From: Bolinopsis microptera
Taxonomy: Eukaryota; Ctenophora; Tentaculata; Lobata; Bolinopsidae
Direction of reading: 5' to 3'
Length of the DNA: 64,000 nucleotides
NCBI RefSeq assembly: GCF_026151205.1
Contig: NC_087084.1
Span: 1,774,312-1,838,311, forward strand
Shown here: positions 1 through 64,000 of the stretch, one piece after another
How positions within the stretch are numbered: the stretch's first letter is position 1
How the letters are laid out: every line of letters starts with the position of its first letter
Notes under the pieces: model-generated
What the model was told of the DNA's origin: nothing
The model's database searches: none
What the model saw: the letters and a program-made list of their open reading frames with translations, nothing else
Program-made: the position numbers and the translations under genes

Positions 1-415
1 TTACCTGGTTACCTGGTTACCTGGTTACCTGGTTACCTGGTTACCTGGTTACCTGGTTACCTGGTTACCTGGTTACCTGGTTACCTGGTTACCTGGTTAC
101 CTGGTTACCTGGTTACCTGGTTACCTGGTTACCTGGTTACCTGGTTACCTGGTTACCTGGTTACCTGGTTACCTGGTTACCTGGTTACATGGTTACCTGG
201 TTACCTGGTTACCTGGTTACCTGGTTACCTGGTTACCTGGTTACCTGGTTACCTGGTTACCTGGTTACCTGGTTACCTGGTTACCTGGTTACCTGGTTAC
301 CTGGTTACCTGGTTACCTGGTTACCTGGTTACCTGGTTACCTGGTTACCTGGTTACCTGGTTACCTGGTTACCTGGTTACCTGGTTACATGGTTACCTGG
401 TTACATGGTTACCTG
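1..415. repeat. 8-bp satellite (TTACCTGG)n upstream of the ABCA gene
   Basis: About 50 head-to-tail copies of TTACCTGG, with a few ACATGG variants near 187 and after 385. It continues past the left edge of the window. The same 8-mer forms the arrays in introns 9 and 11 (6826-6935 and 7582-8313), so one satellite family occupies at least three sites here. The open frames it creates (periodic VTWLPGYL) are a by-product of the repeat, not a gene. Confidence 0.97.
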
Positions 416-1119
416 AGTTGTTTAGAGTCACCCTTCAGACAAGCTGCCTCCCCAGACGCAACTTATCAAATGTCACGGTTACAAACCGTCCTGATCGTAG
501 TAATAGTATCGTACTCATTGTCCTTTATTATAATCTACCTTTCTTTATCAAACTTGCACTTTAGAGTTAGAAGCCATTAATAAGGTCTTATCAAATCATA
601 AGATAAGAGGTATCAAGATAAGAAGTATCATTTCTACTTTACTTTAACGAATTTCGTTGTTTTTCGCTTATCAATCTAGTAATCTCGTTTACGGCGTTTT
701 AACGGCTTTTTCTCTTTTTTAGAAAAGTGTTTTCGAAATTTGAAAGCTCTGCAAGTTAAATGATAATATATATATACTGCCGATTTTATTACATTTAGAG
801 TCTAAGAAACGTGTTAACATTTTGATTAATAAAATTCGGTGAACCTTCAATCTCTGTTGAATAAATTAGGGACTTGTTTTTCAGGGAGATCAGTAGTTCA
901 GTGAGTCTCTGCCGTTTCAACTGATTAAGGGAAAACGTTTAAATTACTTGCTTAGATTTGTTATTTGTGGTATCAATAAGGTGACACTTTGCCTGGGAAA
1001 TACTTAAGTACTTAGATTTGTATGTATGAAATTGATATTTGCTACTTTATTTTAAATTTTCTCATTTTTCTAAACCATAATTACTCATTTTTAACGTTTT
1101 TTATTTTCGTTAGCATCGT
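416..1119 (+). promoter_or_regulatory. Upstream / 5'UTR region of the ABCA gene
   Basis: AT-rich unique sequence between the satellite and the start codon. A TATA-like run (TAATATATATATAC) lies at 764-777. An in-frame TAG sits three codons upstream of the ATG at 1120, which supports that ATG as the start. No coding frame of note is seen. Whether a non-coding first exon lies here or further left cannot be told from sequence alone. Confidence 0.35.
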
Positions 1120-1927
1120 ATGAGATTCATACAAATAAAACTACTATTGTGGAAAAATGCTATCTTGATCAAGAGAAAACCAGTAAGTGAAGTTTCAATT
1201 AAAAATTTCTTTTTTTACCATAACTTTAAAAGGAAGAATTTTAGGGTGTTTTGTTGTAGACAAGAAGATGGAAGGAAAAAGATCCAGCTGAGGTCAGGTC
1301 AAAAAGTGATGAAAAACTAAATAGAAAATATCTGTTGCTAGTGTCCTAGATTTCAGTCAGCCATTAAATAATAACAAATAACTTGTATTTCAGTGGGTGA
1401 CTCTATTGCAGATACCCAATAAATAATAACAAATAACTTGTATTTCAGTGGGTGACTCTATTGCAGATACCCATTAAATAATAACAAATAACTTGTATTT
1501 CAGTGGGTGACTCTGTTGCAGATACCCATTAAATAATAACAAATAACTTGTATTTCAGTGGGTGACTCTATTGCAGATACCCAATAAATAATAACAAATA
1601 ACTTGTATTTCAGTGGGTGACTCTATTTCAGGCACCCATTAAATAATAACAAATAACTTGTATTTCAGTGGGTGACTCTATTTCAGGCACCCATTAAATA
1701 ATAACAAATAACTTGTATTTCAGTGGGTGACTCTATTTCAGGCACCCATTAAATAATAACAAATAACTTGTATTTCAGTGGGTGACTCTATTTCAGGCAC
1801 CCATTAAATAATAACAAATAACTTGTATTTCAGTGGGTGACTCTATTGCAGATCCTCCTACCTTTGGTCCTTTTCCTCGTCCTACTCGCAGTGCGACTAA
1901 AGCTGCCTCCTGTCAATGTTTCAGATA
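1120..1927 (+). CDS. ABCA: ABCA exons 1-2: N-terminus and TM1
   Basis: Exon 1 is 1120-1182 (phase 0, donor GTAAGT) and exon 2 is 1852-1927. Residues 8-13 read LLLWKN, the conserved start of ABCA proteins; the xLxxKN pattern is described in the family as a post-Golgi sorting signal. It is followed by a basic stretch (KRKP), and exon 2 opens with TM1 ([16 protein letters not shown], residues 22-37). The intron between them is occupied by nine copies of a 55-bp repeat that contains the exon 2 acceptor. Confidence 0.93.
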
Positions 1928-4900
1928 GTAAGTTGTATATTAATCTAATAACTTAATTTCCTAACCAAGCGGTATAATCTATTAATTTTTCATAGTAATT
2001 TAGTATAGGTGGAAACTGGATAATGTTTTGCGCAATAAATCACTTGGTCAGTTGGTAAAATATTTTGCTTTAAAATAATATTTTAAAGCAATTTCAGATA
2101 ACATTCTTATCTTTAAAAAGTCAAAACTCACCCTCACCCCCTCTAACTCACCCTCACTCCCTCTAACTCACCCTCACCCCCTCTAACTCACCCTCACTCC
2201 CTCTAACTCACCCTCACTCCCTCTAACTCACCCTCACTCCCTCTAACTCACCCTCACTCCCTCTAACTCACCCTCACTCCCTCTAACTCACCCTCACTCC
2301 CTCTAACTCACCCTCACTCCCTCTAACTCACCCTCACTCCCTCTAACTCACCCTCACTCCCTCTAACTCACCCTCACTCCCTCTAACTCACCCTCACTCC
2401 CTCTAACTCACCCTCACTCCCTCTAACTCACCCTCACTCCCTCTAACTCACCCTCACTCCCTCTAACTCACCCTCACTCCCTCTAACTCACCCTCACTCC
2501 CTCTAACTCACCCTCACTCCCTCTAACTCACCCTCACTCCCTCTAACTCACCCTCACTCCCTCTAACTCACCCTCACTCCCTCTAACTCACCCTCACTCC
2601 CTCTAACTCACCCTCACTCCCTCTAACTCACCCTCACTCCCTCTAACTCACCCTCACTCCCTCTTACCCTCTAACTCACCCTCCCTCCCTCTAACTCACC
2701 CTCACTACCTCTAACACACCCTCAGAGTACTACTACGCGAAGCCGATGCCCTCAGCAGGATACGTCCCCTTTATACAGTCCCTGATGTGTGACCCAATTA
2801 GTGGCCGACCTGAGATCAGACTGGAGCATGCGTCACCGTACAAAAAGTACTCTGGAGCTAGGTTAGTGTTGTAGTGACGTCACGTGGTGTTGCAGTGACG
2901 TCACATTGTGTTGCAGTGACGTCACGTGGTGTTGCAGTGACGTCACATGGTGTTGTAATGACGTCAAGTAGTGTTGTGGTTTTATAACTCAGCTAGATTT
3001 TGGTGACGTCAAGTTATATTAATAGTAACATCATGCTAAGTACTGCTAATTCCCCTAATGTTTGCAGCATATACCCGATGCTAATTAGTGCTAATTCCCC
3101 TAATGTTTGCAGCTCATTCCCCCAATGTTTGCAGCATATACCTGATGCTAATTAATGCTAATTCCCCCAATGTTTGCAGCATATACCCGATGCTAATTAG
3201 TGCTAATTACCCTAATGTTTGCAGCATATACCCGATGCTAATTAGTGCTAATTAGTGCTAATTACCATAATGTTTGCAGCATATACCCGATGCTAATTAG
3301 TGCTAATTCCCCTAATGTTTGCAGCATATACCCGATGCTAATTAGTGTTAATTGCCCTAATGTTTGCAGCATATACCCGATGCTAATTAGTGCTAATTCC
3401 CCCAATGTTTGCAGCATATACCCGATGCTAAGTACTGTTAATTAGTGCTAATTCCCCTAATGTTTGCAGCATATACCCGATGCTAAGTACTGCTAATTAG
3501 TGCTAATTCCCTCAATGTTTGCAGCATATACCCGATGCTAATTAGTGCTAATTCCCCTAATGTTTGCAGCATATACCCGATGCTAATTTCCCCTAATGTT
3601 TGCAGCATGCATATACCCGATGCTAAGTACTGCTGATTAGTGCTAATTCCCCTAATGTTTGCAGCATATACCCGATGCTAAGTACTGCTAATTAGTGCTA
3701 ATTCCCCCAATGTTTGCAGCATATACCCGATGATATCCCTGATAGACGCAACAGTACAGCTAACTGATACTTACTCCTTACTCACTGAGTATCACACTAC
3801 AATGCTTAAAGACATGTTCAACATTACTGATACGGACGATGTTGAGGCTGTGAAGGTTGGTGGAAATTAATTACTGATTCGGGTGTTTTCCAATTAGCAT
3901 ATTAATTTTTTATGGAGCTCAATGCTTAGTGACGTTTCTTAATTCTTGGTGGGATGTAACATAATTTGTTGATCCTTGGAGAATAGAGACTATTATGGGC
4001 TAATTAGCATCCAATTAGCTTCCAATTAGCATCCAATTGATCATAGCTAAATAGATAGCTATAAATAGATAGCTAAAAAATGGATTTAGGCAGGCGGTGA
4101 GACGACCTACTTTAAAATGAACTAACCAGGATATATTTCAGGAGGGAATAGCTCGGTCGTGGGAGAATGTTGTTGACAACTCTTCTGGTCTGATACCAGC
4201 CTCATTTACCAATTCATCAGGTTAGTGATATATCCATAGTAGGATCACGATTAAGATGACTAATGCATGTATGTTAATCCAATGTTGGAGATGATGTAGT
4301 ATTATCATTTATTGATTGTAATGTTAAGGTGAGTGCTATATCTCTACCTTTTCGGACGTAATATGACCGGACATTTCGTGAACGGACACAATTTTGAGTG
4401 GACATTTTGAGTGGACATTAAAATGAACACTAGGGCCTCCAGCGTCCAATTAATGTCCGTCCAAATAAAGTCCGATAAGGTATATACCTTTATATTTTTG
4501 TATGTGAATTAGATGAATCATTTATAATTTATAATATATTATTCTAAAACCTCCCCCAGATCCCCTTTTACCGGTGTATAAGCTTTACAAGAGAGACCTG
4601 GCGTCCATGTTAACTGCACCTTACGATGAAGTAGAACCACACGAGGTAATGTAACGTTATCTTATCAGGTGCAGGCAAATTATTTAGTGTAAATTAGTTT
4701 AGAGAGGCCTCTAAATATTTACAGGGATTCGGGATAAAGATAACGGAACGCTTGCTTAATCATTTTATTAATTCGTTAATTTCGGCAACAAAAATAAAAC
4801 CAACACTGAAAAGTTTCCTCCCAACAGCTTGTAGACGAAGTATACCCAGATCCGACAGATGAAATCCCTATTTACAAAGATCTGAAAAACAAAGCCTCAG

Positions 4901-7900
4901 CCCTTGACCCTATGCAAGGTTGTTAGATTTGTATTTTTATTAATACGTTATTAAAAGTACTACCTTATCGGTCATGATTATCACGGACATTACTTTCACG
5001 CTGAAGACCTTAGCGTGAATAATTAAGTTCGTGAAAATAATGTCTGTGGCATTAAGGTCCGTGAATAATAAAGTCCGGTGATTATTTCCATTAATTTTAA
5101 TGTGTGTGTCCCTACATATGCAGAAATTATGTGTAGCCGATTACTATATTAGTTTATTAGTGTACTAAAACAAATATAATCACTCCTCAGTCACATTCTA
5201 GAGTTCAGAAAAAGAGTAAAACACTTATTAAAAATTACCAAACATTTTTACAATTTTTGGACATTTTTGGGCGGTCATGAGCGTGAATAATTATGTCCGT
5301 AAAAAATTTGGTCCTTGAAAAACTTTTCTGTGACAATTATGTCCGATAAGGGATAAAAATGTATTTATCATGTGGAGTGAGTGTGACATATTTTCGATCA
5401 AAGATATTTCTAAAAAATATATAAAAGCTAATTAAAATTAGACGTATTTAACAACCTTGGCCCTCTGTCAGTCCTTGATCCTTTGACAGCTCAAGCAGCC
5501 CTCAAGAAAATGTTAAGCGGAAACGTGGACAAGGAGACGGCATACAAAGCGGAAAATAGTATGGAAATAATGATGAAGGAGTATTTTAAACACAAATATG
5601 TAAATAAAGGAAGTCACAGTGAGGTTTGTAACTAACTCCTACTTATTGATCACTTGTTAATCACTTGTTAATAACTTACTAATCACTAGTCAATCACTTG
5701 CTAATCAAGTTTTGTTAATCACTTGTTAATAACTTGTTAATCACTTGTTAATCACTTTTTAATCACTTTTTATTCACTTGTTAATCACTTGTTAATCACT
5801 TGTTAATCACTTGTTAATCACTTGTTAATCACTTTTTAATCACTTGTTAATCACTTGTTAATCACTTGTTAATCACTTGTTAATCACTTTTAAATCACTT
5901 GTTAATCACTTTTTAATCACTTGTTAATCACTTGTTAATCACTTTTAATCACTTGTTAATCACTTTTAATCACTTGTTAATCACTTGTTAATCACTTGTT
6001 AATCACTTGTTAATCACTTTTTGATCGCTTTTATGTGGTATTTTGGAGAATATTATATTGTTTAACTTAGTACTAGTTAATGTTGAACGTGGTTTTCACT
6101 TGCAAACTTTAAGAATCATCTCCGTTTAAGTTACATCATGGTATCATGTAATCATGAACTCGAATTACAAAGGACTCAAGTCTTTATATTTGTAAAGTGG
6201 TACCTTCAAAGAAATCAGAGTTGTTATAATTTATCCTGCATCACCGACACCTCATTCCCTCAGCTGTGAAAAATAAAATTGTTACCAATCCATTCACTAA
6301 CCATACACAAAAGTCAAAAGCTCGGCCCGTGAGAATAGGGGTATTTCTAATTTGGGGTATTTGTAACTAACAGTGGGTTTTGTGAGGGAGTGAAAAGCAA
6401 AATTTATGTTTTAAAAGTCGCAAAAGAGCCCAAAATTTTAAGGTATGAGCAATTCGTAACCGTTTCCAAAAAAATACTTAATTTAATATTATTGTTTCCG
6501 AAGTTCAACTTGAGATTTCATAAGGTACTGATCCAACTATTCAGCGTGGATAAAGAAAGTATCATTTAGAATTAGTTTAACATCACTTAAGAATTAGAAA
6601 CATTTCCCGAGAGAAACTTGAGGGACGATTTAGTTAGACTTAAGAAACCATTGCTTTGAATCTTTACTAATAGTAATTAATTAATTAGTTAATTGATAGT
6701 AATTGTTATTTTCTCAGAGTATTCACACAGACAAATTGCAGCAGTACTTGTGTAATGACCCAGCACTCAAATCAGACCAGGATATCCAGTATATGTGCCG
6801 TATTATGGCCCACAAGGGAAAGTGAGTAACCAGGTAACCAGGTAACCAGGTAACCAGGTAACCAGGTAACCAGGTAACCAGGTAACCAGGTAACCAGGTA
6901 ACCATGTAACCAGGTAACCATGTAACCAGGTAACCAGGATATCCAGTACATGTACCGTATTATGGCCCACAAAGGAAAGTGAGTCCTAATCTGTTGCAGT
7001 ATAAAACTGTATAATTCCAGTGTCATCAGCATCAGTATTCTCAATTTGAAAGTGCTTCAATTAGCTTGAATTTGGAGAGGATGATATTTCTACTGCTCTG
7101 AAACGACACATTCTGACTAATTTCCATTTAGAACTAGCCTGCAGTCCCTGGACCTGGACCTGCTCTCAATGGAAGTGATGGTAGCCAGTCAGGGAATTAA
7201 CGAAAAAACAAAGATGGTCAAGTTTGATTTACAGGCTCTGAAACTCTCTAACAAGACCCGTTACATTCAGGTTTTTTATTTTGATTAATTCATTAGCTTA
7301 ATATGATAATACAAATACTTTGCGATTCTTGAAGCTGACAGAACACTAACGTATTTATTGATAAAATTTCAAAATCGTATGAAATAAGATGTTATTCTAA
7401 ACTCACTGCAGGGTATGTTGTGTGGTAGAGACCCTTCAGCAATAGACCCCACAGACGAAGAGACCAGGACTCTGGGAGTGAAGCTGAAGCTGTTATCTGA
7501 CTTCAAACACGCCAAGATAACCTTCTCTCCTGACACCCCTCCTGTCAGGAATATCATTACCAAGGTTAGTCTGTCTAACCCGGTTACCTGGTTACCTGGT
7601 TACCTGGTTACCTGGTTACCTGGTTACCTGGTTACCTGGTTACCTGGTTACCTGGTTACCTGGTTACCTGGTTACCTGGTTACCTGGTTACCTGGTTACC
7701 TGGTTACCTGGTTACCTGGTTACCTGGTTACCTGGTTACCTGGTTACCTGGTTACCTGGTTACCTGGTTACCTGGTTACCTGGTTACCTGGTTACCTGGT
7801 TACCTGGTTACCTGGTTACCTGGTTACCTGGTTACCTGGTTACCTGGTTACCTGGTTACCTGGTTACCTGGTTACCTGGTTACCTGGTTACCTGGTTACC

Positions 7901-10900
7901 TGGTTACCTGGTTACCTGGTTACCTGGTTACCTGGTTACCTGGTTACCTGGTTACCTGGTTACCTGGTTACCTGGTTACCTGGTTACCTGGTTACCTGGT
8001 TACCTGGTTACCTGGTTACCTGGTTACCTGGTTACCTGGTTACCTGGTTACCTGGTTACCTGGTTACCTGGTTACCTGGTTACCTGGTTACCTGGTTACC
8101 TGGTTACCTGGTTACCTGGTTACCTGGTTACCTGGTTACCTGGTTACCTGGTTACCTGGTTACCTGGTTACCTGGTTACCTGGTTACCTGGTTACCTGGT
8201 TACCTGGTTACCTGGTTACCTGGTTACCTGGTTACCTGGTTACCTGGTTACCTGGTTACCTGGTTACCTGGTTACCTGGTTACCTGGTTACCTGGTTACC
8301 TGGTTACCTGGTTACAAACACGCCAAAATAACCTTATCTCCTGACTCCCCTCCTGTCAGGAATATCATTACCAAGGTTAGTATAGACTTATAAATAATAT
8401 TGAGCTGTTTGCTCTGCGAGCTGGCATATCTACTGTAACCAGGCTAAAAGTTTCATAGTTAAAATCGCCAGGAAATCCCTCATACAGTCCGCTTTAGTTT
8501 GTTATCTTTACATACTGCCTCAACTAATCTACCATCAGTTATTGAGAACACTAATACTCACAATTCAAACTCCCAGATGAACGCTACATTCGAGACAGCA
8601 GTAAAGTTACGCAACTTTTCCGAGCATTGGGTGGTGAGTGCCCCGCTCGTGCAGCAGTGTCTACAGAGTGTCAATACGGAGAGTGTTACCTTGTTACTGG
8701 TTAGTTCGCCTAGTTACCTGGTTATCTGGTTATCTGGTTACTTAGTTACCTTGTTACTTAGTTACCTAGTTACCAGTGTTTCTCTACCTGAAGTACAATT
8801 GTCATTGAAGAATGTTATAAGGTTAAAACCTGAAATCAAATTCGCTATCCAACTCAAAGTTATAACTCAAGAATCAAGAAGCGACCATTCCCAGCTCCTA
8901 GATCGAATAACTGATTGTTACCTAGAGAACCCTTTAGTGGTCCCTAGTTACTTACTAGTTACTTACCAGTTACTTACCTAGTAACCTAGTTACATTATTA
9001 CATTCCCAGCTCCTAGATCGAGTAACTGATTGCTACCTAGAGAACCCTTTAGTGGTCCCTAGTTACTTACTAGTTACTTACCAGTTACTTACCTAGTAAC
9101 CTAGTTACATTATTACATTCCCAGCTCCTAGATCGAGTAACTGATTGCTACCTAGAGAACCCTTTAGTGGTCCCTGAGGAGCTACAGCCTTGGTTCAACA
9201 AGTTCACCCGGCAACAGAGAGCTCTCAGGAACATACTCAAAGTTAGAACCTTATTTTTAGTGGGAGAGTCAGCTGCAGGTCATAGACTATTTTTCTGTCA
9301 GCTCGACTTATATTTTCACAGTGTTTTATATCTGTGATTTATGTAAAATACATCACTGCTAAGTGATAAAATTTACATCACTGCTAAGTGATATAATGTA
9401 AGTTACTGTTATAATGTAGGTTGAGATCTGTTCCGCAACTTAAAATTGCACTTTTTGTCGGATCCTAAATCTTTGGTACGTTTTTTTTGCCCAAATTTCC
9501 CATGTAAAATGTAAATAGTATCATGTTTGGCAACGCTCCAAGTTTCCGGATTAAACTAATATCACGTGACCGTTTATCAGGTGGTACAAGCGTTTTATGA
9601 GACTGGCAGCAGCTCTGGCAGCTTCGCTAACTCCCTACTAGAACTACACCCAGTGTTGCAGACTGTCGTGTCTACTAACCAACTCAGCAGTGATATCAAC
9701 CTCATTACTGGTCAGTTTACCTAGTTACCTAGTTACTTACCTAGTTACCTAGTTACCTTATTACTGGTCAATTTACCTAGTTACCTATTTACTTACCTAG
9801 TTACCTAGTTACCTAGTTACTTACCTAGTTACCTAGTTACCTTGTTACTGGTCAGTTTACCTAGTTACCTAGTTACTTACCTAGTTACCTACTTACCTTG
9901 TTACATATTTACTTACCTAGTGACAGTCCTGCTGCAGGACCGTCTGAAGGACGAACTGGTGAATTACTAATTAATCATGATTTTAATAATTTCAGATCAC
10001 CTCAAGCTCTATATCCACCACACAAACGATATAGACTTTGATGTTTTCGTCCCTTTCAACGACACAACAGTGATGGAACAGGTCGGCGAGCTTATGTTAT
10101 TGTAGCTTGTTACCTAGTTACTTACCTAGTGACCTAGTTACCTAGTTACCTTATTACTTATGTATATACAGATTATGTTCATGTAGCTTGGTTTATTAAA
10201 TATCTATCACGTGATAGATCTAAATAATTGCCGGTGAGTGGCTAACAATTATCGCTAAAAGTAATTTAATTGTTATTTCAGTGGATAAAAGCGAGTGAAT
10301 CTGTAGTTTGGGCTGGCATAGTGTTTACAAATGTAAACTCTACCCTTCCTCCTCATATTAGATATACGCTACGCATGAACGGTTAGTAACCAGGGTAACC
10401 AGGGTAACCAGGGTAACTCTACCCTTCCTCCTCATATTAGATATACGCTACGCATGAACGGTTAGTAAACTCTACCCTTCCTCCTCATATTAGATATACG
10501 CTACGCATGAACGGTTAGTAACCAGGGTAACCAGGGTAACTCTACCCTTCCTCCTCATATTAGATATACGCTACGCATGAACGGTTAGTAACCAGGGTAA
10601 CCAGGGTAACTCCACCCTTCCTCCTCATATTAGATATACGCTACGCATGAACGGTTAGTAACCAGGGTAACCAAGGTAACCAGGGTAACTCTACCCTTCC
10701 TCCTCATATTAGATATACGCTACGCATGAACGGTTAGTAACCAGGGTAACCAGGGTAACTCCACCCTTCCTCCTCATATTAGATATACGCTACGCATGAA
10801 CGGTTAGTAACCAGGGTAACCAGGGTAACTCCACCCTTCCTCCTCATATTAGATATACGCTACGCATGAACGGTTAGTAACCAGGGTAACCAGGGTAACT

Positions 10901-13900
10901 CCACCCTTCCTCCTCATATTAGATATACGCTGCGCATGAACGGTTAGTAACCAGGGTAACCAGGGTAACCAGGGTAACTCTACCCTTCCTCCTCATATTA
11001 GATATACACTGCGCATGAACGGTTAGTAACCAGGGTAACCAGGGTAACCAGGGTAACTCTACCCTTCCTCCTCATATTAGATATACGCTGCGCATGAACG
11101 GTTAGTAACCAGGGTAACCAGGGTAACCAGGGTAACTCTACCCTTCCTCCTCATATTAGATATACGCTACGCATGAACGGTTAGTAACCAGGGTAACCAG
11201 GGTAACCAGGGTAACTCTACCCTTCCTCCTCATATTAGATATACGCTACGCATGAACGGTTAGTAACCAGGGTAACCAGGGTAACTCTACCCTTCCTCCT
11301 CATATTAAATATACGCTACGCATGAACGGTTAGTTACCAGGGTAACCAGGGTAACTCCACCCTTCCTCCTCATATTAAATATACGCTACGCATGAACGGT
11401 TAGTTACCAGGGTAACTCTACCCTTCCTCCTCATATTAGATATACGCTACGCATGAACGGTTAGTTACCAGGGTAACCAGGTAACCAGGGTAACTCTACC
11501 CTTCCTCCTCATATTAGATATACGCTACGCATGAACGGTTAGTAACCAGGGTAACCAAGGTAACCAGGGTAACTCTACCCTTCCTCCTCATATTAGATAT
11601 ACGCTACGCATGAACGGTTAGTAACCAGGGTAACCAGGGTAACCAGGGTAACTCTACCCTTCCTCCTCATATTAGATATACGCTACGCATGAACGGTTAG
11701 TAACCAGGGTAACCAGGGTAACCAGGGTAACTCTACCCTTCCTCCTCATATTAGATATACGCTACGCATGAACGGTTAGTAACCAGGGTAACCAGGGTAA
11801 CTCTACCCTTCCTCCTCATATTAGATATACGCTACGCATGAACGGTTAGTAACCAGGGTGACCAGGGTAACCAGGGTAACTCTACCCTTCCTTCTCATAT
11901 TAGATATACGCTACGCATGAACGGTTAGTAACCAGGGTAACCAGGGTAACCAGGGTAACCAGGGTAACTCTACCCTTCCTCCTCATATTAGATATACGCT
12001 ACGCATGAACGGTTAGTAACCAGGGTGACCAGGGTAACCAGGGTAACTCTACCCTTCCTCCTCATATTAGATATACGCTACGCATGAACGGTTAGTAACC
12101 AGGGTGACCAGGGTAACCAGGGTAACTCTACCCTTCCTCCTCATATTAGATATACGCTACGCATGAACGGTTAGTAACCAGGGTAACCAGGGTAACCAGG
12201 GTAACTCTACCCTTCCTCCTCATATTAGATATACGCTACGCATGAACGGTTAGTAACCAGGGTAACCAGGGTAACCAGGGTAACTCTACCCTTCCTCCTC
12301 ATATTAGATATACGCTACGCATGAACGGTTAGTAACCAGGGTAACCAGGTAACCAGGGTAACTCTACCCTTCCTCCTCATATTAGATATACGCTACGCAT
12401 GAACGGTTAGTAACCAGGGTAACCAGGGTAACCAGGGTAACTCAACCCTTCCTCCTCATATTAGATATACGCTACGCATGAACGGTTAGTTACCAGGGTA
12501 ACCAGGGTAACTCAACCCTTCCTCCTCATATTAGATATACGCTACGCATGAACGGTTAGTAACCAGGGTAACCAGGGTAACTCTACCCTTCCTCCTCATA
12601 TTAGATATACGCTACGCATGAACGGTTAGTACCAGGGTAACCAGGGTAACCAGGGTAACTCTACCCTTCCTCCTCATATTAAATATACGCTACGCATGAA
12701 CGGTTAGTAACCAGGGTAACCAGGTAACCAGGGTAACTCTACCCTTCCTCCTCATATTAGATATACGCTACGCATGAACGGTTAGTAACCAGGGTAACCA
12801 GGGTAACTCCACCCTTCCTCCTCATATTAGATATACGCTACGCATGAACGGTTAGTTACCAGGGTAACCAGGGTAACCAGGGTAACTCTACCCTTCCTCC
12901 TCATATTAGATATACGCTACGCATGAACGGTTAGTAACCAGGGTAACCAGGGTAACTCTACCCTTCCTCCTCATATTAGATATACGCTACGCATGAACGG
13001 TTAGTAACCAGGGGTAACCAGGGTAACTCCACCCTTCCTCCTCATATTAGATATACGCTACGCATGAACGGTTAGTAAACTCTACCTTCCTCCTCATATT
13101 AGATATACGCTACGCATGAACGGTTAGTAACCAGGGTAACTCTACCCTTCCTCCTCATATTAGATATACGCTACGCATGAACGGTTAGTTACCAGGGTAA
13201 CCAGGGTAACCAGGTAACTCTACCCTTCCTCCTCATATTAGATATACGCTACGCATGAACGGTTAGTAACCAGGGTAACCAGGGTAACTCTACCCTTCCT
13301 CCTCATATTAGATATACGCTACGCATGAACGGTTAGTAACCAGGGTAACCAGGGTAACCAGGGTAACTCTACCCTTCCTCCTCATATTAGATATACGCTA
13401 CGCATGAACGGTTAGTAACCAGGGTAACCAGGGTAACCAGGGTAACTCTACCCTTCCTCCTCATATTAGATATACGCTACGCATGAACGGTTAGTAACCA
13501 GGGTAACCAGGGTAACGTCTACCCTTCCTCCTCATATTAGATATACGCTACGCATGAACGGTTAGTAACCAGGGTAACCAGGGTAACCAGGGTAACTCTA
13601 CCCTTCCTCCTCATATTAAATATACGCTACGCATGAACGGTTAGTTACCAGGGTAACCAGGTAACTCTACCCTTCCTCCTCATATTAGATATACGCTACG
13701 CATGAACGGTTAGTTACCAGGGTAACCAGGGTAACCAGGGTAACTCTACCCTTCCTCCTCATATTAGATATACGCTACGCATGAACGGTTAGTAACCAGG
13801 GTAACCAGGGTAACCAGGGTAACTCTACCCTTCCTCCTCATATTAAATATACGCTACGCATGAACGGTTAGTTACCAGGGTAACCAGGGTAACTCTACCC

Positions 13901-16900
13901 TTCCTCCTCATATTAGATATACGCTACGCATGAACGGTTAGTAACCAGGGTAACCAGGGTAACCAGGGTAACTCTACCCTTCCTCCTCATATTAGATATA
14001 CGCTACGCATGAACGGTTAGTTACCAGGGTAACCAGGGTAACTCTACCCTTCCTCCTCATATTAGATATACGCTACGCATGAACGGTTAGTAACCAGGGT
14101 AACCAGGGTAACCAGGGTAACTCTACCCTTCCTCCTCATATTAGATATACGCTACGCATAAACGGTTAGTAACCAGGGTAACCAGGGTAACTCTACCCTT
14201 CCTCCTCATATTAGATATACGCTACGCATGAACGGTTAGTAACCAGGGTAACCAGGGTAACCAGGGTAACCAGGGTAACTCTACCCTTCCTCCTCATATT
14301 AGATATACGCTACGCATGAACGGTTAGTAACCAGGGTAACCAGGGTAACCAGGGTAACTCTACCCTTCCTCCTCATATTAGATATACGCTACGCATGAAC
14401 GGTTAGTAACCAGGGTAACTCTACCCTTCCTCCTCATATTAGATATACGCTACGCATGAACGGTTAGTAACCAGGGTAACCAGGGTAACCAGGGTAACTC
14501 TACCCTTCCTCCTCATATTAGATATACGCTACGCATGAACGGTTAGTAACCAGGGTAACCAGGGTAACCAGGGTAACCAGGGTAACCAGGGTAACTCTAC
14601 CCTTCCTCCTCATATTAAATATACGCTACGCATGAACGGTTAGTTACCAGGGTAACTGTACCCTTCCTCCTCATATTAGATATACGCTACGCATGAACGG
14701 TTAGTTACTCTACCCTTCCTCCTCATATTAAATATACGCTACGCATGAACGGTTAGTAACCAGGGTAACCAGGGTAACTCTACCCTTCCTCCTCATATTA
14801 GATATACGCTACGCATGAACGGTTAGTAACCAGGGTAACCAGGGTAACCAGGGTAACCAGGGTAACTCTACCCTTCCTCCTCATATTAAATATACGCTAC
14901 GCATGAACGGTTAGTAACCAGGGTAACCAGGGTAACCAGGGTAACTCTACCCTTCCTCCTCATATTAGATATACGCTACGCATGAACGGTTAGTAACCAG
15001 GGTAACCAGGGTAACTCTACCCTTCCTCCTCATATTAGATATACGCTACGCATGAACGGTTAGTAACCAGGGTAACCAGGGTAACCAGGGTAACCAGGGT
15101 AACTCTACCCTTCCTCCTCATATTAGATATACGCTACGCATGAACGGTTAGTAACCAGGGTAACCAGGGTAACTCTACCCTTCCTCCTCATATTAGATAT
15201 ACGCTACGCATGAACGGTTAGTAACCAGGGTAACCAGGGTAACCAGGGTAACCAGGGTAACCAGGGTAACCAGGGTAACCAGGGTAACCAGGGTAACTCT
15301 ACCCTTCCTCCTCATATTAGATATACGCTACGCATGAACGGTTAGTAACCAGGGTAACCAGGGTAACCAGGGTAACTCTACCCTTCCTCCTCATATTAGA
15401 TATACGCTACGCATGAACGGTTAGTTACCAGGGTAACCAGGGTAACTCTACCCTTCCTCCTCATATTAGATATACGCTACGCATGAACGGTTAGTTACCA
15501 GGGTAACCAGGGTAACCAGGGTAACTCTACCCTTCCTCCTCATATTAGATATACGCTACGCATGAACGGTTAGTAACCAGGGTAACCAGGGTAACCAGGG
15601 TAACTCTACCCTTCCTCCTCATATTAGATATACGCTACGCATGAACGGTTAGTAACCAGGGTAACCAGGGTAACCTGGGTAACTCTACCCTTCCTCCTCA
15701 TATTAGATATACGCTACGCATGAACGGTTAGAATCATCTTATTTTCACTGAATTTTAACCTATTTCATGGATTTTTAGCTTCACTAGAAAATCAATGAAT
15801 ATTGTATATATACAATATTCATTGATTTTCTATATATATAATACATATTAAACATGAACTTGATATTTTGCATGATAAATATGTGTTAGTACCTACTGAT
15901 AAAGCTGCTAATAATATTACTATTGTATGTAAGAAGTTTTACATTTCGAAGATTCATGAAGAACTGGCTTCAGATAATTTCGAGATGATTGACAGGTCAG
16001 TTGATGACATTGTCCAAGAACATGAAAAGTTTATGTTAAAATATGGAATTAAATTATTACCTGAAAATCGTAAATTACCGTATTTATATATTACCCCTAA
16101 ACAGCATAAATCGCCAGTGGGTTTTAGATTTATTACTTCAGGTGCTGCATGTAGCTTACAGCAACTTTCTAAATATGTGGGAATTTGTCTTAAATCTTTA
16201 TTGCATTCAGCTAAAAATAGGTCACTTTATGATAATAAATTTCACTCGAGAAATGATTTCTATGTTATAGACAATAACGAGCCTGTTATAGATTTTATTC
16301 ACGCTAATAACTTGAGAATGGGTTCTAAATCTATTAATACTTACGATTTCTCTACTCTTTATACTTCCATTCCTCATACACAATTAAAAGCTAATCTTTT
16401 AAAGTTTATCAACCGTGTTTTTGGATTTAAAGAGAAGCCGTTTATCATTCCTAATATTTATACGAAAAGAGCTTATTTTAGCCAAGGACGTAGTTCTAAT
16501 AAGACTAGTTTCAGCAAAGATGAGCTTATAGAATGTGTTAACTATTTGATCGATAATTCTTTTGTTATTTATCAAGGCAAGATATACAAGCAAGTTATTG
16601 GGATCCCGATGGGGACTAATGCAGGACCTCAGATTGCTAATACTTATTTACATGTGTTTGAATATGAGTATATCAAGAAACTCATAGAAAATGGTGATGA
16701 GGTTGCACTTAAGAGTTTGGAAAATATATTTCGATATCAAGATGATCTTATTTCGTTTAATGATAGTGGTCTATTAGGGAATATTTTAGGAGATATCTAT
16801 CCTACGGAGATGATTGTAAACTGTACTAATGTTTCACCGCGTAAGTGCAATTATCTAGATTTATGTATTAGCATTTACAGGGGCAAGTTTAGAGTAACAC

Positions 16901-19900
16901 TTTATGATAAACGGAAAGACTATAGTTTTAATGTCATTTCTTATCCTTTTTTAGATGGGAATATCCCAAAGAATCTTTCTTACGGGGTATTTATTTCTCA
17001 GCTTGTTAGATTCGCTAACATTAATACCACAGTAGAGGGATTTTATAGTAACATTTGTGAAGTTAAGAAGCTTGTAAATCAAGGCTTTATTCCTGCTGCC
17101 TTGCGCAAAAAGTTTTTGAAGTTTTACAATTCTAAACTTAATATCTGGTGTAAATTTGGGGTAGATATTTACGATCGTGTTATCAAAATATTTGATTAGG
17201 AATGTGTAGACTGTTGATATGTTGGAGTAGTTCATATTTGTTTGTCCTTCATATATCGCTTTTATTAATTTGGACCTTGAATCTTGAGTGTAATGTGCCT
17301 TTTCTCTTCGGCTCACGCTTCCCGCGTGTGGTTGTACCTGGAACCTAGATTGAGTTCCTATTTTCACCTTATTTACATTATTTGAGTTATTTCGTGCGTG
17401 TCTAGGGATCTCTTTGGTGAGATGAGTTGTTGTATAATTAGTACTATTTAGTTGACCTAGTTTATATTCTTATTTTATTTTACCCTTTTCAGTTTTTAGA
17501 TGATTTATGTTATTTGCATGCTCATGTTATAATAGAGTTTGAAGCATTGTTGCGTTTTGGGGCTTTGTAATACTATGACGGCATTGCTTTGAATTTGAAT
17601 TTCTGATGATATTGATTTTCACTTTCAGTGCTATGTAACCTGGCAGTAACGTTGTAAAGGACTTTGAGGGGGTCTGTAGTCCCCCCGCATAGTATGTTTG
17701 TGTTTCAATGATTTGTAAACTGAAGACGTAAATATATAATAATAGATATGTTTATTCGTTCCAACAGTCTTTTCCTCTAGTTAGTGTCAATAATTAAATA
17801 TTAAATTAATAAATAAATATCATTTATTAAATGAATCTAAAATACTAAACTACTAGGAGAACTGAAGGTGGGTACTGGGGAGATAGCAGAGAGGTTCTGG
17901 TCCCCTAACCCTCTTAATGGCTTCTCTCACAGACGCTACGAGTGGTCCGGCTTTGTCTTCCTGCAGGTTGGTTGTTTTTTGTATTACCCTGGTTATCAGG
18001 GTAATACCAGGGTAACCAGGGTATTATACCTGGGTAACCAGGGTAATACCAGGGTAACCAGGGTAATGCCAGGGTAACCAGGGTACTATACCTGGGTAAC
18101 CAGGGTACTATACCTGGGTAACCAGGGTATTATACCCGGGTAACCAGGGTAATAACAGGGCAACCAGGGTAATACCAGGGTAACCAGGGTAATACCAGGG
18201 TAACCAGGGTAACCAGGGTAATACCAGGGTAACCAGGGTAATACCAGGGTAACCAGGGCAATACCAGGGTAACCAGGGTATTATACCTGGGTAACCAGGG
18301 TATTATACCCGGGTAACCAGGGTAATACCAGGGTAACCAGGGTAATACCAGGGTAACTAGGGTAATGCCAGGGTAACCAGGGTAATACAAGGGTAACCAG
18401 GGTAACCAGGGTAATACCAGGGTAACCAGGGTAATGCCAGGGTTACCAGGGTAATACCAGGGTAATACCAGGGTAACCAGGGTAACCAGGGTAATACAAG
18501 GGTAACCAGGGTAACCAGGGTAATACCAGGGTAACTAGGGTAATGCCAGGATTACCAGGGTAATACAAGGGTAACCAGGGTAACCAGGGTAATACCAGGG
18601 TAACTAGGGTAATGCCAGGGTTACCAGGGTAATACAAGGGTAACCAGGGTAACACAAGGGTAACCAGGGTAACACCAGTCTAAATTCTCTCTCAGGATAT
18701 AGTAGACAGGTCAATAATCGCACTACAAGAAGAGAGGGCGGGGATCACTACCACTCAAGTTCTACCTGCCAGTTACATACAGGAAATACCTTACCCTTGT
18801 CATTGCTGGGACGCGTGAGTTATAGTTACCTAGATACGTTAGTTATAGTTAACTAAAGGGTAACCAGGGTAACCAGGGTAACCAGGGTAACCAGGGTAAC
18901 CAGGGTAACCAGGGTAACCAGGGTAACCAGGGTAACCAGGGTAACCAGGGTAACCAGGGTAACCAGGGTAACCAGGGTAACCAGGGTAACCAGGGTAACC
19001 AGGGTAACCAGGGTAACCAGGGTAACCAGGGTAACCAGGGTAACCAGGGTAACCAGGGTAACCAGGGTAACCAGGGTAACCAGGGTAACCAGGGTAACCA
19101 GGGTAACCAGGGTAACCAGGGTAACCAGGGTAACCAGGGTAACCAGGGTAACCAGGGTAACCAGGGTAACCAGGGTAACCAGGGTAACCAGGGTAACCAG
19201 GGTAACCAGGGTAGCCAGGGTAACCATGGTAACCAGGGTAGCCAGGGTAACCAGGGTAACCAGGGTAACCAGGGTAACCAGGGTAAACAGGGTAACCAGG
19301 GTAACCAGGGTAACCAGGGTAACCAGGGTAACCAGGGTAACCAGGGTAACCAGGGTAACCAGGGTAACCAGGGTAACCAGGGTAACCAGGGTAACCAGGG
19401 TAACCAGGGTAACCAGGGTAACCAGGGTAACCAGGGTAACCAGGGTAACCAGGGTAACCAGGGTAACCAGGGTAACCAGGGTAACCAGGGTAACCAGGGT
19501 AACCAGGGTAACCAGGGTAACCATGGTAATAGTCCTGTTTCTCCAGGTTTCTGAAGAACTCAATAATGGTACTACCCATGGCTCTGTGTGTAAGCTTCAT
19601 CTACAGCGTGTGTGTTATTGTGAGGAACGTGGTTCATGAGAAGGAGATGAGAATAAGGGAGGCCATGCAACAGGTTAGTCTAAATAATTAATTAATTAGT
19701 TGATTAATCAATTCATTAATTAATTGGTTGATTAATGAATGGTTAGTAGGTTAGTCACACTAGGTACTTTTTATTTTTCATTTAAACAAATTCTTTAAAT
19801 TCTTTAAATTCAATGAATTAATTTTTTATTTAAAAATAGTAGATATAGGCGGGGAAGTGACTCGTAATATTAATTTGGGGTTTAATTGGACAATCTAAAA

Positions 19901-22900
19901 GTGATCTATTATTTATTACAAATTAATCATTTACCAATGATCAATAACGTCAGTTGTTTTAATTTTGTTACTTGATTAACTAATCAATTAATCAATTAAT
20001 TAATTAACTTATTACAGATGGGTCTGAGTAACTCAGTGCATTGGTGCTCGTGGTTCATTACTAGTATGCTGCAGATGAGTCTAACATCTACAATGCTTGT
20101 AGCCATCCTGTTCTTTGGTGAGATTCATACTGTGAAAATATTAGTTCGTCCTTTAAACATAAAACGGTTTCAATAGAATTTCACGTACCCCATTGCAAGA
20201 ATGGCAATAAAATTTCATCATTGAGACAAATATTCCAAAAATGTTATTTTAAGACGGTCTCTGTCTAACATAATTGATGAGTAATTTGGTTCTCAGGTAA
20301 CATACTGCGTCACAGTGACCCACTGTTGCTATGGTTATTCTTTCACGCTGGAGCGTTAGCAACCGTCAGCTTCTGCTTTCTGCTCAGCGTTTTCTTCAGG
20401 TAACCAATCAGGAGGCTTTATTCTAGTAACGTGACCTAAACTAACTAATCAGGAGGCTTTATTCTAGTCACGTGACCTAAACTAACCAATCAGGAGACTT
20501 TATTCTAGTCACGTGACCGAAACTAACCAATCAGGAGGCTTTATTCTAGTCACGTGACCTAGACTAACCAATCAGGAGGCTTTATTTTAGTCTGTCACAA
20601 CAACTCGTTTAATCTTGTTCATATATCATCATATTCTCATTCCAATTACATGTCGTACAGTAATCTGTGTGACACAAGTGTAATCTGCTCATGTGATTTT
20701 CAGTGAAGCGAAGTTGGCAGCAGCAGGTTCAGGACTAGTCTACATTGTGATGTATCTGCCATACACGTGCATCTCTCAGAGTGACGGAGGCGTGGGTAAC
20801 TGGGGCAAATCTGTAGTGGTAAGTGAGGAAAATCTTTAGTGGTAAGTGGAGCAAATCTGTAGTGGTTAGTGGAGCAAATCTGTAGTGGTAAGTGAGGCAA
20901 ATCTGTAGTGGTAAGTGAGGCAAATCTGTAGTGGTAAGTGGAGCAAATCTGTAGTGGTGAGTGGGGCAAATCTGTAGTGGTAAGTGGAGCAAATCTGTAG
21001 TGGTAAGTAGGTTAAATCTGTAGTGGTAAGTGGGGAAAATCTGTAGTGGTAAGTAGGTTAAATCTGTAGTGGTAAGTGGGGCAAATCTTTAGTGGTCAGT
21101 AGGTTAAATCTGTAGTGGTAAGTGGGGCAAATCTGTAGTGGTAGGTGGAGCAAATCTTTAGTGGTAAGTGGAGCAAATCTGTAGTGGTAAGTGGAGCAAA
21201 TCTGTAGTGGTAAGTGAGGCAAATCTGTAGTGGTAAGTGAGCAAATCTGTAGTGGTAAGTGGAGCAAATCTGTAGTGGTAAGTGGGGCAAATCTGTAGTG
21301 GTAAGTGGAGCAAATCTGTAGTGGTAAGTAGGTTAAATCTGTAGTGGTAAGTGGGGAAAATCTGTAGTGGTAAGTAGGTTAAATCTGTAGTGGTAAGTGG
21401 GGCAAATCTTTAGTGGTAAGTAGGTTAAATCTGTAGTGGTAAGTGGGGCAAATCTGTAGTGGTAGGTGGAGCAAATCTTTAGTGGTAAGTGGGGCAAATC
21501 TGTAGTGGTAAGTAAGGCAAATCTGTAGTGGTAAGCGGAGCAAATCTGTAGTGGTAAGTGGAGCGAATCTGTAGTGGTTAGTGGAGCAAATCTGTAGTGG
21601 TAAGTGGGGTAAATCTGTAGTGGTAAGTGGAGCAAATCTGTAGTGGTAAGTGGGGTAAATCTGTAGTGGTAAGTGGAGCAAATCTGTAGTGGTAAGTGGA
21701 GCAAATCTGTAGTGGTTAGTGGAGCAAATCTTTAGTGGTAAGTGGAGCAAATCTGTAGTGGTGAGTGGGGCAAATCTGTAGTGGTAAGTGGAGCAAATCT
21801 GTAGTGGTAAGTAGGTTAAATCTGTAGTGGTAAGTGGGGCAAATCTTTAGTGGTAAGTAGGTTAAATCTGTAGTGGTAAGTGGGGCAAATCTGTAGTGGT
21901 AGGTGGAGCAAATCTTTAGTGGTAAGTGGGGCAAATCTGTAGTGGTAAGTAAGGCAAATCTGTAGTGGTAAGCGGAGCAAATCTGTAGTGGTAAGTGGAG
22001 CAAATCTGTAGTGGTAAGTGGAGCAAATCTGTAGTGGTAAGTGGAGCGAATATGTAGTGGTAAGTGGAGCAAATCTTTAGTGGTAAGTGGAGCGAATCTG
22101 TAGTGGTAAGTGGATCAAATCTGTAGTGGTAAGTGGGGTAAATCTGTAGTGGTAAGTGGGGTAAATCTGTAGTGGTAAGTGGAGCAAATCTGTAGTGGTA
22201 AGTAGGGTAAATCTGTAGTGGTAAGTGGAGCAAATCTGTAGTGGTAAGTGGGGAAAATCTGTAGTGGTAAGTGGGGAAAATCTGTAGTGGTAAGTGGGGT
22301 AAATCTGTAGTGGTAAGTGGGGTAAATCTGTAGTTGTTAGTGAGGCAAATCTGTAGTGGTAAGTGAGGCAAATCTGTAGTGATAAGTAGGGTAAATCTGT
22401 AGTGGTAAGTAGGGTAAATCTGTAGTTGTTAGTGAGGCAAATCTGTAGTGGTAAGTAGGGTAAATCTGTAGTGGTAAGTGGAGCAAATCTGTAGTGGTAA
22501 GTGGGGAAAATCTGTAGTGGTAAGTGGGGTAAATCTGTAGTGGTAAGTGGGGTAAATCTGTAGTTGTTAGTGAGGCAAATCTGTAGTGGTAAGTGGGGCA
22601 AATCTGTAGTGGTAAGTGGGGCAAATCTGTAGTGGTAAGTGGATCAAATCTTTAGTGGTAAGTGGGGTAAATCTGTAGTGGTAAGTGGGGTAAATCTGTA
22701 GTTGTTAGTGAGGCAAATCTGTAGTGGTAAGTGGAGCAAATCTGTAGTGGTAAGTGGAGCAAATCTGTAGTGGTAAGTGGAGCAAATCTTTAGTGGTAAG
22801 TGGAGCAAATCTGTAGTGGTAAGTGGAGCGAATCTGTAGTGGTTAGTGAGGCAAATCTGTAGTGGTAAGTGGAGCAAATCTGTAGTGGTAAGTAGGGTAA

Positions 22901-25900
22901 ATCTGTAGTGGTAAGTAGAGCAAATCTGTAGTGGTAAGTGGAGCGAATTTGTAGTGGTAAGTAGAGCAAATCTGTAGTGGTAAGTGGAGCAAATCTGTAG
23001 TGGTTAGTGGAGCAAATCTGTAGTGGTAAGTAGAGCAAATCTGTAGTGGTAAGTAGGGTAAATCTGTAGTGGTAAGTAGAGCAAATCTGTAGTGGTAAGT
23101 GGAGCGAATTTGTAGTGGTAAGTAGAGCAAATCTGTAGTGGTAAGCGGAGCAAATCTGTAGTGGTTAGTGGAGCAAATCTGTAGTGGTAAGTAGAGCAAA
23201 TCTGTAGTGGTAAGTGGGGCAAATCTGTAGTGGTAAGTAGAGCAAATCTGTAGTGGTAAGTGGGGCAAATCTGTAGTGGTAAGTAGAGCAAATCTGTAGT
23301 GGTAAGTGGGGCAAATCTGTAGTGGTAAGTAGACCAAATCTGTAGTGGTAAGTGGGGCAAATCTGTAGTGGTAAGTAGGGTAAATATGTAGTGGTAAGTA
23401 GAGCAAATCTGTAGTGGTAACTGGAGCAAATCTGTAGTGGTAAGTGGAGCAAATCTGTAGTGGTTAGTGGAGCAAATCTGTAGTGGTAAGTAGAGCAAAT
23501 CTGTAGTGGTAAGTGGGGCAAATCTGTAGTGGTAAGTGGGGCAAATCTGTAGTGGTAAGTAGAGCAAATCTGTAGTGGTAAGTGGGGCAAATCTGTAGTG
23601 GTAAGTGGGGCAAATCTGTAGTGGTAAGTAGAGCAAATCTGTAGTGGTAAGTGGAGCAAATCTGTATTGGTAAGTGGAGCAAATCTGTAGTGGTAAGTGA
23701 GGCAAATCTTTAGTGGTAAGTGGAGCAAATCTGTAGTGGTAAGTGGAGCAAATCTCCTCCCTCTTCACAAGGCCTCCCTCTTCACTAGGAGGCCAGAAAC
23801 CGTTGACCAAACCAGAGAGAGAGAGAAGTGGAGCAAATCTGTAGTGGTAAGTGGGGCAAATCTGTAGTGGTAAGTGTGGCAAATCTGTAGTGGTAAGTGG
23901 GGCAAATCTGTGGTGGTAAGTGAGGCAAATCTGTAGTGGTAAGTGGGGCAAATCTTTAGTGGTAAGTGGAGCAAATCTGTAGTGGTAAGTGGGGCAAATC
24001 TGTAGTGATAAGTGGAGCAAATCTATAGTGGTAAGTGGGGTAAATCTGTAGTGGTAAGTGGAGCGAATATGATAATGATACGAGGAACAATATTAATCTA
24101 AATTGTCCTTAAGGCGGAATTCATCTAAAAAATGTTTACATAAAAGTAACATAAAATGGGGCCAAAAGTAACATTACATTTAATTACAGAGTTTGTTTAG
24201 CACGAGTGCGTTTGGCATGGGTACGGAGTACATAGTGCGATTCGAGGAACAAGGAGTGGGACTGCGTTGGCACACCCTCAATCAGGGCGTGGTCAGTTAC
24301 TTTTGTTCGTAATCAACGTATTTTGCTTATTGTTAATTAGTATAAGCCATAATTAATTTATGCTTCTTCCTGTCAAAATCAGAGCTGAATTTTCAATTCG
24401 CCCAATTTTTAAATAATATATTAGCTCAGTGCTACATAACATGGTCAAGATTTTGACGATTTTAAAAAACCTGGAATGTTTTTAACCACTACTTATTGAT
24501 GCTTCTTTTTGTCAAAAACATAGGTAGAACTGAATTTTTAACGGCGATTCACCCAATTTTTAAAAATTTTAAAATTCATAAGCACAGCGCTTTTAACTTT
24601 TTAATGTAACGTAACGAAATCAAGATTTCGATTATTTTTAAAAGCCTGAAATTGTCACTTGATATTTTGAATTTTCAGTTTCCCACAGACGAGTATAACA
24701 TGGTGAAGTGTTTTCTCGCTCTGATTGGAGATGCTATCATATACTTCCTTTTAGCGCTCTACATTGAGGTTTTCTTTCACATTAATTGTTTTCTTTCACT
24801 TCAGGCCAGCTAATACACAAATTATGTTGAATCTCTATTATTTAAAAACACGTTATAATTGTAAAACTAAAAACAGGGTGTTTTCCCGGGGAGATATGGA
24901 GTGCCCAAACCCTGGTATTTCCCGTTAAAGTTCATGTTTTGGTGCAGACACCCCTCCCCCACCAGAAACAGGCACAACTCATTCGAACTGCCAGGTTAGC
25001 ACTTATTACACATATTACACATATTATACACATATTACACATATTACACATATTACACATATATTACACATATTACACATATTACACATATTACACATAT
25101 TACACATATTACACATATTACACATATTATACACATATTACACATACTACAGGGCACACCTGTGCCAGGACGTTAGCACTTGTCTCTGAGTCTCTCGGAG
25201 TTTGTTAATATTATGAAAAGCTTTGAGTATTATGGAAACTATTTTTGAATAAAAGTTTTTCTGCCGTTTCCTTGAGCAAATCTTCACAGTTTCGATCTAT
25301 TTTTTTTGATATTTGCAAGAAAAACGAATTAAAAAAAACATAGTTGGCGAAATAAATTTCCAATGGTAAAAAAAACCAATATACAATATAATTATAATAT
25401 AAATAGCCATTGGTTACTGTTAGGTTCTTTAAAAAAAGCTTGAAAATGTACGTAATAGTAAATATCTGATAGTCTGACTGTTGAATAAAATTTTAAGTTT
25501 GATATTCATTTCGGAGTCATAAAAGTACGAGTACATCTCTGCATAAACGAAACTAGTTGGAGCACTGAACGATCTTTCCCTGAAAGCAATATGATAATTA
25601 AATTTTATAGCTTCTAGTTCTAACAAAATCTCAAATTCTACCAATTCTTAAGTTAAAAGGTTAAACAACCTACCTCGCAATATTTAGCAGCGTGTACTGT
25701 CCTCATAAACACAACCTACCTCGCAATATTTAGCAGTGTGTACTGTCCTCATAAACACAACCTACCTCGCAATATTTAGCAGCGTGTACTGTCCTCATAA
25801 ACACAACCTACCTCGCAATAGTTAGCAGCGTGTACTGTCCTCATAAACACAACCTACCTCGCAATATTTAGCAGCGTGTACTGTCCTCATAAACACAACC

Positions 25901-28900
25901 TACCTCGCAATATTTAGCAGCGTGCACTGTCTTCATAAACACAACCTACCTCGCAATATTTAGCAGCGTGTACTGTCCTCATAAACACAACTTCCTCGCA
26001 ATATTTAGCAGCGTGTACTGTCTTCATAAACACAACCTACCTCGCAATATTTAGCAGCGTGTACTGTCCTCATAAACACAACCTACCTCGCAATATTTAG
26101 CAGCGTGTACTGTCCTCATAAACACAACCTACCTCGCAATATTTAGCAGTGTGTAGTGTCCTCATAAACACAACCTACCTCGCAATATTTAGCAGCGTGC
26201 ACTGTCCTCATAAACCCAACCTACCTCGCAATATTTAGCAGCGTGTACTGTCCTCATAAACACAACCTACCTCGCAATATTTAGCAGCGTGCACTGTCCT
26301 CATAAACACAACCTACCTCGCAATATTTAGCAGCGTGTACTGTCCTCATAAACACAACCTACCTCGCAATATTTAGCAGCGTGTACTGTCCTCATAAACA
26401 CAACCTACCTCGCAATATTTAGCAGTGTGCACTGTCCTCATAAACACAACCTACCTCGCAATATTTAGCAGCGTGTACTGTCCTCATAAACACAACCTAC
26501 CTCGCAATATTTAGCAGCGTGTACTGTCCTCATAAACACAATCTACCTCGTAATATTTAGCAGCGTGCACTGTCCTCATAAACACAACCTACCTTGCAAT
26601 ATTTAGCAGCGTGTACTGTCCTCATAAACACAACCTACCTTGCAATATTTAGCAGCGTGTACTGTCCTCATAAACACAACCTACCTTGCAATATTTAGCA
26701 GCGTGTACTGTCCTCATAAACACAACCTACCTCGCAATATTTAGCAGCGTGTACTGTCCTCATAAACACAACCTACCTCGCAATATTTAGCAGCGTGTAC
26801 TGTCCTCATAAACACAACCTACCTCGCAATATTTAGCAGCGTGTACTGTCCTCATAAACACAACCTACCTCGCAATATTTAGCAGCGTGTACTGTCCTCA
26901 TAAACACAACCTACCTCGCAATATTTAGCAGCGTGTACTGTCCTCATAAACACAACCTACCTCGCAATATTTAGCAGCGTGTACTGTCCTCATAAACACA
27001 ACCTACCTCGCAATATTTAGCAGCGTGTACTGTCCTCATAAACACAACCTACCTCGCAATATTTAGCAGCGTGTACTGTCCTCATAAACACAACCTACCT
27101 CGCAATATTTAGCAGCGTGTACTGTCCTCATAAACACAACCTACCTCGCAATATTTAGCAACGTGTACTGTCCTCATAAACACAACCTACCTCGCAATAT
27201 TTAGCAGCGTGTACTGTCCTCATAAACACAACCTACCTCGCAATATTTAGCAGCGTGTACTGTCCTCATAAACACAACCTACCTCGCAATATTTAGCAGC
27301 GTGTACTGTCCTCATAAACACAACCTACCTCGCAATATTTAGCAGCGTGTACTGTCCTCATAAACACAACCTACCTCGCAATATTTAGCAGCGTGTACTG
27401 TCCTCATAAACACAACCTACCTCGCAATATTTAGCAGCGTGTACTGTCCTCATAAACACAACCTACCTCGCAATATTTAGCAGCGTGTACTGTCCTCATA
27501 AACACAACCTACCTCGCAATATTTAGCAGCGTGTACTGTCCTCATAAACACAACCTACCTCGCAATATTTAGCAGCGTGTACTGTCCTCATAAACACAAC
27601 CTACCTCGCAATATTTAGCAGCGTGTACTGTCCTCATAAACACAACCTACCTCGCAATATTTAGCAGCGTGTACTGTCCTCATAAACACAACCTACCTCA
27701 CAATATTTAGCAGCGTGTACTGTCCTCATAAACACAACCTACCTTGCAATATTTAGCAGCGTGTACTGTCCTCATAAACCCAACCTACCTCGCAATATTT
27801 AGCAGCGTGTACTGTCCTCATAAACACAACCTACCTCGCAATATTTAGCAGCGTGTACTGTCCTCATAAACACAACCTACCTCGCAATATTTAGCAGCGT
27901 GTACTGTCCTCATAAACACAACCTACCTCGCAATATTTAGCAGCGTGTACTGTCCTCATAAACACAACCTACCTCGCAATATTTAGCAGCGTGTACTGTC
28001 CTCATAAACACAACCTACCTCGCAATATTTAGCAGCGTGTACTGTCCTCATAAACACAACCTACCTCGCAATATTTAGCAGCGTGTACTGTCCTCATAAA
28101 CACAACCTACCTCGCAATATTTAGCAGCGTGTACTGTCCTCATAAACACAACCTACCTCGCAATATTTAGCAGCGTGTACTGTCCTCATAAACACAACCT
28201 ACCTCGCAATATTTAGCAGCGTGTACTGTCCTCATAAACACAACCTACCTCGCAATATTTAGCAGCGTGTACTGTCCTCATAAACACAACCTACCTCGCA
28301 ATATTTAGCAGCGTGTACTGTCCTCATAAACACAACCTACCTCGCAATATTTAGCAGCGTGTACTGTCCTCATAAACACAACCTACCTCGCAATATTTAG
28401 CAGCGTGTACTGTCCTCATAAACACAACCTACCTCGCAATATTTAGCAGCGTGTACTGTCCTCATAAACACAACCTACCTCGCAATATTTAGCAGCGTGT
28501 ACTGTCCTCATAAACACAACCTACCTCGCAATATTTAGCAGCGTGTACTGTCCTCATAAACACAACCTACCTCGCAATATTTAGCAGCGTGTACTGTCCT
28601 CATAAACACAACCTACCTCGCAATATTTAGCAGCGTGCACTGTCTTCATAAACACAACCTACCTCGCAATATTTAGCAGCGTGTACTGTCCTCATAAACA
28701 CAACCTACCTCGCAATATTTAGCAGCGTGCACTGTCCTCATAAACACAACCTACCTCGCAATATTTAGCAGCGTGTACTGTCCTCATAAACACAACCTAC
28801 CTCGCAATATTTAGCAGCGTGTACTGTCCTCATAAACACAACCTACCTCGCAATATTTAGCAGCGTGTACTGTCCTCATAAACACAACCTACCTCGCAAT

Positions 28901-31900
28901 ATTTAGCAGCGTGCACTGTCCTCATAAACACAACCTACCTCGCAATATTTAGCAGCGTGTACTGTCCTCATAAACACAACCTACCTCGCAATATTTAGCA
29001 GCGTGTACTGTCCTCATAAACACAACCTACCTCGCAATATTTAGCAGCGTGCACTGTCCTCATAAACACAACCTACCTCGCAATATTTAGCAGCGTGTAC
29101 TGTCCTCATAAACACAACCTACCTCGCAATATTTAGCAGCGTGTACTGTCCTCATAAACACAACCTACCTCGCAATATTTAGCAGCGTGTACTGTCCTCA
29201 TAAACACAACCTACCTCGCAATATTTAGCAGCGTGTACTGTCCTCATAAACACAACCTACCTCGCAATATTTAGCAGCGTGCACTGTCCTCATAAACACA
29301 ACCTACCTCGCAATATTTAGCAGCGTGTACTGTCCTCATAAACACAACCTACCTCGCAATATTTAGCAGCGTGTACTGTCCTCATAAACACAACCTACCT
29401 CGCAATATTTAGCAGCGTGTACTGTCCTCATAAACACAACCTACCTCGCAATATTTAGCAGCGTGTACTGTCCTCATAAACACAACCTACCTCGCAATAT
29501 TTAGCAGCGTGTACTGTCCTCATAAACACAACCTACCTCGCAATATTTAGCATCGTGTACTGTCCTCATAAACACAACCTACCTCGCAATATTTAGCAGC
29601 GTGTACTGTCCTCATAAACACAACCTACCTCGCAATATTTAGCAGCGTGTACTGTCCTCATAAAGGCGTCGCGAAGGTTTGCAGGGACTGTCCAGGAGGC
29701 GATCTCTTCTATCTCCTCTAGATTGATACTCATCGTGTCAATTCTATAGTTGGAGAAAATGTTGTTGATGAATTCTCGTATCATTTTATATAATTTGATT
29801 ATATAATTATCATAATTATTTCAATTATTATAGTATATCTCTTAAATTTGATGTATTTTTTACTATTACTAACTCGTAAAAGTCGTCGTATTGAATGTCG
29901 AAGATAGGAATGAGCTTGTACACACTTTCAATCACTTTCTCAACGTTGTCGAACAATTCTGTGGATACAGTAGCTATATTATATAATAACAGTAGTAGCG
30001 TATATATTTATCAATTCTAATAATCTCAATAAATGTGGGTGTGTGTGTGTGTGTAAAATGTAAGTTTGCAATATCCCAATCAAGAAAACGGTAAGATTTG
30101 TGGGACTGGTTTTTCCGGTATATTTCTTTAACTCGACCGATGGTAATCGGTTTAATTGATGGTTTTGTACTGCAAATGTGATATTAAAGTGACTCACTTT
30201 TTGTCCCTCTCTCACACTCTCTCTCTCTCTCTCTCTCTCAATCTTTCTACCCATTTACAGCTCAGAATTAAATTTACTCTAATGAGGTCGGTTTCAACTG
30301 AGCGAATTTATAGTTTTGCACAATTTTAAGTTTTGCACTGTTTATACTTCTGTAATTCAACTGCGATAGTGAAGTCCCGGTCGTAGGCACGGGTTACATT
30401 AGTATAGAAATTAAAGGATTATAATTTCAATCCTGGAGCTGAGAAACCATGTTGTCGGACCATAATGTATGTAAGACGTAAGTATCTATATTAGTTTATT
30501 AAAGATTTCAGAGCAAGAAGTGCGGCCCTGCAGGATTAAGGTGGACTAAAATTAGGAGTCAACAATGGCACGTGTCATATCACTTATCATATCACGTGTC
30601 AAAACAGATTTGCACATCCAAAATCTAACCCACTTTCACCTACTCTGATCCTCCAGCATTCTCCTCAGGCAACACGGATACAAGACACCTCTGTCCTTCT
30701 TGCACTTCTTCTCACAGTATAAAGCGTTGGTTGTCTTGGCGGTCATGTTCAGCATTACCTCCCAAAACTGCTCCTCTCCCAAAGAGAAGTCGGTTGGGTC
30801 CCGGCCGTCTTTCACCCAGGCGCGGTAGGGGCCAAACATAGCGTCACAACGTTTTTCTTGTTTCTTCTGGTGCTTTCTGTCACCGTTATCGTAATCGTCG
30901 AAATCCTCAACAGTGTTCACACCCATTTCTACCAGCTCCTGCAAAGCACTGAGGATAGAGTTGAGGCATATTCCACTGCTGGTTTCCTCGCACACTCCCG
31001 CTAGCAATCTGTCGAAGAACCTGCCTGCCTGCGGGATATTATCATAAACAATATTATTATTATGATTAAATAATATGTTTATATAAACCAAAAAATATAA
31101 ATAAAAGTACAACTGTTATTCAAAATGGTCGATACGCTAGAGCTAGATGCAACGTCTGACAGGCCCTTATAAAACCAGTTTTATTTTTTCCTTTTCACCC
31201 TCTTGAAAAAAGGCAATAGTGAAAGGTTACAAATGGAGGTTTTTGCAGAAAAACGTGGATTTTGGAGAACGAGATAGGTGTGTTTAAATATGTCGTGTGT
31301 CCTTCCTTCCTTACGTCCGTTTCCATGCAACGAAAACGTTGCGCGCGCGAGGATTGCTTGTGGAGATGTGATGTATACTGTCTAGATAGCCTGTGATCTA
31401 TGAATGCGCGGCGCGACTGTGTTTTAATGTATATGATGCATGTAATGTATAATATTACTATTAGGTAATATGCTCAATTTGTAAGTGGCACGCGTGGTGT
31501 ATTGATGTGTACACGAGTATAGTTTAGTTTTACCTTGGCTGATAATTTCTTGAATTACAGATACAAGTTAAGTTAGGTAGTGCGCCATCGACAGTGAGCC
31601 GCGCGTGCCGACTGTAGGATGGTTTTTTAGCGCTAATTTCGGCCAGCACAATTTTCTTTAATCAAATAGATATTGAGTATCCTTCCCGACCTCCAATTGC
31701 AACAAAAATTGGTAAGCTTACTCATAGACTTACAACTTGTCAGTCTTAAATTTTTCGGACACTTTCCTTGTAAGTTACAAGGAAAGTGTCCGAAAAATTT
31801 AAAGCATATCCAACCATCAGACATTATGTTACAGCTAAAAGCAGCGTATTTTGCCCCATTTTTATCACTATATCAACTCCGATATCCACCAAATTTTTCG

Positions 31901-34900
31901 GACAGTTGTAAAAGCCTTATTGGAAGGTCGTAGCCAATTTCCAGAATGATCTCATTTAAGGAACTGAAGATAAATCCGAATAATACGACAAAAATGGTCA
32001 AATTTGGACGAATTTGGTCAAATTACGCGACTTTTACAGCTACTTTTGCTCCAAAAGCCGCGCACCATCAAATATGGCACCTTGGCGAAACTCACTGATC
32101 TTTCCAGATAGGTATGACAAATTTGGTATTGTGAAAATTCTCACAGTCTCTAGAAAACAGTGGTACAACAATTTTTAAAATCCGAGCAAGTTTATTTTTA
32201 TCGTGCACCCCCTAGTTAAGTTCTACGGCAATTGAACTGAATTTTAAGTGTTTGCCGTATTTGATGCATAATTTATCAATATCATTATCAGATCATGAAG
32301 ATTGAAATGAGCTGATTGGAGCTTATACTTAAATTTATAGTAAATGTGAAATGGAAATCTAGCGTCCGCCAAAACGAAACAACGGGCGCAATTCTTGTTA
32401 TTTTTTATTACATGTTTTTAATTTCTTACCGATTTAGCGTCCACACTTCTCGCGATCCTTCCGAAATTTGCCAAATTATAGTTAGAGGGTATTGCAAAAG
32501 ATAGGGCATTGGCGTAGTAGCTGAAAAGTTCATTAATTGGTTAATATTATATTGTTTGTTAGGGAAACAAGCATTATATATGAGGCCATATTTGTTATAT
32601 AACTATAGTGTGTTACCATCGTTACTGGGTACACAGCTACATGTCATATTACTAGAACCTGTAGTGCTACAAATATTCATGGTTGTTCCTTGCTTGTTGC
32701 TAATCACTACGCTCATTATATCTTTATATCCAATAATTATAACAACCATGAAACTTACAATGGGGCACATTTGAATGTAGCTTTGAAGAACTCTCTGCCG
32801 CAGGTACACACGTCCAACTTCTCGAATGCAGTTGACACCTCCCTGCGGATTATTTCCATGCCCTCCTTGTAATCGGTGGCGTTGAAGAAGTCTGTGAATA
32901 TCTGTGCTCCGTGTTCCAGGAAGTAGTGAGCGAGATCACATTTGAATCCAAGGCACTGAGGGCTGACACTCTCAAATTCTTCCAGGCAGTTTTTATCCAA
33001 CAGGAAGGAGTTGCCGAAGGTGATGTTATCTGAAGTCAAGTAACACAGCTCTGGGATCACGTCCTCTCTCACACGCTCGATAACGTCATCATCAAACCTA
33101 TATTTGACTCCCTCTTCATGGACCTCTGAGTCCACAATATTAATTATTTGCCAACGGTTCACTCCCAGCATTTGTCTTACTGGTCTCGGCTCCGTGGTTT
33201 GTCTGGACCCACGCCTGTTTGTGTAGTAATCTTCTTCAACTGCGGGATCCCTGACAACTTCTTCACCTGCAGGATCCCAGACTACTTCATGAGGTTCAGC
33301 GTAGTCTTGTGCTGCCACACTGCATATGCACACTAGCAGTGCAGTTAGGAGCAACTTCATTTTGGAGATCTTTCACACTTTTTTCGGGTTACTAAACAAT
33401 AAACAAATTGTGAGAAATGAATCTTTCTAGAGAAAATTTGCAGTCAGCACCAATGTTCAGAAATTATCTTCGATTTAATTAAATCGAGAAAGAGAAGATT
33501 AGGAGCAACCAAAATAGCACAATTCGTGTCAGTTGGGGACGGTTAATATAATTTAGTCCGATTATTTTGTGATTAATTTGATCTATCCACAAAAATCAAA
33601 TAACCCACTAACGATAATGGCTGGAAGTTCGGAAACGTCCACTGTGTTATCGCCACTGACTAACTAACTCATTGCTCTAAGAGGGGACATCAAGGCCACA
33701 AACGGTAAGTATCTGCCCTCGATCCCCCGCTATATATATAGCCCCAACGGCCCCAACGTTAATGTGGCTCTTGCTATGTGTTGGTTCAGCCGAATTAATT
33801 ATTATATAATCAAGTTTATTTTTCTCGTTAGTTGTCATCCGGCCAAACATTAAGCAACTTATATTGCAGTACCATTTACCATTAAGTATATCAAAATATG
33901 TCATTGTAATTTTGCATGGCTGAAATGTAACGCTTAATTTATATATATAATGATTAATTGAATTTTCAAATAAAAAAAAAAATAATCTCGAAGAAAGCAC
34001 GACAAATAAAACCAGAAATTTAATGAGATGCAAGAGGAGCCTTGACCCCACTTTATGTTGAGACGAATATTCTGGGAGCTGGCTATTCCAACAACTAACA
34101 CCTTTTCCACCTTTGACACCTAGTGACCGACCCCTGCCGACTTCCGCGGCCACAATGTCTGGACTCTGGATATTATTCTTCTTCTCTGACTTGGGAATTT
34201 AATCACCTCGCACGAGGTGGTCTGCATTCACAGGAAATATTAAAACCTCAAATAGCTCTGAGTGACCAATAACATTTAAAGATGACCAATAACATTTAAA
34301 GATGTCCGTAAATTATTCTAATCCTTCCTCATCACACCACATACCTCATACCTCATACCTCATCACGGCATATTATGTTTCAACATTCGCCTGAAAATTA
34401 AAATATTTTTTTAAACCTTCCGTCCATGTGAGTAAGGGTTTGTGTTTTACTGCGGACAGTTATAGTGAAATTCGGAATAAACTTAAATTTTGATGGCACA
34501 AGACACCACAAACTTAAACGTGGGAGGCACAAGACACCACAAACTTAAACGTAGATGGTACAAGAGACCACTGAGATGCTGAATGTTTGATTATCAAAGA
34601 AAACTCTGATAAATGAAAAATCATCAGAATAGAAGAAAACGTGTTGGAGATTTCTAAATAGAACCATTTTTGCAGTCATATCTTAATGCAAAAATTAAAG
34701 CTACACTCTACAATTATTACACATATTACACATATTACACATATTACACATATTACACATATTACACATATTACACATATTACACATATTACACATATTA
34801 CACATATTACACATATTACACATATTACACATACTACAGGGCACACATGTGAGGCGGACATTGAGAGACCACCTGATAATGTCACGTGTGGTATCTCTAT

Positions 34901-37900
34901 CTGTAACCTGACTAAGAAGTACAAGGGAATGAGCCGCCCTGCTCTGAGTGGGCTATCACTGGATCTCTACGAGAATCAGGTCTGTACATATTATACTGCT
35001 CCTTCATAAAATTTTTGGTTTTTTTAAAAGTTACATTTTATTAATGTAGTACACCCCATATTTGTGTTTGCTGTGCATGTTTTGAAGTATACAATAATAA
35101 GAGGGAAACGAGATGAAATTATGTCATTTTTATTAATGTATAATTAGAAAATATGTTAATGACGTTATTATACTAATAATATAATTAATTATGACGTCAT
35201 AACCCAGATACTGACACTACTGGGCCACAATGGGGCAGGTAAAACAACCACAATGAGTATAATCAGTGGACTGTACCCTCCTACTACTGGCACTGCTACT
35301 GTTTACGGCAAAGATATCCGCAAAGATATGAAACATGTTGGTACTTTAATAATATGATCATAAACTGTTTGTTGTTGTGCACTTTGGCACGTTGTTATTG
35401 AGAGACACATGTCAGCGTCCATATATATTAATGCTTTTCAAAAAAATTTACGACGAATTCTTCATGTGGTGCATTTTAGCAGTGGAAATTAATTAAATCG
35501 TCACAATTGCCGCGGGAAATGAAGCGCACAATTTGTAAAATATAACATTGACAGCACTCAGCTCGTTGGGCAAATATCTTACCTTTATCACACATTCCAA
35601 AGCAAATATCTTATCTTTATCACACATTCCCTGTAGATAAGACAAGATCTGGGGGTATGTCCCCAATTTAACGTTCTATTCGAACACCTGACTGTGGAGG
35701 AGCACCTGTGGTTCTTTGCTAGTCTCAAAAGAACCCCGCCCTCTAAAGTAAGAGAAGATGTGGACACTTTCATGAAGAATGTGGGGCTCGCTGATAAAGC
35801 TGCCTGTTTCGCTAGTAACCTTTCTGGTATGTTAAAGAATCGCATAATTTATTTTGTAAAAACCTGTTGCTTAACGATTTGTTGTAAATTTACACTTTTT
35901 TTAATCAATAAACTTTCAAAAGCAAAGATCTGAAAAATAAAACTTTGTGTCTTCGAAAAGTTTGGTATTTCCACGTATACCAAAACATTTTTTTAATCAT
36001 TTGTTTTATCTTAAGATTAGAGATTTCATTAATTATCACAATTATGCATTAATTAATAAACCCATTAGGTGGCATGAAAAGGAAGCTGTGTGTGGCGATG
36101 GCGTTTGTGGGTGGATCTCGTATTATCATCTTAGATGAACCCACAGCTGGGGTTAGTTAGTTATATTATTTAATATTTAGTTACTTACAGTTTTAATATT
36201 AATATTATTTAACATTTAGTTACTTATAGTTTTAATATTAATATTATCTAATATTTAGTTACATATAGTTATAATATTAATATTATCTAATATTTAGTTA
36301 CTTATGGTTATAATATTAATATTATCTAATATTTAGTTACTTATAGTTATAAAATTAATATTATCTAATATTTAGTTACTTATAGTTATAATATTAATAT
36401 TATCTAATATTTAGTTACTTATAGTTATAATATTAATATTATCTAATATTTAATTACTTATAGTTATAATATTAATATTATCTAATATTTAGTTACTTAT
36501 AGTTATAATATTACTATTATCAGGTAGACCCCTGGTCTAGACGCAGCATCTGGGAGATGGTACTAAAACACAAGCAAGACAGAACCATCCTCCTCTCCAC
36601 TCACCACATGGACGAGGCTGACCTGCTTGGAGACAGAGTCGCTATACTTTCCCATGGTAAGCACTAGTGTAGTGTTTTCGGCTGAACTTACAGTGAAACT
36701 TCCAACCCCAGACCAAATTATAACCGGCACAATACAAATTGTCGGAAATAAAATGTTAATATTGAAGCTTTTTCTCAGGTCAACTACTGTGTTGTGGATC
36801 ACCACTGTATCTGAAATCACGATTTGGACCTGGGTACTACCTCAATATTGAAAAGGATTCTGGTAAGAGTTTTAGATATTTACAAAAAAAAGAAGATGCA
36901 TCAATTGTTACCATGGTATTGGAGTATTGTAACCATGGTATTGTAATCATGGTATTGGTAACCATGGTAACCATGGTATTCATGTATTGTAACCATGGTA
37001 TTGGAGTTATAACATAAACCTGTCAGGTGTGGAAATTGAAGAAAATCCAGAAGATTTTGAAGACGAAGACAGTGGGTATTTGGCAAGCGAGGTTCTGAAT
37101 TCTTCTACAACAGCATCTGTCACTCTCTCCCAAGCGTCAGTGAAAAGTACAGAAACACGTGATGCCCATATAAGGAGCGCCAAATACAACCACTCCGAGT
37201 TGTCCAGGTTTGATGATCTTTAATTTTATGTGTTCTGAGGTTTCCTCTACATCGATTTTTTAGTGATTGCCAGCGGAACTGCTTTAAGCTTCAAGATTTA
37301 AACATGTTCCTCCCCAGGCTGATAAAGACCTACGTGCCCCGAGCAACAGTGCACCACAATAACGATCAGGAGATTAGTTACCTGCTACCTTGGGAGGCGT
37401 TCCAGAGGGGGGTGTTCCCGGACCTGTTCAAGGAGTTAGATGGGATGACTAGCGAGCTGGGGATAAAGTGTTACGGGGTCATGGACAGCACTCTGGAGGA
37501 GGTAAGTAGATATTAGATAGGTAAAGTACTTTACTAATAGGTAAAGAAAGCACCACGTAAATAAGGGTTGCGTAAGTAATAGGTTAAGAGAGCACCAGTT
37601 CAGTAAGGGTTGTGTAAGTACAAACTGTTCTAGCAGTCTCCTCAACTCACAACCCCTCTCCCCACGTGACACACCACCCAGTCTCCTCAACTCACAACCC
37701 CTCTCCCCACGTGACACACCACCCAGTCTCCTCAACTCACAACCCCTCTCCCCACGTGACACACCACCCAGTCTCCTCAACTCACAACCCCTCTCCCCAC
37801 GTGACACACCACCCAGTCTCCTCAACTCACAACCCCTCTCCCCACGTGACACACCACCCAGTCTCCTCAACTCACAACCCCTCTCCCCACGTGACACACC

Positions 37901-40900
37901 ACCCAGTCTCCTCAACTCACAACCCCTCTCCCCACGTGACACACCACCCAGTCTCCTCAACTCACAACCCCTCTCCCCACGTGACACACCACCCAGTCTC
38001 CTCAACTCACAACCCCTCTCCCCACGTGACACACCACCCAGTCTCCTCAACTCACAACCCCTCTCCCCACGTGACACACCACCCAGTCTCCTCAACTCAC
38101 AACCCCTCTCCCCACGTGACACACCACCCAGTCTCCTCAACTCACAACCCCTCTCCCCACGTGACACACCACCCAGTCTCCTCAACTCACAACCCCTCTC
38201 CCCACGTGACACACCACCCAGTCTCCTCAACTCACAACCCCTCTCCCCACGTGACACACCACCCAGTCTCCTCAACTCACAACCCCTCTCCCCACGTGAC
38301 ACACCACCCAGTCTCCTCAACTCACAACCCCTCTCCCCACGTGACACACCACCCAGTCTCCTCAACTCACAACCCCTCTCCCCACGTGACACACCACCCA
38401 GTCTCCTCAACTCACAACCCCTCTCCCCACGTGACACACCACCCAGTCTCCTCAACTCACAACCCCTCTCCCCACGTGACACACCACCCAGTCTCCTCAA
38501 CTCACAACCCCTCTCCCCACGTGACACACCACCCAGTCTCCTCAACTCACAACCCCTCTCCCCACGTGACACACCACCCAGTCTCCTCAACTCACAACCC
38601 CTCTCCCCACGTGACACACCACCCAGTCTCCTCAACTCACAACCCCTCTCCCCACGTGACACACCACCCAGTCTCCTCAACTCACAACCCCTCTCCCCAC
38701 GTGACACACCACCCAGTCTCCTCAACTCACAACCCCTCTCCCCACGTGACACACCACCCAGTCTCCTCAACTCACAACCCCTCTCCCCACGTGACACACC
38801 ACCCAGTCTCCTCAACTCACAACCCCTCTCCCCACGTGACACACCACCCAGTCTCCTCAACTCACAACCCCTCTCCCCACGTGACACACCACCCAGTCTC
38901 CTCAACTCACAACCCCTCTCCCCACGTGACACACCACCCAGTCTCCTCAACTCACAACCCCTCTCCCCACGTGACACACCACCCAGTCTCCTCAACTCAC
39001 AACCCCTCTCCCCACGTTACACACCACCCAGTCTCCTAAACTCACAACCCCTCTCCCCACGTTACACACCACCCAGTCTCCTCAACTCACAACCCTTCTC
39101 CCCACGTGACACACCACCCAGTCTCCTCAACTCACAACCCCTCTCCCCACGTGACACACCACCCAGTCTCCTCAACTCACAACCCATCTCCCCAACCCAG
39201 TCTCAATCTGTTCTAGCAGTTTCCTGAACTTCATCTCGCAGGTATTTTTGAGCGTGGCTGATGTTGAGAAACCTGGTGCTGATAAGACTACTGGGTTGCT
39301 AGGCGACAACAGCTCTACCCAACTTCAGACTGATTTGGAAGTTGAAGAGGGCGCTTGTATGTATTTATCACTAACTCGCTTAAAATCAGAATTCAGATCA
39401 CATTACTTAGCTTGAAACCACCAACTCCTATGATCGCCTTTTTATTCCTCTGCTGACTTCTTACACCCACCAAAACCTATGTAGCTGCTACTGAACTTGT
39501 TTTACTCCTCCTCTCAAAACCTATGTAGCTGCTACTGAACTTGTTTTATTCCTCCTCTCAAAACCTTTGTAGCTGCTACTGAACTTGTTTTATTCCTCCT
39601 CTCAAAACCTGTATAGCTGCTACTGAACTTGTTTTACTCCTCCTTTCAGACGAGGACTATGCAAAGGACGAGCAGTATGACGAGGGAGAGGATGCGGGAC
39701 TACTCCCCCTTAGTAAGCAGGACCTACCTCCCTCCTCATTCTGCAGACAGATACACGCTCAGATACTAAAGAGGTACTGTACAACACGTGACGTCATAGC
39801 GCGCTACAACACGTGGTCTTATTAGCGTGACGTCATAGCTCCCTCATGTGACGTCATAGCGCGCTACAACACGTGGTTGACTGCTCTTAATAGCCGTATT
39901 TCATTGATGTTTTGATACATTGATGGAAGTGCTGTAACCAGGTGTCTGGCTCCAAAATATGAAAGACTTGTTTTAATTCTAAATGAAAAGCTCGAATAGT
40001 TAATTTGATGATTTAGTAATCAGATAAGTTCCCAACTAGTGGATACCAATAAGTATTGCCCCCCAGTTGTGGACTATAAGTATTCCCCCCCCCCCCCCCC
40101 TACCATGTGCTAACTGCAGGGTCCACCACACGCGGAGAGACTGGATAGGTCTGGTCTTCCAGATTATTCTCCCTGCTGTATTCGTCTCTCTTGCTATGAT
40201 CATTGCTTCTGCTCGACCCCACTTTGATTCAAGTGAGTATTGAGTGTGTGACATACTGTCACCACGCGACACACTTACAGTATTCTCTTATGTTGATATC
40301 CTTTGTTAAATCTCGAACATTTATTAACAACATTTCTTTAATATAGTATTTCATGCACTGATAAAAACTGCAAATTCCCCAAATCTAGGTAAGCAGTTAG
40401 AGCTGACTGTCGAAATGTTCAAACACCCTTATTTCGTACCTTTTTCTGATAACTCTACTAATGGAACCTCTAGACTGGCAGAACTGGTGGGCTACCCTGC
40501 AGGTCCCTGGGCACCTGATATCGGTTAGTCTTTATTCGTGTGTAACAACCTTACCTGGGCACCTGATATCGGTTAGTCTTTATTCGTGTGTAACAACCTT
40601 ACCTGGGCACCTGATATCGGTTAGTCTTTATTCAACGTCATGTGTAACCTTACCTGGGTACCAGGCTATCATGTTCATAAACATTGAGATTCGGCGGAAT
40701 GACAGGCTGAGCGCCGCTCAGTAAGTAACAACCGAGTACAGTAAAATCCCGATTAACCATGCCCCTATTTATCGCGCACCTATTTATCGCGCCCCGATTT
40801 ACTACGGACCCCGATTTACCACGGACCCGACCCCGATTTACCGCTGCTTTTGCCTTTCCCCAACTCTGCGGTAAATTGGGGTTTTGCTGTAACTCTTTTT

Positions 40901-43900
40901 AGACTTTTGTTTTATTAAATTGTACTTATATGGGAAATTATGAAATAAATGTGAATATGACTATTTTTTTACGATCACGATTGTAATTCACGATTGTAAT
41001 TCACAAATTCTAATTTGTAACGCTATTTTAGATAAAAATTCATTTTGAAAGGATTTTCAGACGCAGAGGTTATGGCGCTCAACAACTTCACAGCTCCGAA
41101 ACACACTGCCGAAATGAAGTTCCCGTGGCATCATTACTACAACAGTCCTATCGGTTAGTAGTTGAAATAGATAAATTGATATTTCTTCATTAATTTATAG
41201 TAGGGGTTTTTTGCGTGACGTCACATTACCTCATGTGACGTCACACTCTACCTCACGTGACGTCACACTCTCCCTTACATGACGTCACGCTATTTCAGGA
41301 GCATGCGGTGACAACCTCTACCCGGAGATACCTACCATGTTGGAGTTCAGTTCGATTAGCGGATACACATTGCAGAACTTGACTGGCTGGAATTTAGAGA
41401 AGTTTTTAGTGCAGACCAACATGAAATACGTCTTCCGGAGGTTTGTTGAAAAGTATTACTGTGACTTAGTGTTAAAATTTGAGTAAAATTATGGTAACGG
41501 AGAAATCTAAATAATGAATAAACAAAAAGGATTAAATGATTGAATAATATTCAGATACGGGGCCCTAACGTTCGGAGAATCCCACAACGATCTGAAGAAG
41601 TACGCTCCTAAGAACTGGACGGAGAGCAATCTGCCAGGGTGGGGGGTTTACAACCCCTACACGGCTAAGGCGTGGCACAGTTACCGGGGCACTCACGCTC
41701 TTCCTACTTACCTGTCTGCTGTCAATAATCTCGTACTTAGGAGTGCTCTTCCAGCAGGTTGGTAGCTTACTCATGTGACGTCATAGCTTACTCAAGTGGC
41801 GTCATAGTTTACTCATGTGAGGTCATAGCTTACTCATGTGACGTCATAGCTTACTCATGTGACGTCATATCTTACTCAAGTGATGTCATAGCTTACTCAT
41901 GTGACGTCATAGTTTACTCATGTGACGTCATAGCTTACTCATGTGACGTCATAAATTACTCAAGTGACGTCTTAGCTTACTCAAGTGAAGTCATAGCTTA
42001 CTCAAGTGACGTCATAGCTTACTCAAGTGACGCCATAGCTTACTCAAGTGACGTCATAGCTTACTCATGTGACGTCATAGCTTACTCATGTGACGTCATA
42101 TCTTACTCAAGTGATGTCATAGCTTACTCATGTGACGTCATAGTTTACTCATGTGACGTCATAGCTTACTCATGTGACGTCATAAATTACTCAAGTGACG
42201 TCTTAGCTTACTCAAGTGACGTCATAGCTTACTCAAGTGACGTCATAGCTTACTCAAGTGACGCCATAGCTTACTCAAGTGACGTCATAGCTTACTCATG
42301 TGACGTCATAGCTTACTCAAGTGACGTCATAGCTTACTCATGTCACGTCATAGCTTACTCATGTGACGTCATAGCTTACTCATGTGACGTCATAGTTTAC
42401 TCATGTGACGTCATAGCTTACTCATGTCACGTCATAGCTTACTCAAGTAACGTCATAAGTCCATTTGTCTCATCTATATCTCTGGTCAGCATCCTTTTGG
42501 CACTTGAACGTCTACTCATTCCCCTCATTTGCCTCTTCATCTCCATTATCTCCACTCTGGCAACCTCCTTCAGGGTTGCCATACCCCAGAGGCAGGCAGA
42601 GCATTTTCATGCTATCCTAAAAAGAAATAAAAAATATCTCCCTCACGTGAAACACCACCCAGTCTCACAACCCTCTCCCCACGTGACACACCACCCAGTC
42701 TCACAACCCCTCTCCCCACGTGACACACCACCCAGTCTCACAACCCCTCTCCCCACGTGACACACCACCCAGTCTCACAACCCCTCTCCCCCACGTGACA
42801 CACCACCTAGTCTCACAACCCCTCTACCCCACGTGACACACCACCCAGTCTCACAACCCCTCACGTGACACACCACCCAGTCTCACAACCCCTCTCCCCC
42901 ACGTGACACACCACCTAGTCTCACAACCCCTATCCCCACGTGACACACCACCTAGTCTCACAACCCCTCTCCCCCACGTGACACACCACCTAGTCTCACA
43001 ACCCCTCTCCCCACGTGACACACCACCTAGTCTCACAACCCCTCTCCCCACGTGACACACCACCCAGTCTCACAACTCCTCACGTGACACACCACCTAGT
43101 CTCACAACCCCTCACGTGACACACCACCTAGTCTCACAACCCCTCTCCCCACGTGACACACCACCTAGTCTCACAACCCCTCTCCCCACGTGACACACCA
43201 CCCAGTCTCACAACTCCTCACGTGACACACCACCTAGTCTCACAACCCCCCACGTGACACACCACCTAGTCTCACAACCCCTCACCTGACACACCACCTA
43301 GTCTCACAACCCCTCACGTGACACACCACCCAGTCTCACAACCCCTCTCCCCACGTGACACATCACCCAGTCTCACAACCCCTCTCCCCACGTGACACAC
43401 CACCCAGTCTCACAACCCCTCTCCCCACGTGACACACCACCCAGTCTCACAACCCCTCTCCCCACGTGACACACCACCTAGTCTCACAACCCCTCTACCC
43501 CACGTGACACACCACCTAGTCTCACAACCCCTATCCCCACGTGACACACCGCCCAGTCTGACAACCCCTCTCCCCACGTGACACATCACCCAGTCTCACA
43601 ACCCCTCTCCCCACGTGACACACCAACCAGTCTGACAACCCCTCTCCCCACGTGACACATCACCCAGTCTCACAACCCCTCTCCCCACGTGACACACCAC
43701 CCAGTCTCACAACCCCTCTCCCCACGTGACACACCACCCAGTCTCACAACCCCTCTCCCCCACGTGACACACCACCTAGTCTCACAACCCCTCTACCCCA
43801 CGTGACACACCACCTAGTCTCACAACCCCTATCCCCACGTGACACACCGCCCAGTCTGACAACCCCTCTCCCCACGTGACACATCACCCAGTCTCACAAC

Positions 43901-46900
43901 CCCTCTCCCCACGTGACACACCAACCAGTCTGACAACCCCTCTCCCCACGTGACACATCACCCAGTCTCACAACCCCTCTCCCCACGTGACACACCACCC
44001 AGTCTCACAACCCCTCTCCCCACGTGACACACCACCCAGTCTCACAACCCCTCTCCCCACGTGACACACCACCTAGTCTCACAACCCCTCTACCCCACGT
44101 GACACACCACCTAGTCTCACAACCCCTATCCCCACGTGACACACCGCCCAGTCTGACAACCCCTCTCCCCACGTGACACATCACCCAGTCTCACAACCCC
44201 TCTCCCCACGTGACACACCAACCAGTCTGACAACCCCTCTCCCCACGTGACACATCACCCAGTCTCACAACCCCTCTCCCCACGTGACACACCACCCAGT
44301 CTCACAACCCCTCTACCCCACGTGACACACCGCCCAGTCTCACAACCCCTCTCCCCACGTGACACACCACCTAGTCTCACAACCCCTCACGTGAAACACC
44401 ACCCAGTCTCACAACCCCTCTCCCCCACGTGACACACCACCTAGTCTCACAACCCCTCTCCCCCACGTGACACACCACCCAGTCTCACAACTCCTCACGT
44501 GAAACACCACCCAGTCTCACAACCCCTCACGTGACACACCACCCAGCCTCACAACCCCTCACGTGACACACCACCTAGTCTCACAACCCCTCACGTGACA
44601 CACCACCTAGTCTCACAACCCCTCACCTGACACACCACCTAGTCTCACAACCCCTCACGTGACACACCACCCAGTCTCACAACCCCTCTCCCCACGTGAC
44701 ACATCACCCAGTCTCACAACCCCTCTCCCCACGTGACACACCACCCAGTCTCACAACCCCTCTCCCCACGTGACACACCACCCAGTCTCACAACCCCTCT
44801 CCCCACGTGACACACCACCTAGTCTCACAACCCCTCTCCCCACGTGACACACCACCCAGTCTCACAACCCCTCTCCCCACGTGACACACCACCTAGTCTC
44901 ACAACCCCTCACGTGAAACACCACCCAGTCTCACAACCCCTCTCCCCCACGTGACACACCACCCAGTCTCACAACTCCTCACGTGACACACCACCCAGCC
45001 TCACAACCCCTCTCCCCACGTGACACACCACCCAGTCTCACAACCCCTCACGTGACACACCACCTAGTCTCACAACTCCTCACGTGACACACCACCTAGT
45101 CTCACAACCCCTCACCTGACACACCACCTAGTCTCACAACCCCTCACGTGACACACCACCTAGTCTCACAACCCCTCACGTGACACACCACCTAGTCTCA
45201 CAACCCCTCACCTGACACACCACCCAGTCTCACAACCCCTCTCCCCACGTGACACACCACCCATTCTCACAACCCCTCTCCCCACGTGACACACCACCCA
45301 GTCTCACAACCCCTCACGTGACACACCACCCAGTCTCACAACCCCTCTCCCCACGTGACACACCACCCAGTCTCACAACCCCTCACGTGACACACCACCC
45401 AGTCTCACAACCCCTCTCCCACGTGACACACCACCCAGTCTCACAACCCCTCTCCCCACGTGACACACCACCCAGTCTCACAACCCCTCACGTGACACAC
45501 CACCCTGCCTAACAACCCCTCTCTCCACTAACCAGATTGGAAGAACCTGTCAGAGTACGGAGTAACAGTAACCACCCACCCCCTGCCTAACAACCCCTCC
45601 CCCACTAACCAGATTGGAAGAACCTGTCAGAGTACGGAGTAACAGTAACCACCCACCCCCTGCCTAACAACCCCTCCCCCCACTAACCAGATTGGAAGAA
45701 CCTGTCAGAGTACGGAGTAACAGTAACCACCCACCCCCTGCCTAACAACCCCTCCCCCCACTAACCAGATTGGAAGAACTTGTCAGAGTACGGTGTAACA
45801 GTAACCACCCACCCCCTACCTAACAACCCCTCCCCCACTAACCAGATTGGAAGAACCTGTCAGAGTACGGAGTAACAGTAACCACCCACCCCCTGCCTAA
45901 CAACCCCTCCCCCCACTAACCAGATTGGAAGAACCTGTCAGAGTACGGAGTAACAGTAACCACCCACCCCCTGCCTAACAACCCCTCTCCCCACTAACCA
46001 GATTGGAAGAACCTGTCAGAGTACGGAGTAACAGTAACCACCCACCCCCTGCCTAACAACCCCTCCCCCCACTAACCAGATTGGAAGAACCTGTCAGAGT
46101 ACGGAGTAACAGTAACCACCCACCCCCTGCCTAACAACCCCTCCCCCCACTAACCAGATTGGAAGAACTTGTCAGAGTACGGTGTAACAGTAACCACCCA
46201 CCCCCTGCCTAACAACCCCTCCCCCCACTAACCAGATTGGAAGAACCTGTCAGAGTACGGAGTAACAGTAACCACCCACCCCCTGCCTAACAACCCCTCC
46301 CCCCACTAACCAGATTGGAAGAACTTGTCAGAGTACGGTGTAACAGTAACCACCCACCCCCTGCCTAACAACCCCTCCCCCCACTAACCAGATTGGAAGA
46401 ACCTGTCAGAGTACGGAGTAACAGTAACCACCCACCCCCTGCCTAACAACCCCTCCCCCCACTAACCAGATTGGAAGAACCTGTCAGAGTACGGAGTAAC
46501 AGTAACCACCCACCCCCTACCTAACAACCCCTCCCCCACTAACCAGATTGGAAGAACCTGTCAGAGTACGGAGTAACAGTAACCACCCACCCCCTGCCTA
46601 ACAACCCCTCCCCCCACTAACCAGATTGGAAGAACCTGTCAGAGTACGGAGTAACAGTAACCACCCACCCCCTGCCTAACAACCCCTCCCCCCACTAACC
46701 AGATTGGAAGAACTTGTCAGAGTACGGTGTAACAGTAACCACCCACCCCCTACCTAACAACCCCTCCCCCACTAACCAGATTGGAAGAACCTGTCAGAGT
46801 ACGGAGTAACAGTAACCACCCACCCCCTGCCTAACAACCCCTCCCCCCACTAACCAGATTGGAAGAACCTGTCAGAGTACGGAGTAACAGTAACCACCCA

Positions 46901-49900
46901 CCCCCTGCCTAACAACCCCTCCCCCCACTAACCAGATTGGAAGAACCTGTCAGAGTACGGAGTAACAGTAACCACCCACCCCCTGCCTAACAACCCCTCT
47001 CCCCACTAACCAGATTGGAAGAACCTGTCAGAGTACGGAGTAACAGTAACCACCCACCCCCTGCCTAACCAGGGTTCCCATTCACGCAGAGGCAGGCAGA
47101 GCATTTTCATGCTATCCTAAAAAGAAATAAAAAATATCTCCCTCACGTGAAACACCACCCAGTCTCACAACCCTCTCCCCACGTGACACACCACCCAGTC
47201 TCACAACCCCTCTCCCCACGTGACACACCACCCAGTCTCACAACCCCTCTCCCCCACGTGACACACCACCTAGTCTCACAACCCCTCTACCCCACGTGAC
47301 ACACCACCTAGTCTCACAACCCCTATCCCCACGTGACACACCGCCCAGTCTGACAACCCCTCTCCCCACGTGACACATCACCCAGTCTCACAACCCCTCT
47401 CCCCACGTGACACACCAACCAGTCTGACAACCCCTCTCCCCACGTGACACACCACCCAGTCTCACAACCCCTCTCCCCACGTGACACACCACCCAGTCTC
47501 ACAACCCCTCACGTGACACACCACCCAGTCTCACAACCCCTCTCCCACGTGACACACCACCCAGTCTCACAACCCCTCTCCCCACGTGACACACCACCCA
47601 GTCTCACAACCCCTCACGTGACACACCACCCTGCCTAACAACCCCTCTCTCCACTAACCAGATTGGAAGAACCTGTCAGAGTACGGAGTAACAGTAACCA
47701 CCCACCCCCTGCCTAACAACCCCTCCCCCACTAACCAGATTGGAAGAACCTGTCAGAGTACGGAGTAACAGTAACCACCCACCCCCTGCCTAACAACCCC
47801 TCCCCCCACTAACCAGATTGGAAGAACCTGTCAGAGTACGGAGTAACAGTAACCACCCACCCCCTGCCTAACAACCCCTCCCCCCACTAACCAGATTGGA
47901 AGAACTTGTCAGAGTACGGTGTAACAGTAACCACCCACCCCCTACCTAACAACCCCTCCCCCACTAACCAGAATGGAAGAACCTGTCAGAGTACGGAGTA
48001 ACAGTAACCACCCACCCCCTGCCTAACAACCCCTCCCCCCACTAACCAGATTGGAAGAACCTGTCAGAGTACGGAGTAACAGTAACCACCCACCCCCTGC
48101 CTAACAACCCCTCTCCCCACTAACCAGATTGGAAGAACCTGTCAGAGTACGGAGTAACAGTAACCACCCACCCCCTGCCTAACAACCCCTCCCCCCACTA
48201 ACCAGATTGGAAGAACCTGTCAGAGTACGGAGTAACAGTAACCACCCACCCCCTGCCTAACAACCCCTCCCCCCACTAACCAGATTGGAAGAACTTGTCA
48301 GAGTACGGTGTAACAGTAACCACCCACCCCCTGCCTAACAACCCCTCCCCCCACTAACCAGATTGGAAGAACCTGTCAGAGTACGGAGTAACAGTAACCA
48401 CCCACCCCCTGCCTAACAACCCCTCCCCCCACTAACCAGATTGGAAGAACTTGTCAGAGTACGGTGTAACAGTAACCACCCACCCCCTGCCTAACAACCC
48501 CTCCCCCCACTAACCAGATTGGAAGAACCTGTCAGAGTACGGAGTAACAGTAACCACCCACCCCCTGCCTAACAACCCCTCCCCCCACTAACCAGATTGG
48601 AAGAACCTGTCAGAGTACGGAGTAACAGTAACCACCCACCCCCTACCTAACAACCCCTCCCCCACTAACCAGATTGGAAGAACCTGTCAGAGTACGGAGT
48701 AACAGTAACCACCCACCCCCTGCCTAACAACCCCTCCCCCCACTAACCAGATTGGAAGAACCTGTCAGAGTACGGAGTAACAGTAACCACCCACCCCCTG
48801 CCTAACAACCCCTCCCCCCACTAACCAGATTGGAAGAACTTGTCAGAGTACGGTGTAACAGTAACCACCCACCCCCTACCTAACAACCCCTCCCCCACTA
48901 ACCAGATTGGAAGAACCTGTCAGAGTACGGAGTAACAGTAACCACCCACCCCCTGCCTAACAACCCCTCCCCCCACTAACCAGATTGGAAGAACCTGTCA
49001 GAGTACGGAGTAACAGTAACCACCCACCCCCTGCCTAACAACCCCTCTCCCCACTAACCAGATTGGAAGAACCTGTCAGAGTACGGAGTAACAGTAACCA
49101 CCCACCCCCTGCCTAACCAGGGTTCCCATTCACGCAGAGGCAGGCAGAGCATTTTCATGCTATCCTAAAAAGAAATAAAAAATATCTCCCTCACGTGAAA
49201 CACCACCCAGTCTCACAACCCTCTCCCCACGTGACACACCACCCAGTCTCACAACCCCTCTCCCCACGTGACACACCACCCAGTCTCACAACCCCTCTCC
49301 CCCACGTGACACACCACCTAGTCTCACAACCCCTCTACCCCACGTGACACACCACCTAGTCTCACAACCCCTATCCCCACGTGACACACCGCCCAGTCTG
49401 ACAACCCCTCTCCCCACGTGACACATCACCCAGTCTCACAACCCCTCTCCCCACGTGACACACCAACCAGTCTGACAACCCCTCTCCCCACGTGACACAC
49501 CACCCAGTCTCACAACCCCTCTCCCCACGTGACACACCACCCAGTCTCACAACCCCTCTCCCCACGTGACACACCACCTAGTCTCACAACCCCTCACGTG
49601 AAACACCACCCAGTCTCACAACCCCTCTCCCCCACGTGACACACCACCTAGTCTCACAACCCCTCTCCCCCACGTGACACACCACCCAGTCTCACAACTC
49701 CTCACGTGAAACACCACCCAGTCTCACAACCCCTCACGTGACACACCACCCAGCCTCACAACCCCTCACGTGACACACCACCTAGTCTCACAACCCCTCA
49801 CGTGACACACCACCTAGTCTCACAACCCCTCACCTGACACACCACCTAGTCTCACAACCCCTCACGTGACACACCACCCAGTCTCACAACCCCTCTCCCC

Positions 49901-52900
49901 ACGTGACACATCACCCAGTCTCACAACCCCTCTCCCCACGTGACACACCACCCAGTCTCACAACCCCTCTCCCCACGTGACACACCACCTAGTCTCACAA
50001 CCCCTCTCCCCACGTGACACACCACCCAGTCTCACAACCCCTCTCCCCACGTGACACACCAACTAGTCTCACAACCCCTCACGTGAAACACCACCCAGTC
50101 TCACAACCCCTCTCCCCACGTGACACACCACCCAGTCTCACAACCCCTCTCCCCACGTGACACACCACCTAGTCTCACATCCCCTCACGTGACACACCAC
50201 CTAGTCTCACAACCCCTCACCTGACACACCACCTAGTCTCACAACCCCTCACGTGACACACCACCCAGTCTCACAACCCCTCTCCCCACGTGACGCACCA
50301 CCCATTCTCACAACCCCTCTCCCCACGTGACACACCACCCAGTCTCACAACCCCTCTCCCCACGTGACACACCACCTAGTCTCACAACCCCTCTCCCCAC
50401 GTGACACACCACCCAGTCTCACAACCCCTCTCCCCACGTGACACACCACCTAGTCTCACAACCCCTCACGTGAAACACCACCCAGTCTCACAACCCCTCT
50501 CCCCCACGTGACACACCACCCAGTCTCACAACTCCTCACGTGACACACCACCCAGCCTCACAACCCCTCTCCCCACGTGACACACCACCCAGTCTCACAA
50601 CCCCTCACGTGACACACCACCTAGTCTCACAACCCCTCACGTGACACACCACCTAGTCTCACAACCCCTCACCTGACACACCACCTAGTCTCACAACCCC
50701 TCACGTGACACACCACCCAGTCTCACAACCCCTCTCCCCACGTGACACACCACCCATTCTCACAACCCCTCTCCCCACGTGACACACCACCCAGTCTCAC
50801 AACCCCTCACGTGACACACCAACCAGTCTCACAACCCCTCTCCCCACGTGACACACCACCCAGTCTCACAACCCCTCACGTGACACACCACCCAGTCTCA
50901 CAACCCCTCTCCCACGTGACACACCACCCAGTCTCAGTACCCCTCTCCCACGTGACACACCACCCAGTCTCACAACCCCTCTCCCCACGTGACACACCAC
51001 CCAGTCTCACAACCCCTCACGTGACACACCACCCTGCCTAACAACCCCTCTCTCCACTAACCAGATTGGAAGAACCTGTCAGAGTACGGAGTAACAGTAA
51101 CCACCCACCCCCTGCCTAACAACCCCTTCCCCCACTAACCAGATTGGAAGAACCTGTCAGAGTACGAAGTAACAGTAACCACCCACCCCCTGCCTAACAA
51201 CCCCTCCCCCCACTAACCAGATTGGAAGAACCTGTCAGAGTACGAAGTAACAGTAACCACCCACCCCCTACCTAACAACCCCTCTCCCCACTAACCAGAT
51301 TGGAAGAACCTGTCAGAGTACGGAGTAACAGTAACCACCCACCCCCTGCCTAACAACCCCTCCCCCCACTAACCAGATTGGAAGAACCTGTCAGAGTACG
51401 GAGTAACAGTAACCACCCACCCCCTGCCTAACAACCCCTCCCCCACTAACCAGATTGGAAGAACCTGTCAGAGTACGGAGTAACAGTAACCACCCACCCC
51501 CTGCCTAACAACCCCTCCCCCACTAACCAGATTGGAAGAACCTGTCAGAGTACGGAGTAACAGTAACCACCCACCCCCTGCCTAACAACCCCTCCCCCAC
51601 TAACCAGATTGGAAGAACCTGTCAGAGTACGGAGTAACAGTAACCACCCACCCCCTGCCTAACAACCCTTCCCCCACTAACCAGATTGGAAGAACCTGTC
51701 AGAGTACGGAGTAACAGTAACCACCCACCCCCTGCCTAACAATCCCTCCCCCACTAACCAGATTGGAAGAACCTGTCAGAGTACGGAGTAACAGTAACCA
51801 CCCACCCCCTGCCTAACAACCCCTCCCCCCACTAACCAGATTGGAAGAACCTGTCAGAGTACAGAGTAACAGTAACCACCCACCCCCTGCCTAACAACCC
51901 CTCCCCCCACTAACCAGATTGGAAGAACCTGTCAGAGTACAGAGTAACAGTAACCACCCACCCCCTGCCTAACAACCCCTCCCCCCACTAACCAGATTGG
52001 AAGAACCTGTCAGAGTACGGAGTAACAGTAACCACCCACCCCCTGCCTAACAACCCCTCCCCCCACTAACCAGATTGGAAGAACCTGTCAGAGTATAGAG
52101 TAACAGTAACCACCCACCCCCTGCCTAACAACCCCTCCCCCCACTAACCAGATTGGAAGAACCTGTCAGAGTACGGAGTAACAGTAACCACCCACCCCCT
52201 GCCTAACAACCCCTCCCCCCACTAACCAGATTGGAAGAACCTGTCAGAGTACGGAGTAACAGTAACCACCCACCCCCTGCCTAACAACCCCTCCCCCCTC
52301 TAACCAGATTGGAAGAACTTGTAAGAGTACGGAGTAACAGTAACCACCCACCCCTGCCTAACAACCCCTCCCCCCACTAACCAGATTGGAAGAACTTGTC
52401 AGAGTACGGAGTAACAGTAACCACCCACCCACTACCTAACAACGGCTCCCTAGCTGATGTTTGGGAGTTACTGGACGAGGAGAGTTACGATCTGGTTATC
52501 AGCATGTTTATTATCATCGCTCTTAGCTTCGTTCCTGCTAGTTTCGTACTCTTTCTAGTCAGTGAGAGGTTGGTAATAGGAAATAAGTTTAGATAAGTTT
52601 AGGTATACTATGGGTTTTCTGTAAAGCAAAATTTGAGATTTATATAAAACAAAATCTGATCAAACATTTTTCAAATAAGAATAATACAAACTTTTTCAAA
52701 TTTGTTAATACAAAATTTAGAAAACTAAATACAAAATGTTCCTCTGCAGATGCTCTAGTTTGTACCTGCTAGAATGCATCTCCGGATCCCGTATATTCCC
52801 GTACCTCCGTACTAACACAACCTCTCTCTCTGCAGATGCTCTAGTTTGTACCTGCTAGAATGTATCTCCGGATCCCGTATATTCCCGTACCTCCGTACTA

Positions 52901-55900
52901 ACACACTCTCTCTCTCTGCAGATGCTCTAGTTTGTACCTGCTAGAATGTATCTCCGGATCCCGTATATTCCCGTACTGGATGTCTAACTTTCTGTGGGAC
53001 CTGGTCTCCTTCACCGTCGCTAACTGTGGGTGCATACTGGTGATTGTTATATTCCACTCTCCCTCCTTCTCCAGTGCGGATAACATTCCCGCTACATTTG
53101 TTATGTTCACTCTCTACGCCTGGTCCATCACTCCCCTCATGTTAGTGCAGCTTTACGCTGGTTACTATGGTTACTATGGTTACTATGGTTACTATGGTTA
53201 CTATGGTTACTATGGTTACTATGGTTACTATGGTTACTATGGTTACTATGGTTACTATGGTTACTATGGTTGTTTTACACATTTGGTGTGTTTGTTAAGG
53301 CGTAGTTCGGCTGTTGAGACCTGACAAGAAAGATGTTATATAATATTATATCATTGCTTTATGTTATATATTATCACAGCAATACTCAAATAAGTTGTAT
53401 CCATCAAGCCGATGCTAACGTTTATAAAGCAGGCAAATCATTCTTACTTCCCAGGTACATATTCTCTAAGACGTTCAGCGAGCCGAACAACGCATACGTA
53501 GTGATGATCTGCCTCAACACTTTCTGCGGAATAACCACTACTCTCATCACCTTCCTTATAGAGTTCCTTGCCCCTAATGACATAGGTAACTTACTTTCAT
53601 ATGTGGCTTTACATTTGATTCTTCATATCCATTCTACATATTTATCTTGTCGTGTTGTTGTTCTCGTTGTTCTCTTACATTTGATTCTTCATATCCTCTC
53701 ATCTTTTCATGTTATTGTTCTCGTAGCCTACTTATTATACTTCCAGCTCTTACTTAACACTACATCTGTTACAGGAATGATAAGTATTAACAATATCCTG
53801 AAGTACGTGTTCCTGGTATTCCCCAATTACTGTCTAGGTAGAGGCATCATGGACCTGGCTGCTAACCAGTTCGCTAACGACCTCCGGGTCATGTACGGTA
53901 AGAGACAGTAACCATAGTAACTAACGGTAAGAGAATAGTGCTTACTTTGGTGAGAGCATAGTGCTTACTTTGGTAAGAGAATAAACTTTGGTTTGCTGGT
54001 CTGGACTTGTTAATGGTAGTCTATATCAGCTCCGAGCATGCTTTTGATATTGTTGGTGTTATTAGTTGATCAATAAGAGAATCAAATTGGGAATTTAGTG
54101 GCTGGTTACTAGGGTTTAGTGGCATAAATGATAGCCGATAGCTAGTAGCTACTTAGCACTACTAATAAAACTCATTGTTAGAATCTCACATTGTAGTGTT
54201 TAGTAGGGAGCATAGTAAGGAATCTTACGAAAATCCCTCACTGTCAGGGTACCCGAAGATATCCCCGTGGAACTGGGATTTGATTGGACGGAACCTCACA
54301 TTCATGGGAGTTACCGGAGTTATCTACATAGTCCTACTCTGTATCATGAGTATACCTAGGAAGGGGAGGCGACGGAATGTGCCTAATGTTAACAAGGATT
54401 TGGAGGACGAGGATGTCAGGTAGTTTTTTTTGTGGTCACTGCTATGGTTACTATGGTCACTATGGTTACTATAGTTACTATGGTTACTATGACTACTATG
54501 GTTACTATGGTTACTATGGTTACTATGGTTACTATGGTTGCTATGGTTGCTATGGTTGCTATGGCTACTATGGTTAATATGGTTGCTATGGTTACTATGG
54601 TTACTATGGTTACTATGGTTACTATGGTTACTATGGTTACTATGGTTACTATGGTTACTATGGTTACTATGGTTACTATGGTTACTATGGTTATTATGGT
54701 TATTATGGTTACTATGGTTACTATGGTTACTATGGTTACTATGGTTACTATGGTTACTATGGTTACTATGGTTACTATGGTTACTATGGTTACTATGGGT
54801 ACTATGGTTACTATGGTTACTATGGTTACTATGGTTACTATGGTTACTATGGTTACTATGGTTACTATGGTTACTATGGTTACTATGGTTACTATGGTTA
54901 CTATGGTTACTATGGTTACTATGGTTACTATGGTTACTATGGTTACTATGGTTACTATGGTTACTAATCGAGACGAGTGCATTTACATTTTATATCTGAT
55001 TACTCAGTAAATATTCAATACAGTAACTGGTTACTAGGCGGGTTGCTGGTTACTAGGGCTGCTGGTTACTAGGGCTGCTGGTTACTAGGGCTGCTGGTTA
55101 CTAGGGCTGCTGGTTATTAGGGTTGCTGGTTACTAGGGTTGATGGTTACTAGGGTTGCTGGTTACTAGGGTTGCCGGTTACTAGGGTTGCTGGTTACTAG
55201 GGTTGCTGGTTACTAGGGTTGCTGGTTACTAGGGTTGCTGGCTACTAGGGTTGCTGGTTACCAGGGTTGCCGGTTACTAGGGTTGCTGGTTACTAGGGTT
55301 GCTGATTACTAGGGTTGCTGATTACTAAGGTTGCTGGTTACTAGGGTTGCTGATTACTTAGGTTGCTGGTTACTAGGGTTGCTGGTTACTTTAGCCACCG
55401 TCTAGGTAAACCAGTAACCCCTAGTAATTTTGTAGTATTAAGCAGATAATTTATAATTATATCCTCAGAACTGAGCGAAAAAGGACGATCTGCTCTTACG
55501 GGTATAACGACATTCTCAAGACCCAGAACTTGTGCAAAGTCTTCGGAAAGAAACACATTGCAGTTAACAGACTGGCTTTCTCGGTCGCTCCTGGTCAGTC
55601 TAAACTCACTGATCTCTGTACAACTTTCCTTATCTTCAAATTTTCAACGTGATAAAATCTATCATCATATTTTTAAGACTAGCAATATGATTTTCAGGAG
55701 AGTGTTTCGGTTTACTGGGTATAAACTAGCAATATGATTTTCAGGAGAGTGTTTCGGTTTACTGGGTATAAACTAGCAATATGATTTTCAGGAGAGTGTT
55801 TCGGTTTACTGGGTATAAACTAGCAATATGATTTTCAGGAGAGTGTTTCGGTTTACTGGGTATAAACTAACAATATGATTTTCAGGAGAGTGTTTCGGTT

Positions 55901-58900
55901 TACTGGGTATAAACTAGCAATATGATTTTCAGGAGAGTGTTTCGGTTTACTGGGTATAAACTAGCAATATGATTTTCAGGAGAGTGTTTCGGTTTACTGG
56001 GTATAAACTAGCAATATGATTTTCAGGAGAGTGTTTCGGTTTACTGGGTATAAACTAGCAATATGATTTTCAGGAGAGTGTTTCGGTTTACTGGGTATAA
56101 ACGGAGCTGGAAAAACAACATCCTTCAAAATGCTGACTGGAGAAATTACACCTTCTAATGGAGACGCGGTAAGAGTTTAGTAGCCATAGTAAAGATATGT
56201 GCTTCTATAGTAACCATTGCTTAGTTACTAGTAACCACAATTACAATTTGTATCGTAGTGTGAGTTATGAGTGTGTTGGTTAGTGGCTCTTATTTACTTA
56301 CAGGTTACTACATACTATTATTTAAGGATCATAAACAAGTTCTTGGTCTCAATAGTAAGTTTAACTTACTACTTTACTTCTAACGCCAAAAAGATGCTGA
56401 AAACTGCTGAAAACTGAATCCCCCTGCAGGTAGTATCCCAAATGAGTCTGTGTCACCAGATAAGTACCACTCGCAGACAAATGGGATACTGTCCCCAAAC
56501 AGATGCTCTTCTACCCACACTCACTGCCTACGAGACTCTTGCTCTGTTCGCTAGATTGAGGGGTATACCGGAGTGTCATATTGACAACATGTCAAGGAAG
56601 GTATGTTCGCTAGATTGAGGGGTATACCGGAGTGTCATATTGACAACATGTCAAGGAAGGTATGTAATGTTCGCTAGATTGAGGGGTATACCGGAGTGTC
56701 ATATTGACAACATGTCAAGGAAGGTATGTAATGTTCGCTAGATTGAGGGGTATACCGGAGTGTCATATTGACAACATGTCAAGGAAGGTATGTTCGCTAG
56801 ATTGAGGGGTATACCGGAGTGTCATATTGACAACATGTCAAGGAAGGTATGTTCGCTAGATTGAGGGGTATACCGGAGTGTCATATTGACAACATGTCAA
56901 GGAAGGTATGTTTGCTAGATTGAGGGGTATACCGGAGTGTCATATTGACAACATGTCAAGGAAGGTATGTTCGCTAGATTGAGGGGTATACCGGAGTGTC
57001 ATATTGACAACATGTCAAGGAAGGTATGTAATGTTCGCTAGATTGAGGGGTATACCGGAGTGTCATATTGACAACATGTCAAGGAAGGTATGTTCGCTAG
57101 ATTGAGGGGTATACCGGATTGTCATATTGACAACATGTCAAGGAAGGTATGTTCGCTAGATTGAGGGGTATACCGGAGTTTCATATTGACAACATGTCAA
57201 GGAAGGTATGTCCCAGACTGTTCAAGTGCAGAATATTATCTCTCCAAGTTTTCATCTCGAATGTGTGTTCTTTATATAAACCGATTGTTGGACTTTTGTT
57301 TATTCGAGCTTAAGGATTTGCCACAGTGGATAGTATCCCACACAACCAGCCAATAAAAGCCCTCGCCAGCTGTGGCGAAACGTAATTACGTGCCCCCCCC
57401 ACCCCCCCCACTGGTATTCACATTGTCCTTATCTCAGATAATCAGAACAGTAGGCCTGACCACGTGGGCGTCACGACCATGTGGTACTTACAGTGGGGGC
57501 AACAAGAGGAAACTATCAGCTGCTATTACTCTGGTGGGAGAGCCTAAACTCATCCTCATGGATGAGCCGACAGCGGGCATGGACCCTGGGGCTAGGAGGG
57601 CTCTGTGGGCAGTTATACAGGCTCAGAAGCGGAAAGGTGCGTCTAGTCGAGGCCTCGGTTGTCTTGATTGTGGTTTCCAATGATCAAGTGTTGCAGTTGA
57701 CTTAAACTTACAGGCTTTTTATTGACCTCTAATAATAATATACTCTATCGTGTGAGTTGTGACACATGTTTTTATAAAGAACAACTCTCAGTAGACAGTA
57801 ACCATAGTAACTAACCCTCAGTAACCATAGTAACTTACCCTCAGTAGACAGTAACCATAGCAACTAACCCTCAGTAGACAGTAACCATAGCAACTAACCC
57901 TCAGTAGACAGTAACCATAGTAACTAACCCTCAGTAACCATAGTAACTAACCCTCAGTAACCCTAGTAACTAACCCTCAGTAACCATAGTAACTAACCCT
58001 CAGTAACCATAGTAACTAACCCTCAGTAACCCTAGTAACTAACCCTCAGTAACCATAGTAACTAACCCTCAGTAACCATAGTAACTAACCCTCAGTAACC
58101 ATAGTAACTAACCCTCAGTAACCATAGTAACTAACCCTCAGTAGACAGCAACCATAGTAACTAACCCTCACTAACCAAAGTAACTTACCCTCAGTAACCA
58201 TAGTAACTAACCCTCAGTAACCATAGTAACTAACCCTCAGTAACCATAGTAACTAACCCTCAGTAACCCTAGTAACTAACCCTCACTAACCAAAGTAACC
58301 TCAGGCAAGGCAGTAGTGATAACCTCCCACAGCATGTCCGAGTGTGAGGTGTTATGTAGTAGAATAGGAATTATGGTAGCAGGACGGTTACGGTGTCTGG
58401 GCAGCTCTCAGCATCTCAGAGATAAGTATGGGAATGGATACGTTATCCAGCTGAAACTCAACCCTCAGGAGTACAACCTGCATAAGGTTTGTGTTATCCG
58501 CAAAGTTATTTAGTTTGTCTTATCCGAAAAGTTATTTAGTTTGTGTTATCCGCAAAGTTATTTAGTTTGTCTCATCCGCAAAGTTATTTAGTTCGTCTAA
58601 TCTGAAAAGTTATTTAGTTTCATGAATTAAATTTGGGTGAGCGATTTAGTGGAAGCGTCTGAATTTTGCACACTGCACACGATTATTATTCACCACACTA
58701 TCTACTGTGCAACAAGCAGCATTTCCACTACAGGTAAAAACCCACATGCAAGTTCACCTACCCGGCTCAGTACTCAAAGAAGAGAACTACTGCAACCTGA
58801 GGTACGAGATAAAACAGAACAAATGCCAGGTAGCTGACATCTTCACCGTCATGCAGCGAGCTAAGCCCATTCTGGGACTGCTCGACTACGCTGTCCATCA

Positions 58901-59149
58901 GACAAACCTCGAGCAAGTAAGATCGATTTGTGATTTTTCGCAGATATTATATTTGTATTCTTGATAACGTCAGCTACCATACAGATCAATCAGCTAGCGC
59001 TTCAGTTTGTTAATGTAAAAACAATTTTACGATCCCAGGTTTTTATCAACTTCGCTCAAATTGAAACACCTGATAACATCGACGATGAACTTTTGTGTTT
59101 GGAAGAAAACGTGGTTACACCGTCAAATCTTCAACTTTCTTTAGACTAA
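1120..59149 (+). CDS. ABCA: Full-length ABC transporter subfamily A (ABCA1/4/7-like), 52 exons, 2,232 residues
   Basis: Full ABCA transporters are single chains arranged TM1, large extracellular domain (ECD1), TM2-6, NBD1, linker, TM7, ECD2, TM8-12, NBD2, C-terminal domain; family members move or flip lipids at plasma or endolysosomal membranes. All of these blocks are found here in order. I followed splice sites through the whole locus: 52 exons, all introns GT-AG, every junction in phase, summed length 6,699 nt. Exon coordinates are given in the block entries below. Both NBDs keep Walker A, Q-loop, signature, Walker B and H-loop, so the protein should be catalytically competent. The length is close to vertebrate ABCA1 (about 2,260 residues). 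The coding part is about 12% of the 58-kb span; the rest is mostly tandem repeat. The substrate and the exact orthologue are not determinable here. Confidence 0.95.
1335..1851 (+). repeat. 55-bp array containing the exon 2 acceptor (9 copies)
   Basis: Units start at 55-bp steps (1391, 1446, 1501 ... 1831). Each unit holds two pyrimidine-rich AGs, TGTATTTCAG and CTATTGCAG. The last CTATTGCAG is the acceptor used for exon 2 at 1852. The first unit follows the exon 1 donor by about 150 bp. Confidence 0.93.
2128..2720 (+). repeat. 20-bp array of branch-point/pyrimidine-tract units before exon 3
   Basis: About 29 copies of CTCACCCTCACTCCCTCTAA. Each unit has a CTAAC branch-point-like core and a pyrimidine tract. 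The terminal unit mutates into CTCTAACACACCCTCAG, the acceptor of exon 3. The array is thus a multiplied 3' splice signal region without the AG. Confidence 0.92.
2726..18814 (+). CDS. ABCA: ABCA exons 3-18: extracellular domain 1
   Basis: Exons: 2726-2861, 3720-3855, 4142-4220, 4560-4645, 4828-4918, 5472-5623, 6718-6821, 7132-7270, 7412-7564, 8577-8699, 9125-9241, 9581-9710, 9996-10081, 10282-10381, 17857-17966, 18696-18814. They encode about residues 46-667. Family landmarks are KPMPSAG after TM1, a LCGR motif (exon 11), VVWAGIVF (exon 16), a [11 protein letters not shown] block (exon 17) and PYPC just before TM2 (exon 18). Many N-glycosylation sequons are present. Exon 12 may instead end at 8633 (GTGAGT, also phase 0). 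The exon 17 acceptor (17856) was chosen because it is the one that keeps phase. Exons 9, 11, 13, 14 and 16 have duplicated borders. Confidence 0.9.
2862..3010 (+). repeat. Short array of TGACGTCA (CRE-like) units in intron 3
   Basis: About six imperfect 20-bp units of GTGTTGCAGTGACGTCACAT, each with the full CRE palindrome TGACGTCA or a close variant. It starts directly at the exon 3 donor. Confidence 0.85.
3030..3735 (+). repeat. About 45-bp array containing the exon 4 acceptor and first 13 nt of exon 4
   Basis: Roughly 15 copies, mostly 44-46 bp, each containing CCTAATGTTTGCAG followed by CATATACCCGATG. The last copy supplies the real acceptor, AG at 3718-3719, and CATATACCCGATG is there the true start of exon 4. 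The unit therefore spans the intron-exon border. Confidence 0.94.
4347..4480. mobile_element. Small MITE-like element in intron 5
   Basis: A 134-bp segment begins CCTTTTCGGAC and ends GTCCGATAAGG, an imperfect terminal inverted repeat. The interior is rich in GGACA/TGTCC motifs. Its termini match those of the larger element in intron 7 (4963-5351), so the two probably belong to one non-autonomous DNA transposon family. No target-site duplication is clear. Confidence 0.55.
4963..5351. mobile_element. MITE with about 25-bp terminal inverted repeats in intron 7
   Basis: It begins CCTTATCGGTCATGATTATC and its end, read on the minus strand, begins CCTTATCGGACATAATTGTC. That gives near-perfect inverted ends on a 389-bp non-coding body with repeated GTCCGTGA-type motifs. 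It is a non-autonomous DNA transposon; the superfamily was not assigned. Confidence 0.65.
5640..6025. repeat. 11-bp array (AATCACTTGTT)n at the start of intron 8
   Basis: About 33 slightly degenerate copies of AATCACTTGTT, beginning about 15 nt after the exon 8 donor. The rest of intron 8 (6026-6717) is AT-rich unique sequence in which I see nothing further. Confidence 0.92.
6822..6985 (+). repeat. Duplicated exon 9 end flanking a (GGTAACCA)n array
   Basis: Exon 9 ends at 6821 with donor GTGAGT. A 110-bp run of GGTAACCA units follows, and then the last 41 nt of exon 9 appear again (6938-6978, three substitutions) with the same GTGAGT donor at 6979. Splicing at the second copy would not keep frame through the array. 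Confidence 0.9.
7582..8380 (+). repeat. (TTACCTGG)n array followed by a second copy of the exon 11 end and donor
   Basis: About 92 nearly perfect 8-bp units run to 8313. Then 8315-8374 repeats the last 60 nt of exon 11 (three substitutions) with the same GTTAG donor. The satellite is therefore sandwiched between two copies of one exon-intron border. The continuous frame across this region is satellite readthrough. Confidence 0.95.
8700..9124 (+). repeat. Three 115-bp copies of the exon 13 acceptor and exon start
   Basis: CATTCCCAG followed by CTCCTAGATCG occurs at 8895, 9010 and 9125 (exon-start positions), exactly 115 bp apart. Each copy repeats the first 51 nt of exon 13 and then runs into TAGTTACTTACC-type satellite. 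Only the third copy continues into the remaining exon (GAGGAGCTACAGCC). Confidence 0.93.
9711..9935 (+). repeat. Intron 14 array with repeated exon 14 donor
   Basis: Exon 14 ends ATTACTG|GTCAGTTTACC. The following units of TAGTTACC include TTATTACTGGTCAATTTACC and TTGTTACTGGTCAGTTTACC, i.e. the exon end plus donor recurs twice more within the array. Confidence 0.85.
10334..15731 (+). repeat. 5.4-kb composite array of the exon 16 3' end plus donor
   Basis: Each unit holds the last 44-45 nt of exon 16 (CTCTACCCTTCCTCC ... CGCATGAACG), then the donor GTTAG, then one to several 9-bp CCAGGGTAA units. I estimate 65-75 units of 55-130 bp. The exonic part is highly conserved (occasional A/G change in ATTAGATA) while the 9-bp tail varies in number. 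The array stops at 15731, just before the Penelope-like element. Confidence 0.96.
15733..17200 (+). mobile_element. 5'-truncated Penelope-like retroelement in intron 16
   Basis: The body is a reverse transcriptase frame from about 15841 to 17199. It is preceded at 15785-15832 by a perfect 48-bp palindrome, which may mark the insertion end or an element terminus. The frame has no ATG and enters directly in the N-terminal RT region, so the copy is 5' truncated. AT-rich sequence downstream (17201-17856) may include its 3' UTR; I see no clear target-site duplication or 3' repeat. Confidence 0.75.
15841..17199 (+). pseudogene. Penelope-like reverse transcriptase fragment, about 450 codons
   Basis: The reading frame is uninterrupted up to TAG at 17199. 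Recognised Penelope-type blocks are [11 protein letters not shown] near the start, YITPKQHK, the palm motif [30 protein letters not shown], the catalytic YQDD ([12 protein letters not shown]), and CNYLDL with the thumb region after it. There is no C-terminal GIY-YIG endonuclease before the stop, so it is either an endonuclease-lacking type or one with an N-terminal (permuted) endonuclease that has been lost with the 5' end. The intact frame suggests a young insertion. It is on the same strand as ABCA. Confidence 0.85.
17201..17856. other. Rest of intron 16 downstream of the retroelement
   Basis: AT-rich sequence with one G/C-rich hairpin (GGGGGTC ... CCCCCC, about 17667-17687). No coding frame and no tandem array were seen. 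It could be the 3' UTR of the Penelope-like element plus ancestral intron. Confidence 0.4.
17985..18680. repeat. (CCAGGGTAAta)n array in intron 17
   Basis: Mixed 9-bp and 11-bp units of CCAGGGTAA and CCAGGGTAATA with occasional GGGTATTATACC variants. It is related to the 9-bp tail of the exon 16 array and to the intron 18 array. It ends just before the exon 18 acceptor. Confidence 0.92.
18855..19530. repeat. (CCAGGGTAA)n 9-bp array in intron 18
   Basis: About 75 nearly perfect copies of a 9-mer. Because 9 is a multiple of 3, it gives long open frames in several phases (periodic GYP, TLV or TRV peptides) that resemble collagen-like repeats but are not genes. A few units are CCATGG, creating GTAACCATGGTAAC. 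Confidence 0.95.
19547..24994 (+). CDS. ABCA: ABCA exons 19-25: transmembrane domain 1 (TM2-TM6)
   Basis: Exons: 19547-19673, 20018-20117, 20297-20399, 20704-20818, 24190-24291, 24679-24768, 24877-24994 (residues 667-919). Several hydrophobic helices are visible. Exon 19 ends in the conserved cytosolic coupling helix [15 protein letters not shown] (residues 698-712, completed by exon 20), a strong ABCA marker. Exon 25 carries the [10 protein letters not shown] block that precedes NBD1 across the family. The intron after exon 22 is 3.4 kb, nearly all of it a 23-bp repeat of the exon 22 donor junction. Intron 25 contains the nested antisense gene. Confidence 0.94.
20400..20590. repeat. Intron 21 array with GTCACGTGAC palindromes
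   Basis: About five 42-bp units of AACCAATCAGGAGGCTTTAT followed by TCTAGTCACGTGACC. The first unit starts at the exon 21 donor (CAG|GTAACCAATCAGG). Three units contain the full palindrome GTCACGTGAC; the first has AACGTGAC. Confidence 0.9.
20803..24068 (+). repeat. 23-bp array of the exon 22 donor junction (about 140 copies)
   Basis: Exon 22 ends GGGGCAAATCTGTAGTG|GTAAGT. That junction is repeated as a 23-bp unit for 3.3 kb with many single-base variants (GTTAGT, GTAGGT, GTGAGT donors included). An unrelated 75-bp piece with a pyrimidine/purine stem (CTCCTCCCTCTTCACAAGG ...) interrupts it at 23755-23829. Minus-strand open frames with periodic LPLQIC peptides are artefacts of 3 x 23 = 69. 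Confidence 0.97.
24999..25165 (+). repeat. (TTACACATA)n array ending in a decoy copy of the exon 26 start
   Basis: Nine-bp units fill 25009-25146, then comes CATACTACAG followed by GGCACACCTGTG, a near copy of the exon 26 acceptor and first bases (true copy at 34830-34852). This is followed by TGCCAGGACGTTAGCACTT, resembling the end of exon 25 plus its donor (24991-25003). If this AG were used, the frame would end after 18 residues at a TAA (25205-25207), giving a half transporter without NBD1. Confidence 0.85.
25166..25552. other. Unique AT-rich sequence downstream of the nested gene
   Basis: Presumably 3' UTR and flank of the antisense gene. No coding frame, repeat or convincing poly(A) hexamer on the minus strand was seen. 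Confidence 0.4.
25553..33360 (-). CDS. Nested antisense gene: secreted cysteine-rich protein, 5 exons, 401 residues
   Basis: Read on the minus strand inside ABCA intron 25. Exons: a 33360-32759, b 31020-30644, c 29958-29874, d 29743-29629, e 25579-25553 (TAG). All introns are GT-AG, phases match, and the total is 1,206 nt. Residues 1-17 are a signal peptide ([17 protein letters not shown]). A short repeat [15 protein letters not shown] and a basic/Thr-Glu stretch follow, then two cysteine-containing regions: [12 protein letters not shown] ... VCTCG in exon a, VCEE ... GIC ... YCEKKCKK ... YPCC in exon b. The protein is acidic overall with no membrane helix, so it is probably secreted. I recognise no family. 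Exons a, b and d are firm. Exon c and the 27-nt exon e (GKIVQCSN) rest on phase and acceptor quality. Confidence 0.72.
25669..29669 (-). repeat. 46-bp array of the nested gene's exon d end plus donor (about 87 copies)
   Basis: On the minus strand each unit contains the last 36 nt of exon d (TTTATGAGGACAGTACACG ... TATTGCGAG) plus GTAGGTTGTG, i.e. the exon-intron border. It fills 4.0 kb and nearly all of the last intron of the antisense gene. Units are highly homogeneous (C/T change in GTGTAC, rare CTTCAT). The copy at the 29.63-kb end is continuous with the rest of exon d and is the real exon. Confidence 0.96.
30034..30242. repeat. Two microsatellites, (GT)n and (CT)n
   Basis: A GT run at about 30034-30054 and a CT/CTCTCT run at about 30210-30240, within intron b-c of the antisense gene. 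No other feature is seen between 29959 and 30643. Confidence 0.85.
31575..32214 (+). mobile_element. hAT-like MITE, copy A (640 bp) with 8-bp target-site duplication
   Basis: It starts AGGTAGTGCGCCAT and ends with the inverted partner GTGCACCCCCTA. It is flanked by GTTAAGTT on both sides (31567-31574 and 32215-32222). It is non-coding and lies in the first intron of the antisense gene. Compared with copies B and C it has an internal palindrome (AAATTTTTCGGACACTTTCC around 31748-31802). Eight-bp duplications and TAGGGGTG-like ends suggest a hAT-derived element. Confidence 0.85.
32223..32758. other. Intron sequence between MITE A and exon a of the antisense gene
   Basis: AT-rich, no coding frame longer than about 70 codons and no repeat recognised. 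Confidence 0.5.
33361..34711. other. Upstream region of the antisense gene inside ABCA intron 25
   Basis: Should hold the nested gene's promoter, reading leftwards. It contains a TATATATATA run near 33730 (+ strand), short direct repeats (GACCAATAACATTTAAAGAT twice at about 34263-34303; GGCACAAGACACCACAAACT units at 34494-34560), and nothing else that I can identify. Confidence 0.4.
34712..34839 (+). repeat. (TTACACATA)n array ending at the true exon 26 acceptor
   Basis: About 12 copies of the same 9-mer as at 25009-25146, ending CATACTACAG with exon 26 starting at 34840. Its pairing with the left copy brackets the whole nested gene. Confidence 0.93.
34840..36862 (+). CDS. ABCA: ABCA exons 26-31: nucleotide-binding domain 1
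   Basis: Exons: 34840-34979, 35208-35336, 35637-35826, 36069-36151, 36524-36656, 36779-36862. ATPase motifs by residue: Walker [10 protein letters not shown] 971-979, Q-loop CPQ (Q1018), signature LSGGMKRKL 1070-1078, Walker B IIILDE 1090-1095 with PTAG, H-loop STHHMDEAD (H1126). Signature and Walker B fall together in the 83-nt exon 29. No key residue is missing. Exon 26 joins exon 25 in phase 1 across the 9.8-kb intron that holds the nested gene. Confidence 0.96.
36152..36523. repeat. Intron 29 is a 39-bp array almost from donor to acceptor
   Basis: Eight to nine units of TTATCTAATATTTAGTTACT followed by TATAGTTATAATATTAATA. The first unit merges with the donor (GTTAGTTAG) and the last becomes TTACTATTATCAG, the acceptor of exon 30. 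Confidence 0.9.
36903..37012. repeat. Intron 31 CCATGGTA repeats containing an X-box-like palindrome
   Basis: Repeated ACCATGGTATTGTA units. At about 36959-36973 the sequence GTAACCATGGTAAC matches the RFX/X-box consensus GTHNYYATRRNAAC. Function is not implied by sequence alone. Confidence 0.6.
37027..39773 (+). CDS. ABCA: ABCA exons 32-35: post-NBD1 regulatory linker
   Basis: Exons: 37027-37207, 37318-37501, 39242-39356, 39650-39773 (residues 1172-1373). Exon 32 is acidic and Ser/Thr-rich. Exon 33 encodes the family-wide tail of NBD1 ([20 protein letters not shown], then STLEE), continued in exon 34 as VFLSVAD. Exon 35 is Asp/Glu-rich and ends QILKR before TM7, matching the cytosolic regulatory segment of other ABCA proteins. 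Intron 33 holds a very homogeneous 45-bp array. Confidence 0.93.
37637..39195. repeat. Very homogeneous 45-bp array with CACGTG in intron 33
   Basis: About 34 copies, of which roughly the first 30 look identical. Each has CAGTCTCCTCAACTCACAAC, a C-rich tract and CCCCACGTGACACACC. Period 45 (15 codons) keeps long frames open on both strands; these are not genes. A degenerate relative of this unit builds the E-box arrays of intron 40. TGTTCTAGCAGT occurs at both array flanks (37627 and 39209), next to the exon 34 acceptor. Confidence 0.96.
39472..39649 (+). repeat. 44-bp array of the exon 35 pyrimidine tract (4 copies)
   Basis: Units of ACCTATGTAGCTGCTACTGA followed by ACTTGTTTTACTCCTCCTCT. 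The last unit ends TCCTCCTTTCAG, the acceptor of exon 35. It is another array built on a 3' splice region. Confidence 0.88.
39774..39880. repeat. CRE/E-box repeats in intron 35
   Basis: Partial repeats of ACAACACGTGACGTCATAGC and CGCGCTACAACACGTGG starting at the exon 35 donor. A poly-C run lies later in the intron (about 40086-40100). Confidence 0.75.
40120..41757 (+). CDS. ABCA: ABCA exons 36-40: TM7 and most of extracellular domain 2
   Basis: Exons: 40120-40232, 40389-40523, 41061-41153, 41299-41440, 41555-41757. Exon 36 carries TM7 (about residues 1384-1402). ECD2 follows, with conserved landmarks RYGALTFGE and the Trp-His 'WHS... [14 protein letters not shown]' region that precedes TM8 in the family. 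The 40389 exon must end in phase 1; that excludes the open frame at 40650-40724 as an exon, which is instead a dispersed repeat found elsewhere in the window. Confidence 0.92.
40505..40640 (+). repeat. 48-bp repeat of the exon 37 end plus donor (3 copies)
   Basis: CCTGGGCACCTGATATCG|GTTAGTC occurs with exon-end positions 40523, 40571 and 40619, exactly 48 bp apart. All three donors are identical. Confidence 0.93.
40650..40724 (+). mobile_element. 74-bp dispersed short repeat (TTACCTGGG...CAGTAA), copy in intron 37
   Basis: Closely similar to 60847-60920, 62580-62653 and, inverted, 62658-62758. Shared core GATTCGGCGGAATGACAGGC. Ends are TTACCTGGG and (inverted) TTACTGGGC-like. It has an open frame and looks like an exon, but including it breaks the ABCA reading frame. 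Confidence 0.75.
41205..41290. repeat. CACGTGACGTCACACTCTACC repeats in intron 38
   Basis: Four units of about 22 bp, each with a TGACGTCA palindrome, ending next to the exon 39 acceptor (GCTATTTCAG). Confidence 0.88.
41758..42460. repeat. TGACGTCA array in intron 40 (about 35 copies of a 20-bp unit)
   Basis: Unit TAGCTTACTCATGTGACGTC plus A, with AAGTGACGTCA and variant units. It begins 2 nt after the exon 40 donor (GTTGGTAGCTTACTCATGTG). Period near 21 keeps a long frame open; no protein is implied. Confidence 0.95.
42585..45515. repeat. Intron 40 block 1a: CACGTG-containing array
   Basis: Starts with a 66-bp unique header (GAGGCAGGCAGAGCATTTTC ... AAAATATCTCC). It is followed by about 80 units of CCCAGTCTCACAACCCCTCT plus CCCCACGTGACACACCA, with short (CCCCTCACGTG) and long (CTCCCCC) variants. 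Related to the intron 33 array. Confidence 0.93.
45516..47065 (+). repeat. Intron 40 block 1b: about 20 copies of the exon 41 acceptor plus first 64 nt
   Basis: Units of 76-78 bp contain CACTAACCAG (branch-point-like CTAAC plus AG), then the start of exon 41 (ATTGGAAGAACCTGTCAGAG ... CTAACAAC) and CCCCTCCCCC. In units with six C's a TAA within CACTAACCAG is in frame with the exon, so use of such an internal acceptor, without further splicing, would end translation within one unit. Confidence 0.95.
47066..49110 (+). repeat. Intron 40 block 2: repeated header, E-box array, exon 41 junction array
   Basis: The header recurs at 47088, then about 500 bp of CACGTG units, then (47640-49110) about 20 exon 41 junction units. 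The order of variants (AACTTGTCAGAGTACGGTG units, CCTACC units) repeats that of block 1b almost exactly, so the block is a recent segmental duplication. Confidence 0.9.
49111..52384 (+). repeat. Intron 40 block 3: header, E-box array, exon 41 junction array ending at the true exon
   Basis: Header at 49135, CACGTG array to about 51040, then about 17 junction units. The final acceptor at 52384 continues into real exon 41 sequence (CTAACAACGGCTCCCTAGCT), where all earlier units read CCCC. This block carries more private substitutions than block 2. Confidence 0.92.
52385..54419 (+). CDS. ABCA: ABCA exons 41-45: end of ECD2 and transmembrane domain 2
   Basis: Exons: 52385-52568, 52922-53140, 53455-53585, 53775-53897, 54248-54419 (residues 1602-1878). 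Exon 41 finishes ECD2 and opens TM8. Exon 42 contains further helices. Exon 42 must end at CTCAT|GTTAGT (53140): this gives the family-typical PLMY at the junction, and a later GTTACT donor breaks phase. Exon 44 carries [18 protein letters not shown], a conserved ABCA block. Exon 45 has the last helix and a basic/acidic cytosolic segment. Exons 41 and 42 are preceded by tandem copies of their own acceptor and first bases. Confidence 0.93.
52741..52921 (+). repeat. 86-bp duplications of the exon 42 acceptor and exon start (3 copies including the real one)
   Basis: CTCTGCAG followed by ATGCTCTAGTTTGTACCTGC ... ATTCCCGTAC occurs with exon-start positions 52750, 52836 and 52922. The first two break off after ATTCCCGTAC into CTCCGTACTAACACA (branch-point-like) and a CT tract; the third continues as exon 42. 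Confidence 0.94.
53157..53272. repeat. (GGTTACTAT)n array in intron 42
   Basis: About 12 copies of the 9-mer, beginning 17 nt after the exon 42 donor. Same unit as the intron 45 array. Confidence 0.93.
53898..54000 (+). repeat. Repeated donor-like GTAAGAG units in intron 44
   Basis: The exon 44 donor CG|GTAAGAGACAG recurs as CGGTAAGAGAATAG, TGGTGAGAGCATAG and TGGTAAGAGAATAA within 80 nt, separated by TGCTTACTTTGG. Confidence 0.75.
54430..54966. repeat. (GGTTACTAT)n 9-bp array in intron 45
   Basis: About 59 copies, giving long frames on both strands (periodic TMV, TIV and LLW peptides) that are not genes. Confidence 0.95.
55023..55392. repeat. (GGTTGCTGGTTACTAG)n 16-bp array in intron 45
   Basis: About 22 copies of a 16-bp unit related to the neighbouring 9-mer (shared GGTTACTA). 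The exon 46 acceptor lies 75 bp downstream. Confidence 0.93.
55469..58486 (+). CDS. ABCA: ABCA exons 46-50: nucleotide-binding domain 2
   Basis: Exons: 55469-55593, 56074-56168, 56430-56600, 57438-57636, 58305-58486. Motifs by residue: Walker [10 protein letters not shown] 1927-1935, Q-loop CPQ (Q1974), signature YSGGNKRKL 2026-2034, Walker B LILMDE 2046-2051 followed by PTAGMDP, H-loop SHSM (H2083). The [10 protein letters not shown] signature is typical of the second NBD of ABCA proteins. All catalytic residues are intact. Exon 47 (Walker A) is preceded by nine tandem copies of its acceptor plus first 27 nt. Exon 48 is followed by eleven copies of its 3' end plus donor. Confidence 0.96.
55677..56073 (+). 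repeat. 47-bp array of the exon 47 acceptor plus Walker A exon start (9 copies)
   Basis: Each unit is AACTAGCAATATGATTTTCAG followed by the first 27 nt of exon 47 (GAGAGTGTTTCGGTTTACTG ...). Copies are almost identical (one G/A change near 55870). Only the last copy continues into GGAGCTGGAAAAACAAC, the Walker A codons; the others run GGGTATAAACTAG. Confidence 0.96.
56548..57210 (+). repeat. 59/64-bp array of the exon 48 end plus donor (11 copies)
   Basis: TTCGCTAGATTGAGGGGTAT ... ATGTCAAGGAAG|GTATGT repeats with either GTATG or GTATGTAATG as linker. It contains the last 52-53 nt of exon 48. The first copy is the real exon end (56600); later ones carry rare changes (CGGATTGTC, GGAGTTTC). Confidence 0.96.
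57783..58300 (+). repeat. 23-bp array (CAGTAACCATAGTAACTAACCCT) before exon 50
   Basis: About 21 units, each with CTAACCCTCAG, a branch-point-like CTAAC plus an AG. The terminal unit becomes AAAGTAACCTCAG, the exon 50 acceptor. Some units contain a GTAGACAG insertion. Confidence 0.92.
58487..58625 (+). repeat. 29-30-bp array starting at the exon 50 donor
   Basis: Exon 50 ends CATAAG|GTTTGTGTTATCCG. GTTTGTSTTATCCGMAAAGT then TATTTA repeats about five times, so the donor hexamer GTTTGT recurs in most units (GTTCGT in one). Confidence 0.88.
58734..59149 (+). CDS. ABCA: ABCA exons 51-52: C-terminal domain and stop
   Basis: Exons 58734-58916 and 59039-59149, the latter ending in TAA. Exon 51 encodes the fold after NBD2 and ends TNLEQ. 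Exon 52 begins VFINFA (residues 2197-2202), the counterpart of the conserved VFVNFA motif near the ABCA1 C-terminus, followed by a short acidic tail. Full reading-frame continuity to this stop closes the gene model. Confidence 0.94.
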
Positions 59150-59414
59150 CCGTTTAAGGTTTTAATGTCAAAATATCGACTTTTTAACTTGTTTTTAGAA
59201 TTTTTAATTCATAATTGAATTGTTATGTCAATGATGTTATATTTTATTGTATAGTCGACATTTTAAATGATTTGAATTTAATTGGGTTTTGCATTGTTCA
59301 TTTTTGATCACTTTTATATTTATTCTACCTGAGTCAGTGTTGTTTTTTTCTTCATTTCACTCAGAGTTATGGATTTTCTGTGATGAAATTATTTTGCCAT
59401 CCATGTTATACATC

Positions 59415-59420
59415 ATTAAA
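59415..59420 (+). terminator. Candidate poly(A) signal ATTAAA for the ABCA transcript
   Basis: ATTAAA lies 266 nt after the stop codon in AT-rich sequence. It is the only good variant of the poly(A) hexamer I noticed close to the stop; transcript ends would be needed to confirm it. Confidence 0.3.
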
Positions 59421-60620
59421 AAAATATTTGAATAGCAAACGATCCCAACAAAAATTCAAATATAAACCCGATTTACAGGACCTTATAATATGACCCTATT
59501 CCTATATATTGTATAGTAGCGCGATGCACTCAGAGTCAGCACTACTGGACCACGCCGCGCATCAAATACTATTTCTTGCAACCATGCTCAGTAGATCAGC
59601 GAAATGCACCACTGGGCCTCGCCGAGCTGCGAAGGATTGACATCGTGAATCAGCTTTATATACTAACCCTAGGCCTAACCAAATCCCTAACTGAATTGAA
59701 TATTTATATATATTCCGAACATTGAACCTTAACGAAAAATTGAACCAACTTCTTCATTATACATATATAATATTAACAATTGATCGATTATTCGGCCGAA
59801 AATACTTTTTGATCCGGCCGGCCGGAGTGCACAAAAAAGGTATACAACGTTTAGCAAGTGATTTATTGATTGACGATGTCAACCCTTCCCAGGAACCCTG
59901 ACCGGATGGGGCTTAACTTTAAAAGTAAAAGAGTTGGAGACTTCCGGTTTTTTGTAACATGTTCCTCTTTTAAAAGTAACGTTACCTCTCCAGGAGGAAA
60001 ATTCAAGACAACGTAATTGTTGAGTTATCTCAAAATCTCCAGAAAAGTCCCCTTTCGGGCCGATCAAAAGTTTACAACTTTAACTTTGCGGATTCCTGTA
60101 CTCTGGTTGGCTGAATTGTGTCACGTGGTAGCTGCCTGAACATTGGAATGCGCCACGCGTGCAAATCATGCTTGTTGTCGCGCGCGAGGTCAAGCCGTCT
60201 GTTTAAATTAAACCAACTCTAGTACCACCACCAGCCGGTAACTTTTCCTGGGTACGAAGTAACCAATTAGGGCTATTAAATGCCGAACACAAGGATATTT
60301 CGTATTCGGATCATATGCCTGCAGGCTGTCTGTCGAGCGATAAGTGACGTTAAGTGAAACCGTGAGCACCACTTCTTGCCAATTTGCTTTTGAATTACGG
60401 CCCAATCATGAAGTTAAACAGTACAAGTTGTGTTTTAACGGCAAAATACAGCGAATTCTAGCTCTTGAAAGTTGTAGGTTTGGAAGATCAATACGGCTGC
60501 TTTAATTCATAAAAGTCTTAAGTTAGAACGGCCAAAACACCCTACTCGGCGTCAGCCAGCTGCACCCAGGAACCCTGACCGGATGGGCAACAGATTGTTG
60601 CTCTGCAACCATTTCGTCAT
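59421..60620. other. Intergenic region with two copies of a 23-bp motif 680 bp apart
   Basis: CCCAGGAACCCTGACCGGAT plus GGG occurs at about 59889-59911 and 60566-60588. The intervening GC-richer sequence has no coding frame. It may be a non-autonomous element or a solo terminal repeat pair; I cannot classify it. Confidence 0.4.
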
Positions 60621-60623
60621 CTT

Positions 60624-60712
60624 TGTAGGTTTATAACCAACCAGGACGCGCGCCGAGTTGGACTCGGACTAATATTTGAAACAAATGTTTTACGAGTATC
60701 ACCCGTTAACGT
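60624..60712 (+). mobile_element. Single-arm copy of the palindromic element found at 63134-63348
   Basis: GTAGGTTTATAACCAACCAG then GACGCGCGCCGAGTTGGACTCG matches the left arm of the palindrome at 63.2 kb, and TTTTACGAGTATCACCCGTTAA matches its other end. Confidence 0.55.
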
Positions 60713-60846
60713 CATCTTTTTGATGCGAAGCAAGATCAAGAATTCTAGTTTGCGCGGCGCGTTGAAGCGGCAAAGTCCTCCAAGTGATTTAAAACGCCGA
60801 AAATTGCCTGTCTAGTTTTTAGTTTGCAATTGTACTTGTATATTAT

Positions 60847-60920
60847 TTACCTGGGGACCTCAGGCTATTATGTCCATAATAGAGATTCGGCGGAATGACA
60901 GGCTGAGCGCGGCCCAGTAA
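60847..60920 (+). mobile_element. 74-bp dispersed short repeat (TTACCTGGG...CAGTAA)
   Basis: Same family as in intron 37 (40650-40724). The first 17 bp hold a near-perfect palindrome (CCTGGGGACCTCAGG). Confidence 0.75.
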
Positions 60921-61051
60921 ATAAATTATTTGTATATATTACTTTTATATGCAGTTATTACAGAAAACCTGTCCCAACAATACAAAATTTTGACCTACGC
61001 TTTGGGCCTGCCGCGCATAAATATTAAATTGCGTGACCAAAACAGTTTTGC

Positions 61052-61663
61052 TAGGGGCCGGCCCGGCCGGGTGCACGATAAAAATAAACTTGCTCGGATT
61101 TTCAAAATTTTTGTACCATTGTTTTCTTGTTTCTAGAGACTGTGAGAATTTTCACAGTACCAAATTTGTTATACCTTTTTGGAATGATCAGTGAATTTCG
61201 CCTAGGTGCCATATTTGATGGTGCGCGGCTTTTGGAGCAAAATTAGGTGTAAAAGTCGCGTAATTTGGCGTAATTCGTTAATTTTTGTCGTATTATTCTG
61301 TAATATCTTCGGTTCCTTTAATAAGATCATTCTGAAAATTGGTGAAGACCTTCCAATAGAGCTTTTACAACTGTCCGAAAAATTTGATAGATATCAGAGT
61401 TGATATAGTGATCAAAATGGGGCAAAATACGCTTCTTTTAGCTGTAACATAATGTTTGATGGTTGGATAGGATATGCTTTAAATTTTTCGGACACTTTCC
61501 TTGTAAGTCTATGAGTAAGCTAACCAATTTTTGTTAAAATTAGATCGCAAGGGAAGGTTACTCAATACGTATTTGTTTCAAGAATTTTGTGCTGGCCGAA
61601 ATTAGCGCTAAAAAACCATCCTACAGTCGGCACGCGCGGCTCACTGTCGATGGCGCACTACCT
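61052..61663 (-). mobile_element. hAT-like MITE, copy B (612 bp), inverted relative to copies A and C
   Basis: Flanked by AGTTTTGC on both sides (61044-61051 and 61664-61671). One end carries an extra GGCCGGCCCGGCC insertion just inside the terminus. It aligns with copies A and C along its length, with small indels. Confidence 0.85.
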
Positions 61664-61867
61664 AGTTTTGCCGTGCCCATCACCCATATTTACTTAAATA
61701 ACACATTTTATTTAATTATTATACATTTGCTCTAACCACTAACCAAAACCCTTCCGCTTGCATGCAATACCCTTTACTTTTTGATCGCGCGCGAAGCGCT
61801 CGGCGGCCGGCCGGCCTTTCCACTTTTCCAGCCGGCCAGCGTGCACGCTTCGCATGCACGAAAGAGT

Positions 61868-62455
61868 AGGTAGTGCGCCATCGACAGTGAGCCGCGCGTG
61901 CCGACTGTAGGATGGTTTTTTAGCGCTAATTTCGGCCAGCACAATTTTCTTCAACCAAATAGATATTAAGTATCCTTCCCGACCTCCGATCATTGCAACA
62001 AAAATTGGTAAGCTTACTCATAGACTTACAAGGAAAGTGTCCGAAACGTTTAAAGCATATCCAACCATCAGACATTATGTTACAGGTAAAAACAGCGTAT
62101 TTTGCCCCATTTTGATCACTACATCAACTCCGATATCCACCAAATTTTTCGGACAGTTGTGAAAGCCCTATTGGAAGGTCGTCGCCAATTTTCAGAATGA
62201 TCTCATTCAAGGAACTGAAGATATTACAGAATAATACGACAAAAATTAACGAATTACGCCAAATTACGCGACTTTTACACCTAATTTTGCTCCAAAAGCC
62301 GCACACCATCAAATATGGCACCTAGGCGAAACTCACTGATCTTTCCAAAAAGGTATGACAAATGTGGTATTGTTAAAATTCTCACAGTCTCTAGAAAACA
62401 ATGGTACAACAATTTTTAAAATCCGAGCAAGTTTATTTTTATGGTGCACCCCCTA
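61868..62455 (+). mobile_element. hAT-like MITE, copy C (588 bp)
   Basis: Flanked by GAAAGAGT on both sides (61860-61867 and 62456-62463). Together with copy B it forms a 1.4-kb inverted repeat with a 200-bp GC-rich centre. Confidence 0.85.
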
Positions 62456-62579
62456 GAAAGAGTTATGTAACGTTTAGCAAGTATTTTCATTGAACAAATT
62501 AATTTGGGCGAGCAATCAAGTGAAGGATTGCTACAAGTTGCATGTTTTAACGCAAAGCGTACTTGACGCCGGCCGTTAT

Positions 62580-62758
62580 TTACCTGGGGACCCCAGGCTA
62601 ATAAATATTCGGCGGAATGACAGGCTGACTGCTGATCGCCACCGGCCCAGTAAGCCGTTACTGGCATGGGCGGCGCTCAGCCTGTCATTCCGCAAAATTT
62701 CTATTTGCGCGGCGGATGATTATGAACATAAATATAATACCCTGGGGTCCCCAGGTAA
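62580..62758. mobile_element. Inverted pair of the 74-bp dispersed repeat
   Basis: The forward copy is 62580-62653 and the inverted copy 62658-62758. The outer ends are TTACCTGGGGACCCCAGG and CCTGGGGTCCCCAGGTAA, so the pair could fold into one long hairpin. Confidence 0.7.
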
Positions 62759-62770
62759 GCTGGCCTTGTA

Positions 62771-63130
62771 TCATGTTGCGACCCCCACGGTCGTTTCACT
62801 ATGGTCGTTTCACTATGGCTAATGGCTATCCTGACGATACAGGGGGAGCCGCGCACTTCGTGCGCGGCGGGTCATACAACGTATGACAAAGCTGGCCGGC
62901 GCTGATCAATAATGATCGACTCTGCGCACAAAAAAATACAACTTCAAATGTGTTTCAATAAAGTTAATGGTTAAGTAAGAATTTAAATTGCGCGCAATGC
63001 ACTCGTTTTTAAAACTTCATGAATTTAATTGAGATTTGATTGTATCACGTTGTGACCCCCACGGTCGTTTCACGGTCGATACAGGGGAGCCGCGCACTCG
63101 TGCGCGGCGGGTCATAAAACGTATGACAAA
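62771..63130. repeat. Two direct copies of a GC-rich segment
   Basis: TGCGACCCCCACGGTCGTTTCAC or TGTGACCCCCACGGTCGTTTCAC, followed by GATACAGGGGGAGCCGCGCA ... GGGTCATACAACGTATGACAAAG, occurs at about 62777-62890 and 63050-63130. Each copy has an internal GCGCAC/GTGCGC hairpin. Dispersed element of unknown type. Confidence 0.6.
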
Positions 63131-63133
63131 GAT

Positions 63134-63348
63134 TTGACGGGTGTTACTCCATACTCGTCTAAATCTATTCGAAGTTGTAGGTTTACAACCTACCAGGACG
63201 CGCGCCGAGTTGGACTCGTCGACGGTCCTGTATATGGAACAGATATTTTACGAGTCCAACTCGGCGAGTCCAACTCGGCGCGCGTCCTGGTAGGTTGTAA
63301 ACCTACAAACGCTACTTCAAAGAAATTTAGACGAGTAACATCCGTCAA
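63134..63348. mobile_element. Palindromic foldback element, about 215 bp
   Basis: The outer arms are TTGACGGGTGTTACTC and (inverted) CGAGTAACATCCGTCAA. The inner arms contain GTAGGTTTACAACCTACCAG and GACGCGCGCCGAGTTGGACTCG at 63176-63219, inverted at about 63251-63306 with an extra CGAGTCCAACTCGG unit. It is non-coding; its open frames are by-products. Confidence 0.7.
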
Positions 63349-63359
63349 GTGTCGACAGG

Positions 63360-63930
63360 TTTGATGGTTTATTACGGTGATCAAGGAAGAAAATCTGCTG
63401 GCTGAACTGTTCCTTGATTGTTTCAAGAGTTTCATCGCGCAGCCTATTTTTAAGGATGCTATTTTGAATAGCCTGAATGGCAACTTTCCCTGAAGCAAAG
63501 CGCCTTATATAACAGACCCAGCTATGGTCTGACAGAGGAAGTAGAAAGAAAATGCAGTCTGCTAACATAAACTTATTAAGTTTTTGATACTTGGGGTCAC
63601 TTAAGGAAATTGGTCAGTATCAACTTAAGGGTACTGAAAAAGTCTACTTCTTATCGTATATTATTGCTCTCAGTATTATAGTTTCAAATGGTATTGAAGC
63701 ATGAGTAGAAAGCTGCTTACATTATGACCCTCGGAGGATTTGTTATCTGTTACCTCCACAAATGCAGGTGCAACAGGGGCACCTTCAGTCCTGACTCTGG
63801 GACCCAAAATCAAGCCTTTCTCATTTCCTCATCTGTTTGAAACACATAATTTGGCTGTTGATCGGTGTTATTGGGATCAACCACTCTCAAAGTGAGATAG
63901 GGTTGAGCAAGATAGAGACTGCTCAGCGGT
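63360..63930 (-). pseudogene. Decayed minus-strand coding remnant, family unknown
   Basis: From 63568 leftwards an open frame reads through FASGKVAIQAIQNSILKNRL, which looks like real protein. From about 63930 to 63798 a second frame reads DDIKPLSSLYLAQPYLTLRV and stops at a TGA; a frame shift there would let coding-like sequence continue. The two parts are separated by a non-coding stretch. It is probably a broken gene or transposon coding region cut off by the palindromic element at 63.35 kb. I do not recognise the family. Confidence 0.35.
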
Positions 63931-64000
63931 TTGATGTCATCAAATTATTTGTTATATAGTAGTTTTGAAAGTATTAAAACATATCCCAACCCTTGTCAAG

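Follow-up and report, generated by a model that had tools for sequence, protein, structure and literature searches.

Minisatellites across exon-intron borders in a ctenophore ABCA transporter gene and its paralogs, and the placement of large arrays at exon edges

Several introns of a ctenophore gene contain tandem copies of their own splice junctions, which raises the question of whether exon borders are the places where such arrays are born or the places where they grow. The gene lies in a window of 64,000 nucleotides from Bolinopsis microptera (contig NC_087084.1), which belongs to the ctenophores, for which a position as sister group of all other animals has been argued. All coordinates without a contig name are positions in this window, and features are on the forward strand unless stated otherwise. 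The gene extends from 1120 to 59149 (ATG at 1120, stop codon at 59147-59149) and encodes an ABCA1/4-like transporter of 2297 amino acids in 52 exons. The exon model was drawn by reading the sequence; a script then confirmed that 2297 codons and the stop form one open frame and that 51 of 51 introns have GT-AG ends. The identification is based on this exon chain and on PDB matches: a part of 1363 residues matches ABCA1, ABCA7, ABCA4, and ABCA3 in the PDB set, the first three being the best relatives, with E-values down to 1.5e-283. Given the protein of this gene as input, a purpose-written spliced-alignment program recovered 51 of 52 exons, which is a check on the program more than on the gene model. 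Arrays of all types occupy 33,776 of the 51,136 intronic bases; 16,445 of the 51,136 belong to junction arrays. Two observations concern other elements in this region. An open reverse-transcriptase-like frame of 457 codons (15826-17196, intron 16; Pfam RVT_1 E 0.0012 and RdRP_1 E 0.00057, both below the cut-off) has motifs because of which we take it to be Penelope-like, and a dispersed repeat is present in two copies, one in intron 25 (31618-32175) and one downstream of the gene (61911-62416).

For each of the 102 junctions, a word of 10 exonic plus 8 intronic bases was sought within the same intron, requiring at least 15 of 18 matching positions. Copies of the own junction are present in 14 of the 51 introns, seven times for the donor and seven times for the acceptor; the control, in which the same words were sought in other introns, gave 3 in 5100. 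The first-pass annotation had named at least 14 of 51 introns, and its list of donor arrays (after exons 9, 11, 14, 16, 22, 37, and 48) is identical to the one obtained here. The number of inner copies ranges from 1 to about 136-137. This maximum belongs to exon 22/intron 22, where a 23-bp donor unit fills 20795-24068. At exon 16/intron 16, a unit of about 79 bp, approximately 46 of which are exonic, is followed by 71 inner copies (10336-15731, start set by eye), and the 59-bp unit of exon 48/intron 48 (56545-57211) consists of 56 exonic bases plus the donor and has 10 inner copies. Smaller donor arrays with two inner junction copies each were found at exon 14/intron 14 (unit 28/84 bp; 9703-9921, start approximate) and exon 37/intron 37 (unit 48 bp; 40506-40633). 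In introns 9 and 11, the own-junction test and a reading of the sequence reveal two copies of exon tail plus donor on either side of an 8-bp array: the exon-9 duplication surrounds an array of the 8-bp motif GTAACCAG (6781-6985), the exon-11 duplication one of 92 copies (7500-8383), all ends being approximate. Counted strictly, 11 of the 14 positive introns hold a junction array; the others are these two and intron 25 with its one distant copy.

Acceptor copies were detected in introns 1, 3, 12, 25, 40, 41, and 46. The most extended array precedes exon 41, where a 78-bp unit forms two blocks (45498-49117 and 51027-52450) separated by a 37-bp array; within 45498-52450, intron 40 contains 56 inner junction copies. 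Units of 55 bp (intron 1/exon 2, 1361-1853) and 47 bp (intron 46/exon 47, 55678-56102) have eight inner copies each, a unit of about 45-55 bp in front of exon 4 (intron 3, 3034-3732) has 12, and the units of 115 bp (intron 12/exon 13, 8886-9175) and 86 bp (intron 41/exon 42, 52742-52976) have two each. The exonic part of a unit can reach 66-69 bases. Acceptor arrays had been reported before exons 4, 13, 26, 41, 42, and 47, and the corresponding introns 3, 12, 25, 40, 41, and 46 all gave positives, that of intron 25 being distant. The array before exon 2 had been described as repeating the AG only; its unit does contain exon sequence, which makes it a true acceptor array. The arrays before exons 3, 35, and 50 are indeed free of exon sequence, as had been noted, and end 1, 1, and 5 bp before the exon.

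Intron 25 is a special case. A 9-bp array ends 1 bp before exon 26 (34715-34838), and a 9-bp array together with the acceptor and the first exon-26 bases forms the distant second copy of the acceptor detected by the own-junction test (25000-25160). The same combination of array, acceptor, and first exon bases thus occurs at 25000-25160 and 34715-34850, on either side of a 9.6-kb insert; the two acceptor copies are 9.7 kb apart, and a nested antisense gene lies between them. It looks as if this gene had entered a duplicated short intron. The nested gene itself has a junction array, as the first-pass annotation had stated; it is of the donor type, with a 46-bp unit and 85 inner copies on the minus strand (25665-29664, exon end at 29629).

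Other arrays touch a border without containing the junction. Two that were absent from the earlier description are a 41-bp array beginning 1 bp inside intron 21 (20401-20592) and a 26-bp array beginning exactly at the exon 50 donor (58487-58620). Intron 29 (36152-36523) is nearly entirely array, from 1-11 bp past the donor to 2 bp short of the acceptor. A further observation is the 8/9-bp motif GTAACCAG(G), which contains the donor-like CAG/GTAAC and forms arrays in both orientations in several introns and upstream of the gene (1-415, 6826-6938, 7578-8315, 10386-15731, and 18006-19529); two-unit words of it were found in none of the six ABCA paralog loci introduced below.

These loci hold six ABCA paralogs, are spread over five contigs, and amount to 190 kb of sequence; their genes were modelled by spliced alignment. 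Own-junction copies were found in 10 of 154 introns (six donor and four acceptor; control 16 in 47,124), one of the ten being doubtful, namely the 198-bp intron 3 on C4, which has a low-complexity look. Five of the six loci are positive; the C1 locus gave 0 of 25 introns. Positive cases on contigs C4, C5, C6, and C9, in addition to C13, also bear on the suspicion that the arrays are assembly artefacts. Long arrays are hard to assemble, and PMC3087553 reports that one comparable amphioxus array was misassembled in the draft genome. However, this spread over contigs, the existence of few-copy cases, and internal variants at many frequencies make an artefact a very remote prospect, even though individual copy numbers may be wrong.

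Genome-wide, three tandem copies of the donor word AGGTAAGT gave 1380 matches versus 12 for the reversed word, compared with 10,764 versus 7,968 for the single word, and an acceptor word gave 369 versus 90. These figures are matches and not arrays, as one array yields many matches; those listed for the acceptor word come mostly from few large arrays. Among the matches listed for the donor word are eight arrays, two of which clearly have their start in a coding exon, which in one case is metalloprotease-like (Pfam Reprolysin E 0.0032, below the curated cut-off). For the remaining six, such a start is not evident. Two of the six, at C1:36576-37703 and C1:761375-762150, share a 32-bp unit although they are 0.7 Mb apart, so that not all donor-word arrays are junction arrays and some represent dispersed repeats. 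A 47-bp unit with the acceptor-like TTTTCAGGACAG occurs, among the matches listed, in two large arrays 200 kb apart (C3:10522198-10525883 and C3:10725660-10727363). Genome searches with protein queries agree with a ctenophore host. An Antennapedia homeodomain had 19 matches, all of them at 55% identity or less; a ctenophore photoprotein had 61, some of them fragments and most at 85-90%, and the one examined is closest to berovin and mnemiopsin. Searches with cox1 and with GFP families yielded nothing for this purpose, and the GFP control had no match. The photoprotein genes are single open frames in tandem clusters with a spacing of about 0.94-1.03 kb (C5:17012652-17026413, C13:11082373-11094352, C1:21999334-22006938, and C3:3415412-3427375).

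Within the window gene, array units are common to introns 12/14/15, 16/17/18, 33/40, 42/44/45/49, and 35/38/40, sometimes on opposite strands; for introns 33 and 40, the unit is about 90% alike over 78 bp. The comparison of window units with the introns of the paralogs gave one match. This pattern suggests that array sequence has been copied locally, among introns lying near one another. For junction-type units of 16-120 bp, no match in another gene's introns was found among the 205 introns sampled, and these units are in this respect not introner-like, but the 32-bp donor-word unit on C1 does recur at two places.

Do the arrays lie at borders more often than chance would place them? The first-pass annotation had argued that random birth would not put array edges at exon borders this often. 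One reply is pure geometry: introns are short, random arrays would often fall on borders, purely exonic ones would be purged by selection, and no special process would be needed. The median length of array-free introns is indeed only 195 bp in the window gene and 201 bp in the paralogs, so that random placement of a 50-bp unit will often bring it across a border. For the corresponding null model, each array was collapsed to one unit and units were placed uniformly, which allows for intron and unit length. The placement tables exclude units shorter than 14 bp and the extra blocks of intron 40; the main table, which combines window and paralogs, comprises the 40 arrays in introns with a collapsed length below 1000 bp and thus also drops those of at least 1000 bp (57 events, two at borders). 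In this table, 30 of 40 arrays touch a border, whereas 13.4 are expected, which is about a twofold excess: 18 arrays straddle the border (expected 8.6), and 12 have an edge there without a copy of the own junction (expected 4.8). The earlier argument was thus right about the excess and underrated chance, which by itself accounts for 13.4 of 40. The null depends on the collapsed length, and the excess disappears when introns are shrunk to 0.3 times that length. The exonic overlap of the 18 straddling arrays is spread across the allowed range, as geometry predicts (KS p 0.53; C6-7 was left out and the overlaps of introns 3, 14, 16, and 22 were set by hand). This even spread means that breakpoints do not sit on the junction.

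The number of copies distinguishes birth from growth. A lower-threshold set of 63 array events was split at three copies; this cut-off was set post hoc, and all modelled genes belong to the ABCA family. Among arrays with fewer than three copies, 6 of 28 are at borders, compared to 5.3 expected, and three straddle, compared to 2.7. Among those with at least three copies, 27 of 35 are at borders compared to 11.1 expected (P 4.6e-9), which is about 2.4-fold. The two classes differ in border placement (Fisher p 1.3e-5), and with geometry as offset, the border bias increases with copy number (likelihood-ratio p 0.0031). At two copies, the fit nonetheless retains a positive intercept of 0.53 log-odds; the few-copy class is small. 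Both data sets agree: in the window alone, the values are 4 of 11 (expected 2.5) below three copies and 15 of 20 (7.1) from three copies on, and in the paralogs alone 2 of 17 (2.8) and 12 of 15 (4.0). The picture was unchanged when the cut was moved to four copies, when only introns shorter than 500 bp were used, when introns were shortened by 50 bp (P still 2e-6 for the excess of arrays with at least three copies), and when long introns were included (few-copy arrays 6 of 62 at borders versus 5.7 expected, many-copy arrays 29 of 58 versus 11.5). Small-unit arrays, among which the array spanning exon 18 was counted once and the extra blocks of intron 40 were left out, behave similarly: of those with at least six copies, 12 of 16 are no more than 25 bp away from a border, compared to 4.5 expected. 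Geometry therefore describes the few-copy arrays well and leaves both the overall excess and that of the larger arrays unexplained; the present sample contradicts it unless introns measured about 0.3 times their collapsed length, and we regard it as an unlikely explanation for the whole. GC content was considered as a cause of growth at borders and rejected: it matters (p 0.0085), but the border effect stays (p 1e-6).

Duplications thus seem to arise at any position, and the ones that come to be large are those next to or across an exon edge; it is growth or survival, more than birth, that is biased to borders. Chromatin, transcription, and repair in the vicinity of exons are possible causes, as is selection acting via splicing. 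The first-pass annotation had offered two readings, that duplication starts preferentially at splice junctions or that border-anchored arrays survive. The second, extended to growth, fits the placement of arrays with three or more copies; the first is at odds with the chance-like frequency of few-copy arrays at borders and with the even exonic overlap. Seeding at junctions could involve, for instance, breaks, paused transcription, or microhomology of the shared AG/GT. It can draw on the twofold abundance of straddling arrays overall, on the strong genome-wide over-representation of the donor word in tandem, and on the small positive intercept at two copies. Few-copy arrays without clear bias and breakpoints anywhere in the exon rather than at the border nevertheless render it improbable.

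If an intron begins or ends with many equivalent splice sites, which of them is used? In all 14 positive introns of the window gene, splicing at the nearest inner copy would add a stop codon (13 introns) or shift the frame (intron 41, which would stay open), and therefore the outermost copy, i.e. the first donor or the last acceptor, would be the one that makes the protein. Judged by the reading frame, the exon-adjacent copy should be the one that is spliced. According to PMC9225289, alternative splice sites are paired across the exon in long introns and across the intron in short ones. As outermost copies are nearest across the exon, these introns fit exon definition; the occurrence of both donor arrays, where the first copy would be needed, and acceptor arrays, where it would be the last, points in the same direction. 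The inner sites look competent: across 22 arrays, 333 of 406 inner copies equal or exceed the score of the real site. In 15 arrays, the core letters GT/AG vary in 2 of 792 cases and other letters in 524 of 12,514, and both core columns are invariant in 14 of 15 arrays versus 9.1 expected (P 0.002). This low variability would be expected if repeated splice sites were selected since extra copies help to recruit the splicing machinery. However, within the 22 columns that surround the core in the four largest arrays, the difference is marginal (one variant in 8 core columns versus 47 in 80 others; Poisson P 0.052), and border arrays without junction copies are enriched as well. We do not claim selection on inner splice sites, given that the signal, suggestive overall (P 0.002), is marginal in relation to nearby columns, and judge such a benefit to be quite improbable as the reason why the repeated sites are kept.

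The arrays belong to a known kind. PMC3087553 and PMC3902484 describe amphioxus mirages, boundary-spanning minisatellites in Adh3, the globins BflGb6 and BflGb9, troponin C, and PGBD5, which reportedly leave splicing undisturbed and for which a link to intron gain was proposed. The ctenophore arrays share several of the traits reported there: a minisatellite-like unit crosses the exon-intron boundary (14 of 51 introns, 11 strictly), at 5' as well as 3' boundaries (seven donor and seven acceptor cases, six and four in the paralogs), and AG/GT is kept in many copies, with the 2 of 792 altered core letters in 15 arrays. They differ in their host, in scale (as many as about 137 copies and up to kilobases in a single intron), and in affecting many introns of one gene; moreover, the random placement of few-copy arrays and the border bias of large ones were measured here in a ctenophore. 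Ordinary intronic VNTRs and minisatellites are likewise tandem, homogeneous units of tens of base pairs with some unit sharing between introns; unlike these, the present units include a splice junction that looks functional, and their exonic part comprises up to 66-69 bases. As in the Rogers model of intron gain by tandem duplication of an AGGT-containing exon, tandem duplication copies splice signals; unlike in that model, the intron may have come first here. Three junction arrays (C6-5, C9a-11, and window intron 46) are at intron positions shared with another ABCA gene that lacks the array, and in our judgement these positions fall in well-aligned ATP-binding domains. The intron may therefore predate its array in these three cases, with the reservation that the coincidence of intron positions among the ABCA genes is overall weak (16 of 154 versus 9.9 expected). 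Judged by titles and abstract openings, none of the papers searched reports junction-spanning minisatellites in ctenophores; the available passages of the Hormiphora genome paper give 13% tandem repeats and many nested genes and do not mention junction arrays. Within the same limits of these sources, the border growth bias was not found described before.

Taken as mirages, the arrays are probably best explained as follows. Ordinary tandem duplications of DNA would arise randomly along the gene, and some would straddle an exon-intron border. A straddling duplication would be tolerated, as the reading frame suggests, because splicing keeps the exon-adjacent copy and the extra copies fall into the intron. 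Border arrays would then grow or survive more often than arrays in the middle of introns, and their growth may add as much as kilobases to an intron. That duplicated splice sites are tolerated does not suffice as an explanation, because border arrays without a copy of the own junction are enriched, too (12 versus 4.8, and the small units).

A more specific and rather doubtful version is a ratchet driven by splicing, in which selection favours runaway growth of junction arrays and thereby turns short introns into long ones. A junction duplicated in a short intron would lead the spliceosome, which pairs sites across the intron, to pick the wrong inner copy; once the array had become longer, exon definition would take over and the exon-adjacent copy would win. 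The 23 accepted introns with junction arrays, from which the doubtful intron 3 on C4 was left out, are all at least 285 bp long, and 103 of the 182 others, including the doubtful one, are shorter; length is confounded with growth in this comparison. A direct test of whether short introns are intolerant of junction arrays has no power, with less than one event expected and one seen, the doubtful C4 case. The ratchet would explain straddling arrays and not border arrays without splice sites.

These results extend an amphioxus curiosity to a ctenophore, at far larger scale. About 137 near-identical donors, or 56 acceptors, next to one exon constitute a natural test of how the spliceosome chooses when sites are equal, because the copy favoured under exon definition is the opposite of the one favoured under intron definition. 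The contrast between few-copy arrays, placed at random, and large ones, biased to borders, gives a concrete and checkable account of how introns lengthen. If the ratchet were true, duplication of a splice junction would be a way of converting short introns into long ones.
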